Translations under genes and position numbers: made by a program | Assembly: GCA_027603945.1 (NCBI GenBank) | Contig: JADIIU010000021.1 | Location: 89,746 to 153,745 of the forward strand | DNA length: 64,000 nt | Source: Terramyces sp. JEL0728 | Lineage: Eukaryota > Chytridiomycota > Chytridiomycetes > Rhizophydiales > Terramycetaceae | Direction: 5' to 3' | Shown here: positions 1-64,000 of the stretch, one piece after another | How the letters are laid out: each line of letters starts with the position of its first letter | Numbering within the stretch: position 1 is the stretch's first letter | Notes under the pieces: generated by a model | What the model was told of the DNA's origin: nothing | What the model saw: the letters and a program-made list of their open reading frames with translations, nothing else | Database searches by the model: none

Positions 1-66
1 TATTGCAAAACACTTTCAATTTATTTGATTAAAATATATCGATTTAAGCAATATTTGGCAGTTTAT

Positions 67-1858
67 TCAGAAACGATAGCCCAAGTTTTGGAGTTTGGCA
101 TTCGTTACATTTATGATATTCTCTACTGAAGTGTCTTTGGTGTGAATATTAGAGCAATTAAAGGTCTGCTTGTAACCCATGTTGGCCAATTTCAAAAAAA
201 CCAGTTCAGGATTGAAAGTTGACATGTCGTTTGGACAATCAGGTATTACAACATTGCCATTTGGTGTTTTATAAATAGAAAAGGCGGATGATTGCCTCTT
301 TAATACCTTTTCTCGAATTTCTTCTTTGGACGGATATTCCTTGAGAGTTGAAATGGGCTGTTTTTGATCTTCTAGTATATTAGGTTCGGGTGGAAGGATT
401 TCTTTAGGTATTTGAGAGCCAGTTGACTCTGTAACCTTTAGTGTTGATAAATTTTCAAGTTCTATCGTTGCAGTGTCTTGTTTAGCTTCAGCACTAGGAT
501 TTCCAGCAACCACAGCAATTTCATTATCTATGTCTTTGGCAACCTGATCGCTTTTCAGATCATTTTCACTGGATACTTCTTCATAACTGTATTGATCTTC
601 AGATGTGGTTGGTAGTGTTGAACATTCACTTTCTTCAATAATCGTTTCCATGATGGTTTTGGAAGGAGAGAAACAGTTTAAATCTTCCGTTTGGTAGTAC
701 TTGCTTTCATCAAACATTTCTACATAGTTCAAGCTGTCAGGAGAGTCTTCAAACTGCTCCTCCACCGAGTAATTGATTTGCAAAGAAGGGGGACTCTTGA
801 TTGGAATCGGGTGGATGATATCGGCATGTTCTGGTTGATCTGCATAATAATCGGTGATGATTGTTGTGATATTTGATGTTGGAGGTGTGATTTGTACTTT
901 TAATCCAGGGGATTTGCTTGAAGGACTGGTTAATTCCATCTTTTCAATTGGCAAATCAGATTCAAATTCTTCCGGATTATCCTGCCTAACAACTATTTCT
1001 GTTTCAGGCCCAGCTACTTTCACCATCAGGACTGAATCTGAATCTACATTTGAAATTTCATGTATATTTTGATCCACTGATTCCTCAATTTCCTGCACAG
1101 CAGGATTTTGGATACTCTCTACTTTACGATCCAGCTCATCGATACTTTGTTCAACAGGGCTACCCGAATGTAGTGGTTGGTCAACATCTTGATTTTGCAA
1201 AATGGCTCCTTGATTGCTGTACACAAAATCCAGGTTTTCAACAGTTGTATTCGACGAGTCTAAATCTGAATCCTTAGATTCAAGCATGACAGCTGGACTA
1301 GTTGCTTTATAGTTTGAATTGATTTCAGCTGGATTATCCACCGCGTTAATACTTTGCGACAGCTTTGAATTTACATAGTGATCAGAATTTCTACTGGAAT
1401 TTGAGATTGTTGAATTCATTGAATTTCTTGACCGCAGCTGTCGATTTCCAAGTAATGGCCCTTGATATCCGTTCTTTTCCGCATTTCTTGAAATTGCAAA
1501 AATGCAGTCAATTACCTGTATATCAGTTCAGTATTACTTGATTGATATTCTTCTTTTCAAAAAGGTCCACTGTTTGAAATGTTTCGAACGATGACAGACC
1601 CAAGCTTGGTAGCGTGTCCAGGAATTTGGAAATATTATCCATTTTCTTGAAAGGCAATGACGAAGATGCATATTTGATGGGTGTGCTGTGAGGAGTTAAC
1701 GCATTTGAAAGCTTGCATAGAATAATCCCGTCATTCAGCGCAGTAGCCAAATCCTCCTCGATTGCTATTCCAACGACATTTTCAATCCATTCTCGCGCTT
1801 CATTTTCCCTAACTATCGACGATTTCAAATCATTTTTGTACAATTCCAAAGGGTTCAT
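67..1858 (-). CDS. CH-domain (calponin/transgelin-like) protein with long acidic tail
   Basis: Two exons, 1858-1538 and 1515-67, give 589 residues; the intron 1516-1537 is 22 nt. Residues 1 to about 139 form a single calponin-homology domain of the transgelin/Scp1 type (EAREWIENV near the start, FETFQTVDLFEKKNINQ at the splice, then VIDCIFAISRNAEKNGYQGP). Such domains bind actin filaments. The remaining 450 or so residues are rich in Glu, Asp, Ser and Pro, look disordered and resemble nothing I know; a small hydrophobic patch (ELVFLKLANMGY) lies near the C-terminus. The intron sits at the same codon boundary (Gln-Val, phase 0) as in the second CH gene at 48412. No calponin repeat is visible, unlike that paralogue. 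An actin-associated cytoskeletal role is inferred. The stop codon is followed directly by ATAAA, giving AATAAA. CH domain sure; tail function unknown. Confidence 0.85.
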
Positions 1859-1971
1859 TGAAGAAATGCTAACTCAAGTTGGCTCTGTTCTGGCGTTTCA
1901 GATTACGCCAGAGATTGGGGCTTGTGGATCAGTGTCAAATATATATCGCCATCTTTTATTAATCAATCGTC

Positions 1972-3504
1972 CTAATCAAAATCAGCATAATCTTCTAGCC
2001 CAACATATTCGCTTTCCTCTGACGCGCGAGTAATTCTATTTGAATCTAATATGAACAGGAGCGATATGGCGATCGTATAGAACGAAGCCATAACAAAGAA
2101 ATAGAATTCTGGGAAATTCTTTACGGTCAGCTGCCAAATATTTGGATATAATATTCCACCAAAAAGTGAGATAATTTGGTCCAAAAACGATATTCCAGAA
2201 AATAAAGTCCCTTGAGATCCAGATGGTACTGATATTGATATCAAAGATCGCAAAGTTGGACCTGCCAAAGTACCAAACCCATCAAACACCGTCAAACCAT
2301 ACAGTACCCCGGATACTGGGGTGACGGCTTTCCCTATTGTTGAAGTAATAATAATCAGTAATCCAGTCTTGATTAAGGATAATTCCCAGCTTATTTTATC
2401 CGGTCCAGCCAAGTTGCTGGTTTTGCATAGTTTCAGTATTAATGGGTACAGCAAACCCATGTTGACCATCCTGCTGATGGATGATATAAGAACATATTGG
2501 CCTGGATTAAATAAAATTACCTTCGTCTTGACTGTCCCATCCAAATTTGTAAGAAACAAATTGGAAAAATAGCGTGGACGAATGGGCAAGTGTCATTATT
2601 CCATGTACCACCAAAAGCAATATGAAAGAGGTAGATTTGGCTTTAGCAAATACATCCACTGCAGATGAAACAATATCTGTAAGAGAATTCACTTCATTTT
2701 GTGGGATTTGCTCAAAATCCAATGATTCTGGCAAGAGGAATATCGCATAGAAAATAACCAAAATTTCGATAATAATGGAGGCAGAGAATACTACTATTGA
2801 ACCATTATCAAATGATCTGAAAATTGCTCCTCCTATCAACGGCCCAAATGCAATCCCTCCAAAGAGAATTGCTTCTCCAACGATAAACGTCTTGCCTCTA
2901 TTTTCTGCATCGGAACAGTCAGCAAAATAAGATACAGTTGCATTCATAATGGCTATTACCCCGCCTAGCCATCCTTCAATGAAAGACGCGAGCAACAGTA
3001 CCCACAAGCCATATCCAAATCGGTCTACAGTGATATAAGCCGTAAAGGAAACCAGCGAAGCCGAAAGTGCAATTACAATAATAGGCTTGCGTCCAATGCG
3101 ATCAGACAAAAATCCATATACCGGGCCAACGATAATTGATAATGCAGAGAATATCCTGATGATCATCACCCATCTTACTGCTAATACCTGACATTAATCA
3201 CACTTACTTGAACGTCAGTATTAGTCCTGCACCTGCCCCAATCCATATCCCCGTGAATAACTGGTGAATTGTAAAATCCTGGCAAGTAAATTGCGGTGCT
3301 ATTTACTTGCAGCATATCTATATGGTCGAATCTAGCACATAGATACAGCATTAGCCACTGTTGGATGATTCCAGAAGTCATGGACATTGCCAGGACGTAG
3401 AATAGACCTGGGATGCATATGTAAAATGGCGACGGCTTCTTTTTGGTTTCAGAATGGATCGAGTTGCTCAGGTTAATTTGCTCCTGGTATAGATCACTTT
3501 CCAT
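1972..3504 (-). CDS. Major facilitator superfamily transporter
   Basis: Three exons (3504-3208, 3187-2521, 2501-1972) encode 497 residues; the introns 3188-3207 (20 nt) and 2502-2520 (19 nt) restore one frame across the gene. About twelve hydrophobic segments are visible. The loop after the second helix carries the MFS motif A form GFLSDRIGRKP. This suggests an integral membrane, proton-coupled or facilitative transporter of the tetracycline/drug or metabolite type; the substrate cannot be told from sequence. The N-terminus has a short cytosolic stretch with KKKPSP before the first helix, and the C-terminus is acidic (EESEYVGLEDYADFD). It lies 113 bp upstream of the CH-domain gene on the same strand, with no sign of functional linkage. 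The ATG at 3504 is the first in frame. Confidence 0.85.
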
Positions 3505-3698
3505 AATTTCCCTTGGATTTTCTACTATTTATCACCGCGCAGTGACAGATCTGATCACAATGATCAATGCCATCACCGCCATTAAGACATGGAGAGCTTC
3601 ACGACTCTACTTAAATGAGACACTGGGTTTTATTTTTTTGGTTTTTTAGAGGAATTGGTTGACGATTCATTCTTGCGTTTGACAGTGGGCGAATAAAC

Positions 3699-4338
3699 CT
3701 AGTTAGCCTAAGATTAAGAGCTTGCATACCTTTTCAAAGTAAGACTTTGAATCCTTGATGTTGTCCTTCATGGTTGCACCACCCTTCTTCCATCCAGCAG
3801 GGCTAAAATTAAAAGCAACTTACCAAACTTCGCCGTGTTTAGCATGGAATTGAATAGCTTCAACGAGACGGTAAACTTCGTCAATGTTACGGCCGATTGG
3901 CAAATCGTTGATTTGAGCAACACGAACATTTTGTTTGTCATCAATGATAAAGGTACCGCGAGCAGCCAAGCCAGCATCACCACCTTCTTCAATCAAGACA
4001 CCGTAATCTCTAGAGATTTGCTTGGTGACATCAGCAACAAGTGGGATGTGCATTTCTCCGAGCCCACCTTGCTTTCTTGGTTGGTTAATCCAGTTAAAGT
4101 GTGAGAATTTAGAGTCAATGGAAACACCAACAACTTCGGCGTTGATCTTTTTGAATTCGGCTGCCTTTTCGCTGAATGCAATAATTTCGGTTGGGCAAAC
4201 AAAGGTCCAATCCAACGGATAGAAGAACAATACGAGGTATTTACCCTTGTAATCGTCCAATGAGACTTGCTTGAATTCACCGTCAACGACTGCTTGTGCA
4301 CTGAAGGCTGGAGCTTTTTGTTGGATTTTGACAACCAT
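3699..4338 (-). CDS. TSA1: Typical 2-Cys peroxiredoxin (Tsa1/Prdx-like)
   Basis: Exons 4338-3824, 3802-3730 and 3707-3699 encode 198 residues, the usual size for the family. It is a thioredoxin-dependent peroxidase reducing hydrogen peroxide and alkyl hydroperoxides in the cytosol. The peroxidatic cysteine is C48 in FVCPTE. The resolving cysteine is C172 in EVCPAGW, whose codon is split by the first intron (3803-3823, 21 nt). The GGLG motif and the C-terminal YF (SYFEKAN) that mark overoxidation-sensitive peroxiredoxins are both present. The second intron (3708-3729, 22 nt) leaves a terminal coding exon of only 9 nt (Ala-Asn-stop). The start at [10 protein letters not shown] matches family starts; the frame continues upstream as far as a GTG at 4389 without an earlier ATG. 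Confidence 0.95.
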
Positions 4339-4426
4339 AGTAGATGACAAACTGAAATTTTTTCCATTCAACTTAAATGCATAATTCACGTGACTATGAA
4401 GTGATACTCGAGAAAATCAGGTTTTA

Positions 4427-5596
4427 TTAGTTGTGGACACTGAATTCTACATTCCATGATCTTCTAATCCAAAGGTATCCTACTTGCAAGTTATGGTCTT
4501 CAGTCTTTTTGCGTTTTAGGGTAGGCATCATTGCACCAGCTTTTGCAGACTGTTGGAGTATAGGAACTTTTTGCCACCAGCAGGCCTTGAATACCTGGCG
4601 CTCTAAAACCGCGTTTTCAATCGATTTAGCATTATGTGTATCTTCAACTTGTGTGATCATTTCATTTTCTACAGGATCCATTGCTACATCTTCATCAACA
4701 TGGGCTTCAGTATGAACAATGTTGCTAAGGGGAACTATAGAGTAACCAAGGACAGTTTTTTTGTTTGGGACTACAGATCTGTGTCCCCAAGCAGCACCTT
4801 CTTCCAAGTACTTGTTTTTTCTGAAATACTTGAGCATGGCACCGCATTGGCTATCCATTAGGGTTTCTACTCCCCATTGAACGGCTTCCGCTTGACTGAG
4901 AAGAGCGGCTTTACTTTCCGAAGCTAATTCGTTTGTGGTAAGGTCTGCGTTTTTAGATTTTATCAACACACCCTGAGAAGTGAGAGATTGTGTGGGAGGT
5001 TGCTGCACTATGTATAACTCCATTTCTTCCTTTAAAATCATGAATTCCTTGGATCCGTTTTCCTCCGATAATTGCGGAAGGCTGCTGCTTTCCTTGAGCA
5101 TTTCCTTTGAAACAAATTCTTTAAAGTACTTGCCCAGGTATTTGAACAATCCAATTTCAGTGTTCATTGACAGTCCTTTTTGAGTAACCAACTCTGCCAA
5201 TTCAGGGTCGAATTTGTCCACCCTTTCAAACAAAGTCTTGAAAGATGGTTCAGCGTCATAAGCATCGATATCTGAAAATTCTGAACTGTTGAATTCAACG
5301 GCCATTTGGCTGCTGTCCTTCAATTGGCTGTTGTGGTCGCTAAGAGTTGACAACGGAACAGGCTGCATATCTTCTGAATCCATTGAACTGAGAGAAGTGA
5401 ATAAAAGCAATTTTACTTCCTGCGCTGTCAAAAATGAAGGTGCTGGAATCCCAAATGGAAATATTTCATTCAAGTATGAAAGTGGGAAAAGTCTGAGGAT
5501 AGCTAACGAAGCGACGTAGTAGCAGACTGGGCCCTTCTTTTGATTGGAACCAACAGCATTCATTACCAATAAAACAATGTCCTGTTGCTCTGACAT
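4427..5596 (-). CDS. Unrecognised 389-residue protein
   Basis: One open frame of 389 codons begins at an ATG (MSEQQDIVLLVM). I do not recognise the family. The first 60 residues are hydrophobic-rich (GPVCYYVASLAILRLFPLSY) without a clear signal peptide. The middle is acidic and serine-rich (residues about 75-120). A block around residues 235-290 contains QWGVETLMDSQCGAMLKYF and AAWGHRSVVPNKKTVLGY, which look like a folded conserved core. The tail carries a basic stretch LKRKKTED that could serve as a nuclear localisation signal. A 20-nt GTAG...TTAG stretch near the C-terminus could be an intron changing the last 18 residues, but its branch-point region is poor, so I left it unspliced. It sits between peroxiredoxin and CSN6. 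A nuclear protein is a weak inference. Confidence 0.6.
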   Translation of the reverse strand: MSEQQDIVLLVMNAVGSNQKKGPVCYYVASLAILRLFPLSYLNEIFPFGIPAPSFLTAQEVKLLLFTSLSSMDSEDMQPVPLSTLSDHNSQLKDSSQMAVEFNSSEFSDIDAYDAEPSFKTLFERVDKFDPELAELVTQKGLSMNTEIGLFKYLGKYFKEFVSKEMLKESSSLPQLSEENGSKEFMILKEEMELYIVQQPPTQSLTSQGVLIKSKNADLTTNELASESKAALLSQAEAVQWGVETLMDSQCGAMLKYFRKNKYLEEGAAWGHRSVVPNKKTVLGYSIVPLSNIVHTEAHVDEDVAMDPVENEMITQVEDTHNAKSIENAVLERQVFKACWWQKVPILQQSAKAGAMMPTLKRKKTEDHNLQVGYLWIRRSWNVEFSVHN

Positions 5597-5947
5597 TTTC
5601 TATGAAAACTTTTGAAACTTGCTCTGCTTCGATTTTTGTGGCTTGTGACACTCCTATTTAGGATTCAATTTTTTCAAAGGAACTCGGTTTATGTTATCTT
5701 TAATCTGGTCAAGACATTGCAGAGGTGACTGATCATATCTCCAGACTCTGGATGCCTGCGAGTGGTTTAATTCGATACATCTCATCCTCACATTAAATTC
5801 CTTTCGTCGGGATCTCAATCAAACCACCCGCCAAATTCAAGTCCACAATATAGACAGTTTATTGAAAATGAGAAGCTGGTTCCTTTCCTTGCCATCTGCC
5901 ATTCGACTTTTTGCTATTAATGACTTTAATCTTATCCAATAACTACA
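5597..5947. other. Intergenic region upstream of the 389-aa gene
   Basis: These 351 bp lie between the start of the unknown minus-strand gene and the 3' end of CSN6. No open frame with family resemblance was found. At 5762-5777 there is a 16-nt string, GTGGTTTAATTCGATA, that matches a universally conserved segment of small-subunit rRNA; the flanks do not continue the rRNA match convincingly. I see no tRNA fold here. Confidence 0.4.
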
Positions 5948-6808
5948 TTAGCAAGATTTCACTTCGTTCAACGCATCGGTATTCTTTGTAATAGTTGCGA
6001 GATACAGTATTAGTGTCACGTCGTTATAATCTTTTTGGAAATCGTTTTCGAATTCTGGGTCTTGAATAAGAGGCAAGCGCGCCAACAGACTGCTGATTTG
6101 ACGCAAGAGTGTATGGTCTTTAGCTAATTTGCCTTGTTAAGGGAAAATACCTTGCTGCACGGCTTGTACGTAATCCAACAAAACCAGAATTCTAGAATAC
6201 AGCATTTGAATTGCACTCTTTTGTCCTTTTAAATGGGCAACCACTACATTAGCATAACATACAGGCATTTTCACTCTCGTTAGAAATATGCGCGACATGA
6301 TCAACTGCAATTCTTTCTGCTTCTCCAGTTTCAATTATAAACGTAGATTCCAATAATTGAATTGATCCGCTATTTGGTTCCATGAAAGATTCATAGATTT
6401 TAATTGGTAATTGCTTTGTATTGCTATGTGGATCGAGCTTCAAGTACAATGGTGATTCATTGACATCCAGGAACTGTTTGTGTAGTATATTGTCCACTTG
6501 GTTTAACTCGCTTCCTGACGAATACCAGCCCAGGAATTCCAACTTTGGAAATACTTGCTTGTACTGCTCTTGCTTTTGCAACATGTAAACTTTATCCACA
6601 GTCTTGTCTGACAAAGGAATCTCAAATGAATTCATGATTTCGATTTCTCTTCCGTTTTGAGTTCCTAGAATTGCACCAATGACTCGAGCATCCTTATTTT
6701 GAAGAGAAAGCCTGGTGTAATGATCCGAAATGTTGAGAATTGCAAGCGGATGTCTAGAATTAGCAATCGTTACAGCTTGATTTCAAATGTTGACTTTTCC
6801 GATTTCAT
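5948..6808 (-). CDS. CSN6: COP9 signalosome subunit 6 (CSN6, MPN- domain)
   Basis: Four exons (6808-6774, 6753-6263, 6243-6151, 6132-5948) give 267 residues; introns are 20, 19 and 18 nt, the 18-nt one (6133-6150) being the shortest in the window. The protein matches CSN6 along its length: GAILGTQNGREIEIMNSFEI, then FPKLEFLGWYSSG, then ERIAVDHVAHIS, a helical segment with LKGQKSAIQMLYSRI, and a C-terminal NDVTLILYLATITKNTDAL. CSN6 is the catalytically inactive MPN subunit that pairs with CSN5 in the complex removing Nedd8 from cullins in the nucleus and cytoplasm. The JAMM metal-binding histidines of CSN5 are absent, as expected. The N-terminus is short (MKSEKSTFEIKLHP) and agrees with the family start. 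Presence of CSN6 suggests a full metazoan/plant-type COP9 complex, which Saccharomyces has largely lost. Confidence 0.93.
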
Positions 6809-6853
6809 TGAAAATTTCAAACAGTAGACATTTGCAATTACAAGCAAATTATA

Positions 6854-7625
6854 TTAGTGTAAAAAATAATCAGTAAAGGAAATATCTGGGAATTCAAATT
6901 GCTCATCAGGAGCCTTAATCACAGTAACGCGATCATCCCCCTTGTTATAACCTGCAATTAATCTCGATTACTTGAGGAAGGAACGCAATAGTATCTACAC
7001 ATCGAATGAACAAGCAAACGAAGGAATGAATTGGTAATTTTCAAATGCAATTCTTCGCCATCAATTACAGTAGCATTGGTCAACGAAACCCATTCTTCAG
7101 AGTTATTGGAATTCATCTCAATGTCAGAAATGTCCATATCCAATTCATAATCTTCTTCCTTGTAAATACACTTCTTGACAAAGTTTCGAATTTCATATTC
7201 AAAGTCTTTTAGCAATGGCTCATCGCAAGAGTATCTTCTGACATGCTGGCGCAATTTCCTGTCATTTCTAGTCAAGTTATGCGGACCTGAATGAAACCAT
7301 GCTTACCAGCTTTGTGGTTCTTTTCCCTTTCCTGCTGTTCTTCTTGATCGGAAAGATCAGAGTCCATATTGATAAACGGCGATGGTCCTGCTGGAGGATA
7401 ACCTGGTTTTTCGTCTTGCTCTTCAATATAATTTGGATTCTTGTTTGGTTTGAAAGGGTGAGAAGAAAAAGAATCATTTTCTGCTCGTTGTCTCTTCTTT
7501 TGTCCTATTCGTTTTTTGCTTTCGACTTCCTTGTAAGAGATAGGACTAGATTTTCGAAATAATTCTAGGATGCTGAAATCAACTTGGGAATCTTCCGGGT
7601 TATGAGGTTGCAAATCAATTGCCAT
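6854..7625 (-). CDS. R3H-domain protein (R3H-associated N-terminal type)
   Basis: Exons 7625-7307, 7286-6972 and 6951-6854 encode 243 residues; both introns (7287-7306, 6952-6971) are 20 nt. The middle, HNLTRNDRKLRQHVRRYS, followed by an acidic stretch, resembles fungal and plant proteins with an R3H-associated N-terminal domain. The C-terminal part (SFLRLLVHSMCRYYCV, then GDDRVTVIKAP) fits an R3H single-strand nucleic-acid-binding fold. The N-terminal half is charged with a basic cluster KKRIGQKKRQR that looks like a nuclear localisation signal. Function in RNA or ssDNA binding is inferred from the family only. I chose the ATG at 7625; the frame remains open upstream through a TTG to a candidate acceptor, so a further 5' exon cannot be excluded. 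The phytochelatin synthase stop lies only 90 bp upstream. Confidence 0.75.
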
Positions 7626-7715
7626 AATTTTGTCGTTCTGTTGTGCCTTAAAAATCAAACTGCGAGCACGTTCTGTGACCTAGAGACTTCAAGAGGATAT
7701 TAAAATTAATATATA

Positions 7716-9035
7716 TTATAAAGATTTAGAACAATTGCTTGACCCGCAGATACAGTAGGAGCTAAGCATAGTATCCCACTGCGCAGACATTCTAGAAATT
7801 TCTTCCTTCAATAATGGCAAGGAGTCAAAAGTACTTTCCGCTCTTAAATTTTGCACAGTTTGGAACGAAGCCTGCGGAAAGTTTGTCAGTAGTTCCCTAG
7901 GAAGCGACAATAGAAATAGAGTTGCTAACTGTTCCACCGAGTTCTTTCCCAGTTGAACATGAATTTTGTTTTCACAAGTAGATTCACAAGGCGCCATTGC
8001 TTCACAAACTGCATTGTACATTGCATGCTGTTTAACTTGATTCATCAGCAATTCAAATTCATCCTTCAGATCAGCCGCCAGTTGTCTATTTCCATCCACA
8101 GTACCTGCCAGATCGAAACCGCCATCTGCCAGCGCGGTATAGAAATGGTGTTTATCAGGGATGTTGTTAACGATTGCTTTGATGGGATTGCTGTTGGTTT
8201 TCAGCTCTTGAGGTATAATTTGCCAGAATATTTTTGTTAATCCCTGCCATTCCAACTTTTGTGCTGTAATTTTGCAAAGAGGTAGCGGTTTAGAATCGCC
8301 TAGTGTTACCATAATAGTTACCCCGCGTAAGTACAAAATATCCTCTTGGCAGCCCAGTTGTAACATCTATTGGGTTCATTGCTTCATAGAGCAACTTTGC
8401 ATCTACAAAATAACTGGGATATTTAAATCTAGCAGTGTCCATGACTAGCACCTGATTGCTGGAGGGGCAGTAAGCACCAACAGGCGAGAAATGGCCATCA
8501 CCAGTTTGGTTCAGGGTTTTTCTGCTGAACGACACAACCATATGAGTATCCAATGAGCTGGTAACTTTTTTCAAATCATTAATGAATTCTTTGTACGAGG
8601 TTTGATCGCTCCGCTTTGTTTCTACATTCAATCCATTCCCTCTGGCTGTTGCTGCCAGTTGAATAAAATTTAATCCGTCCTTCTTTATATCTTCCAATGA
8701 AGCACAGCATTCTAGCATATCATCGGCATACCACCTCCAAACGCCTTTCCATCTCTTCCCTGGATCGACCGATAGTGCATTCAATACCATCGCAAGTGAC
8801 CCTAGACCGCAAAAAGCAGGCTCGCTCTGCATAGTGAAATTCCCTGATAATGAAAAGAATATTTCTGCATGTCCTTCTCCCAAAGATTTTCTGAACAATT
8901 CTTTTCCTTGGGGAGATGTGAATGAATACAAATTCTACCGTTAAATATATTTACATTAGGAAGCTCTCTTCTATAAAAGGTATTTTGAATTGGATTCCTC
9001 GAGATACTAATTAACCGCTTGATAAGTTTGAACAT
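7716..9035 (-). CDS. PCS1: Phytochelatin synthase
   Basis: Exons 9035-8955, 8934-8322 and 8299-7716 encode 425 residues; introns are 8935-8954 (20 nt) and 8300-8321 (22 nt). It is a gamma-glutamylcysteine dipeptidyl transpeptidase that joins glutathione units into phytochelatins, which chelate cadmium and other metals. The papain-like triad is C69 (SEPAFCGLGSL), H175 (GDGHFSPVGAY) and D193 (VMDTARFKYP); the 106 and 18 residue spacings equal those of plant PCS1. The family entry FYRRELPN lies across the first splice. The C-terminal half, the metal-sensing region, is less conserved and has clustered cysteines (CEAMAPCESTC, YCICGSSNC). The first 20 residues are basic and hydrophobic without acids (MFKLIKRLISISRNPIQNTF) and could be a mitochondrial presequence. 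PCS is rare in Fungi; Schizosaccharomyces is the known case. Confidence 0.96.
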
Positions 9036-9338
9036 AAACTTTTTTTCGTTTTCCAAACAATGACGGGAGGGAATCGGAATGGAAAGATTCCGAGAGAGAT
9101 TGAAACATTGATTTAGGCACAAGAGCAAGTAACGAGAGCAATTGGAACTTAGACATTCCAGAATGAGCTCTGAATATTCATTTAGTTGAAAGTGTTCAAA
9201 TATCTGCTAGAGTAAATCTTCCCCCTCAAAGCCCAGTTGTTGGCGCTCATGGTAACCAGTCTCTTGATATTGTGAGGTGGTATTAGTTTTCCAAGGTATT
9301 CCCCAAAATGTCCAGAACTTCCAACTTTTTAATCAAGA
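9036..9338. promoter_or_regulatory. Divergent promoter region between PCS and NUF2
   Basis: These 303 bp separate the divergent starts of phytochelatin synthase and NUF2. No open frame or repeat is convincing. The strand toward PCS has a T-rich run next to the PCS start. No metal-response element could be identified by eye. Confidence 0.4.
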
Positions 9339-10764
9339 ATGAGCGAGTTGACATTTCCCAACCTGGACACAAAAGAAATATTGCAGATACTGATCGAGCT
9401 TGCAATTCCATGCACTGAAGAGGACCTAAAGAAACCAACTATGCACAAGATGCTCCAAATTTACGAAAAATTCACAGAGCTGCTTTTAGGTTCAACAAGA
9501 AACTTGGCCGTACCTGATTTCAGCACTCTCTTGGAAACACCAGATCTTCAGCAAGATTCGATCGCTTTAATGGGATTCTACCGCCAATTGTATTTTGTGT
9601 TAATTTTAGACTCAAAATTGTAACTCAAGCTGGAGTTGAAAACTTTAGTCTACGTGATTTACTCACCCCTTCAGTTAAACGGGTCCGATATATTCTTAGT
9701 GCAATCATTAATTTCTGTAAATTTAGAGAAGACAAAATGCAGATTTACGAACAGTGTTCGGAACAAGCTGTAATTTCCTTTTGAATTTAGGAAGCGCTTG
9801 CAAATCAAAAAGTGTCACTGCAATCGAACCTGGATGACCTGACTGAAAAAGTAAACTCCTACAAGTAAGAAATGCTTGATTGTAGGGCTTCCAGAGTTGC
9901 AGAAACACCTTTGGCTGAAAAGAAGAGGGAGATTGTTAGTGTGTTGACAGCGGATTTGAGAGAACTAAAGAAAATTCAAACCAATGTTGGAGGAGAAATT
10001 GATACTTTGAAGCTGGAAAAGTCCCAATTATCAGAAAAAATGAACAACAATACGTTCCTAATTACAAATCTGAAGCAGGAATGCGCGAGATTGCAATCCA
10101 GAATTATTACAAATCCGGAAAAATTAAAATTGGCTATAGATGATATGATAGCATCTGTTAAAATTGAAAAAGCAAATGTAGCTGCTTCCGAAAAGAAATC
10201 TAGAGAATTGCAAGTGCGAATCGACACTATGGATACAGTCGAAGCAGTATTTGCATTTAATCTTAGGATGTTGAAAATTGCTGTGAATTGTTACTGGAAG
10301 CTGAACAGGAAAGAAAGAAAAAAAGAGATGAGCAACTTCGCTACCAAAAAGATGCCGAAAGTCTTCAAAGAAAGCAAGATGAATTGCGCGAGTTGACCAT
10401 GAAGGAACAAGTAAGAAAGATTTAATCCCAGCAATTACTCCGCCAGCTCGAGAGTGCAAACTCAAAAATTACCAGATTAGAGCAGCACCATAGTCAACGG
10501 GAATCTGCTAATGAACAGAAATTTGTTAAATTGAAGGAGGAATTCGAGGAAGTTGTAGCGCAACATCAAGCTAGTGTCTCCAGAGCCCAAGAAAATGAAA
10601 CTCAAGCAGTTGAATACGAAGAAAAGGTATACGCTGATTTAACAAAGACTGAATTGTACCAAAGCACCGTTGAGGCTGAAATCAATTCCTTAAATCTTCA
10701 CTATAGCAACCTGATTCTTGGGATTGAATCCTTTCAAAATACTATTCAGGCTTCAAGGATTTAA
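9339..10764 (+). CDS. NUF2: Kinetochore protein Nuf2 (NDC80 complex)
   Basis: Six exons (9339-9589, 9610-9769, 9791-9864, 9886-10246, 10267-10410, 10432-10764) give 440 residues, the normal Nuf2 length. The introns are 20, 21, 21, 20 and 21 nt. The first 130 residues form the calponin-homology-like head: FPNLDTKEILQILIELAIP, GFYRQLLKIVTQAGVENFSL, then RDLLTPSVKRVRYILSAIIN and FCKFRED. The rest is coiled coil. Nuf2 dimerises with Ndc80 and binds microtubules at the outer kinetochore in mitosis. Within the last exon a 21-nt GTATAC...AAAG stretch (10627-10647) is intron-like but in frame without a stop, so I kept it as coding. AATAAA overlaps the stop codon. The next gene, a large coiled-coil protein, starts 32 bp downstream on the same strand. 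Confidence 0.93.
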
Positions 10765-10796
10765 ATAAATATTTTGACGTAATCCTAATTTTACTA

Positions 10797-13700
10797 ATGA
10801 AATCTATTTTGAGTTTACTAGGATATGAAAATAAAGAAAAAGGAATATTAGGACCTGCAGCAGCAATATTGGGGATTTTTAGTGTGCCACCTGTCAGTGG
10901 TAAGATTGGTTTAAACATAGATGGCAAGCTGGAATCAAAACGGAAACAAATGGCTGCCAAGGATTCAGATATCACCCTTGGCTCGACGGGAGATTTAGAT
11001 GCAACAGAAGATGGTAAAATTGAAAATCCTCTCGCATGTCAAGATACCATAGAAAAAACCTCCGATGGTAAAGTCGCGCATGGATCCGAAATTCAATTAA
11101 ACAAAGATCAAAATGACTTTTCCGGAGAGGTAGAATGTAACGGCATTGAGGATCCACTTCCACCTGATTCCCTGGACGAAACTCTGGATGGTAGCTGCTC
11201 AGAGAATCACAGTGATGGAATTTACGATCCATCCGCGATTTTGAATATTCAACAAGGCTCACCTGTGGATTCGGAGGTGGACGATAGCAAATCTACTGAT
11301 TCAGACCACGAAGAGTTAAATGAAAGCAAAGTCAACTTGGAAATTGAATCAGATGATGAAATGGAAGGAGATGATGCAGCATCTGACGGCAATGAAGGAG
11401 AATGTGATATATCCAATGTAGATGGAGTGGATATCGAGCACACAGCTATTGACAAAGAAGTAGAATTTATGAACAAAGTTACTGAGAGAAAAGTGCAGCC
11501 TTCTATCCTTAATTCAGACGGAGATGAATTACTTTCAAATACTGATGTAATCAAAGGTAGGATTTGCACTAACTTGCAGACACACCGAAGCATGAATTCG
11601 AAGACGAAAAAGAGGATTATACCCAAAATGTGCCAGAAGAAATGAGAACCATGGACGGGTTCGCAGATTTTTCAATCAACCCGGAAATATCAGCTGAAAA
11701 GACGCAGATAGATATCTCAAACATCCCAAAATCACCAATAGAGTTATCTGTTGAAGCAATTGAAAATATCTATTCCCAAAATGAAGAGAGTATCGCCTTG
11801 TACAATGAGATTAGCCAAAGTGATGAGAAAAATACTATGAAAAATGATAAATTACAAAAATTGGACATTAATGTATGTGATCCAGCATCAGATATGAATG
11901 TACACACCGAAAAAGTCACCGAAAAAGTAATCTCACCACTATCAGTGCAAGAAGCGTACGAGATTACAAACGGAAAGCTTACAATGCTGGAATGGGGGTT
12001 TGAAAGCAACAGCTATGCAAATAATCAAAGCAACATAGTACCTGCTGTTGCTACTACTTTTAAAGAACTCTCTTTCCAAAATGAACACTTTAAATTATCA
12101 AGTAGCAACCTGGATGTCGAGGAAATATTGTTTGCTTCACATAATCCCCAGCATTTGTTTAAAGAGTGCCGTGTAAAATTGAAACAAGAACTCTTGATGA
12201 ACGATCTCGTTACTAAACAATTTACCAACAGCAACAGACTTGCTAAGGCGCTACAAAAGAAGTTGACGGCAATCAAGTATTCCAATAGCCAACTGAAATA
12301 CGAAAGTCGAATGTACAAGAACAGTTATTTGAATGTAAAAGAAAGACTGTACAAGACCCAATTATGTGTTGATGAGCAGAATTTTACAATTACTGATCAT
12401 AAGAATTCAATTCAAAATTATAAGACGTCAATCTCTGAATGTGAGTTGAAAAACAAAGATGTAAATGAAAGCAATATAAAATATCAACAGGAAAATGCCC
12501 TCCTGTTAGCCAAAATCAAAGAATTGGAGGAATTTAATCAACAATACGAGAAAAAGGCAAAGAAAGGAATGCTGTTGCTGCAGGAAGAATTGATTTCTAA
12601 AGAAAAGATGCAAAGCTTGATAAAGAAAGCCAACTGGGAATTGGAAGAAAAATCTGCAGCCAATTCAAAGTTAAATGCTGATATTGCATCCCTAAGTTCC
12701 CAAATAAGCAATTTCAAAGGGAAAGTGCAAGAGTTATCCAGCAAGTTAGAAAATGAAAGACTGCTTAACAAACAGCAAGTTAAAGAAAACGATGGATTGA
12801 AGAATAAGAAACAAGAACTCACTGAAGAGATAGCTGTAATTTGGAACTTATATCTAGAAATTGGAACAAAAGTACAAAAATATGAAGGAAGCGTCCATTT
12901 CAAAGTTTAGTCAATTTGCTAAAGATGTTGCTGTTAAACAAAGTGAAACCTTATCCTCCATTTTGAAAAAAGTAGATGAATTGGATGGAAAATTTAATTT
13001 GGTAGCGGAGAAAGCAATATCACAAACATTGCAAATGGAAAAGGATTATCGAGAAAAGGGGATAAATCTAAAGAAAATCAACAATGCACTAAAAGTAGCC
13101 AACTACAAGGACAAAGACCAGCTAAAGAAGCAGAAATTGGAACTAGAGAGCTTTAAAGTGGTAATACGTCAGGAGAGTGCCTTGATCTCTGCATTAAATC
13201 TGAAAATGAAGCGAAATGAACTTGCAAGAAGACAATATGAAGAGAAAATGAGAGAATTAAAGATGTGTGTAGATAGCCTCAATAGCACAAACGAACAAGC
13301 ACTTCAGAAGCATAAAGATGAAATTGAAACTGTCAGTGTTGCCCATAAATCCATGGCCGGAGAATTAAACAGCAAGATCCTAAACTATGAATCACAGGTG
13401 GCCAGTTTAAATACAAAATTGTCTCGACAAACGGTAGAATTGCAAAAGAGCCAGAATGAATTTGTAATTACGAAAAAGGAATTGGTGAATGTTCAACAGC
13501 AGTTACTCCAACACACTGAGCATAAAGAAGACATTCTATCAAAAATTAAACGCGAAAACAATTTGTTGAAATCCAAAAGTTATTTACTAAACACGGAAAT
13601 AGCAAAGGATATTTCATTCTTCTGTGACCTGTTCAATTTAATGGACGAGGAAACACTAGATCAAAATCTGCAATTGGTTGCCGAAAAAGAATCAATTTCA

Positions 13701-14249
13701 CAGAATGAAATTCTTGTATCGATCAGAAGAATCATGCGGAAAGCAGTTTCATTCCTTCTAAAGTGTAAAAGGGAGCGAGATATTCTAAAAGGCAAAGTTA
13801 ACCGGTCCTTGAATCCAAGCGATGAATGGAAGAATATTGATCAAGATTGTCAGGATTTCGTCCAGACTTTGAATCATGTGAAAAACATTCACTTTGGAAA
13901 TGATACCAACAGAGATTTTCTTACCACCTGGAGAGGAGCAATCAATAATTTCGAAAGCATGACTGTGCAAATGAGAGGACTATCCAATTCGAAAGATATG
14001 GATTTGAAAAGACACCAAAATCTCAAAGAACTGACTTTCCTCAGGGTTTTCTTGAATGCCATAGAAAACCATCTCAAAATTACCTCATCCTCCACATTAA
14101 AAGAAAGGGTGCAACAAGTATTCCTCACTCTCTGCAATAACTCTTTTGAAGTTGATGAAGCCAGAAAGGAATTAAAGTCGGCAAAAGAAGCACTATCATC
14201 GCGAGATGACTTTGTCAGAAATTTATTACGCTCTTCTACGATAAGTTGA
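10797..14249 (+). CDS. Large coiled-coil protein, unassigned
   Basis: Exons 10797-11556, 11580-12835 and 12858-14249 encode 1135 residues; introns are 23 nt (11557-11579) and 22 nt (12836-12857). The N-terminus has a short hydrophobic stretch (GPAAAILGIFSVPPVSG) followed by about 350 acidic, low-complexity residues rich in Asp, Glu and Ser. From about residue 430 to 1000 the heptad pattern is typical of long coiled coil, rich in Lys, Glu, Gln and Asn. The last 150 residues look more globular. I recognise no family; candidates are spindle-pole, kinetochore or tethering proteins. It is transcribed in the same direction as NUF2 and just 32 bp after it, which is suggestive only. The 3' end lies 28 bp from the convergent RAD26 stop. 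The gene model is firm, because both splices restore the frame; the function is not. Confidence 0.8.
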
Positions 14250-14277
14250 TTTAAATACATAATTTATTGATTTCTGT

Positions 14278-17274
14278 TCATTCTTTTAATTTCCAGCCTT
14301 TAATAGCACCTTCTCGTTCTAAGGTAGCCATACCTTTTAACAGACCACGAAATACCACCATTTCATCCTTGTTAATTTTGTGTTTAAAATGATCCAGGAT
14401 TTGTGCGGAAGGAACGATACCCGGCGACTTTGACAAATAATCAAATATTTCGGTTGCCAGAAATCCATTGCTATTTTTGGCATTCGGGCTAGGGTTCGAC
14501 CGTTTCTTTAGATTGTTCAGGATGCTTGCACTACCACTCCTTTCTTCAGACAGCTTTGAACCACCACCGAATCTTTGTTTGCCTGCAAATCCAAACTTAC
14601 CGGTCCAAGTTGGCTGATGAACTTTATTTTCTTTCAGCTGTTTACGGGACAGTTTCAAGTTCTTTACTGCTTCTTCCGATACCCTTCTTGCTTCATCTTC
14701 CATAATTGCGTATTCTACAGTAGGTTTTAGTATGGCTTCGTGCTCTAATGCTGAGTGAACACCAGACTTGGCAAAAAGAGCCTCCAAAATACTACTATCA
14801 CCGGATTTGGATGCTGCCTGATCTGCTGGATGTTCAAAATTGTGCACTTTATCCACATTTTGCATTCTCATGTCTGCTTTCACTGCAACTTTCATGTCTT
14901 CAAACAAATTTTCAGTCTCTGTTGGCCCTTCTAGTTTTTCATCAAATGTGAACAGATTATGAAGATCATTCCTTTTGAAAAACCGTCTTTGTCTTGGGTC
15001 TTTTAGAATTTTGTTTGTAAGGAATTGCTTGAATATTTGTCGCTGGTAGATCTTTTCTTCGATGGTATGCGAAACCATTAATCTGTAAATTGTGACGTTT
15101 TTAGTTTGCCCCAAACGCCAACATCGTTCCCTAGCCTATTGTCAGAATTAATTATATACTTGCAAGTCAACAGAGGGATTCTATTGTTAGGCACAACATA
15201 CCCAATCTGGATCGTAAATAATACATCGATCAGCCCCGGTCAAATTGATTCCCAGCCCACCAACTCTCGTTGTCAAAAGAAACACAAAGATCTCCGAGTT
15301 ACTGTTGAATGAATCTACCAGAGTAGAACGTGTCTTGATAGGTGTAGTTCCATCCATTCTCAAGTATTTGTAGTCTAGATAAAGCATCTAAATACCAGTG
15401 TTTTGAATGAACTGCTCCATAATGTCGAGCATTTGCCTTGTTTGACAAAACAGCAACACTCTATTCCCCTGCATCTTCCACATCTGCAGTAGGTTTTCAA
15501 CAACAATCATTTTTCCGGATTTCTCAACTGTTCCAAACTCATCAACCTGCCAATTAGCATTTCAGTACATCTTTTTCAATTAGGTCAGGGTGGTTGCAGA
15601 TCTTTCGCAAGATATCAATACCAGATAGAACATGTTGCTTGCCGTCAAGGATTCGAGAGACTTCTTCAGAATTTATATATCTCAAATATTTCTACATTAA
15701 ACCAAGTGATACTTGTTTTTGGACAGGGGTAAGTTTACAAAATAGTATTTGCTCACTCTTCTGCGGCAATTGCTGCGCAACATCGACTTTCATTCTCCTT
15801 AGCATGTACGGCGAAATAAAGTCTCTTAGAATACACGCACATTTATAAGCAGTTTGCACTTGTATGTTGGTAGCGTTCGCATATCCCCCAATATTAATTG
15901 GCACTGCGAATTCGGACTGAAAAACTGGCAAAGTTCCTAGTCTTCCAGGATACACAAAATCGTATAGCGACCATAACTCGGTCAGGTTGTTCTGAATTGG
16001 AGTCCCTGAAAGTATAATTCTGTGTGGGGTCATTAAGCTTTTACAAGCCAAAGTTACTTTAGCATCAGGGTTTCTGGAATCAGTCTCGACTACCTTATCT
16101 TGTGACCTTCGTCCAAGACGCAATAAGCCCATTTCACCTTTCCCATCATCTCTTCATACAGAGTTATTGAGCTATACGTAGTAACAATCACATGTCCCTT
16201 CTCTGCAATTTTGTTTATCAGGGCATCAATTCCTTTGGATTTCACCGATGACTTGCTGATCTTTCGTCTTTTTGCAGGCATTTCCTCTTCCGACTCACTA
16301 TCATATCGAAATATACCACCTTCAGAAATGCCACTTCCAGAGGAGTGTAGGATTGCAACTCGATATGCCGGCCACCATTTATGAAATTCCTGTACCCATT
16401 GATTCAAAACAGTTGCAGGACAAACTACTAGTATTGGGCCCTCTAGGAGCTTAGAGTATCCCAATCCTGCCAAAAAGGCAACCAGCTGGACAGTCTTGCC
16501 TGCGTTAACATACATCAAACCTAATCCCATCTCATCCCCCAAAACACCGCCAACCTTTTGACGATGTAGTTCTACTATTAAATTCAATTACCCCAGAGCC
16601 ACCTTACGCAAGCTTTCTGGTAATCAAAAAGATGTGACGCGATGTCTCCTGGTACCTTGTATTCCCCAATTATTTCATCTTCAGCGACACCAGACGCAGT
16701 AGTCATTTCATCTTCGATATCGTTAGCAAAATCCAGTGTGTCTACATTTTCAGATTCAGGATTCTCATGCAAATATCTTTTCTTTCTTCGTTTCACAGCC
16801 CATCGAAGTAGTCTTCTTTGGTAGTAATTCTCATCTCCATCATCCATTGCATCTTCTTCCTCGTCTGAGTCACCCACATATAATTCGACAGAAGTGTACT
16901 CCTTGCCAGTTGCAATATCATCTTCTTTTGTAAATGGGTTGATCTTTCCAGTGCGAATGAGTCTTTCCCGATCAGATTCTTTTATCTCCTCATCTATGTT
17001 AGAAAGGTATACGATTTTCAAGTCTTTCTTTGATTTCCTTTTCTTGTTGGGTTAAAAATTCAATTTCTTCTAATATTTCATCTACTGGTTTCCCCCTATC
17101 CAAATATTTATTTAATTTTGTGTTTGCTGTCTGTAATTTGCTTTTAATTTTCTCTAGCCGTTTATTTTCAATTTCCCTCGTCTGTTCCTCAAATTCCCTT
17201 TCAGCATCCTGAAGAATTCTATTTTCCAATTCGTTTTCATCGGCAACGTTATCAACGAATTCAGAAATCTCCAT
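14278..17274 (-). CDS. RAD26: SNF2-family DNA repair ATPase Rad26/CSB (ERCC6)
   Basis: Ten exons encode 935 residues. Nine introns: 16994-17012, 16572-16591, 16500-16520, 16074-16093, 15692-15712, 15547-15568, 15375-15395, 15181-15201 and 15136-15159 (19-24 nt). Rad26/CSB is a DNA-dependent ATPase that remodels stalled RNA polymerase II for transcription-coupled repair. Visible motifs in order: Walker A GDEMGLGKTVQ, motif II LDEGHKI (the DEGH variant typical of CSB), [19 protein letters not shown], then [27 protein letters not shown] and RCWRLGQTK. The N-terminal 95 residues are coiled and charged, the C-terminal 280 residues basic with a winged-helix-like end. The third intron cuts Walker A and has an unusual GTTTGA donor. 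Exon 15160-15180 is only 21 nt. Length fits Schizosaccharomyces Rhp26. Confidence 0.95.
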
Positions 17275-17367
17275 TTCTTTTGGCAAAAAAACCTTTAGTT
17301 TGGCGAAAGCTTACACAAAGTGGCTTGGTTAGAGATAATTTCCTGTTAAAAAGATAAAACGGCTTTA

Positions 17368-20300
17368 TTAATCCAATTTTTGCTGGTTGACCAGTTGGTA
17401 GTAGGAGCCTTTTTGTTCAACCAGTTCAAAGTGAGTTCCGGATTCAATTACAGCCCCTGCACTGACTACCAGGATCAGATCAGCATTCTGAATAGTAGAT
17501 AGACGGTGTGCGATAACAATGGTAGTTCTACCCTTTGCTGCATTATCCAAAGCCTCCTGCACAACCTTTTCTGATTCAGAATCAAGGGCGGATGTAGCTT
17601 CGTCGAGCAACAATAGTCGCGGATCTCTGATCAATGCTCTTGCAATAGCAATTCTTTGTTTCTGTCCACCAGAGATTTGGCCACCCTTTTCTCCAACCAA
17701 AGTATCATACATGTCTGGAAGACCTTGAATAAATTCATGAATATTAGCCAGTTTGGCTGCTTCTTGAATTGCCAATTCGTCAACTGGTCCGACCGCACCA
17801 TAAGCAATGTTGTCTCTGATACTAACATTAAATAGCACTGGTTCCTATGGTAAGAATAGCGTACTTGTCCAACGATTCCCATATGTGATCGCAAATTAGC
17901 AATATTCCACTTGCTTACTTCAGTATTATCAAAATTAATTTGGCCACTCGATGGATCATACCAACGTTCGAGCAAGCCCATTACTGTCGACTTGCCACAA
18001 CCACTTTGCCCAACCAGAGCGATAGTCTTTCCTTTGAAAGCGTCCAAAGATAACCCTTTCAATACTTCAATGTCAGGTCTAGCAGGATAGGTGAATCTTG
18101 CATTCTTGATAGAGACATTTCCTTCGGCCTTTTCCTTCTTTTCACCGCTTTCAGTGGTTGGATCAATTGCAGATACTCTGTCTAAAACTGCAAAAATAGA
18201 AAATGCAGCTAATTTGGCTTTTGCTGCATCTGGCGTGTGATTATTGACTTGCCCTGTTAACATTGCAGTGAAAATAATTGTGAAAATTGCTCTGAATACA
18301 TCGCCTGTGTTGTACAATTCCCAAACAACAAGTCTTGAACCGTAGTAGAAAGATATAGCCCAAGCAAAGTGCAAAACACTTTGTGAGAATGCGAAACCAC
18401 CAGAGGTAAGGAAGGCACCTTTGACAGTAATCTTGTGCGGTAAAATAATACTGTCAAGATAGCGCTTATAGAAAACTTCTTCCTTGTTCAAAACTGCAAC
18501 GGTTCGAATAGTTGAAATGGCTTCAGAGGCTTTTTGACTGGCGGTTTCATATGCAGCTTTTGTTTTACTTCCAAATCCAACCAAGACCTGCAATTGCATG
18601 TAACCTGCTGCAGCAATCAAAGGAACCATACCCAAGATAACAAGGGACAATTGCCAGCATGAAATAAAGGCAATAATTAAACCAACAATTACACCAGCAA
18701 CGGATTGTAAAATGGCACCAAAGAATGGACCGGTTAGTCCCATAACCAAATTTGCTTCTTCAGACAATTTTGAAGTCAAAGCACCAGGAGCATTTTCTTC
18801 CATATCAAAGAATGAAATTTCTTGCTTGAGAAGAGCAACAAAAACATCGTAACGTACTCTTCTGGTCATTTTTTCACCACAATACTTCAGCAAACCAAGT
18901 TGTAGAAAGTTGGTGATGAAAGCACCACAAGCTAGCCCAACAAAAATCAAAGAGTAAGTATTGGTTAAAGAAGTGCCCAAAATAGTGAGGACTTTGGAGA
19001 AAATGATAGCAAAAACAGGTTGAATGCCGCCATTACACAAACCACCGAATATGCTAAGTTTAGCGTGAAATTACCCCAACGCCATCAATCCATATTCAGA
19101 CTTGTTGTACGACAATAATCTACCATAATCTAGCTTTCCTTCAATTTTCTTGACTTTTTCTTCATCTTTATCGATACTAAGAACTACAACTCCTTTGTCG
19201 GGCATGGCAGGGTCAAACTTTTCAGTTTGAGCAGCTTCGACTTGAGGAGAATTTTCACCGACTTTTGGAGATTGAGCACCATCAGTCTTCAACTCTTGTG
19301 CTTGGACAAGATTGTAATAGTTTCCTTTCTTTTCAAGTAATTGAGCATGAGTACCCTGTTCGATAATTTCACCAGCATCCATAACAACAATAAGATCAGC
19401 CTTTTTGACAGTTGAAAGACGATGGGCAATGATGATAGTAGTTCTGTTTGCAGAGGCAGTTTCCAAAGCAGCTTGCACTACTCTTTCGGATTCTGTATCT
19501 AAAGCTGAAGTGGCTTCATCAAGCAAAATAATGGAAGGGTCCTTGATAATTGCCCGAGCAATTGCAATACGTTGCTAAAATTAAGTTTATAATTACCTTT
19601 TGGCCGCCAGACATCATACCACCCGCTTCACCTACTTTAGTGTCCAGCTTGTCTGGCAACTTTTGAATAAAGTCCCAGCAATTTGCTTGGCGGCATGCCT
19701 TTTCAATTCTATCGCTCAAGTCAGGAGCGTTTGCGTGTTCAGTATCTAATCCCAAAATAATATTTTCCTTGATAGTGGTGTCAAAAAGCACTGGTTCTTG
19801 GGTAACCATACCAATATTACTTCTTAACCAAGAAAGTCTCAAACTTTTAATATCAACGTTTCCCAGCAAAACAGACCCATATACTGGATCGTAGAATCGT
19901 TCAAACAGTTTAACAATAGTGGACTAGTTTAAAAACAATTTACCTTTCCAGACCCAGATAATCCAACAAGCGCAACCGTTTGACCAGTCTTTACTTTCAA
20001 ATTAAACTTTTTCAAAATTGGAACATCCTTTCGGGATGGATAATGGAAGTCAATGTCCCTAAATTCGATATCTTGTTTAGCGGTTTCCAAAATTTCACCA
20101 GCTGGAGAAAGAGCATCAATTGGCGATACTCTGTCGATAGTTTCAAAAACACCCTTTGCGGCACCCAATGCAGAAGCAATAGCAGTGATGTGAGGAGTGG
20201 CATTACCCAATGAAAATGAACCAATGATAATTGCAAAGAATACGTTAAGCACATCACCAGTACTCATTACATCTGGTACAAGAGTGTTTCCATACCAGAA

Positions 20301-21172
20301 GGTAAGAGCATAGATATTGAACATTAAAAATTGAAAGAACCCAACACCAGCACCGTTTGACAACGCCAAAAATTAAAACATTGCTTACCTTTTTAATACC
20401 AGCTTTCTCTGCAGTATCTAAATGCTTGGCATACTTGGCAGCTTCTTTATCTTGACCGCCGAATGAAACTACAGTTCTAATGGATGTAAAAGTTTGTTGC
20501 GCAATTGCACCGGCTTCAGCGTAGGCATCCTGTTCTTGTCCTTGCCCGCCAGACAAGATTTTTGACATCAAGAATGCTGCGCCTGAGAGGAGAGGCAAAG
20601 TAGCAAGCAATACCAGAGCAAGTCTCCAGCCTCGGACAAATGCGATGACGTAACCAGTAATAAATGCACAAGTAAATTGAATCAATAGTCCGACCTTGTC
20701 TGAAAGGCCCTCCTGAATAATGTTGATGTCTGCGGTTAATCTAGAGTTCAAATCTCCAGTAGAAGTAGCATCAAACCAACCAATATCTTGTCGCAAAATA
20801 GAATAGAAAAAGTGTTCTCTAATTCGTTTGGATACGTTTTCACCAAACAAGATCCAGCAACTCATTTGAACATATGATCCTACAAAAGTAACAGCGCCAA
20901 TAACACACATCTTGAATTAGGATAGATTTTACCATAGTGACTGCAAAGCTCATATCTTTGTTCATCTGGTCCAAAAGCGCTTGATCTCCTGGCTTGTAGG
21001 AAACGAATGACTGAATGATTTGGCCAAAAAATATAGTCATGACTGGCAGTGTTGCTCCATTCTAAATTAATATATAAAGTACCACCATGGCAGCTAATGT
21101 TCCAATAACTACATATATGTAGTCTGCCGGCTGCGCGTACGATAATAACCTGAAGTACGAGACCGAGCTCAT
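17368..21172 (-). CDS. Full-size ABCB (P-glycoprotein/MDR-type) transporter
   Basis: Eight exons encode 1218 residues in the order TMD1-NBD1-TMD2-NBD2. Introns: 21062-21082, 20911-20932, 20367-20388, 19924-19943, 19575-19596, 19054-19074 and 17845-17864. NBD1 has Walker A GLSGSGKST (split by an intron), signature MSGGQKQR and Walker [16 protein letters not shown]2 has [17 protein letters not shown] and [12 protein letters not shown]. Such proteins export lipophilic drugs, lipids or farnesylated peptides (Ste6) from the plasma or vacuolar membrane; the substrate is unknown. The start at [10 protein letters not shown] is preceded by an in-frame stop. The linker around residues 600-650 is charged. 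The third intron, 20367-20388, ends in TG in place of AG; without its removal the frame is lost inside TMD1. AATAAA overlaps the stop codon. Confidence 0.95.
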
Positions 21173-21843
21173 ATTTTTTTAGTGGAGAAGTGGGTTTTTT
21201 GTTCCACGTCACTCTGGCCTTTCACAAGTTGAGTCATCCTCCCAACTTAACTTGGGTAACATTAATCGCTCATATGGATGTGAGTAGCTGCACAACATAT
21301 TTATAGACCTTTTAGGTAGCTTTGAAATAATGGGATTTACCATAATTTTTTGCTGATATTTACCACCGGACCGCGACGTGGAGTTGATCAGCTGGTCTAA
21401 AATGCTACTGGACTTGGCCATAAGACGCGGTCTAATCTCCAATTATTCTAGCAGCTATGGGTCTAAAATTTTGGCTCAGCTAACATTTTCTTTTTAAACC
21501 GCCGACCATTGCCGACCATTGCCGACCATTGCCGACGGCATTCGGGGATATATTTCCACTTGAAGTTGAAATTGCACCATAATCACATGAAAGTAAACTA
21601 CACAGCCAAGTAACACGTATGCAGACAACCAAAACAAGTGTGTAGACAACCAGAGTGTTCTGGGATTATAAAGTAAATATCTCTCTGGAATATCGTTAGC
21701 AGCACGCTACATTGAAATCTGAGCAACATTTCTCATGGCGGGTCTGCACATATGCAGGTAGAGAAACAACTTTAAGAGGGTAATTGATTTCGCGTTGCTT
21801 CTGTGAAAAAGAAAGTCGAAATTTCAAAATCCAGTTCTTAAAA
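21173..21843. promoter_or_regulatory. Divergent promoter region between ABC and OPT transporters
   Basis: These 671 bp separate the divergent ABC (minus) and OPT (plus) genes, one of the largest non-coding stretches in the window. It holds a short tandem repeat at 21501-21536 and a near-duplicate pair GCAGACAACC / GTAGACAACC about 30 bp apart near 21620-21652. An open frame at 21209-21442 on the minus strand does not resemble a protein and lacks support. Co-regulation of the two transporters is an inference from layout. Confidence 0.5.
21501..21536. repeat. Three-and-a-half tandem copies of a 10-bp unit
   Basis: The unit GCCGACCATT occurs three times head to tail, followed by a partial GCCGAC. 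The unit is more G+C-rich than the surroundings. It lies about midway between the divergent ABC and OPT transporter genes, so it may be a cluster of binding sites for a transcription factor recognising GCCGAC or CCGAC. Confidence 0.9.
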
Positions 21844-24235
21844 ATGAAATATAATGTGAATTCAAACTAACGCAGCGATTAAACAATCCCAGAGCCTCCC
21901 AAGATTCAGAATACATTGAACTGGACAATTTGGAGACTGAAGATGAATCTCAAGACGGGAATTACGACCGCACTTCAATTATTCCACAAACTGATGACCC
22001 AATGGCTCCGAGTCTAACTTTACGAGTAATTATATTGGGGTCATTATGGTGTATTTTTCTTGGAGTAGTAAATTCAATTCTTGCTTTCAGAACAACGCCA
22101 TTTGAAGTTGTAGAGTTTAATATTAGATACCCGCATTCCTAGCTACGCTACTAAGTTACCCAATGGGGATATTCATGGCAAAATTCCTTCCTAATTACCA
22201 ATTTTCTGTGGGGAAAAGTGTATTTCAACTAAATCCAGGATCATTTGGGATGAAGGAACATGTTCTAATTACAATTATTGCTGGATGTGGAGGAGGAATT
22301 GCCTATGGAATAGATAACGTGGTTACACAGCGCTCAAAGATGTTTATGGGGAATACTTCAATTACATTCTTGGAGTCGTTGGGATGGTATGCTTATTGTT
22401 GATCCCAGGGTCCTCACAACTCAATTTTTAGGGTTTGGGATTGCAGGATTAGCAAGGAGGTTTCTAGTCAAGCCGCAAGCTATGGTCTGGCCAGGAATAC
22501 TATCAACTGTCGCGCTATTCGTTGGGTTTCACTCCTCTCATGAAAATGACGAAACCTCAGTGTATAAACTATCCAGATTCAATTTCTTTTGGATTGCATT
22601 TGCAATAAGCTTTGCATACGCTTGGATACCTCAGTATTTTATGGTTGCTTTGCAATCGTTCAATATCCTTTGTTTCCTGGGATTAGGAGAGAAAGCCAAC
22701 TTTCTAATGTCTTCCGATAACGGGTATGGGCTTGGGATGGGATCTCTGACATTGGATTGGTATTATGTGAAAGGTGCTTCTCTCACTACGCCGTGGTGGT
22801 ACCTGTTTCTCATTTTAGGGCTACTGTAAATATTGCTTTTTCAAATATTATCTGGGGTTGGATTTTGACACCTTTGGTATTTTTCACCAATGCTTTTGGC
22901 AGCGATCAGACGCTGCACATCCATGAATACAGAGACGGACGGCCGATCCCAGTATTAAATTCAGCAGCGCTTTTCAATTCATCCGGACATCATATCTCTG
23001 CCGTTAGTTTATACGAACCGCCTAAATTCGACTTGAGCGAAGCGCGATACCAACAAGAGTCTCCAATTTACATTTCATCGTTTTTTGCTTTAGCGTACGC
23101 AGCATCGTTCTTGTCAATCGTAGCTGGTAAGTGTCATTAATTCCAGCTTTCACTCATGTGTACCTTTGGCACGGAAACGAAATTTATGTCCAATTGCGAT
23201 CGGCATTGAAACAGCTGGAAGAGACGGAAGAAGATATTCATAATTTGCTGATGAAGAGATACCCAGATATTTCAGAATCTGCGTTCATCTATTTTTTGGT
23301 TGTTTTGATTATTCTGCAGTTTATTATTTCGGGGTTCACTTCATATGAAATGCCATTTTGGTCAGTAATACTATGCATTGTTATGGCTGTGATGTCAGTC
23401 TTACCGATCGGTGTAATTACTGCGATTTCCGGGACTAGGTTAGGGATAAACGTTCTTACAGAATTTGTAATTGGTCTATTGCTGCCGGGGAAAACTGTAG
23501 TCGTAATGGCTTTCAAGAGTCTAGGGACGAATTCTGTAATCCAAGCAATCACATTATTAGCTGACCTAAAACTTGGCCATTACATGAAAATCAATCCCGT
23601 TCATATGGTATTTGCACAACTATACGGAACACTCCTGGGGGCTTTTGTTAATACAGCTACTAGTTTTTGGGTGATGGATTCTCTCGAAACTATTCTTGGG
23701 ACTGGTGATTGGCAAGCAACTGATTATTTTGTATTTTACAACGCAGGTATCCTTTAACTTACGCAGGGGCGATATGGGGAGCAATAGGGCCACAGAGATT
23801 CTTTGGTATCGGTTCAGTTTACGAGTCTACTCTTTGGTGCTTCTTGATTGGCTTTCTCCTGCCAATAATACCATGGTATTTCAACAAAATATATCCACAC
23901 ACATACTGGAAAATGATAAACATTCCGCTCTTGTCATCTTTCTTTGGTCCTGGACAATTCCAAAACTTCTACATCGTTCCGGTTGGTGTCGCTTGGTTTT
24001 TCCAATCGTACCTGTATAAAAACTACAATTTATGGTATTTCGTGGTTGACATAGGTGGCAAAAATACAATTATATTCTAGCAGTTGCACTGGATGCCGGG
24101 GTGGGTATTACGGTACTCTGCATCACGATGCTCCAACAAAATGGAATCAACACTACGAAAGGGCACCTCAATCCGAATATCGAGGAAGGCGTACCTATCG
24201 ACTATTACTGTTTAGGCAAAGACTATGATGTGTAA
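21844..24235 (+). CDS. Oligopeptide transporter (OPT family)
   Basis: Eight exons encode 749 residues; introns are 21856-21875, 22107-22126, 22387-22408, 22799-22818, 23127-23146, 23747-23766 and 24035-24054 (all 20 nt except one of 22). The first coding exon is only 12 nt. OPT proteins are proton-coupled plasma-membrane carriers of tetra- and pentapeptides, glutathione or metal chelates. Family landmarks include LLSYPMG, LNPGSFGMKEHVLI, FGIAGLARRFLVKPQAMVWP, the GLGMGSLTLDW block, GAIWGAIGPQRFFG, and the C-terminal WWQKYNYILAVALDAGVG. Around 14 membrane helices are visible. The second intron has two possible donors three bases apart. It is divergent from the ABC transporter and ends 11 bp from the HMG-CoA reductase stop on the other strand. 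It is on the short side for fungal OPTs. Confidence 0.93.
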
Positions 24236-24251
24236 ATAAATTTAATTTATT
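24235..24251. terminator. Palindromic bidirectional poly(A) signal
   Basis: AATAAAT-TTA-ATTTATT is a perfect inverted repeat giving AATAAA on both strands exactly where the convergent OPT and HMG-CoA reductase genes meet. Each hexamer overlaps or touches the corresponding stop codon, so the two transcripts must overlap at their 3' ends. Confidence 0.6.
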
Positions 24252-26906
24252 CCGTTTGAATCCAGGCGACATCATAGTAATTTAGATAAAAGGACGTCGC
24301 AAGTTTTAAACCTGTGGTGTCGAAAGGGCTATCACTACCAAAAAAGTCGGCCGTTGGCTTCCAAACTGAATCTAGATATTCCCTGAATAATGGCATTAAT
24401 TTTTTATAGCTTATATCCCAGTCTTCTTTTGCATTTGGCGACAGGTCAAAGATATCCTGCTTTGAATATCCTTTAATCATGCGCAACCATATCAAGAAGG
24501 TGTTAGTAACTCCTAGCGATAAATCACAATCGATAGAGAGATCGCTTTTCTCCAATAGCCGTATATCCCTGTATAACCTGGAAGGCGATAAATCATGTGC
24601 CAATAACTGATCTCTTTCCAGTGAAGATCCAATAGTATGTATGCAATCCACAAGATTGGGCTGGATTGTACCAGATTGGAATCGTACAGCATCACTTAGG
24701 AGGAACATTGTAACCTGCATACGCTTCGCACTGATGCTTGTCGCATTATCAAAATTAACGGGATTGCTTGCTCCTACAATTGACGCAATGACATGTCTTT
24801 GTTCAGTTAATAATGAAGATGCTAGGAGCGACGATCCAACCCACTGTAATATTCTACATTCAAATACTTGCCAAATTGCAAGCAATAGCGGCAATCCAAC
24901 AGCCAATAATATCGAATTTGGATTGTCCGATACAATATCTTTAATGATTTTCGATAGTACCGGTTGAAAAAGAGAAGACGATTTCAAAAGTGCGTGGTTG
25001 GTTGTTTCTTCTTGGACCAAAATTGCACCAGAGTGCGTTTTAACTAACGGAATAGCTCCAATGCTATCAGCGGACCAAGAAATAGGAGGATTGATCTTGG
25101 TGGGGGCAAGGGCAGTAACGTATTCCGGCGAATCAAGCACGGCTTTGATGAATTTCTTTGTTTCTTGTGGATGGGCCAAGAATATGCGCTTGCAAATGAT
25201 ATTCATGATGATACTGAGGATTTTCAGCTTTTTTGATAATATCTGGTTCGCTCTGACTGGCTTGATGGTGGTAAGTTTGATTTTTTCCAAAGTATGAAAC
25301 ACCGAAGTAATCCAGCCAAAAGATTTTTGGCCAAATAGCAACGATGGTAACGAATCAGTGCTGTTATTTTCTTTAGTAAACATAATGTTCACTGGCTTTT
25401 CCCCAAAGGTCTGGAAGGCAATGTTTAGTGAAAGTACTGGCTCAACAGAGCTTTCAGCATTAATGGCATCTTCAAAGTAGAACATCGATGGTGCTTTTTT
25501 CGCGGATTCGTCCATATGAAGGTTTGAAAGCTGTGATTGCAGTTGATTGGCAGCAAGATATTCAATTACAGCAGACTAAGTCAGTAATGCTCTACCTGAT
25601 TAATACGGGCTGTTTCAATCATATAGGTCACACATTCATTGATAGCATGTGGAGGGGCTCCAGCTATAATTAGAAAGATTCCTACCAGCTATTGCAATGT
25701 TTCTTGCATGAAGCGACATATGGCCTCTTTGAATTCCTTCAGTTGCTAGCGCTCTCAAGGCAGCAAAGTTTTGAGCCAAACCAATGCATACCATTGATAA
25801 TGCCAACTCTTTTGAATTCGGACGACCCATCAATCCAAGAGCCAGTTGATATGTCGGGTTAGTTTTCAGCACACCTCCAGCTGTTCCAACAGTAATCGGT
25901 AATTCAAGTGTGCCAACGAGATGGTTTTCGCCGTTAATTTCTTCAATGGAATACTCTGTCAGTGGTTTATACCCGCCTTCGCTCTTCAGGCTCGCCCAGG
26001 AATGGCATGCAGCTTCAATTGCTCTCCAATCTTGCCCTGTTGCTAGTGCCACAGCATCAATTCCATTCATGATACCTTTGTTGTGAGTAACAGCCCTATA
26101 CGGATCATCTACTGCCCAATCAAACGCTTCCACGATTCTTTTTGCGACTTCCTGTCCGGTGTACCCTTTATATCCCAGCTGCGACACAGGTATTTCAAAA
26201 CGAGCTGCACTGATGCGTTCAGATGCCAAATTCGACACTATCCTGAACCCTATCCGACAGCCAGTTAGTTGCGCCAAGTAAGGAGCCATCCCTTCAGCTA
26301 CCGTACTTGCGCAGTTGGCACCCATTGCATCGCACACATCCAGATGAAAGTGAACAACAACCCAAGAATTTGACATTGAATGGGTCTTTGATTTCTTTAT
26401 CTGGCGGATTGATAAATCTACCACTCCGCCTCCTCTATTAAGCATCGTCTTGCAGAATTCATTTGATTGGTTAATTAAAATACTTTTTTTCAAATTTAAC
26501 TGGGATTAACAACAATTACAATTTCAATTGCACTTTCCAATTTTTCATCCGGAATATCTAACAGCTGAACTTGAGCAAATATAATATTTCGTTTTGGCGA
26601 GCTTCCAATAAATCCTCCACATGCAGATATTAATTTAGATGCCCCAGAAACTGCCGCGACTACAGAGGGTTCTTCAACCACCATAGGTATCACTGTCGGC
26701 TTTGAATTGATTACCGTATTCAAAGCTAACCCTAGGGGCAACCCAGTGATCCCAATGCAATTTTCAATCATATTATTCGCTTGTTCTTCCTCTAAAATTT
26801 TGAATTCCTGATTTTCCATTATTTGCGGAAAAGATAGCTGGATTTGCGACTGTCTCTCTTTTAAGGATTTTCTATAGAATCCAGACCAAATTGATGTTGA
26901 AGACAT
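24247..26906 (-). CDS. Class II (bacterial-type) HMG-CoA reductase with long C-terminal extension
   Basis: Exons 26906-26520, 26499-25686, 25663-25596 and 25575-24247 encode 865 residues; introns are 20, 22 and 20 nt. Residues 1 to about 445 match class II HMG-CoA reductases such as Pseudomonas mevalonii MvaA: E48 in IENCIG, VEEPSVVAA, DAMGAN, K270 in AVTHNKG, D286 in LATGQD, and the catalytic histidine in QRGHMSLHARN. It interconverts HMG-CoA and mevalonate; class II enzymes generally prefer NAD(H). Eukaryotic sterol makers normally use class I enzymes, which have N-terminal membrane anchors; none is seen here. Residues from about 446 to 865 are a second region of unknown family (LSLNIAFQTFGEKPVNI near its start) joined in frame by the third intron. 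The three introns in local style show the gene is resident and not contamination. Horizontal origin is inferred. Confidence 0.92.
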
Positions 26907-27076
26907 GCTGATTTTTGATATTTTTGCGGGAGAAAATGAATTTTGGAAAATTGAGACTAAATTATGTTTGTCGGTCTGAAAGGAGTATTTCACTCTTGAG
27001 AGGTACTTTTGGCGAGCGGGTATTTTAGTGCAGACAAGGACGTAAATGTCCGACTTTCTGATCTTGAATCTTGAAC

Positions 27077-28208
27077 ATGTCTTTGTGGGTAGACAAATAC
27101 AGACCAACCTCACTCGATACTCTGGACTACCATCCAGAAATTACTGCTAGATTGCAGGAAATGGTAATACCCTGCTAATGCAGACTTTAAACGGTGATTT
27201 CCCACACCTATTGATCTACGGACCATCTGGGGCTGGAAAGAAGACCAGAATTTCAGCAATCCTGAGGGAAATATATGGAATTAGATCAGAAAAGCTGAAG
27301 ATTGAAGTTCGTCAGTTTGAAACTCCATCAAAAAAGAAACTTGAAATTAATTTGATTTCATCCAACTATCATGTTGAAATTACCCCAAGTGATTTGGGAA
27401 ATAGCGATCAATTGGTCATTCAAGACTTGATTAAAGAAATGGCACAAACAAAGCAAATTGATTCAAACGCAAAGCACAGATTCAAGATCGTCGTCATAAA
27501 CGAAGCAGATAGTTTGTCAAGGAATGCCCAAGCTGCACTTCGAAGAACAATGGAAAAATACATGGCAAACTTGCGGGTTATTTTATGCTGCAATGTCACT
27601 TCAAAAATTATTGCGCCTATTCGTAGCAGATGTATGATGTTAAGAATTCCATGTCCGTCCGATGAGACGGTAAGTTAAAATAATACCAGGTTGTTAATGT
27701 ACTAGAATCATGCGCCAAGAGTGAAAAGATTAATCTTCCACCTCAACTGGCGAAAAGAATTGCTCAGTCTTGCGAGGGGAACTTGCGAAAGGCTCTGCTG
27801 ATGTTTGAATCTCTGTATGTGCAGCAGTGCGTTTTATTAATGTAGATATCCATTTGTCGACAGCCAACAGTTACCGGTTACTGACTGGGAGCTGTTTATT
27901 CAGGAAATTGCAAACACCATCATCAATGATCAGACACCACAGACCCTAGCCGAAGTTAGAAGTAAATTCTATCAGCTTTTGGCAAACTGTATCCCTCCTG
28001 AAACAATCATCAAGACACTGACCTTTGAATTGCTGAACATTGTTGACGGGCAGCTTAAACTTGATGTCATAACAAACGCTGCAGAATATGTAAACCCAGC
28101 TAATACTAGGAACATCGCATGCGGCTGGGAAACAAGGCAATTTTTCATTTAGAGGCGTTTGTTGCTAAAATTATGTCTGTCTACAGCCAATTTTTGATTA
28201 ATCTATAA
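27077..28208 (+). CDS. RFC3: Replication factor C subunit (human RFC3 / yeast Rfc5 orthologue)
   Basis: Five exons (27077-27163, 27184-27669, 27690-27826, 27846-28089, 28110-28208) encode 350 residues; introns are 20, 20, 19 and 20 nt. It is one of the small AAA+ subunits of the clamp loader that places PCNA on primed DNA in the nucleus. Landmarks follow human RFC3 closely: MSLWVDKYRPTSLDTLDYH, the P-loop YGPSGAGKKTR, ALRRTMEKYM, and the sensor/arginine-finger region CNVTSKIIAPIRSRC. The C-terminal collar carries IPPETIIKTL and LGNKAIFHLEAFVAKIMSVY. The third intron has an uncommon GTGCGT donor. The gene is divergent from HMG-CoA reductase (170 bp between starts) and converges with the ARF-like GTPase, only 13 bp separating the two stop codons. 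Confidence 0.96.
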
Positions 28209-28221
28209 ACACGATATAGTT

Positions 28222-28778
28222 TTATTTTATCTTTGCGGACAGCCATTTGTAAGCGTCCAATACTCCTTTCCCGTCACTGGCACTACATGGAATGATTGTC
28301 CAGGGTCGGTCTTTAATACTGCCCAAGCCAAGGGCAGTTGAGCACTCTGAAGCACAAAGCCCATCCGCCAGATCAGTTTTATTCGCCAATATCAGGATAG
28401 GTATTCTCCTGTTCCTTTTTGAGTTGATAAATTGCTCTATTTCATCTTTCGCTATCGATATCCTATCCGTGTCGGTTACATCAACAACAAAAACCAGCGC
28501 GTCGTACGAATCAACCAGGCCCCATATTCTTCTAAAGCTGCTTCTGCCAGAGCAGTCCATGACCGTAAACTCTATATCTTGTTTGCTTACGATTGTTTTT
28601 GCAAACCCTATTGTCGGAAACGCGTTTTCAATTGGCTGTGTTAGCTAATTCGTACTTTGTTGTATTTCAAGTAGTGCAATAAACTTGATTTACCAGAGTT
28701 TTCTAATCCTATCCATAATAAATGGTGCTTGCGCTTCTTTAGTCCCCAAGCAATCAATTGGTCGTTTATACCCTGCAT
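28222..28778 (-). CDS. ARF/ARL-family small GTPase, atypical G3 motif
   Basis: Two exons (28778-28656, 28635-28222) give 178 residues; the intron 28636-28655 is 20 nt. The P-loop GLENSGKSS, the TIGF switch-1 threonine, NKTDL (G4) and PCSAS (G5) are present, and the last helix AYKWLSAKI is typical of ARF-like proteins, which act in membrane traffic. The G3 motif reads DCSGRSSFRRIW where ARFs have D-V/L-GGQ; the glutamine that positions the attacking water is an arginine here, so intrinsic GTP hydrolysis may be impaired or need a special GAP. There is no Gly2, so N-myristoylation is unlikely; the N-terminus may instead act as an amphipathic helix. The assignment to a named ARL is not possible by eye. 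The stop codon lies within AATAAA. Confidence 0.85.
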
Positions 28779-28804
28779 TGAAAAAATTGAAAATAATTTG
28801 ACAT

Positions 28805-31036
28805 TTATTCAAGTGATATAGATTGCAATTCTTGCTTGATGGCTGCAGTTCTCTTGTAAATATTTCTGAAAATTTTAGATTCTTCCTCTGCCTTGGACTT
28901 GGCTGCATTTTGCTGGTTAAATTTCCTTTCTTGCTCGTCCATTGAATACTGGAACTTTCTTTGAAAGTCGTTTACCCCAGTGCGGAGTAACCGTTGAGAG
29001 GTGCTAGTTATATAGTGGGAGTTGGAGTGGACAAAGCTGGAGTCTTTAAAGTACTGCCTAAGCTTTTTTGAGAGTTTGGACTGGACCGTAGCTTTCATGT
29101 CTGATAATTTGAATATCAACAATCCAACACCTGTGATGGCAAGACCGGCAACAGCTAGTTTAGCTAATCTGGATAGCGAATGAGATTTTAACACTGCAGT
29201 GACCAAACTCCTATATCCAAACACTCCAGCAGACACCATACCCAATGCCGGAACAAAGTCTTTGATAATCTCAAATCTATCTGCACTGTCAAACAAGCTG
29301 TGGTCTGACAGGTCTAACAGTGAGCCTTGGCTTCTTAGTTCTAATCCTTCATGCAACGGACCTTCATCCAATGTGATGTCGTTCGGAAGTGAACATTCTT
29401 TGGCGGCGGAAGAAATCTTGCTGGAATACTCCAAGCACTTTTCTTGAGCAAACGTATGGCAAGAACGAAGTCTAATAAATGCCAATCTAGACACAACCAA
29501 GCGGAGTTCATGAGCATATTGCCATACTTGAACTGCACCATTCCATTCAATAGTATCCATAAACAGTTCAAACTCTACTGTTAGCAATGTTTACCTTCAA
29601 TAAAGTTGTTTAACGTTTTGTTTGAGAATTCCGATATTTCGTTTACAATATTCTCAATGTTTCTATCAGAGTCATTCAAGTATATATCTTTCAAAGTTTT
29701 CATATTTTCATAAACCGGAGCGATAGAGCCCAATTCATTAGATAAGTTGAATGATTCCGCATCATGGTATTGTATATTGTAGTTTGAGATAGCTTCTAAA
29801 TCAGAAAGCACATTTCCAAGGTAAACCTTGGCGGGAGCTAATTTGGATTTAGTTCTCTTTTCCAAGATAAAAGTGCGGAGGCAATTTTCCAACCTTTCAA
29901 AGTCTGGAACCCAGTTGTCAGCGGATGGTTCGACTCCTGCGTTGTAATATTGGAAAACTTGGCGGGAACTGACAAAATGAACCAGATTATCAGCTTCATC
30001 TTGATTAATTTCGGTTACCAAATGTAGTTTGAGAAATCGATCTGATTTGCTCCAAGATATCCTTCTTGTTTCTGTCTTTTCTCTTGATTGAATCAAACCT
30101 GTTTACTACAATAAATACGTAAGCCTTTTCTTTTGTCGCGGTTTCCAAGAATTCTTTTCCCTGGGATTAAAGACACTTACAGATAAGGTAAAGTGATTTT
30201 CCGCATTGACAACGAATACAATGACATCGATTTCTTCCTGTTTCGAAAAGAGAGAGGTTGTTTTCATAGAATCAATGTTCAATCCAGGCGAATCGATCAA
30301 ACTGATATCTATGATTCCATTGTGCAGCAAACTAGACTTGTTGCGGTTGTCCTTTACATAAACTTTCATCAGCGGATAGTTGGATTCTTCGTTTTCGACA
30401 TGCTCTCTCAAATCGCCCACAGGGATAGTGATGTACGAATCCGGGTTGTCTCTTGAATACACTGCAGGGTCAGAAATTGCGTGGACCTCTTCGATTCCGT
30501 TGTTGTCGGACTTGTCTACCACTTCAACAAACAATGCTGTGCACGGCTCTTGGTCATCCGGCACAACTGGTCGCCGTAATAAAGTGTTGACAAAGGTAGA
30601 TTTACCTGACTTAGCAACAATTACCAGCATTTAAATCCCCAGTAACCAATACTCTAGAATGCGTATCTGAAATTCTCGTTTGCAATCTATCGAAATGATT
30701 GATGACTTCATTCACTCTATCCGCAGTCAGTAGGACTAAATCAGTGTGTGGGAATTGAGCTGGTGGCATGTTTTCCAACAGAGTGGTTGTTTGCTTCAAC
30801 AAAAACAAAAGCGAATTTCTGATTTTTTGGTAGGATGAATTTTGCAATATTTCAGACTGGTACCCAGAGTCGTATCCAAATTCCTTTTGTTCTTGGCGTT
30901 CAATTGCTGGGGTTTCATTTATTTCTTTTTGCATTTTTTCAAAGTTCAGATTTTCGCCGCTTTCAGATGAACAGGGATGAATCACCTCAAAATCTTGTGC
31001 GTTTATACATCCTAGCCTGTTGGTCTCATCAAACAT
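28805..31036 (-). CDS. FZO1: Mitofusin (mitochondrial fusion dynamin-like GTPase Fzo1)
   Basis: Five exons (31036-30625, 30605-30181, 30160-30019, 29999-29595, 29574-28805) encode 717 residues; introns are 19, 20, 19 and 20 nt. Mitofusins tether and fuse mitochondrial outer membranes. The G domain has VTGDLNAGKSTFVN (the P-loop is split by intron 1), DSPGLN (G3) and VVNRFDSI (G4), followed by ADNLVHFVSSRQVFQYY as in fungal Fzo1. Two hydrophobic segments near residues 565-617 (including LAVAGLAITGVGLLIF) anchor it, and a C-terminal heptad repeat follows. The N-terminal 100 residues are a first helical region. For intron 4 the acceptor is a CAGTAG tandem; the 20-nt choice keeps the usual branch-point distance. 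Somewhat shorter than the Schizosaccharomyces protein. The stop lies within AATAAA. Confidence 0.95.
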
Positions 31037-31421
31037 AAGCTGCAATCAGCGGTGCACATTTACTCTGGGCATTGGCTGGATTGTGCTGCTCTCATTCTCC
31101 TTGCACCTGCTGCTTTCCAGCCAAGATTAATCTGCTTTGAATTAATCTAGAACAGAGCCTGTGCCATATATCATGTTTTATAATTGCCTGATATGTCAAA
31201 TCATCAATCAGCCAATAAACGCCAAATTTCGGCATTCGATATTTCGAATTTCTGAAAAGTTCATCCGCAAACAGCCAGAGTGCCGGCAGCAATGCAATTC
31301 ATCCATGGAGTATATCTTTTTTTTTCAATCCAACATCTTTTTTGGAAATTTTCTTTTCAGTGTGGCTTTCTGACATAAAACTGAATTTTTTTTTTCGTGT
31401 TCCTCTCTGTAAATATTGCAG
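31037..31421. promoter_or_regulatory. Divergent promoter region between FZO1 and URA2
   Basis: These 385 bp lie between divergent FZO1 and URA2. There are long T-runs close to the URA2 start (around 31318-31400), typical of fungal promoters, and a near repeat AGATTAATCTGC / GAATTAATCTAG around 31122-31150. No coding signal is convincing. Confidence 0.45.
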
Positions 31422-34400
31422 ATGGCCGTAACTCACTCAGCAGTGTATTCTATCGGTTCCGATGCTCAAGGAGTATTATTACTTAGTGACGGGTCAAGCT
31501 ACAAGGGAACTTCCTTTGGTGCAAATGTATCAGTTGCTGGAGAAACTGTTTTCCAAACAGGTATGTTTAGTATAATATAAGGGATGGTGGGATATCCTGA
31601 ATCGCTTACTGATCCTTCTTATCAAGGCCAAATCTTGGTATTAACTTTCCCATTAGTTGGAAATTATGGTGTGCCTTCACGCACTGAGGTTTATTTTAGA
31701 TTTACAAGTAGGTTGAAAAGACACTTGAAAATCTCCCAGTTTATTTTGAATCTTCTAAAATCCATATTGCGTGTTTGATAGTTGGTATTTATTCGCAAGA
31801 TTTCTCCCACTATCTTGCAAATTCTTCTTTATCGCAATGGTTGAAAGAGCAAAACATTCCAGCATTGTACGGAGTCGATACTAGAGTACTCACAAAGAAG
31901 ATCCGCACTCAGGGATCAATGTTGGGAAAAGTGGTATTTCCAAAGGAAAGTTCAAAATCGTAAGTGAAATTCGGTGTTTGAGAAATCCAGGGTTTCAATC
32001 TCACCAAAGATAGAATAGTTAACACGCAGATATCCAAAAGTTGCTCCCCACCCAACATTGCCAAACCCAGAGTGGTTGGAAGAGTACGAGGACACTGAAT
32101 GGGTTGATCCTAACGGAACCAATCTGGTAGCGCAAGTTTCCACTAGAAAAGCAACTACTTATCAACCGCTTTCAACAGCCACTCCTGTCAAAGGACCAGA
32201 CGGTAAAGTTTTGCATATTCTTGCTGTTGATGTTGGTATGAAAAACAATCAAATCAGGTGTTTCGCCAAGCGTGGTGTGTCGGTTACAGTTGTGCCATGG
32301 GACTATGATTTCACTAAAGAAACAAACTATGACGGTTTGTTCATTAGTAACGGACCTGGCGACCCGTCCACTTTAACAATTGTCATAGAAAGATTGGCAA
32401 AAATGCTTCAGGCTAAAACAAAGCCAATTTTCGGTATCTGTTTGGGCCACCAACTTTTGGGATTGGCTTCTGGTGCAAAAACTATTAAACTCCTCTATGG
32501 TAACCGTGGTCACAACATTCCTTGCACTGATTTGCAAACAGGAAGGTGTTACATCACTTCGCAGAATCACGGGTTTGCGGTTGACGTTTCAACCTTGAAG
32601 GACGGTTGGGAACCATACTTTATCAATGCCAACGATCAATCCAACGAAGTAATTTGTATTGACAACAGGGTATTATTCACAAGTCTCTCCCATTCTTTAG
32701 TGTACAATTCCATCCTGAATCAACCCCGGGTCCGTGGGATACTGAATATTTATTTGACAAATTTATCGCGTCTGCCAAGGACTGTGCTTTTGCTAAGAAA
32801 TTAGTACCAATAGCGCAACCTCCTCGCCCAAGTGCACCAATTAGAAAGAGACCAAAGAAGGTGCTTGTTTTGGGATCGGGTGGTTTATCTATTGGCCAAG
32901 CTGGAGAATTTGATTATTCTGGATCTCAATGTATCAAAGCTTTGAAAGAAGAAAAAATTTACACTGTGTTGATTAATCCAAATATTGCAACTATCCAAAC
33001 ATCGAAAGGGCTCGCTGACAAGGTGTATTTCCTGCCTGTCACCCCAGAATATGTAAGGAAGGTCATCAAATACGAAAAACCAGACGGTATCTATGTTACA
33101 TTTGGTGGTCAGACCGCACTTAATGTCGGGGTTCAATTGAAGAACGAATTTAAGAGTCTCGGGGTCGAAGTACTTGGCACCCAAATTGAAACTATTGAAA
33201 TTACCGAAGATCGAGAGCTTTTCAATGCCGCTCTTGCTGAAATTGGCGAAAAGACTGCAGTAAGTCATGCCGCCACTACAATGGAAGAAGCAATGAAAGC
33301 AGGAAAAGAAATCGGCTTCCCGTTGATCATTCGTGCCGCTTATGCTCTTGGCGGTTTGGGCTCTGGGTTTGCTGAAAATGAAGCTCAATTAAGAGAACTG
33401 TGCACAAAGGCGTTTTCGATATCTCCTCAAGTTTTGGTAGAAAAGTCAATGAAAGGCTGGAAAGAAGTAGAATACGAAGTTGTTCGTGACGCTGCAGATA
33501 ACTGTATTACTGTTTGTAATATGGAAAACTTTGATCCTCTTGGAGTTCACACGGGCGAATCCATCGTTATTGCTCCGTCACAGACTTTATCAGATGAAGA
33601 TTATATGATGCTGAGAAGAACCGCAGTCAATGTCATTCGCCACCTGGGAGTTGTCGGGGAATGTAATATTCAATACGCACTCAATCCACTCACTAAAGAC
33701 TACTGTATTATAGAAGTAAATGCCCGTCTTTCGAGAAGTTCAGCATTGGCTTCTAAAGCAACGGGCTATCCGCTAGCGTTTGTCGCTGCAAAACTTGGGC
33801 TAGGAATCCCTCTTACAGAAGTAAAGAACAGTGTTACCAAGAAGACTATTGCCTGCTTTGAGCCTAGTTTGGATTACTGTGTAATCAAAATGCCAAGATG
33901 GGATCTAAAGAAATTCGACAGAGTAAGCAACAAAATTGGATCCGCAATGAAAAGTGTTGGAGAGGTTATGGCGATTGGAAGAAACTTTGAAGAAACGTTC
34001 CAAAAAGCTGTCCGTGCTGTCGAATTTTCCAACATTGGATTTGCTGATACTGATCGTGTCTCTGAAGCAGATATCGATGAAGAAATCAAAAACCCAACTC
34101 CTATGCGTATTTTTGCTATTGCAAAAGCCATGCACAAAGGATATTCAGTTGAAAAGATCCATGACATGTGCAAAATTGATCGATGGTTTTTGAACAGATT
34201 GCAAACTATTGTAAACCACGATAAGCTACTCCAAAAGTTCTCACCTGCTACTATTCAAGATAATCACATCCGATATGCAAAGCAAATTGGGTTTTCTGAC
34301 AGACAGATTGCAATTGCTGTGGGCAGTACCGAATTGGCTTTCCGAAAGCTCAGAGTTGAAAGGGGAATCACACCGTTTGTGAAGCAAATTGATACTGTTG

Positions 34401-37400
34401 CTGCTGAATTCCCATGTTACACCAACTATCTGTATACCACCTATAACGCCTCTGAACACGACATTACCTTTGAAGACAGGGGTGTAATGGTTCTTGGAAG
34501 CGGAGTCTACTGCATAGGAAGTAGTGTTGAATTCGACTGGTGTGCTGTCAGATGTATTCGCACTCTGCGTGCCAAGGGATATAAAACCGTAATGGTCAAC
34601 TATAACCCCGAAACTGTTTCTACGGATTACGATGAGGCTGATAGGCTTTATTTCGAAAATTTGACTCTGGAAAGAGTTTTGGATATTTACGAAATCGAAA
34701 ACTCTGCAGGTGCGGTAGTCTGTATGGGCGGGCAATCGCCAAACAATATTGCATTGGCACTGCACAGAGAAAAGGTAAAGATATTTGGTACGTCCCCAGA
34801 AAAGATTGATGGTGCTGAGAACAGATACAAATTCTCCAGAATGTGCGACAAGATTGGCGTAGATCAGCCGCTGTGGAAAGAATTGACTTCTATGGATGAC
34901 GCGTCCAGTTTCTGTGAACAAGTTGGGTACCCGGTGCTTGTCCGCCCGTCGTATGTCCTTTCTGGAGCAGCGATGAACGTTGTATACTCTGAAACTGACT
35001 TGCACAGTTACTTGCAAATGGCAGTTAGTGTTTCACGAGACTATCCTGTTGTTATTACCAAGTTCATTGAAGAAGCAAAGGAAGTTGAAATGGATGCAGT
35101 GGCTATTGATGGCAAACTTGTTATGCATGTAATCACCGAACACGTTGAAAATGCCGGCGTACACTCTGGTGATGCAACGCTTATCCTTCCTCCGCAAGAT
35201 TTGGATCCAGAAACTGTTCGCAAGATTGAAATCGCCACAGCTAAAGTGGTTGAAGCCTTAAATGTAACTGGTCCGTGCAACATTCAATTCATAGCAAAAA
35301 ATAACGAAATCAAAATAATTGAATGTAACGTTCGCGCTTCCAGATCGTTCCCATTCGTTTCCAAAGTCCTTAACTGCGATTTGATTGAAATGGCTACCCT
35401 GGCTATTATGGGCGAAACTGTCACACCATATCCAGACATTGAAAAAGTGGACTATGTTGCGGTGAAGGTTCCTCAATTCAGTTTCAGCAGGTTGGCCGGC
35501 GCAGATCCTATTCTTGGTGTTGAAATGGCATCTACCGGTGAAGTTGCTTGTTTCGGAAAAGATAAATACGAAGCTTACATCAAAGCGCTTGTTGCAACCA
35601 ACTTTAGGCTCCCAAAGAAAAACATTCTCTTTTCCATTGGTTCCTTCAAGGAAAAAATGGAATTGCTGCCATCTGTAAAGAAATTGCATCAATTAGGATT
35701 CAAATTATTTGCAACTTCTGGAACTTCTGATTTCATGAGTGAACACGACATCCCACTTCAATATCTAGAAGCTATTGAAGATGACCATACTGAACAAAGA
35801 AAGGAATATAGTCTCAACTACCACTTGGAAAACAAACTTATTGATTTATACATCAACTTGCCGTCAAATAACAAATTCAGAAGACCCGCTGCTTATGTTT
35901 CGCAAGGTTATAAAACCAGACGTATGGCTGTTGATTTCAACATCCCACTTATTACCAACATTAAGTGTGCAAAGCTGTTCGTCGAAGCACTCTCTCGAGG
36001 CGTGGAGTACGAAATTAGCGCACATGATTATCAATCTTCACATGTCTCTGTTACTCTTCCGGGATTAGTCAGCATTGAAAGCAGCTTGAATCAAGAAGTA
36101 GCCAAACGCTCCAAGCTTGCGCTAGCTGGTGGTTTCACAACAATTGCAAACGGGCCAGTTGCATTGGCTGAAGTTGAAAAATTCAAGAACACTTGTGGAG
36201 ATGTGTCATATGTCGATTACGCCATTGCCGGAACAGTCGAAAGTTTGCCTGCATTAGATGACACCCAAAGAAAGGTTAACCACCTGTTCATTGACGTGGA
36301 CGCTTCCAAATTGACAATAGTTCAACTTGCAGAGTATTTCAAATCCTGGCCCCAATCCCGCCCAATTATTGTTAAAGCCCACGGCCAGGCCCTCGCATCT
36401 GCTTTATTGCTAGCTAGCTTGCACTCTAGACCTATTCACTTTACTCAAATTTTTACTGCTGAAGATATTAAAGTGATTCTCTTGGGAAGGGTTCAAGGTG
36501 TCAATGTGACATTCGATGTATCCGTTTATAACCTGTTCTTCTATAACACTAAAGTAAACAACCCTGCTCTTGGAAGTGAAGACGACGTTCATTTCCTGTG
36601 GGAAAACATTTCCGATATCGATTGTTTTTCTGTAGGAGACGTTTACGAAACAATCAATGAATCAAACGGAAATCCATATGAAATTGCTATTTTGTTGCTG
36701 CTTACTGCTGTACACGAAAAAAAGTTGACTATTGACGATATTGCCAGCAAATTCAGCCATAACCCAAGAAAAGTCCTTGGGCTTTCTGAACAGGGGGAAA
36801 CTTATATCGAAGTTGAATTGGATAGTAGAAACTCCTCTGTTTCTTCATTCAAAGAAATTGATTTGACCGGCTTTGTCCACAGAATTGTAATCCGCGGCGC
36901 TACATTATTCTTGGACGGAAGCAATTTGTCTGAACCTACAGGCCAAGTTGTTGGAAGTGCAGTCACGCTTGCAAAGGCACCAGCGACTAGCCCGCGCAGA
37001 AACCTGACTGTTAGTGGAACACCAGGTCAAACTGGTTTGGAATCTGGAGCAAAAAGCCCTGCAAGAGCAAGACTGTTCTCTACTGATATTCGCTCGCCTA
37101 CTCTTGTTCCAGCAGAACAGAAACTTGAACCTGAGTTTGTTACATTGGATGCAAAGGTTGACACTGTTGCTTCCAAATATATTCAAGACCTTCCAAGATC
37201 AATGGTTCATATCCACAACTCTTCTCCATTTTATAGAAAACATGTCGTATCAGTCAAGCCATTCGACCGAAAGGATCTACACATTCTGTTTGGTGTCGCT
37301 CAGGAAATGAAGACTTTGGTAGAAAGACAGGGACAGGTGAATTTATTGAACGGTAAGGTTATGTGTTCTGCATTCTGGGAGCCTTCAACCAGAACCAGCT

Positions 37401-38167
37401 GTTCGTTTGAAGCTGCAATGACTCGTCTAGGTGGCGGGGTTGTCAGTATAAATCAAATTACTAGTTCGATTGCAAAAGGCGAAACCATTGGCGATACAGG
37501 TAATTGTTTTCTAATTTCAGTTCGTACATTGGGAAGCTATGGAGATGTAATTGTAATGCGCCATCCTGAAAAGAACAGTGCTGCCACTGCCTCCAAGTTT
37601 TCTCAAGTTCCAATCATCAATGCTGGAGATGGAACCGGAGAACATCCTACTCAGGCATTCTTGGATGTGTTTACTATACGTGAAGAATTAGGCACCTGTT
37701 CTGGATTGACTGTTACTTTGGTTGGGGACTTGAAGAATGGAAGAACAGTTCACTCGTTGGTAAAACTATTGACGCTCTATGGCGTCAAGCTCAACTATGT
37801 CTGTCCACCATCGCTAAGTATGCCTCAGGAAATCAGGGATGCTTTGAAACAGGCCGGAGTTGTTCAATATGATGCATCTTCAATTGAAGAGGTCATCACT
37901 AACACCGACGTGCTATATGTCACCAGAGTTCAAAAGGAAAGGTTCACAAACCTGGATGAATACAACGCGGTTGCTGGTAAATTCATTGTCACTCCAAAAA
38001 CCTTGTTACGTGCCAAACCACAGATGATTGTGATGCACCCACTGCCAAGAGTGAACGAAATCGACCCAGAAGTTGATTTCGATCCAAGAGCCGCTTACTT
38101 TAGACAAATGAGATATGGATTGTACGTCAGAATGGCACTGCTTGCATTGGTCGTCGGACGCTCATAA
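31422..38167 (+). CDS. URA2: URA2/CAD-type multifunctional pyrimidine biosynthesis protein (GATase-CPSase-DHOase-like-ATCase)
   Basis: Six exons (31422-31560, 31582-31688, 31712-31959, 32030-32649, 32670-37499, 37521-38167) encode 2196 residues, close to yeast Ura2. Domains: glutaminase (residues 1 to about 390, catalytic Cys near 302 in GICLGHQ), carbamoyl-phosphate synthetase (about 425-1430, starting [19 protein letters not shown]), dihydroorotase-like (about 1430-1780) and aspartate transcarbamoylase (about 1878-2196, [26 protein letters not shown]). It makes carbamoyl aspartate, the first committed steps of UMP synthesis, in the cytosol. The DHOase-like part lacks the HxH metal ligands (SIESSLNQ at the expected site), as in fungal Ura2, so a separate dihydroorotase must exist. 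Introns are 21, 23, 70, 20 and 21 nt; the 70-nt one (31960-32029) is the only long intron in the window. The stop is followed by TAATAAA. Confidence 0.96.
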
Positions 38168-38251
38168 TAAATTTTTTAGCATCTAATGAAATAAATTATT
38201 GACACTGATAAACTTTTTTCAATTTGCGCGTTTTCATCCCAAAATCTTGAA

Positions 38252-41200
38252 ATGACTTTGGCTGACGAACCGCCTGTTGACTCACATCACATTAGTACCT
38301 AAATATTGACAGCAGGCAATCTAATAAAACACTGGGATGCAAACAAGAGTGAGTCCCTCGCTAAATTAAACCGGATGCTTGCAAACAAATCCAATAGAAC
38401 AAAGCTTCAAATCCACGATGTATTTAAACGCCTACGGTTATGTTTAGTAGATCCCACAAAGGAAACAAGATCGGCATCGTATCAAATCCTGGAGAAATTA
38501 GTGACAGAAAACTGTATAGAATATCTATTCAAAAGGTATCATTTCGATGTTTTCATTTTACGAACACTCGGCAGGGATTCAAGATACGATTCGGAAAGAC
38601 AGCAGGCCATGCTCTTGCTCTTTAAAATAATTGAATTTCCCGATGGTATGGTTAACACTGACTCAGGACCAAATCTTTTACCTTACAGCATCATAAGAAT
38701 GTTTGTCAGCCTGGCAGACCAAGCAGATGACAGACTTCGGAACACAGCAATTGAACTATTAAGCGAACTTTGTATTTATTGTCTCACCCAGCGATAAAAA
38801 TCCCGGATATAATTTCATTTAGTGGAGGTCTAAAATCCGTTTTTATGGCAATTACAGACGGTCCGGAGGAGCTGTTGCCGCCAGTAGTCAAAACGTTCAT
38901 GTACTTGGTGGACGAAAAGAGTACGCGGGTGTATATTCGCCCCCATGTTGAATTGGAAGTATTTGGTTTTTTATATAGATGGTTATTTCTCAGTTTGCGG
39001 ATGCTTATACTGCTCGTGGGGCTTATCCTTTGGATAAACTGAAGATGAGTTCCGCAATTATCGAAGAAATACTTTCCTCGTGGACCGGGCTGTATTTCTT
39101 TTGTGTTGGAAACCGACAGTCCATTTATGCAATTATTGAGGCTCTCAGTTTGCCGAATGAAGAAATCACAGTATGAAAAGATTAATTCAGAATATTCTTT
39201 TGAATATGCTGCAAAGGATACTTGGGAATCAAAGTCGGCATGAAAAACTGGATCCCGAGAATTGCATATGGCTGAGACAGTTTAAAGGGATGCGGTTAAT
39301 GGTGTTTATTGAATGTGGGTTGATTGAAGTAAGAAAGTTTAATAGCAGGCATTGATAGGAATAGTTCAGCAGGGGGAAGCAACTTCTCGTACATTAACAA
39401 TCACTTTGCTGTCAGACATATTGACCACTTGCGCAAGAGAGCTGCCCCGCTCTTACAACGAGAAAGTCCAAGTAGCCTGTACTAATCATAGAGTCTACCG
39501 AGTTTGTTTGCATCCGCTGCGGATTTTCATAACGAAACAATCCGGCACTTTTCAAGAGAAAAACTGGCCACGATATTCAAGCTGCATTTAGAAGAAATAT
39601 CAAGGAATTCAAACAGTGTCGCAAGACATTTGTCCACTTATTGTTCAAACTCGTAAATTACGCTGACGTTAGTGAAAATGAAAACCAAGCGGAATTAATC
39701 AGGATGAGATTAAGTATTACCATGGATGACGCGCAATTTAAATCACTATTGAACGATTCAGAAGTGCTTGGAGTGAAGGATTTCACAAAATGGAACTGGG
39801 ATGCAATCTCATCCCTCGTTAAAGGGCCGTTATTAAATCCAAAGCGCTTTGACGAACTCGTCCGAACTACAAAGTTTGCTTCCCGATTAATCCAATTCTT
39901 GAAACCGAGCAGTAGACAGTTTGTTGACACGCCAATTGAAAATTCCAGCAAAATAGTAATAGCCTGTTCCGATTTTCTCTGTAATTTAGCATGCACAAGC
40001 GCGGGATTACGATTTCTGGGTGAAACTAGATTGTTTGCCGAGATTGTTGAACGTTTAGCCAAGTTGGCCGATCCAGTAAGTGAACCTTAACTCAGTCAAA
40101 CCTACAGATAGACCCCCTGTTTTCTAAAGACCGGCTAGACAACTGCTTGGCAAGAGAGTACTTTACTTTTTTGGGTAAACTGCAAAGATCTCCTGACGGA
40201 GAGAAATTATTTGAGGAACACAATATATGGAGTTTGTATTATCAGCTCACAGAACTGAGAGGCAGAGATGATATTATTAAGTGGATTATTAATACTGGGA
40301 ATTATTCACTGTAAAGTTAACCTCACTGTAGTGATGGCCATGCCAGGGCAATCCTGTCTAAACTTTTATCATCGGGATACAAAGAGATGCGGTTGTATGC
40401 TACAACTTTCTTTCAGACGCTACTGCAAGAATGTCCTGATATGCTGTATGAATGGGCTCCAGAAATTCTAGTGCCGCAAGTACGTTATTTTAATCCAGCT
40501 ATTTGATTCTTCGGAGCTAGTTTGTGGGGCTACAATTAATATTCTGAAAAAGGGATGCAAAAATATTCGATTTTTAGAAAGTCTTGTCAATTGCCGACCA
40601 AATATAGAGCATTTGTCTGCTCTTGATAACTCTTTGCTGTTGAAAATGATGGAATGTAGCGCAGGATTCAATTATTTGACAAAGAACGAATACACAAAAC
40701 AAGAATTGGCTTATTGGCTCGAGGTGCGAAATATTTAATTCAGCATGGTGTGTATCAATATGTAGCTGCAGTAGAGCTATATATGCGATCGTTCGATGAT
40801 CAAGACGACAAGAGCATTACAGAGTTCCCAATGCATATGTTTGGGTCACTGGCTCAATCGCCAGAAGGCTGCAGATATTTGGAAAACCATGGCGAATTGC
40901 ACTCCTTCTTGATTATACTGAAGAATGAATTGGACCCAAATGTAAATGTAGAATACTTTAAACTCAAAGCGGCTATTTGGGCTTTGGTAATTTTCATTCA
41001 ACCGTAGGCAAATATGGCATTGTCCACATTTGGATTCAAATACCTTGCCAAATATGATTTCTTGAATATTTTGGTGAATATAATAAGACATTCAGAATCG
41101 CTATCGGTCAGAGGGTAAGCAGCCATTTACATAGAACATGCCTGTTTAGTATTACACTAATATGCAAATCATCTGCTGGTGCAGATGCGTTATTTAGCTT

Positions 41201-41769
41201 GGGATGGGAGATCAACAACTTTGTTTGTCTACCGAAAAATATTGGCGATTTACTTGAGGTAGTATTTAACTGATTTAGCTCAAACATTGGGAATTTGAAG
41301 GGTCTTGGCCGGCAAAGAGGTCGCAAACGTTTACCCCATTACATTATACTTTGAATGCAACAGAAACTGAAATATTAAAATGCTTTGGAAACCTGACTAA
41401 CCACATTATTGCAACAGCTGCTTCTAGAAGACTCGCTGTGTAAGAATGCTCTAAACTAGATTAAAACAGCAATCGCCCCAAGCCTTTACTTCTCCAGCTC
41501 TGTACCTCCAAGTGCTAAGACTAACGTGCAACTATTCAGTTCGAATACCAACCAGAAGGTACATTCAGGAACTCTTTGACAAGATTGTATGGGATAAAGC
41601 TGCACTTCAAGAAATTGATAGAATGAATGGCCTGCGATTTACCACCCCAATGAATTATCAAGAAGTAGCAAAAACTGATGACTTGCCAACACCTTCTGCT
41701 GAGGAAAAAGAAGTTGAGGTAAATACTACTCCACAATACGTACCACTAAAAACAATATATGGCTTTTAA
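38252..41769 (+). CDS. TORC2 subunit Rictor (Ste20/Tsc11/Avo3 family)
   Basis: Sixteen exons encode 1071 residues. The fifteen introns begin at 38295, 38772, 38959, 39171, 39329, 39472, 39653, 40076, 40311, 40480, 40724, 40987, 41115, 41256 and 41440, and are 19-21 nt each. The protein is an armadillo-like helical scaffold of TOR complex 2, which controls actin, sphingolipid synthesis and AGC kinases at the plasma membrane. Family landmarks: an N-terminal helical region (YLFKRYHFDVFILRTL, TRVYIRPHVELE), the Rictor middle SITMDDAQFKSLLNDSEVL with KWNWDAISSLVKGPL and NPKRFDE, and the C-terminal SVRGTCLFSI. The N-terminus (MTLADEPPVDSHH) is short. First acceptor is a CAGCAG tandem. It is the most intron-dense gene here. 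It starts 84 bp after URA2 on the same strand, and its stop sits in AATAAA. Confidence 0.92.
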
Positions 41770-41787
41770 TAAAACTAATATTTTATT
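41768..41787. terminator. Palindromic bidirectional poly(A) signal
   Basis: AATAAAA-CTAATA-TTTTATT is an inverted repeat between the convergent Rictor and bHLH genes, offering AATAAA to both strands within the 17-bp gap. It overlaps both stop codons. Confidence 0.6.
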
Positions 41788-42187
41788 TAGACAATAGGTC
41801 CATTGCCCTCCTTCGCGTTAGGCAGAATATTCTTGAACTCTGTCGGAGGCCGATAGGAAGGTAACAGCATTTGTAAACCGGAATGAGTAGCGTTTGCCTT
41901 TGTGGGTATTAGACTCGAAACTTCTGGATACCGGTTTGGATCTTTGTTGTAATATTGCAGCAGTATGTCTTGGATCTGCCGAATATACTGAGCAGTGTCT
42001 TGAAGGATGCTTGCCTTTTCTGTGTCGTCTCGTAAATGGTCTTTGGGAATTAGACTCTTCAAATGCTGAATCTGCTCGTTGATTTTTATTCTCCTTTTCT
42101 TTCAATTGTTGTGTGATGAGATTTCCGTTTCCTTTCTCTTTCTGCCCACTCCCAGTCTGTAAAGTTCTCGTTTTCAGACGTGGTCAT
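41787..42187 (-). pseudogene. bHLH transcription factor, reading frame broken in the basic region
   Basis: The frame from the ATG at 42187 reads a basic region ending SHHTTIERK; the continuation RRIKINEQIQHLKSLIPKD, helix 1 of a basic helix-loop-helix, is in another frame. One extra A in the A4 run at about 42095-42098 would join them into a 133-residue protein. No GT..AG of any size lies at the junction. The rest is a normal bHLH helix 2 (ASILQDTAQYIRQIQ) and a tail NKDPNRYPEVSSLIP...LLPSYRPP that resembles the tail of the bHLH gene at 42842. Either this is an assembly indel, a genuine null, or minus-one slippage on AAAA. DNA-binding transcriptional regulator by family, probably E-box binding as a dimer. 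AATAAA overlaps the stop. Confidence 0.7.
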
Positions 42188-42264
42188 GCGGTAGCTACTC
42201 TTTGGTTCTTTTATTCTTGCTTTTCAACCACATGACGAGTGCAACACAACTATGATATGGTTTA

Positions 42265-42750
42265 TTAAGCACCTAAAACAAATATATAAGCAGCTTGTTT
42301 TGCCTGCTCGTAGTACTTGGCCAATGAAATTGTTTTGGCCATCACATAAATAGAGAGCAAACATGAAAATATTAGCACCATGTAGTTGAATATGATGTAG
42401 CTGGGAACGTAGATTGTTTGCGGCGACGAAGCGCTTGAATCTTTAGTAACTGCAGCAGGGTTTTGTATGGTGTATTCGGTGTAAATATAAATAGAGAATG
42501 CAATTGAAAACACTATGCAGATGCCTTTTAGGACTACAAATATCCTGAGCATCCTAGGTTTCTTGAAGGTTGCGCCGAATATTCCAAATATATCCACTGC
42601 TATCAACATGAAATATCCGAACATTCCGTATGCGGCGGAGGTTTGCTTGGAAGAAAACCATCCTCCCAAGTTTATTACCATTGTAATTACTAGTATCGTG
42701 ATCATGATTGGTCTGTATTCAAAACAGCATGTTGTTGGTGGTTGGTTCAT
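42265..42750 (-). CDS. Small four-span membrane protein, unassigned
   Basis: One uninterrupted frame of 161 codons starts at MNQPPTTCC. Four hydrophobic segments are clear, starting with PIMITILVITMVINLGGWF, then a helix around AYGMFGYFMLIAVDIFG, then one at FVVLKGICIVFSIAFSIYIY and one at YIIFNYMVLIFSCLLSIYVM, with short basic loops between (FKKPRMLR). The topology resembles MARVEL-like or other tetraspan proteins, but I cannot name the family. It lies between two bHLH genes on the same strand. TAATAAA follows the stop codon. An upstream in-frame TTG is not used because ATG at 42750 fits better. Confidence 0.7.
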   Translation of the reverse strand: MNQPPTTCCFEYRPIMITILVITMVINLGGWFSSKQTSAAYGMFGYFMLIAVDIFGIFGATFKKPRMLRIFVVLKGICIVFSIAFSIYIYTEYTIQNPAAVTKDSSASSPQTIYVPSYIIFNYMVLIFSCLLSIYVMAKTISLAKYYEQAKQAAYIFVLGA

Positions 42751-42841
42751 TGATTTCAAAAAAATTTTAAACTTCTGCCCAAAAAATGTACCACAAAGAG
42801 TAAGTGTGATTAGGTATATTAAAAATTAAGTCCGCAACCGG

Positions 42842-43345
42842 CTACATCAATAGATTGGATATGTCAATTTGGGTCTTCTTTGACGGTCGCTCTTCGTCGC
42901 TGTCAAAAGACGACTCTCGCTCTGAGAAAGTTTCTTTTCGAATTATAGGCTGGAAATGCACAGGAGGTTTATACTGTGGTAATAAAGTTAATAATGAAGA
43001 GTGAGTGCCAGAATTTGTCGAAACGGTGTTGGACGCAATTGAAGGCAGCAAGTGGAACTTTACCGGATCTCTGGCGTGCTGTTCTACTATAAACGACTGT
43101 AACTGTTTAATATATCCAGAAATACCTTCCAGAACTCCAGCTTTGTCGTTAAATTGGGATATATATTGCGGTGGCACAAGTTGCTTCAACTCTGACATTT
43201 TGTCTTTAATCTTTCTGCGACGTTCCCTTTCTGTAGCAAGTGGATTGCTCCTTGCTCGGCTATGATCGCTAGTTTTCATAACTGGATCGTTGGAGGCCAT
43301 TTTGTTTAACTTTTTTATCAAGTTGTCACCAGGGACTTGTTTCAT
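42842..43345 (-). CDS. bHLH transcription factor
   Basis: One frame of 167 codons from the ATG at 43345. The basic region ARSNPLATERERRRKIKDKM is followed by helix 1 (SELKQLVPP), a loop with QFNDKAGV, and helix 2 (LEGISGYIKQLQSFIVEQ). The ER.RR signature implies E-box binding, in the nucleus, as a dimer. The tail (ARDPVKFHLLPSI, THSSLLTLLPQYKPPVHFQ) aligns with the tail of the broken bHLH at 41787, so the two are paralogues or partners. The C-terminus is acidic and then basic (FDSDEERPSKKTQ). An upstream candidate acceptor (TCTCAG) would allow a further 5' exon, so the start is uncertain. Target genes are unknown. Confidence 0.8.
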   Translation of the reverse strand: MKQVPGDNLIKKLNKMASNDPVMKTSDHSRARSNPLATERERRRKIKDKMSELKQLVPPQYISQFNDKAGVLEGISGYIKQLQSFIVEQHARDPVKFHLLPSIASNTVSTNSGTHSSLLTLLPQYKPPVHFQPIIRKETFSERESSFDSDEERPSKKTQIDISNLLM

Positions 43346-43721
43346 GTGAAATTTTGGCTTCACTGTTCCTGAGACAGACAATTGTCAACTGCAATTCGTC
43401 AAAGCCCTCTTGGATCTTTGTTAGCAGGAATCCAGTTTTCGGAGCGGGAAACATGGCAAGAGTATTTTTTCCGTTATTATATCGCTCATTTATGGTTACT
43501 TTGAAACACTTCGGCAACGCCAAAAAGAAAATAGCACAGGTGGCGGGCCACAGGAATTGCAAATTACCATGGCTGTCAGGGAAACATGGAGGCTCAAATT
43601 CTGCTAGCGCCGAACCCTTGCTCTAGACCGCTATCCAGTCGTAAACCAAAGCGCGTACAGTAGAATAATACAAATCGGGATTTGAATCCGGCCAAGTAGG
43701 AAAACAGGTTTTACTTGTGTA
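43346..43721. other. Intergenic region between bHLH start and MTR4 end
   Basis: These 376 bp hold no supported gene. Open frames on both strands (43354-43626 plus, 43326-43562 minus) lack ATG starts and family resemblance. A GGGATTTGAATCC string at about 43678 resembles a tRNA B box but has no tRNA fold around it. Confidence 0.4.
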
Positions 43722-46700
43722 TTAAAGATATAAACTGTTTGCAAAAACGATATCACGCTTAATTGCAGCAATGCCTGTGTAAATAAACGAGTACCTGCTG
43801 TAAATTTGTTTTCCAATTCCACGTTGCCAATTGCCTTAGAAGCAGTCACAAGCTGTCGAAGTAATTCTTCCAATCTTCTCATACATCTGATGATGCTGCC
43901 TTCAAACACATCTGTCATTTTACAGATTTGGCTAAACTTTGCTCCGATAGCCCAAGCATAAACCACACCCATCAGTGCAGGCTTGAAGGAATCTATATAT
44001 TCGTTGATCTCTATTGGGATTTTGCAATCAAGCGACACCTCTGCTATACTCTTTGCTGTTTGTCGCAGTTTATCATACGGCTCCTTCACCTCTGGCTGCA
44101 TTTCAGCGTTTTCTTCTTTGGAACCCTAAATTAAATCCAATTACTTCGCCAAAAGTAAAACAACTGAGGACAGCAACAGTTTGCTCAACTGTAAGGTCAT
44201 TAAATACACCATTGAACATCATTTCGGTCAACATCAATTCATCACCAGCGGAAATTTCACAAGCGACTCTGCCTTTAACTTCGATAACATCATTTTCAGT
44301 AGTGTATCCTAACCGTCTTAGAACACGACGTCTGCTCTTTAGTTCATCCATTTGAAGGATAGACTCTGCTTGACTGAATGATTTTTTCAGATCTCTAATC
44401 ATGGTTTTCAATTCTACTTTCTTTTCGTACAGCGCATACAACTCTTCTTTTTCTGGATTGGAATCAAAAGCGCTTTCCTTTTTCTTTTGCTCTAAAACAG
44501 TTGTTTTTGAAACGAGTTTTTTGAAACTTTCGTCGGTAATGCGCATATCTTTTACTGGATCTAGCAGTGGAATCTGGCTCTTGAATCTTTTCTTTACTTC
44601 ACTAACAGTTTTGTGTAGATTATGGCGGCTATCTCTGGATTTGATATCACTTGGCACATTAATTCTGACAGACGATATTGCTGAAACAGAATCCAACGTA
44701 CATCCAACAACAATCATCTCGCCATCTTCACCCGCGCGGCACGGTTTGACATCAGAGTTGTCTGTAGACCCGTGAGCACAGTATAATAGCATATCAACGA
44801 CATATTTCAAAGTTTCTGTATCGTCCTTCTTGTTTCTTACAACTGATTTTTGATAATTTACGATGATACCCCATCCAAAATCCAAATCGCCTCTGGAAAC
44901 TGATGCAAGTCTGCCGCATTGTAAAAATGGCAAGATATATGTTGGAGCGGTAATTACAGCTTGTTTGTCTTTGTTGAATATCTGCAGTTGAGTGCAGATA
45001 TTGTAATATTCAGCAACTACCTCTTCATTCTTAATTGCCACTGCATCATGTCGAGCTTCATAGATTTTAATATTCTTGGCAATTTCAGGTATTTTGGAAG
45101 TGTTTTGATGTTGATGGAATGAGCTTTCAAGCATATACTCTGGAGTGACACCATCAACTCGAGATAAATTCAAAATCATTGTGTATGTAAGGTGGAAGGC
45201 TGAATCAAGGGAATCAGACACTCCTTTAAGCATACCTTTTGCAATATCAGGTTCCATTTTCTCATCAATCATCAAAATGACAATCCCTCTGTCATCGAGC
45301 CCTCTACGACCTGCTCTTCCAGACATTTGAATATATTCGCCGCCAGATAGCCATCGCTGTTCTTTACCGTCGAATTTTCTTACAGATGTGAATACTACAG
45401 TTTTTGCAGGCATGTTCAATCCGATTGAGAAGGTTTCGGTTGCAAACAATACTTTAAGTAGCCCTTCTTGAAATAGAATTTCAATTACTTCTTTTAAAAT
45501 CGGCAACAATCCACTATGATGGATGCCAATCCCTCTTTGTAACAGTGGCAGCAAATGTTCAATCTGAGGTAAAGTTCTATCGTCTTCACCCAATGAATGG
45601 ATAGCGTTTGTATAAACAGATTTTACCAGATCCTTTTCATCTTGCCCGTTGAAATCCAACTTTGACAATTGGAGAGCATTAGCTTCACACTCCTTTTTAC
45701 TGAAAGAAAAGACGATTACTGGATGGTAATTTTTTTGTGTAATCATCTTGATGATTTTGGTTAAATCAGAGCTTCCTTTAGTTGATTTATCAGTCTTTTT
45801 GCCCTTTTTCTTTCCATCTTCTTTGTCTGCTACCGAGCCAATTGCTTTTTGGAAATTATCTTCTCTGAAATTTGATTTTTCATCAACCACCAAATGGATC
45901 CCGTCTCCCAAGGCGGGGAACAAGTAATGCTGCAGAGGAGTAGGTCGATAATTGGTGAACACTACGTGGCACGGCTGTCTCTTGATTTTACAGATCCATT
46001 CGGCAAACTGGATCGCATTTGGAATTGTGGCAGAAAGGAACACATATCTGACCTTGTCAGGTAGCAGGATCAAAGTTTCTTCCCAGACAACACCACGTAC
46101 TAGAGTTAAATTAGAGTACCTTTGTCGCGCATATAGTGGATTTCATCAAACACAACCCATGCCACTTCTCTCATGACTTCACTGCCACGGTATAGCATGC
46201 TCCTTAGAATCTCTGTAGTCATTACTAAACAAGTAGCATCAGGATTGATGGTAACGTCTCCAGTCATCAAACCAACATCTCCAAACTCTTCGAGTAAATC
46301 TCTATATTTCTGATTGGACAGTGCTTTAATTGGCGAAGTATAAATAACACGCTGCTTGAACTTTAATCCTGTAGCAATTGCATATTCTGCAACCACAGTT
46401 TTACCAGCTGAAGTATGAGCAGACACCAACACTGATTCATTTCTCTGAATAGAGTGAATTGCAGTTCTCTGAAAGGGATCCAACGTGAATGGATAAGTTC
46501 TAGCTGGATTTTTTGGCGGCACATGTTGCGAAATAGGAATATAAGGATAGTTTGGAGGCAAAGCAACTTGATGTCTAACTTGATGCTTCACGACCAGCTG
46601 TTCATCTGTTTTTTCAACCAATGTAGTTTTTGCTGCTGCATATTCCTTGTCCACAGATTGTTCATAATCATCAGCAAACGTAGTAGTTGATTGCTGATAT

Positions 46701-46819
46701 TTTTTCGCTTCTTTTTCGATATCCGGCGATCCTGCCCTCTTTGTCGAATGATCATTGATCAGTCTTGGATCCTGCTCCTCATCATCGTCAGAGAATACAT
46801 CAAAAATATTCTTGTTCAT
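43722..46819 (-). CDS. MTR4: Exosome cofactor RNA helicase Mtr4 (Ski2-like DExH)
   Basis: Four exons (46819-46120, 46099-44145, 44125-43795, 43774-43722) encode 1012 residues; introns are 20, 19 and 20 nt. Mtr4 unwinds structured RNA and feeds it to the nuclear exosome, alone or in TRAMP. Motifs in order: SAHTSAGKT (Walker A), [30 protein letters not shown] (DExH), [24 protein letters not shown] and [10 protein letters not shown]. The arch/KOW insertion follows, and the DSHCT domain closes with [14 protein letters not shown], the hallmark Mtr4 C-terminus recovered only by removing the last 20-nt intron. The N-terminal 80 residues are acidic and variable. Assignment to Mtr4 over Ski2 rests on the C-terminal signature and overall match. 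Confidence 0.95.
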
Positions 46820-46849
46820 TTTCGTTTTGTAAAAAAAAAATCACAAATC

Positions 46850-47593
46850 ATGTCAAGAATGAAAAGAGTCGAAAAGCAGGATTTGAGAAACACTTTGAAT
46901 AAAGTGCAGAAGGCTCGCAGCCAGCCAGTGAAGCCAAACACAGCGTCGCAACCGAAAAAAGACCTCAGGAATACACTAATCACAAGAAAAGCGACAACCG
47001 GCTCTGGGATACTTCAGAATATCGAAAGAAAGATCAAGAACAAGCAGAAACAAATCAGAATTACTATAGACAACAAACCTAATTCTACCATGACAATGTT
47101 ACTGGAAAAATCTGGATTATACGCAGATAAACCAGCAAATCCAGTCTTTACGATAAACAACGATGATGCGATGGAGATTTCAGTGCCATCCTCGCCAATA
47201 ACAATGAAAAACAAAACCAAAATTAATCCTAATAGAATCACAGTAGAGTTATCCAACATCCATCCAAACACCAGTAAGCAAGATCTGCAAGTACGTTATA
47301 CTAATCCAGGCGGTGTTGAAGGAGTTTGGTGGAATAGAACGAATTGTAATTAAAGTCACTGATGATAAATTCAATGGAACTGTTTTGGTAACGTACAAGC
47401 ACAAGCATTCCGGGTATGCTTTGATTGAAAAGTTTCACAACAAGCAAGTCGATGGTAATATCCGCTGATTATAGGGCGAGTGTTGAGAGTGATTCATATT
47501 CCTGAAGAATCTTTTGTTGGTAGCAGCAGTCTTTATTCTGATGCTCCGCTGAATAAGCCGCGGCTTACACTGAGTGATCTGGCCAATCTATAG
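46850..47593 (+). CDS. RRM-domain RNA-binding protein
   Basis: Exons 46850-47290, 47310-47454 and 47475-47593 encode 234 residues; introns are 19 and 20 nt. Residues about 131-205 form an RNA-recognition motif: RITVELSNIHPNTSKQDL (beta1-alpha1), EFGGIERIVI, TVLVTYKHKHSGYALI (RNP1-like region, degenerate) and GRVLRVI. The basic N-terminal 90 residues contain a repeated motif, KQDLRNTLNKV and KKDLRNTLITRK, reminiscent of short UAP56-binding motifs in mRNA-export adaptors such as Yra1/ALYREF, but the likeness is weak. A nuclear mRNA-binding role is inferred. The start ATG lies 30 bp from the divergent MTR4 start, so both genes share a minimal promoter, with a run of A at 46831-46840 between them. 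Confidence 0.8.
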
Positions 47594-47708
47594 CCGTTAA
47601 TACGTATATAAAATGACTTGCCCTGCTAATAGTTTTAATTTTGAAATTTGGCATGAGCGGTTTTCAAGCGAGAATAATTTATTAAAGGAGCATGTCGGTC
47701 AAGTCTGT

Positions 47709-48342
47709 CTATGGGTTAAATCCACGACAGATGAAATAAGATTCTGTCGATTCTTTTCTACACGCTTTAGGCTTCAGCATTGACACTCTACCGAAATTAT
47801 CTTCCAGCATGGATCGCAAGTGTTGCTCGCCGCTTCCCTGCAGATACTTTGCAACAAAATTGCCCCCAGGGTTTAATAATCCACTAGCGACATTAAATGC
47901 GAATTCCACCAGCTCATCCATCCTTGCAACATCCAACGTCCTGTTGCCAGTAAATGAATGCGCCATGTCAGATAGCACCACATCCACCTGATACTGCGAT
48001 ATTTCCTTTATGATTTCCCCATCGTGTATGTCTCCAGTTATTATATGGCAGTTGCTAATTGGCTCCATGGGCAATAAATCAATTGATATGGTTTTGCCGT
48101 ACTTGGATGCTACTTGCGACCAGCCTCCTGGACATGCTCCTAAATCCAGGATAATGCTATTGGGTTTAAGAATCTTGAATTTTTCTTGTATTTCAAATAG
48201 TTTGTAAGCAGACCTGCAGCGGTACCCATGCTTCTGGGCCAATTTCACATACTTGTCATGCGACTGTCTATTAAACCATTGGTTTTTTCTATATTAATAA
48301 TTCGTACGTTGTTATCGAATAGCACCTGTGCCATTGTTTCAT
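47709..48342 (-). CDS. MRM2: Mitochondrial rRNA 2'-O-ribose methyltransferase Mrm2 (FtsJ/RrmJ family)
   Basis: Two exons (48342-48308, 48288-47709) give 204 residues; the intron 48289-48307 is 19 nt. The enzyme methylates the A-loop uridine of large-subunit rRNA using SAM. The SAM-binding motif is ILDLGACPGGWSQVA. The K-D-K-E catalytic tetrad is visible in CRSAYKL, LSDMAHSFTGN, FVAKYLQG and STESYFICRG. The start of the family core, NRQSHDKYVKLAQKHGYRCR, is in frame only after splicing. The first 12 residues (MKQWHRCYSITT) are basic and polar without acids, consistent with a short mitochondrial presequence. Cytosolic homologues Trm7 and Spb1 are less similar by pattern. It is divergent from the transgelin gene with 69 bp between starts. 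Confidence 0.93.
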
Positions 48343-48411
48343 TTTTTTGTGGAACGATTGAAGCCTCGTTCCAGCCACTCAAGTAGCGAACAAGTGCTTT
48401 TAAAACTTTCG

Positions 48412-49127
48412 ATGCTCTCTGGAAACAACAATCCTCACCCTGTAAAAGGCCTTGATAACGACCTGAAGCTTAAACAGCAATCAAAGTACTCTCCAGAGAG
48501 AGAACAGGAAGCTCGAGAGTGGATTGAGCAAGTAGCCTTTGTACAGTTAGAAGGAGAATTTGGAGATGCTCTAAAGGACGGAGTCGCTCTATGTAAATTA
48601 ATCAACAATCTGATGCCGGACCGTAAGCCAATCAAGCCAAGCACTTCAAAGTTGGCGTTCAAGCAAATGGAAAATATTCATACTTTCTTGCAAGGTGTAA
48701 CAGATTTAGGAGTTCCATCTTTTGAATCTTTCCAGACTATTGATTTGTACGAGCAAAAGAACTTGAACCAAGTAACTATTGCTAATCTCAGGTTGTTGAC
48801 TGTATATTTGCCATTTCACGAGTAGCAGAGAAGAATGGGTTTGAAGGGCCAAGATTAGGTCCAAAGCTGGCCCAAAAAGTTGAACGCAACTTTACTGAAG
48901 AGCAATTGAAGGAAGCCAAATTCGCTGTTCCAAAGCTGGCTGGATTTACTGGAGGTGCTTCCCAATCCGGAATGAATATCGGGCAAAAAAGACAAATTGG
49001 TGGTGTGTATTTGGATACAAAGACTGGTTCTTCTGAAGTAGACATTGCCCCATTGGTTGGCGTTGATAGCTTGCAAGGCCAAGTTAGTGCCATGGATCTT
49101 TTGGACGATTATTACAGTGAAAAGTGA
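48412..49127 (+). CDS. SCP1: Transgelin/calponin-like actin-binding protein (Scp1/Stg1 type)
   Basis: Two exons (48412-48771, 48792-49127) encode 231 residues. The 20-nt intron GTAACTATTGCTAATCTCAG is at the same Gln-Val position as in the CH gene at 67-1858. The CH domain spans about residues 25-150 (EAREWIEQVAF, DALKDGVALCKLINNLMP, FQTIDLYEQKNLNQ, VVDCIFAISRVAEKNGFEGP). It is followed by one calponin-like repeat (GGASQSGMNIGQKRQIGG). The protein crosslinks and stabilises actin filaments in cortical patches and cables by family. The ATG at 48412 is the first in frame; the frame stays open upstream to a GTG. Confidence 0.93.
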
Positions 49128-49348
49128 ATAACTGGTTTTAATACACTTTGGCTGATTTTATATTGTCTTTTTGGATGAGAGCTCAATGCTTTGTGAGTTC
49201 AAGTTATTGGCAAGTCCGCAAAGTCAGATTACTAGTCTACTCAAATGTAATTGCGCAATCTTAGAGGGCAAACCGCAACATATAATCGAATAAACGGCCG
49301 AAATTTGCTCGCCATTAGTGGAAAATCATTTACCCATTTTCACTATAA

Positions 49349-50596
49349 ATGACTTTAAAAATTGAAAGGATAAAGAAAATGGTCGAAAACAACAGTCATG
49401 CAAGATGCTACACTCCATACGGCAATCCAAACTCAAGATTATGGGAGCCGCTTAAAGTTGGAACCAAGACAATTAAACATCGTGTTGGATTGGCACCATT
49501 AACCAGGTACAGATCTCCAAATCATATCCCACAGCCATTCGTTGCGGAATACTATAAACAAAGGGCTTCTGGTGGTTTATTGGTCACTGAAGCAACCTTT
49601 ATTGCTAAAGAAGCAGCTGGCTATCCATCTGCACCAGGTATTTACAACCAGGAACAAGTCGAAGCATGGAAAGCGGTGACAAAAGCCGTTCATGAACAGG
49701 AAAGCGTAATCTTTAGTCAGTTGTGGGCACTAGGCAGAGCTAACGGTGGGAAAGAAGAAGGCGTGGAAGTTGTATCTGCTTCGGATATCCCAGTTCAAGA
49801 AGGTGCTCCAAAACCAAGATCGTTGACTATTGATGACATCAAGAGATACATGTCCCATTACAGACATGCTGCAAAGAATGCCATTGAAGCTGGTTTTGAT
49901 GGTGTAGAAATTCATGGTGCTCATGGATATCTCCCTGACCAATTCTTGCAAAGATCAAGCAACAAAAGAGACGATATTTACGGCGGTTCGTTAGAAAACA
50001 GGGCTCGATTCACACTTGAAGCACTTGAAAATGTTGCTCAAGCTGTTGGTCAAGAACGTACTGCTATTAGAATATCTCCATTCTCTGTATTCCAAGGCAT
50101 GGGCAATGAAGAAGATCCGTTTGAAACTTTTGGATACTTGGTCGCAGAAATTAAAAGGAGATTCCCAAAATTAGCCTACATTTCTGTAACAGATAACAGG
50201 TTCGGTAACGCATCACAAGATGACAAACTGTTTACTTGTGACAAGTTTCGAGCAATCTTGCGAGGAATTGACCCAAACACCGTCTCAAAATTCACAAGAG
50301 ACAAGCCAATCTCAATTCCAGATCCATCGCCAGAACACCCAACTGTGTTCTTTTCTGCTGGCGGGTATTCGGCAAGTGAAGCTGAACCTCACTCAGATCG
50401 CACTGGTGATGTAGTTGCCTTTGGCCGTGTATTTATTGCAAACCCTGATTTGCCTCGCAGAATTCGCAATGGATTTGAATTGAATCCTTATGACAGAAGT
50501 ACTTTTTATACTCACGACCAAGCTGGATATACTGATTATCCATTTGCGGCTGAAAATACTAAAAAGTATGTTCCTGCCTTGGCACCATCACTCTAA
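49349..50596 (+). CDS. Old Yellow Enzyme family FMN oxidoreductase (NADPH dehydrogenase)
   Basis: A single exon of 415 codons. OYE proteins are FMN-containing TIM-barrel enzymes that reduce alpha,beta-unsaturated carbonyls with NADPH. Landmarks: LWEPLKVGTKTIKHRVGLAPLTRYRS split across the N-terminal sheet, SQLWALGRA, GFDGVEIHGAHGYLPDQFLQ with the HxxH ligand pair (the HxxN of yeast OYE1 is HxxH here, as in plant OPR and bacterial enzymes) followed by the proton-donor Tyr, SSNKRDDIYGGSLENRARF, and VAFGRVFIANPDLPRRI. The physiological substrate is unknown. Alternative start: the ATG at 49379 (MVENNSHARCY) is equally possible. It is one of the few intronless genes here. TAATAAA follows at the stop. 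Confidence 0.95.
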   Translation: MTLKIERIKKMVENNSHARCYTPYGNPNSRLWEPLKVGTKTIKHRVGLAPLTRYRSPNHIPQPFVAEYYKQRASGGLLVTEATFIAKEAAGYPSAPGIYNQEQVEAWKAVTKAVHEQESVIFSQLWALGRANGGKEEGVEVVSASDIPVQEGAPKPRSLTIDDIKRYMSHYRHAAKNAIEAGFDGVEIHGAHGYLPDQFLQRSSNKRDDIYGGSLENRARFTLEALENVAQAVGQERTAIRISPFSVFQGMGNEEDPFETFGYLVAEIKRRFPKLAYISVTDNRFGNASQDDKLFTCDKFRAILRGIDPNTVSKFTRDKPISIPDPSPEHPTVFFSAGGYSASEAEPHSDRTGDVVAFGRVFIANPDLPRRIRNGFELNPYDRSTFYTHDQAGYTDYPFAAENTKKYVPALAPSL

Positions 50597-50700
50597 TAAA
50601 GCAAAATCACTTGGAATTACCAATATCACCAAATATGAGGTGAGATTTCTGCACACATGACGAACAGCAGACATTATTTATTACCAAATAAAATTATGAA

Positions 50701-52551
50701 TTATTCTTGGGTGGTCCAATGAACATGGACCTTCTTTCTCTTTTCCTTCTTGTGACTCTTTTTCCCAGGTAGGGCCGTCTCTCCCTGCTCTTGATGTGGG
50801 AAAAAGTTTACTCTAGAGAAGTCATTGTTCATGATTTTACGGTTTCCATTTGTTCTGGCCTTGACATTTTGTGTTTGGAAAAAATCATTGTCGACCTGTT
50901 TAGAATTGCTGACTACTCCGTTTCCCTATTATCAGCAATTGCTTACTTTGTGCTTAGTCTCGACTGTTGAAGACGCAATCTTTTCTTGGATAGTTGCCAA
51001 GTCAAGCTTTTTAATTTGTTTTGCTAGCAAAGTCTCGTCTTCGTAAATTTCTCTGTTGAATTGCTGTGGATTAATGCCGGGAGGTGGATGGACATATAGC
51101 AACTTTCCATTTACATAGTCTTTCAATATATATCTTGCTGCTCTTGCTTCATCCGGGTTACCTTGACTGCTCTTTGCAAAACCTCTGGCAACTGATTTTA
51201 GTCAAATATTACTTGCATAAGCCGATAGTAATTCTTCTGCAGTTGGAGGACGAACAATCAAATCTCCTTCAACATTTCTAGTAATGATTTTAATACCATA
51301 GATTGCTTCCAGATAGTACTTTGGAATTCGTTGTCCAATCAGGGTAGACGGCCCAATATGCTCTCTCAATTGATCGATTGGAAGCACACCGTTGATTACC
51401 ATCTCTGCTTTGGTTGTTGCAAACGATGGGAATACCAATCCAGGACAATCGCAAAGAATAATAGAGTCTGACAAATGGATAGTCTGGAAATGCTTGGTTT
51501 TTCCAGGGGTAGAACTGACAGTTACCTTAGTTGCGCCAACCAAAGCGTTCAAAGTGGATGATTTACCGACGTTTGGATATCCAACAAAGCCGATTGTTCT
51601 CTTTCCAGTTTTCAAAGAGTGGTCGGAATCTGGACACAGTTCTTGCAACAAATCAATCAAATCTAGAGCCCCAATAATCTTTGCACCTTTCGGAACTGCT
51701 AACAAGTCCTTTTCTCCCGTTTCAACTTCAATTACAAGATTTGGATTTTCTTCTTGCAACTTCTCTTGTTCCAGGATTTCTCTGGCTTGCATTGCGGAAA
51801 AGAATGTATACTGGATTCCCTTTTCTTTGAAATATTTGCCCCAAGCAACTCTACGCTTAGCATAATGTACCTTTGGGCGACTGTCAGCAAATCAGCCTTG
51901 TTCACTAATAGTAAATTCACTTTGTTTTCATCTACTTCCTTTACGTATTTCTGCAAATCTTCAGATTGGAAAAAGAGAGGATGACGGGCATCTACTATTT
52001 GAACAACGAGCTCACTACGCTCGATTACTCTCCACAACTGCCTCCAAACTTCGATATTTCTTTCATAAGGTGTCAATAGTAGCCCTTTTTCCTCTTCTAA
52101 ATACACAAGCCCTCTTCGCCAGTCCAAAAATGATTCCTTTTCATCTTTTTGTAATTGCTGAGCAGTGGTATTTGCATCCCATTTCGGTCTTCTAGGAATT
52201 GTCAAAGAGTCTTTGTTTTCCGAGTGTAGTCGAAGCGTTTCTCTCTCCTGCTTTTCTGTGAGCACAAAATTGTTTTGAGTTGATGAAACAACAGTGATAT
52301 TTAGTCTTTCGGCAGTGAAATCAGTATCTGCAAGTTCGGCAGAGGTCAAGAATGCTTCCAAATCATTTTCCTGGGTAATTGACTGCATATTGACTTTTTG
52401 TTCGTAATCAGCATCCGCTTCATGGTTGTTCTTGTTAACAAATTATTACTTTTACCAGACCGTCGTCGTTGATGAATGAATTTGGGTTGATGCGGAATCT
52501 GTCCTTTATTAATGCTCTCCCTAGTCCTGTCTTCTTTTTTGGTCCTGGCAT
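50701..52551 (-). CDS. LSG1: Circularly permuted GTPase Lsg1 (60S subunit export/maturation)
   Basis: Five exons (52551-52450, 52430-51871, 51850-51213, 51191-50947, 50925-50701) encode 589 residues; introns are 19, 20, 21 and 21 nt. Lsg1 is a cytoplasmic GTPase that releases Nmd3 from pre-60S subunits. The permuted order is evident: DARHPLFFQ and the G4 motif LLVNKADLL come before G1 GYPNVGKSSTLN and G3 DCPGLVFP. The N-terminus KTGLGRALIKDRF and the C-terminal ARYILKDYVNGKLLYVHPPP are family hallmarks. The tail is basic (KKSHKKEKRKKVHVHW). The first intron has two in-frame donors six bases apart; I chose the 19-nt one to fit the length rule. Confidence 0.95.
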
Positions 52552-52657
52552 TCTTTGAAAAAAAAGAAAAAAAATATCCAGTATCATGTTTATTAAGCTC
52601 TCATTCGAATTTATGGAGCTACTCACACCTTTAATTTATTAGTAATTTCTAATTAAA

Positions 52658-53823
52658 TTAAAGGTTACCTTCAAGAGTAGCGGGAAATTTTTGATAGTCA
52701 AATGTTGATTTATCTGATGCTTTTTGAACGGGTTCAACATCTACCATTAATACAAAAGTACATTTGACTGCCTTGAAGTGATTTTCAATGTTGGACACCA
52801 CTGCCATTTCCCTCTCTTTCTTGAGTAGCCGCTGTTCCTTCTGTTTCTCTCTTTTGATTTTGTTTTGCAGCTGAACCTCTCGCAGCTCTTCCATCTTATT
52901 CCAGAGTCTCTCGCAAGTGGCATCAGATGCACCTACTAGTTGATAATTGAAAATGCTGTCCCATTCCTTTGACGCTCCGTTCATATTTACATACAACACT
53001 GGGATTAAATCTGCTTACCAAATCCTCCCTTGTCTTTAATAGGCTCCGCAAAGGCTTTAATCAGCCTCTTTACTCCCACGATTTTCAAAGACGTGCCCAT
53101 TACAATTAGGATGTCTGGTTTCTTTTTGAGATCGCAGGTTTGCAATTCAGCAATCAGCTCGCCTTTTGAGTGATGTTCATCATACAAGACAATATTTGGT
53201 CTTAGGGTTCCAATATTTACAGCACGTTTTCCCAGTTTATCGCGATTTGAGGCAATTTCAAAGCATTTGGGGCAAGCTGGCGCTTCTCCACCATCAAACA
53301 TAGTCATAATTGTTTGATCAGTAATCTGCGAGTAACTACATAAAGTGCATATGACGGTATTTAGATCTCCGTGCATTTTCACCACATGGGATTTGGCATC
53401 GTATCCAGAGTATAGCCCTGCTCTATCATCTAGGTCATCTATATTTTGAGTATAGCAGCGCAGCAACTTGTTCCAATCCGACAGTTGCTTGATAAACTGG
53501 TGGGTTTTTGTAACACTTGCGTTATCTGAGGTTTTTTTCAAAGCAGCCATGAAACTATAAAACAAACTGGTCTGTCTCTTGTCTTTAAATAGCGAAGCGC
53601 AAAACAAGTCCTTTCCTTTACACACCAAATCTGGATACTTTTGCTTTACCAGATCATAGAGACCATCAGAGGAACGAAAGTCCTACATAAATATAGCACA
53701 TACTGGTATACCGCCGCTGACTGAAATACCGGCTCCGGTTATGAAAACGATGCGCTTTGATTTGTGCAGTTTCTCTGCAATTATATTCCATTCATTTGAA
53801 TGAGAATCCACTGCAATTTGCAT
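52658..53823 (-). CDS. Sirtuin, Hst3/Hst4-like NAD-dependent deacetylase
   Basis: Three exons (53823-53704, 53682-53019, 52998-52658) encode 374 residues; introns are 21 and 20 nt. Motifs: ITGAGISVSGGIPDFRSSDG (NAD binding), the TQNID motif, the catalytic histidine in VKMHGDL, zinc cysteines CTLC and CPKC, and VMGTSLKI. The KGKDLF...ASLF segment after the first motif is typical of the Hst3/Hst4 class, which removes acetyl from histone H3 lysine 56 after DNA replication. The C-terminal 110 residues include a strongly charged helix (LQNKIKREKQKEQRLLKKER) not seen in all relatives. Nuclear location inferred. The intron at 53683-53703 falls between GGIP and DFRS, inside the NAD motif. Confidence 0.92.
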
Positions 53824-54314
53824 GATCTAAAAACAGAAAAAATAACACTGCAGTTAGAACAATGCCTTAATCATTTGCACTTTGTAACTTGCAGGGACGC
53901 ATGATATGTGGGATAATCAACTGATATCAATGCCATTTCCAGTGTGATTGTTTTCTACGAATTGAGAACTGGTCTCTGGTTTCAGATATTGCTGAGACTT
54001 TCATTTACAAAGCGATTCTTTAATAATTTTGATCCAAAGATGGTGCTTGTAAATCAGTTATTATCAGCTTCCACTTGCCGTATATTCAAATTTACATTGA
54101 ACCTGGTATTTGGAGCAAAAGTGCGTTCTCGCGCTTTCTGATTCTGAATTCGTGATGGATATTGAATACACTCGCCTTAGTTGTGTTCTGGTTAGGCGAT
54201 AAATATTGCGGTGGTCTTTGCCAATTTTCACGTTGACTATCCCGCATTTAATGTCAAGTCCCCGTGGGATTGTTTCACCGTTTTTTAAGGGCAAAGAAAT
54301 TAGAAAGTCTTAAT
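53824..54314. promoter_or_regulatory. Divergent region between sirtuin and leucine-rich protein
   Basis: These 491 bp separate two divergent genes. An open frame on the minus strand (54064-54294) has a protein-like composition (NGETIPRGLDIKCGIVNVK) but no ATG and an in-frame stop upstream. A plus-strand frame (53944-54141) also lacks ATG. I could not connect either to a neighbour by splicing, so I call no gene. Confidence 0.4.
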
Positions 54315-55694
54315 ATGAATTTCGAAGTGTTTTTGCGCAAGCTGTTCCGGAACTACCAACAAGCAGATCAGCACTTGCACATATATCAGGATTTCAAACA
54401 AAGTGGAGCCGTCTTTCGCTATACCTTCCTGGGTGAAATTTCAGCAGCATCCATGATATCGAAAGGGGATCAGTACCAGATATCAGAAGATATTGCGGCG
54501 GATCTAAATTTGGCTCAAGTACAAGGATTTGTGCCAGTTGGGGATATGATCAACTTTGCCAACAGAATGATACTCCTCGAATCGAGCCTTTCAAATATGC
54601 CAACTGTTCAAATATACTCTTCAAAATATGCGAATATCATTTTGCATGCACTTTCCAGCGCAAACCGCACTTTGGAGCTGCACTATGACTGTTTGGAAAA
54701 GGAGAATATCGAATTATTGAAGCATTGTCTCCAGTATGTAAAGAAGCTTTCCTTGCGATGTAAGCGAGTAGCTAAATTAGGGTACCAGCCTCCTGTTTCT
54801 GATTTCTACCATCAACTACTTTGCACGCCATTGGTCTCATTAGAATTGAATGATATGTATCTCAGTGAGGAGCATCAAATGCACATTCGAGATCTATTAA
54901 AATTAAAGTTGGTAGACGTCGCACTGGTTAATGTTCAGCTGGATGACATGTGGAATCAAGTTGATCTATCATCCAAAAAAGTCCCTCTCCAGAAATTGCA
55001 CTTGAGTAATGTCAATATTCCTAAAATCCTCATGCGACAAATGCTGCTCTATTCAAACATGACCGAATTGAAACTGCACGGAATCTCGGTTAGCAGCGTC
55101 TATTTTCCAATTATTGAAAATCTTCAAGTATTGGAGTGGAATTCGATGAACTTGGAAGATTTTAATCAGGATATGTTTGTCGAGTTGTTGAACCGCAACC
55201 CACGGCTGTCTTTGCTTTCGTTTACATTCAACATGTTTACAAGGCAAAATATCAATGATTTCAAAAATGTGTTGCAAAATCACTTATACCTTGAAAACTT
55301 GTCGATTGAATATGATCCCAGCTTTGATTTTGAATCCATTGGTAAAAACACGTCAATCAAATATCTTTCTCTCCTTGGCCCAAACTTTATATTCCCAGAG
55401 GCACTACTCGAAAACCACTTTATTACTGATATGCAGGTTAATGGCGTATCAGATACTACCATTTCTCAACGGAACCGTGCAGAGTTTGCCAAGAATTTAG
55501 CAGATTTGTTTGTTGCGAGTAAAACGCTTGGACTGCTCGCGCTCCCTAGTGAACTCAAGATGGATATATTACGCAAGCTGTGCCTGGCCAGCTATATTCC
55601 TCGATTGTACATTGAATTGCTCACAGACTGTCTTTTAACCCAAACGTACAGTGTTAAACTGCCATTTAACATTAATACTTTGATTAATAAATGA
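54315..55694 (+). CDS. Leucine-rich, repeat-like protein, unassigned
   Basis: A single exon of 459 codons from the ATG at 54315 (MNFEVFLRKLFRNY). Leucine-rich segments recur with irregular spacing (PLVSLELNDMYLSE, PLQKLHLSNVNIPK, NMTELKLHGISVSS, NLQVLEWNSMNLED, RLSLLSFTFNMF, YLENLSIEYDPS, SIKYLSLLGPNF), about every 25-35 residues. This suggests a degenerate leucine-rich-repeat solenoid as in F-box/LRR proteins; a clear F-box was not found at the N-terminus. A substrate-recognition or scaffold role is inferred. The first 150 residues are mixed alpha-beta and unfamiliar. The last codons read AAT AAA TGA, so the poly(A) hexamer is inside the coding end. Confidence 0.75.
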   Translation: MNFEVFLRKLFRNYQQADQHLHIYQDFKQSGAVFRYTFLGEISAASMISKGDQYQISEDIAADLNLAQVQGFVPVGDMINFANRMILLESSLSNMPTVQIYSSKYANIILHALSSANRTLELHYDCLEKENIELLKHCLQYVKKLSLRCKRVAKLGYQPPVSDFYHQLLCTPLVSLELNDMYLSEEHQMHIRDLLKLKLVDVALVNVQLDDMWNQVDLSSKKVPLQKLHLSNVNIPKILMRQMLLYSNMTELKLHGISVSSVYFPIIENLQVLEWNSMNLEDFNQDMFVELLNRNPRLSLLSFTFNMFTRQNINDFKNVLQNHLYLENLSIEYDPSFDFESIGKNTSIKYLSLLGPNFIFPEALLENHFITDMQVNGVSDTTISQRNRAEFAKNLADLFVASKTLGLLALPSELKMDILRKLCLASYIPRLYIELLTDCLLTQTYSVKLPFNINTLINK

Positions 55695-56089
55695 TTTCCT
55701 TGTGTGTTTTAGCTCCCCGTGCCTGGATTATAGTATGGCAACTAAAATCGGCTAACCAATATACTTATATGGCTATGCGGCACAATTGCAGAGGCGAACT
55801 TGACAGTTATTGCATAAAGTTGTAAAAGGCTCCATCTCTTTGATCCTCCCATACAAAGGCTATTTTGGGCTGAGAAAAAGCACCTCCACCAAAATTTTAC
55901 ACTACTTTCAGATCAAACAACTTGTGCATAGTAAACGATTCGGGCAAACTTTTCGCATCAAGTATGCGAATATAACTCTGCATTTATTTACCGTTTTTAC
56001 CGTTTGTTTACTCCCATTCACTCACAAATCATTTGGCGGTCAATCTCGCAAAGCCACCCAAGGTGCAAATAAAAAGCGAGTGCGTTTTC
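55695..56089. promoter_or_regulatory. Promoter region of chitin synthase
   Basis: These 395 bp lie between the leucine-rich gene and chitin synthase, both on the plus strand. The part next to the start is pyrimidine-rich (around 55985-56030, with CCGTTTTTACCGTTTG direct repeats). No open frame is convincing. Confidence 0.4.
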
Positions 56090-58675
56090 ATGAGCTTCAT
56101 GTCCAATAACCAGCAGTACACTCCAGGCCAGTATCAATCACAGTCTGGATATCAGCCTGGCCAATATAATCGTCTTCCTCAAGGACAACAAAATGATCAA
56201 AATGCACCACCCCAAGCGCAATATAGTAGCTATGATTCTCAACCACAGCAATATGAACCATATCGCAGACAAGAATATGTTCCCCCTCCAAGGTACAAAC
56301 TTTTTTAACACCAGTGATTTTGGACGCTATGAAACCATCAAGAAAGGGCCAACCACTATGAGAAGGGTAAAAGCGCATTCCGGAAACTTTGTAATGAGCA
56401 TCCCTATCTCAAAGCACCTGCTTCAAGATGCCGAATATACCACTGGTGAAGAATTTACACACACTACTTATACTGGTGTTACTTGCGAACCTGAGGAATT
56501 CCCTGAACACTACCACCTTAGAGCCAGGAGATACAACAGAGAAATCAAAGTTGCACTTGTAGTTACCATGTATAACGAAGATGATGATCTGTTCACAAAG
56601 TCTATGATGGCTGTTGCCAAAAATATCAACTACCTCTGTTCAAATGAATGCCCATTCTCGTGGGGCAAAGATGGCTGGAAAAGCTTTGTCGTTGTTATTG
56701 TATCTGATGGCCGTCAAAAAATCAACCCAAGAGTATTAACTGTCCTGTCTACAATGGGTGTTTACATTAAAGGGCTTCCAAGGGCTTCTGTGGACGGAAA
56801 GCCAGTCACTGCCCACATTTTCGAATCTACCACCCAAGTAGCTGTCGATAGGGATTTCAACATTCGTACCAGAAGAGACAATGTGGTCCCAACCCAAATT
56901 ATCTTTGTGTTGAAGGAAAAGAACGCCAAAAAGGTACACTATCTTTAACGTAGATCAACTCGCACAAATGGTTCTTCAATGCCATCTGTGAAACCATCAA
57001 GCCTGAAGTTTGCATGCTGTTGGATGTTGGCACCAAGCCATCCGAAACCGCATTTTTCCATTTATGGAGAGCCTTTGATAGGAATCCACTGGTTGGTGGT
57101 GCTTGTGGTGAAATCCGTGCTGAAGTTGGGAAAGTTGGGAAAAACTTGTTCAATCCATTAGTAGCAGCCCAGAACTTTGAATACAAAATGTCCAACATCT
57201 TGGATAAGCCGCTTGAATCTGTTTTTGGTTACATTTCTGTGCTACCTGGTGCTTTCTCTGCGTACAGATACAAAGCTTTGCTTGGCAGACCTTTGGAGCA
57301 GTATTTCTTGGGTGAAAATCCAGCAGCGGATATCTTTACTTCCAATTTGTACCTTGCAGAAGATCGTATTCTATGTTTCGAATTGGTCACAAAGAAAACC
57401 GAAGCATGGGTGCTCAAATATGTCAAGAGTGCTAGAGCCGAAACCGATGTTCCTGATACTTTGGCCGAACTGGTTTCTCAAAGAAGACGTTGGTTGAACG
57501 GTTCGTTCTTTTGCGCTATTCATGCCGAATTGCACTTTATGCAAATCTACAGCTCGCCTCACTCTTTCTTCCAAAAGTTTATGTTTACTCTAGAATTCAT
57601 TTACAACGCAGTCAACATTCTATTTTCGTGGTTCCAGATTGGTAACTTTTACTTGGCTTTCAAGGTAATTCCTTTCTAAATATAGTTTTTGTTTGATATC
57701 AGAAACGCAGAAACTCTACAGCCTGATTTGATCAAGACCGATCCATTCAGAGGGTTCCCAATGTTTGACATCCTTAACTTTGTCTATATCGTTACTCTGG
57801 TTTCAATGTTGATTGCGGCATTGGGCAACCGTCCGCAAGGTTCCCGTTGGCTATACTACCTGATCTCTATTTTCTTTGCTATTATTATGGGGCTTATGGT
57901 GTTCTTGGGAGGATGGAGCATAAAGATTCAATTTGATGTGTTCTATGCAACAAATCAGCACAAATCCATCGGCGAAGTGCTCAAGAACGTCCTTGGCACT
58001 CCTGCATTCAGAGATATCGTTGTTTCCACCATTTCAACTTATGGATTGTATTTAATCGCTTCCATCATGCATTTGGATCCATGGCACTGTTTCACCAGTA
58101 TGATTCAATATTTATTCCTGCTGCCAACCTATATCAACATCTTTATGGTCTATTCCTTCTGTAACTTGCACGACGTTTCCTGGGGTACCAAAGGGGACAA
58201 CAAGATTGAAGAGGTTGCCGGCGGTGTAAAGAAAATCGTTACTGCTGATGGTCAAGAGGTATTCGAAGTAGAAGTTCCTACAGATCAAGATGAAGTAGAC
58301 GCCGCATGGAAAGAGTCTGAAAAACAGCTAATCTACAACAAAGAAAACAAAGCAGTCGAAGAAAACAAAGTAGATGAAAAGACAAAGAAAGAAGATGGCA
58401 CTAAAGAATTCCGTACGAAAGTGGTATTGTTCTGGGTACTATGCAACCTGCTACTCATTGCCATCTTCACAAACGATTTGGCGCTTCAATTAATGTTCCC
58501 TAACGGCGTGCACCAAGTGGGAAATGTCAATCCATACCTTACATTCCTTTTCTGGTCCGTAGCTGCACTATCCTTGGTTAGATTCTTGGGATGTTGCGCA
58601 TACCTGACCCAATGGTGGACTGAAAAGATTCATGATGCTGGTGTAGCCCCAAGCCGTGCCAGTAGCAATGTCTAG
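56090..58675 (+). CDS. Chitin synthase, division 1 (class I-III type)
   Basis: Four exons (56090-56293, 56316-56933, 56954-57664, 57686-58675) encode 840 residues; introns are 22, 20 and 21 nt. It polymerises N-acetylglucosamine from UDP-GlcNAc at the plasma membrane. Residues 1-68 are Gln/Pro/Tyr-rich and disordered. The catalytic region carries [64 protein letters not shown] and the product-site QRRRW. Seven or so membrane helices fill the C-terminal half, with the family block [14 protein letters not shown] lysine- and glutamate-rich cytosolic insert (around residues 690-760) precedes the last helices. No myosin or DEK domain is attached, which excludes division 2. Alternative start: ATG at 56099. 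Confidence 0.95.
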
Positions 58676-58786
58676 TTATAATAAATGTTGTTTAAATTAC
58701 GTTTGCCCCAGCCTGTTTGTGAGTCTCTGTAGTCAACGTTATGGAAAAGGTGTTAACGCCACTATTGATAAGGAGATTGATGTATG

Positions 58787-58796
58787 AAAACGTTTT
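58787..58796. promoter_or_regulatory. AAAACGTTTT palindrome, copy 1
   Basis: Perfect 10-bp palindrome with an ACGT core. It pairs with copy 2 fifty base pairs downstream. Confidence 0.6.
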
Positions 58797-58836
58797 ACCC
58801 TTGAACGAGCAAAAGGGGTTGCTGACCCAGTTCAGC

Positions 58837-58846
58837 AAAACGTTTT
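58837..58846. promoter_or_regulatory. AAAACGTTTT palindrome, copy 2
   Basis: Second exact copy, 50 bp from the first (start to start). Confidence 0.6.
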
Positions 58847-59374
58847 CACAGAGCGATTTCACATATAGCGATTGGTGCCCGCAGATACACTTCCAGTGAG
58901 TAGCTATTTCAACATAGCTAATATTACGCAAATTATTGTGGGGATAATTGCTTGAAATGCTTGATGGCGCGGAAATATTTTTTTTGGGATGTTGATCAAT
59001 GGAAATTGATTTCCGTAAAAAAATAGCTATTTAGGTTCTTGTAATTGGTTAATCGAATATTCGAGTTGTTCAAGACTATATTTCATTCGTGGGCGATTGA
59101 AAAGCTTGTCCGTGTCTTCTCTGGCTGCATTATCAGTTTCCACTGTTTCTCGCCACGGTCACACAAGAGAGACTTTTGGTTCGTTTTTCACCGCACTTGG
59201 CGAGTAAATTTTCAACAAAGTCCAACAGCTAAATTTGAGTATTTAAAATTACTCCAGAGCCAGATTACTTTTCTAACACTAACAGGTTTAAGCATCTCGA
59301 CGGCGAATGTCACATGCTATTATCGCCTCCCCCTCTGTTAAGGCAAAACAGGACGTATAAGATCCAGGGATTTG

Positions 59375-59384
59375 AAAACGTTTT
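59375..59384. promoter_or_regulatory. AAAACGTTTT palindrome, copy 3
   Basis: Third exact copy, extended to GAAAACGTTTTC, about 165 bp before the transporter start codon. Confidence 0.6.
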
Positions 59385-59433
59385 CTTGAAATGTCAATTT
59401 TTTTTTCTTTGATCAAATGAAACAATTTTCTGA

Positions 59434-59443
59434 AAAACGTTTT
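59434..59443. promoter_or_regulatory. AAAACGTTTT palindrome, copy 4
   Basis: Fourth exact copy, 59 bp from copy 3 and about 100 bp before the start codon. Confidence 0.6.
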
Positions 59444-59496
59444 GCGATTGCGCAAAAATACTGGACACCGCCAAAAAATATTAATCACCAATGGGC

Positions 59497-59507
59497 TGAT
59501 ATAAATT
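59497..59507 (+). promoter_or_regulatory. TATA-like element TGATATAAATT
   Basis: An AT-rich element 33 bp before the transporter ATG. The same 11-mer lies upstream of the second PHO84 paralogue (62720-62730). Confidence 0.4.
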
Positions 59508-59539
59508 GGAATCAAATTTAAGTGGATCCTCACATAATC

Positions 59540-61075
59540 ATGGGTGAAAACGAAAACGACACGTTCATTCTCGCTGAAGGAAACAAAGACCAAAACGAAA
59601 CCGACCTTCGCAAGGCTGCATTGGCAGAATTGGATTTGGCTAATTGGTCTACTGCCCACTGGAGAGCAGTCTTGGTAGCTGGCTCTGGTTTCTTGACCGA
59701 TTCTTACGACAACTTTGTTATTTCAATTATTGTAACTATTGTTGGATATGTGTACTATAGCAATTCAGGAAACACAGTGCCATCCTTCGAATCTGGATGG
59801 TTGAAGGCAGCTTCATCCTGGGGTAACTTGGTTGGCCAATTTGTCTTTGGTATCATGGGTGATATCTATGGAAGAAAGAAGATGTACGGTGTTGAGTTGA
59901 TTATTTTGATGATTGGTGCATTAGGTTGTGCTCTTGCTGCTCCACCAGCCAGGGGGTTGTCTTTCGTTGCTGTCTTGGGATTCTGGAGATTTATTCTTGG
60001 GGTAGGTGTTGGAGGTGATTACCCGGTATCTGGTGTTATTACTTCTGAATTTGCTTCAGTAAAGAACCGTGGAACAATGATTGCTTTGGTCTTTGCTATG
60101 CAGGGTGTTGGTATCATCCTCGGTTCGCTTGTTTCTGTCTTTGCCTTGCTTGCATACAAAAATATGGCTTATGATGACCCAATGAACCTTGATTATGTAT
60201 GGAGAGTTATTGCTGGCTTCGGTATTGTCCCTGCTCTTTGCGCAGTCTACTTTAGATTGACCATCCCAGAAACTCCTAGATTTGCCATGGATGTACAAGG
60301 TGACGTTGCTGGCGGTGCTAGAAGCGCTCTTCAATTCATGAATTCTTCAACCAGGATTAATGAAGACCTTGAAGCTCCAAAAGAGAGAAAGGTTTCCTTC
60401 TTCAAAGGATTTACCACATACTTTTCCAAATGGGGCAACCTTAAAGTGCTGATTGGTACTGCCATGTGTTGGTTCTTCTTGGATATCGGTTACTATGGAA
60501 CCAACTTGAACACCACCACTATCATCAAAGCGATTGGTTGGGGATCTCCTGGAGCAAAAGCACCAGCTTACGACGTAGTCTGGAACTTGGCTATTGGCAC
60601 AACTATTGTCAACTTGTCTGGTAACTTTCCAGGTTACTTCTTTACTGTATTCTTTGTTGACAGAATCGGCCGCAAGCCAATTCAGTTCCTTGGGTTCACT
60701 GTCTTGACTATTGCTTTCGCTTTACTCGGTGGGTTGTATGATACTCTCACCAAGAATGCAATTGGTGCGTTCGTCTTCTTGTACTGTGTTGCTCAATTCT
60801 TCTTCAACTTTGGTCCAAACTCTACCACTTTCATTATCCCTGCTGAAGCTTTCCCTACCCACGTCAGATCATCTGCGCACGGCATCTCTGCTGCAGCTGG
60901 CAAATTGGGTGCCATTATCGCCGCTCAAGGATTTGATCCTCTTAAAACTACCAGCGGAGGTGTGCCAATGTTGCTGTGGATCTTTGCTGGATGTTGTTTC
61001 ATGGGTCTTCTCTTCACCTTCTTGGTCCCAGAAACCAACGGTAAATCATTAGAAGAATTAGGCGACTATGAATAA
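59540..61075 (+). CDS. PHO84: PHO84-type proton/phosphate symporter, paralogue 1
   Basis: A single exon of 511 codons. It belongs to the PHS family of the MFS: plasma-membrane, high-affinity proton-coupled phosphate uptake. The family signature GVGGDYPVSGVITSE lies in TM4, the motif A loop reads GDIYGRKKMYG, and IPETPRFAMDV and GTAMCWFFLDIGYYGTNLNT are typical. Twelve helices are visible, with a charged central loop (KERKVSFFKGF). The N-terminus has ALAELDLANWSTAHWRAVL, as in fungal phosphate permeases. The start at 59540 is the first ATG; the frame extends upstream from a GTG. No intron, in contrast to paralogue 2, which has one at SSW|GNL. The long upstream region with repeated palindromes suggests strong regulation, probably by phosphate supply (inference). 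Confidence 0.95.
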   Translation: MGENENDTFILAEGNKDQNETDLRKAALAELDLANWSTAHWRAVLVAGSGFLTDSYDNFVISIIVTIVGYVYYSNSGNTVPSFESGWLKAASSWGNLVGQFVFGIMGDIYGRKKMYGVELIILMIGALGCALAAPPARGLSFVAVLGFWRFILGVGVGGDYPVSGVITSEFASVKNRGTMIALVFAMQGVGIILGSLVSVFALLAYKNMAYDDPMNLDYVWRVIAGFGIVPALCAVYFRLTIPETPRFAMDVQGDVAGGARSALQFMNSSTRINEDLEAPKERKVSFFKGFTTYFSKWGNLKVLIGTAMCWFFLDIGYYGTNLNTTTIIKAIGWGSPGAKAPAYDVVWNLAIGTTIVNLSGNFPGYFFTVFFVDRIGRKPIQFLGFTVLTIAFALLGGLYDTLTKNAIGAFVFLYCVAQFFFNFGPNSTTFIIPAEAFPTHVRSSAHGISAAAGKLGAIIAAQGFDPLKTTSGGVPMLLWIFAGCCFMGLLFTFLVPETNGKSLEELGDYE

Positions 61076-61185
61076 TCTGTTTACATTTAATATATTTTCG
61101 CATATTTATCCATTTGTTTCCTGGGTGCGGCTTTTTTGCGTCATAGCCACTGTTTCAGAGCGCTTTTTTTGCGCAACATTTCCAA

Positions 61186-62642
61186 ATGGATTCCCAATGT
61201 TTGGATTATCGATCGACCACAGTATGGAGTACAGCCGCACTGTTGTTATTAGTATTTGTGGAGACTAATATTTATCGTGCAAGACCAATTACCCTCCCAA
61301 AAATACTCTCCAATATTCAAAAATACAACTTTATAATACGGATACCCTCCTTTGAAGTACATTTCTTTACAGTGATCCATACGGCTATTTACTTTGCAGT
61401 GCTGATATACTTTTCAGTGGTGAACTTTGACAGAGAGAATGACGGAAATTTCCCCCGGTTTGCGTATATTGCTCTTGTTCAATTCGCTATAGCACCGGTA
61501 TTGGCTTTACGCAACTCTCCGCTCACTTTTATCGGATGCTCGTACGACAAAATGGTGTACTGGCATATTATTCTTTCTACAGTGGGTGTAGCCTACAGCA
61601 TCCTCCACGGTAGCTTGTATCTCTACGAATGGAACCAGTACGGAGGTAAGTTTTATTCACAGTAGGTATTTCGTTCTTTCTTGACGCCGATCCACGCTAC
61701 AAGTATGGCCTGGTATCAGGCGGGGTAGTTTGCTTGATATTCCTCACCGCCAACTTTATCTTTAGAAGATTCTTTTTCAAAATCTTCAAATTTGTTCACC
61801 TGGTATCTTATCCATTGTTGTTGGCATTTCTGTATCTGCATATGAACAACTGCACCCTCCGATTCATCTTGCCTGCATTTGTGCTTACAGTTCTGGATTG
61901 GGGTTTGCGTATCTTCAGATTTATGATTCCAACCTCAGTGCTGAGGAACGAAAAGGCAGGGCCAGTTACAAAATTAACTCTGAAAACATACATGAAAACC
62001 ACCAAGCCTGGCCAGTGGTTCCTTGTATATGCTCCACCTTTTGATATCCATCCATTTAGCGCTACAAGCACAACTTTCAAAGGTGAAGATGCACTCTCCT
62101 TTGCAGTTGCTCCTTACGGCAGCTTCACAAAAAATATTTCCGACATTAAACACTTCAGATTGGATGGGCCGTATGGGAATTCCTTTGACAATATCCTCAA
62201 ACACAAGCATATCGTGCTTATCGCCGGCGGAATTGGCGTGACACCACTCCTGAGCATTGTCCATTTTGCAAAGAAGCTGTCAGTTGAAGCTTGCGGAGTT
62301 AATATCAACTTTGTGTTCATTGCCAGATCCATCAACATGGTCGAAGCTTTTGAACCAGAACTGGACAAAGTGGCTCAATTTTGTAATCTGGAATGTTACA
62401 TCACACAAGTAGATGCTCTACGGAATGACATGAGTAGCAACTACGAATTTTCGATAAAGGTGGGCCGTCCTAGCATCCGCGACATTTTGGCTTCATCTAA
62501 AACCAATTCCACTGAACGGGAAACGATAGGCGTTGGTGTTTGTGGTCCTCGTGGATTAATTATTGATGTGAAGGAGGCAGCGCTTCGGGAGGCCGGCTAT
62601 GACACTCAATATAGTGTATACTCGGAGATTTTTAGCAGGTAG
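61186..62642 (+). CDS. Ferric reductase-like transmembrane flavocytochrome (FRE/NOX family)
   Basis: Two exons (61186-61645, 61666-62642) encode 478 residues, short for the family. Membrane helices carry two histidine pairs spaced for bis-haem binding: YWHIILSTVGVAYSILHG and KFVHLVSYPLLLAFLYLH. The FAD site is IHPFSATS and the NAD(P)H site is LIAGGIGVTPLLSIVHF; GVGVCGPRG near the C-terminus completes the nucleotide-binding half. Fungal FRE proteins reduce ferric or cupric ions at the plasma membrane for uptake; NADPH oxidases of the same fold make superoxide, and I cannot separate them firmly. The 20-nt intron (61646-61665) ends CAGTAG, so a 17-nt alternative is also in frame. It lies between two phosphate transporter genes on the same strand, 110 bp after the first. 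Confidence 0.88.
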
Positions 62643-62719
62643 CTCGGATATTCAATAAACTCGTTCTCGCGGTGTGAGGATCTTGACAACATTGATAAAT
62701 TCGCCTATTTGATATCAAG

Positions 62720-62730
62720 TGATATAAATT
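62720..62730 (+). promoter_or_regulatory. TATA-like element TGATATAAATT
   Basis: Same 11-mer as ahead of PHO84 paralogue 1; here 139 bp before the ATG, so a core TATA role is less obvious. Confidence 0.35.
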
Positions 62731-62771
62731 ATCATTCCAGTATCGATGTTTTCTGTCGTGGATTCGACTTG

Positions 62772-62792
62772 CATTTGTTTGATAAACAAATG
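62772..62792. repeat. 9-bp inverted repeat with 3-bp spacer
   Basis: CATTTGTTT-GAT-AAACAAATG is a perfect inverted repeat in the 226-bp gap ahead of PHO84 paralogue 2. It may be a dimeric protein-binding site; it includes the forkhead-like core AAACAAA on one strand and its complement on the other. Confidence 0.55.
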
Positions 62793-62868
62793 TGGATTGC
62801 CAATACCTTGGAAAACGTGCGAGAGCATCCACCTATTTAAGGAAATGAATTTACAAAATTAATCGCGA

Positions 62869-64000
62869 ATGTCAACTGAAGATAAGGATATAACAGAACT
62901 AGACGTTCGAGAACAAGCTTTGAAGGAATTAAATGAAGCTAAATGGGGAGTCGCTCATTGGCGCGCTATACTAGTAGCTGGGTCTGGATTCTTGACTGAC
63001 TCGTACGACAACTTTGTTATCGGTATTATGACAACTATTATTGGGTATGTTTACTTTGGATGGAACAAGAACAAAATTCCAGATTTCGATAACGGGTGGT
63101 TAAAAGCAGCCTCGTCATGGTAATTATCGTTCATATTAGGGGTAACTTGACTGGACAATTCGTTTTTGGTATCTTGGGAGATATTTTAGGAAGAAAGAAG
63201 ATGTACGGTATCGAATTGATTATTTTGATTGTCGGCGCCGTTGGTTGCGCTCTTGCTGCTCCACCAGCCAGAGGATTCGGGTTTGCTGGTATTTTAGGGT
63301 TCTGGAGATTCATTCTTGGTGTAGGTGTAGGTGGAGATTATCCAGTATCTGGTGTTATTACCTCTGAATTCGCTTCAACCAAGAATAGAGGTACCATGAT
63401 TGCTTTGGTCTTTGCTATGCAAGGTGTCGGCATCCTCCTAGGTTCAGCAGTGTCTGTTTTAGCGCTATTGGCTTATCAAGACATGATTCGTTCGGATCCT
63501 ATAAACCTAGATTTTGTATGGAGAGTCATGGCCGGCTTTGGTTGTGTCCCAGCACTCTGCGCAGTCTACTTTAGGCTGACTATCCCAGAAACCCCACGAT
63601 ATGCACTCGATGTTGAAAAGGATGTTGCAAAAGGTGCAGCAGCAGCCAGACAATTCATGAGCAACAAGATGACCATTGTCCATGAAGAAGAGCATATTTC
63701 ACAATCAACAGAAAAAAAGAAGCCTTTCCACGTCAGCTTTATCGAGTACTTTGGCAAATGGGGCAACTTTAAAGTACTGATTGGTACTGCCATGACTTGG
63801 TTCTTCTTGGATATCGGTTTCTACGGTACCAACTTGAACACTTCTACCATCATTTCTGCTATTGGCTGGGGTGCTCCTCCAAGTCCTGCTGCACCGTATG
63901 ATGTAATCTGGAACTTGGCTGCTGGTTCTGCTATAGTAAATTTGGCTGGTAACTTCCCTGGCTACTTCTTTACTGTATTCTTTGTTGACAGAATCGGCCG
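62869..64000 (+). CDS. PHO84: PHO84-type proton/phosphate symporter, paralogue 2 (cut by window end)
   Basis: Exons 62869-63119 and 63140 to beyond 64000 give the first 370 or so residues. The protein tracks paralogue 1 closely (AHWRAILVAGSGFLTDSYDN, GVGGDYPVSGVITSEFAS, GTAMTWFFLDIGFYGTNLNT). The 20-nt intron 63120-63139 is absent at the same codon in paralogue 1. The last 38 or more bases of the window are identical to the corresponding part of paralogue 1 (around 60635-60672) although third positions diverge elsewhere. It differs in the central loop (HEEEHISQSTEKKKPFHVSF), longer and more charged. Likely a second phosphate permease with different affinity or expression, and a tandem duplication interrupted by the FRE-like gene. 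Confidence 0.94.

Follow-up and report, generated by a model that had tools for sequence, protein, structure and literature searches.

Ultra-short intron sets have been found described in ciliates, in a relic nucleus, and in parasites with few spliceosome proteins. Stentor coeruleus has GU-AG introns of 15-16 nt with the branch A at nt 10-11, a 5-nt tail and no strong branch consensus, and they occur in 18% of genes (PMC9505925). The nucleomorph of the chlorarachniophyte Bigelowiella natans has more than 800 introns of 18-21 nt, and the intracellular parasite Mikrocytos mackini, for which 17-19 spliceosome proteins have been identified, has 224 introns of 16-17 nt (PMC10245619). Introns of Cryptococcus neoformans have a mean length of 63 bp (PMC8476143) or an average of 56 nt (PMC11913375). 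SPF45-dependent human splicing with a truncated polypyrimidine tract was shown for a 56-nt intron (PMC8363638), and the assembled human A complex spans about 79-125 nt of RNA (PMC11913375).

We analysed a 64,000-nt stretch of DNA (the window) from the draft assembly of Terramyces sp. JEL0728 (Chytridiomycota; 231 contigs, genome 15.0 Mb), and a gene finder combined with homology identified 92 introns of 18-24 nt. We take this organism to be a free-living soil chytrid. The closest length match is the Bigelowiella natans nucleomorph, which is the relic nucleus of an endosymbiont, whereas in Terramyces the introns populate a whole fungal genome that has URA2 among its genes. Stentor likewise is free-living and has GU-AG introns of very narrow length with the branch A near the 3' end; here, in contrast, the host is a fungus, the introns are about 20 nt long with the A at nt 14-15 and a strong YTAAY, and they occur in 85 of 101 gene models. 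Mikrocytids share the narrow length and the conserved sequence, but Terramyces keeps the step-I and step-II factors that were looked for. Cryptococcus neoformans, another fungus rich in introns, also has short ones, some of which fall in a 20-40 nt bin (PMC11913375), but its introns are about three times longer. The SPF45-dependent human introns resemble those of Terramyces in splicing with a truncated polypyrimidine tract and differ in length (56 nt versus about 20 nt).

An earlier note on this DNA had placed 20 nt near the lowest intron size reported. About 20 nt is not the record: Stentor introns measure 15-16 nt (PMC9505925), those of mikrocytids 16-17 nt and those of chlorarachniophyte nucleomorphs 18-21 nt (PMC10245619). 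The note had also stated that the trait was not described in a free-living fungus; we found no such description in the open-licence literature searched, with which the statement is consistent but from which it is not provable. Introns near the shortest known and far below the usual fungal length bear on the question of where the lower size limit of splicing lies and what sets it. In a free-living fungus rich in introns, short introns would be decoupled from a reduced spliceosome, and lariat geometry and the requirement for U2AF could be tested directly, making Terramyces a possible laboratory system for the lower limit of intron size.

When all lengths from 10 to 150 nt were weighted equally (the flat prior), the finder called 84 introns in 25 genes of the window. 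Seventy of them were 17-23 nt long (17 nt, 1; 19, 9; 20, 33; 21, 16; 22, 10; 23, 1), and the other 14 were spread over 27-129 nt. When the prior favoured 18-24 nt instead, the finder returned 27 gene models with 94 introns (18 nt, 1; 19, 10; 20, 45; 21, 21; 22, 10; 23, 2; 24, 1; also 34, 70, 91 and 120 nt), and the rise in short introns from 70 to 90 is partly due to this prior. Two 21-nt introns missed by the finder (16500-16520 and 38646-38666) were supplied by homology. The final set contained the 92 short introns and one of 70 nt, with the doubtful 34-, 91- and 120-nt calls excluded. These results agree with the earlier counts of 91 short introns (18 nt, 1; 19, 11; 20, 46; 21, 19; 22, 11; 23, 2; 24, 1) in 26 genes, half of them exactly 20 nt; under the 18-24 nt prior that length accounted for 45 of 92 in the window and 137 of 312 over 264 kb.

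The 264 kb comprised the window and 200 kb of other contigs. With the prior favouring short introns, the 312 introns, found in 85 of 101 gene models, had lengths of 18 nt (2), 19 (56), 20 (137), 21 (76), 22 (30), 23 (6) and 24 (5), a distribution steep at its lower edge with a softer tail upward, and each kb of coding sequence holds about 1.8 of them. The introns carry a GTAnnT donor and, after a short spacer, a YTAAY branch site, and end mostly in (T/C)AG. Assignment of the site by score puts the branch A at nt 14-15 in 261 of 312 introns, and it is followed by a fixed, short distance of 5-6 nt in 283, with no room for a polypyrimidine tract. Ordinary fungal introns, of about 50-100 nt with room for such a tract, are not what these are. 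We estimate that about nine in ten introns of the genome are 19-22 nt long and share this one layout.

We sampled 20 regions of 10 kb (contigs C1-C20; those on C10, C14 and C17 were placed on actin-family matches) with the flat prior and obtained 197 introns, 156 of them at 19-24 nt and 69 at 20 nt. The same short introns occurred in 18 of the 20 regions and the other two gave no gene, bearing out the earlier claim of a genome-wide style. In the window and in the 20 regions alike, most introns called with the flat prior were shorter than about 25 nt and closely similar in length. Over the 264 kb, the flat prior gave 292 introns, 233 of them at 17-24 nt and 57 at 31-150 nt. As a control over the same 264 kb, fake introns (GT..AC, GT..GA or CT..AG) competed with GT-AG. 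These decoys were picked 34, 38 and 37 times in all, but at 19-22 nt 1, 0 and 1 times, against 221, 214 and 211 GT-AG introns in the same runs and 226 in the run without decoys, indicating that GT-AG ends are required at this length. The antisense of 166 kb of predicted exons gave matches of median-intron quality 0 times at 18-21 nt, twice at 22 nt and 8 times in total at 15-30 nt. Sequencing or assembly indels, or pseudogenes, might imitate short frame-breaking inserts, and the assembly is a draft in 231 contigs. We find this explanation scarcely credible, as GT, branch site and AG keep the same register from insert to insert, insert lengths peak at 20 nt, short introns recur in 18 of 20 regions on other contigs, and the three spliced genes checked contain no internal stop; the decoy test, with almost nothing at about 20 nt, in effect refutes it.

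At 31-150 nt, decoys (30, 34 and 26) rivalled GT-AG (48, 49 and 50), so roughly half of the longer calls are probably false; some 15-24 may be real, compared with about 230 short ones. The population could be mixed, with many longer ordinary introns missed or fused by the models and 20 nt the mode rather than the style of the genome. Besides the 57 longer calls, this is favoured by the finder itself, which was seeded with ten short introns and learned its weights, including branch distance, from mostly short ones, so that longer introns with another layout would be under-called; the 312-intron set, the window models with 94 introns and the models behind the spliced U2AF65 and Slu7 proteins come from runs with the prior favouring short introns. 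We nevertheless consider a mixed population unlikely, given the decoy runs and the homology checks of three genes, URA2, RAD26 and a RICTOR-like gene, which are the only evidence free of this training bias and gave 29 short introns and 1 long, the supporting homologous proteins being themselves gene predictions.

The URA2 gene (carbamoyl-phosphate synthase/aspartate carbamoyltransferase, Pfam on the main ORF; 31422-38167, plus strand) encodes 2196 aa when spliced, and residues 60-1000 of its main ORF are 96% identical to Boothiomyces sp. JEL0838. Spliced alignments with intron length left free used parts of the first 560 and last 330 residues of the proteins of Boothiomyces, Globomyces, Batrachochytrium, Spizellomyces and Mucor. 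All five supported introns at 31561-31581 (21 nt, at the same place), 31689-31711 (23 nt; 74 nt in the flat-prior finder), 32649-32668 (20 nt) and 37500-37520 (21 nt). Four of five backed the 70-nt intron noted earlier, at 31960-32029, and Mucor gave 43 nt (31976-32018). No other long intron in the window is well supported; this one lends a mixed population some weight, and its existence indicates that the splicing machinery handles more than 20 nt.

The RAD26/ERCC6-like SNF2 gene (14278-17274, minus strand) has nine introns of 19-24 nt (16994-17012, 16572-16591, 16500-16520, 16074-16093, 15692-15712, 15547-15568, 15375-15395, 15181-15201, 15136-15159). Length-free spliced alignment gave 8 introns with Globomyces and 7 with Batrachochytrium, all 20-24 nt, and with Boothiomyces JEL0866 7 of 8 at 19-22 nt and one of 71 nt. 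The RICTOR-like gene (38252-41769, plus strand) has sixteen introns of 19-21 nt (38295-38315, 38646-38666, 38772-38791, 38959-38978, 39171-39190, 39329-39348, 39472-39491, 39653-39672, 40076-40095, 40311-40331, 40480-40498, 40724-40743, 40987-41007, 41115-41134, 41259-41278, 41440-41459), 15 of which the finder called. Boothiomyces sp. JEL0866 gave 15, of which 14 were 19-21 nt and one was placed as 17, and Globomyces gave 16, of which 14 were 19-21 nt and the others 26 and 41. The length-free alignments tolerated frameshifts, 5 of the 7 in the RAD26/RICTOR set used one, and some junctions in the set were misplaced (17, 26, 37, 41, 56 and 71 nt). Removal of the introns restores conserved proteins: as the earlier note had read them, the RAD26 model with all introns removed contains GLGKT and is free of internal stops, and CPAGW of peroxiredoxin and a 12-residue motif of MTR4 are both in the predicted proteins.

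Further intron-bearing genes of the window were modelled by the finder with the 18-24 nt prior. On the minus strand, these are models at 67-1858 (intron 1516-1537, 22 nt); 1972-3504, transporter-like by eye (3188-3207, 20 nt; 2502-2520, 19 nt); 3699-4338, peroxiredoxin, AhpC-TSA Pfam on the main ORF (3803-3823, 21 nt; 3708-3729, 22 nt); 5859-6808 (6754-6773, 20 nt; 6244-6262, 19 nt; 6133-6150, 18 nt, replaced by 27 nt with the flat prior; 5943-5962, 20 nt); and 6854-9035, one or more models (8935-8954, 20 nt; 8300-8321, 22 nt; 7287-7306, 20 nt; 6952-6971, 20 nt), where the 120-nt call at 7660-7779 has probably fused two separate genes. An ABC transporter gene (17368-21088; ABC_membrane and ABC_tran on one ORF) has introns of 20-22 nt at 21062-21082, 20911-20932, 19924-19943, 19575-19596, 19054-19074 and 17845-17864, and a doubtful 91-nt call at 20263-20353. 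Then follow 24247-26906 (20-22 nt: 26500-26519, 25664-25685, 25576-25595); 28805-31036 (19-20 nt: 30606-30624, 30161-30180, 30000-30018, 29575-29594); MTR4 at 43722-46819, with Pfam support and a main ORF matching PDB MTR4 (46100-46119, 20 nt; 44126-44144, 19 nt; 43775-43794, 20 nt); 50701-52587, a GTPase by eye (19-21 nt: 52431-52449, 51851-51870, 51192-51212, 50926-50946); and 52623-53823, sirtuin-like by eye (20-21 nt: 53683-53703, 52999-53018, 52741-52761, 52649-52668).

On the plus strand, a Nuf2-like gene (9339-10764; weak sub-cut-off Pfam match on one ORF) has introns of 20-21 nt at 9590-9609, 9770-9790, 9865-9885, 10247-10266 and 10411-10431, and a model at 10797-14249, coiled-coil by eye, has introns at 10900-10920 (21 nt, missing with the flat prior), 11557-11579 (23 nt) and 12836-12857 (22 nt). 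The others are 22175-24235, a membrane protein by eye (20-22 nt: 22387-22408, 22799-22818, 23127-23146, 23747-23766, 24035-24054); 27077-28208 (19-20 nt: 27164-27183, 27670-27689, 27827-27845, 28090-28109); 46748-47593, an RNA-binding protein by eye (47291-47309, 19 nt; 47455-47474, 20 nt); 48412-49127 (48772-48791, 20 nt); 54315-55694 (54760-54780, 21 nt, weakly supported and missing with the flat prior); 56090-58675, chitin-synthase-like, Chitin_synth_2 below cut-off on one ORF (20-22 nt: 56293-56314, 56934-56953, 57665-57685); 61552-62642, ferric reductase-like (61646-61665, 20 nt); and 62869-63939, MFS transporter-like by eye, near the window end (63120-63139, 20 nt), where proximity to that end probably accounts for a spurious 34-nt call at 63903-63936.

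A canonical U2 snRNA was found in the genome (140.2 bits), together with 5 of the 5 protein factors sought, a small sample. Slu7, Prp18, Yju2 and Isy1 each scored above the profile cut-off. U2AF65 gave E 3.5e-74 and 251.7 bits in an exon-by-exon search (whole-protein cut-off, 310.3), and its spliced protein showed a clear match in PDB comparison. The U2AF65 and Slu7 genes, joined across their own 19-21 nt introns, yielded proteins with strong PDB matches. With these components present, the spliceosome does not look stripped, and a parasite-like loss of many proteins was not seen among the factors sought. A U1 snRNA search returned no match, a result that does not establish absence; a U6 search returned only two sub-threshold matches, unlike U6, and of two pattern searches for the missing snRNAs one was empty and one matched a coding stretch. 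That U1 and U6 were not located speaks for real inserts removed by another route, either elimination from DNA in the manner of ciliate internal eliminated sequences or spliceosome-independent RNA cleavage like that of HAC1/XBP1 or tRNA, and the shortest sequences eliminated in ciliates are of similar length. Such a route appears highly improbable in view of the GT..AG ends, the branch site able to pair with the canonical U2 snRNA, and the spliceosome genes present; to our knowledge, moreover, fungi have no macronucleus.

From their sequence, the Terramyces introns are very probably U2-type spliceosomal introns reduced to a minimum length that the machinery dictates, and the earlier reading of spliceosomal introns in a fungus with ordinary genes is supported. 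No alternative route is known that relies on GT, a branch site and AG in register, so the ordinary major spliceosome would remove them from RNA via intron definition. Branching would form a lariat loop of 14-15 nt with a 5-6 nt tail. Since no polypyrimidine tract fits, the U2 snRNP would be placed by the branch site, by tract-independent U2AF, or by another factor. Deletion bias or selection for compactness in the 15.0 Mb genome may have trimmed the introns until geometry halted it, which would produce the steep lower edge and the softer upper tail.

At three of these junctions, protein models of Boothiomyces and Kappamyces contain inserts resembling 21-24 nt introns left unspliced, suggesting that the trait probably extends beyond the genus Terramyces. 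We see an even chance that a whole free-living chytrid clade, taking in Terramycetaceae and Kappamyces in Rhizophydiales at the least, combines intron-dense genomes, a polypyrimidine-tract-free code and a fixed layout of 14-15 plus 5-6 nt with a largely complete fungal spliceosome, including U2AF65, Slu7 and Prp18. If so, much of the lower limit of intron size would be a property of the standard spliceosome rather than of a stripped or specialised one, and the limit would be testable in a culturable fungus. Where a gene caller treats an in-frame 21-24 nt intron as coding sequence, the chytrid protein model would acquire an error. Public models of this strain already splice out most of these introns, with probable errors at some introns in both genes compared. 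Inserts of the 21-24 nt type were found in public models three times in other species and once in this strain; in the strain's public RAD26 protein, the in-frame 21-nt intron at 16500-16520 (minus strand) is left as 7 extra residues within GLG|KT.

We assessed the introns of the window with a motif scan of both strands and a custom gene finder. Candidates of the form GT[A/G]NG..YTAAY..YAG numbered 5, 9, 3, and 2 at 19, 20, 21, and 22 nt, respectively, compared with an expected 0.25-0.85 per length in 20 random sequences with matching dinucleotide composition. The gene finder combined codon usage with weights for donor, branch, and acceptor, which started from ten short introns, and permitted no in-frame stop. 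Under a flat prior, in which any intron length of 10-150 nt was equally likely, 84 introns were placed in 25 genes, with 70 of them 17-23 nt long and 33 exactly 20 nt. With a prior favouring 18-24 nt, the finder called 94 introns in 27 models, and 90 fell within 18-24 nt (one of 18 nt, 10 of 19, 45 of 20, 21 of 21, 10 of 22, two of 23, and one of 24). Homology supplied two further 21-nt introns that the finder had missed, giving a window total of 92 introns of 18-24 nt plus a 70-nt intron in URA2. The earlier note listed 92 introns, all but one of 18-24 nt, and read them as spliceosomal; nearly the same list was recovered here, and that reading was supported. At the level of sequence analysis, these results confirm an intron-dense set of predicted ultra-short spliceosomal introns, of an already known kind and now in a fungus. 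Three further window calls (34, 91, and 120 nt) were judged doubtful and do not count towards the 92, and a finder run with too low an intron penalty, which produced false introns of every length across the window, was set aside.

To gauge chance calls, we let false splice-site pairs (GT..AC, GT..GA, and CT..AG decoys) compete with GT-AG across the window and 200 kb from other contigs. Over all lengths, the decoys were used 34, 38, and 37 times, respectively. Only 1, 0, and 1 of these uses fell at 19-22 nt, against 221, 214, and 211 GT-AG introns in the same runs (226 without decoys); at 31-150 nt the counts were 30, 34, and 26 against 48, 49, and 50. Because decoys rival GT-AG at 31-150 nt, roughly every second GT-AG call of that length is probably an error. 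In a run that allowed GT..AC decoys alone, 161 decoys were used, five of them at 19-22 nt. The antisense of 166 kb of predicted exons held 8 matches of median intron quality at 15-30 nt, with none at 18-21 nt and two at 22 nt. The sense-strand count inside predicted exons (one at 29 nt, none at 18-24 nt) was rejected as circular, since the finder would already have spliced such stretches, and a reversed-sequence control returned no introns and was uninformative. As the finder weights came from mostly short introns, longer introns with another layout would tend to be missed.

Three window genes, URA2 (+), the ERCC6-like RAD26 (-), and a RICTOR-like gene (+), were examined with a spliced aligner that charged equally for any intron of 10-200 nt and took public proteins as queries. 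For URA2, the N-terminal 560 and C-terminal 330 residues of the Boothiomyces, Globomyces, Batrachochytrium, Spizellomyces, and Mucor proteins (P0001, P0003, P0013, P0020, and P0062) were used, and introns of 21, 23, 20, and 21 nt were placed at identical bases with all five. The 70-nt URA2 intron was returned with four of the five; the Mucor protein gave 43 nt there. For RAD26, the Globomyces and Batrachochytrium proteins yielded 8 and 7 introns, every one of 20-24 nt, and the protein of Boothiomyces JEL0866 yielded 8, seven of 19-22 nt and one of 71 nt. For RICTOR, 14 of the 15 introns from Boothiomyces JEL0866 and 14 of the 16 from Globomyces measured 19-21 nt; the exceptions were 17 nt in the former and 26 and 41 nt in the latter. 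Frameshifts were permitted, and five of the seven RAD26 and RICTOR alignments used one. With all introns removed, the URA2, RAD26, and RICTOR models contained no internal stops, and the GLGKT motif of RAD26 was restored, as the earlier note had reported.

The best RAD26 match was HDV01_003170 and the RICTOR match, 99% identical, was HDV01_003177, both from Terramyces sp. JEL0728 itself, which the NCBI taxonomy assigns to Terramycetaceae (Chytridiomycota, Rhizophydiales). Spliced alignment of the window to these proteins gave 930/930 and 881/881 identities, respectively. The next relatives by these two proteins were Boothiomyces, then Globomyces and Kappamyces. In the own-strain RAD26 model, the 21-nt intron at 16500-16520 (-) is left in place as an insert of seven residues that splits GLG|KT. 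The public own-strain models also have a 56-nt intron at 16038-16093 (-), where orthologs support 20 nt, and a 37-nt intron at 40480-40516 (+), where they support 19 nt, and HDV01_003177 lacks its first exons.

A retained phase-0 intron whose length is divisible by three leaves an insert that starts with V (GTN) and ends with Q, K, or E (NAG). We searched for such inserts in 120 RAD26, 23 RICTOR, and 120 URA2 proteins, requiring a length of 5-12 residues with five or more of 10 flanking residues identical. The V...Q/K/E form was found in 3 of 4 inserts at phase-0 junctions versus 15 of 1156 elsewhere, in counts that include neighbouring offsets of one insertion more than once. The three were RICTOR inserts: VMLSVIQ (21 nt) in Boothiomyces sp. 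JEL0866, VCLINMK (21 nt) in Boothiomyces sp. JEL0838, and VSGTGLQQ (24 nt) in Kappamyces sp. JEL0680. The fourth, in Gorgonomyces RAD26, does not fit the retained-intron form. A Polyrhizophydium model carries VCQDLVKNQ at another RICTOR junction, which is not among the rows passing the filter, and inserts of other relatives near junctions were not intron-like (for example in the public proteins P0147 and P0150, and several in RAD26 at its variable first junction). This pattern suggests that introns of 21-24 nt may occur at shared positions in other Rhizophydiales.

The window occupies C21:89746-153745 of a 15.0-Mb, 231-contig assembly, from which we sampled twenty 10-kb regions on contigs C1-C20, with three placed over actin-family matches. 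Under the flat prior, 66 genes with a total of 197 introns were called in these regions, and 156 of the introns measured 19-24 nt (35 of 19 nt, 69 of 20, 31 of 21, 16 of 22, three of 23, and two of 24). With a prior favouring 18-23 nt, introns of 19-21 nt were modelled in an actin-family gene (C10), U2AF65 (C2), and Slu7 (C3). Over 264 kb, a prior favouring 18-24 nt gave 312 short introns in 85 of 101 gene models, or 1.8 per kb of coding sequence, with an A+T content of 69% and phases 0, 1, and 2 in 145, 89, and 78 cases. Donors included GTAATT (43), GTATTT (21), GTAATA (20), and GTAAGT (18), with A at position 3 in 284 and T at position 6 in 178. Predicted branch sites included TTAAT (79), CTAAT (49), TTAAC (33), and CTAAC (24); the branch A lay at nt 14-15 in 261 introns and before nt 14 in one, and 5-6 nt followed it in 283. 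Introns ended in TAG (201), CAG (80), AAG (27), or GAG (4). An in-frame stop was present in 66 of the 83 introns with length divisible by three, which is no evidence of selection since the finder tends to miss stopless introns.

Introns of this size class have been documented elsewhere: 15-16 nt in Stentor, with the A at nt 10-11 (PMC9505925), 16-17 nt in mikrocytids and 18-21 nt in chlorarachniophyte nucleomorphs (PMC10245619), 23 nt in Trichomonas (PMC12316389), and about 25 nt in Paramecium and Nyctotherus (PMC5014332). Among fungi, a survey covering 644 genomes names Cryptococcus, with a mean of 63 bp, as a short example (PMC8476143), and work on C. neoformans includes a 20-40 nt size bin (PMC11913375). 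The intron passages of three chytrid genome papers (PMC6572847, PMC5364385, and PMC13391722) give no lengths, and the word intron is absent from two others (PMC11797018 and PMC9926174). Among the open-licence papers that our searches listed, no title or abstract opening described such introns in a chytrid or other free-living fungus. Terramyces is a chytrid that lives freely in soil and can be grown in culture.

In the parts sampled, the predicted spliceosome of Terramyces does not look reduced. The U2 snRNA has the canonical form, and its GUAGUA stretch for pairing with the branch site is intact. U2AF65 was assembled through four introns of 19-20 nt, and the spliced protein matched U2AF65 chains in the PDB over the RNA-binding domains (E 9.1e-62) and the C-terminal domain (E 3.7e-20); an exon-by-exon search scored 251.7 bits, below the whole-protein cut-off of 310.3. 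Genes for Slu7, Prp18, Yju2, and Isy1 were found, those for Isy1, Yju2, and Slu7 backed by PDB matches as well, and the Prp18 model is partial, ending before the last matched exon. The best PDB matches of Isy1 (L042/L043, C35) start at residue 43 of this uncertain gene model. Isy1 usually begins with a segment that extends into the active site of the spliceosome, and no such segment was seen upstream of the conserved region. The start of Stentor Isy1 is also non-conserved (PMC9505925), and a similarly altered Isy1 N-terminus in Terramyces is no more than a lead.

Neither family nor pattern searches of the whole genome turned up a U1 snRNA, although U2 was clear. For U6, the same genome gave only poor family matches, on C199 and C111, both without the full U6 core, and of two pattern searches one was empty and the other matched a coding stretch. 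U6 genes of some fungi carry introns, and such introns may hide the gene from search. The weak matches (27 bits; C199:4823-4928 and C111:34941-35045, regions L009 and L010) lie on contigs that are identical over the first 400 bases compared and have the same base at 1942 of 3105 ungapped positions; the pair may be a repeat or two haplotypes.

The need for Slu7 and Prp18 in yeast is greatest when branch and 3' splice site lie far apart. A polypyrimidine tract is the binding site of U2AF65. All three are kept in Terramyces despite a branch-to-end distance of 5-6 nt and no room for a tract. We infer ordinary U2-type splicing by intron definition, which would operate here at its geometric floor, with U2AF either working without a tract or being replaced at that step. 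In human cells, SPF45 fills the place of U2AF for some short introns (PMC8363638).

Two of the twenty regions, L011 (C1:20001-30000) and L022 (C12:20001-30000), yielded no gene under the finder, and their G+C values (0.355 and 0.378, respectively) were the two lowest of the sample. Within the window, two MFS transporter-like genes that are very similar by eye (59540-61075 and 62869-63939) lie on either side of a ferric-reductase-like gene; a 20-nt intron was predicted in one of the pair and none in the other.
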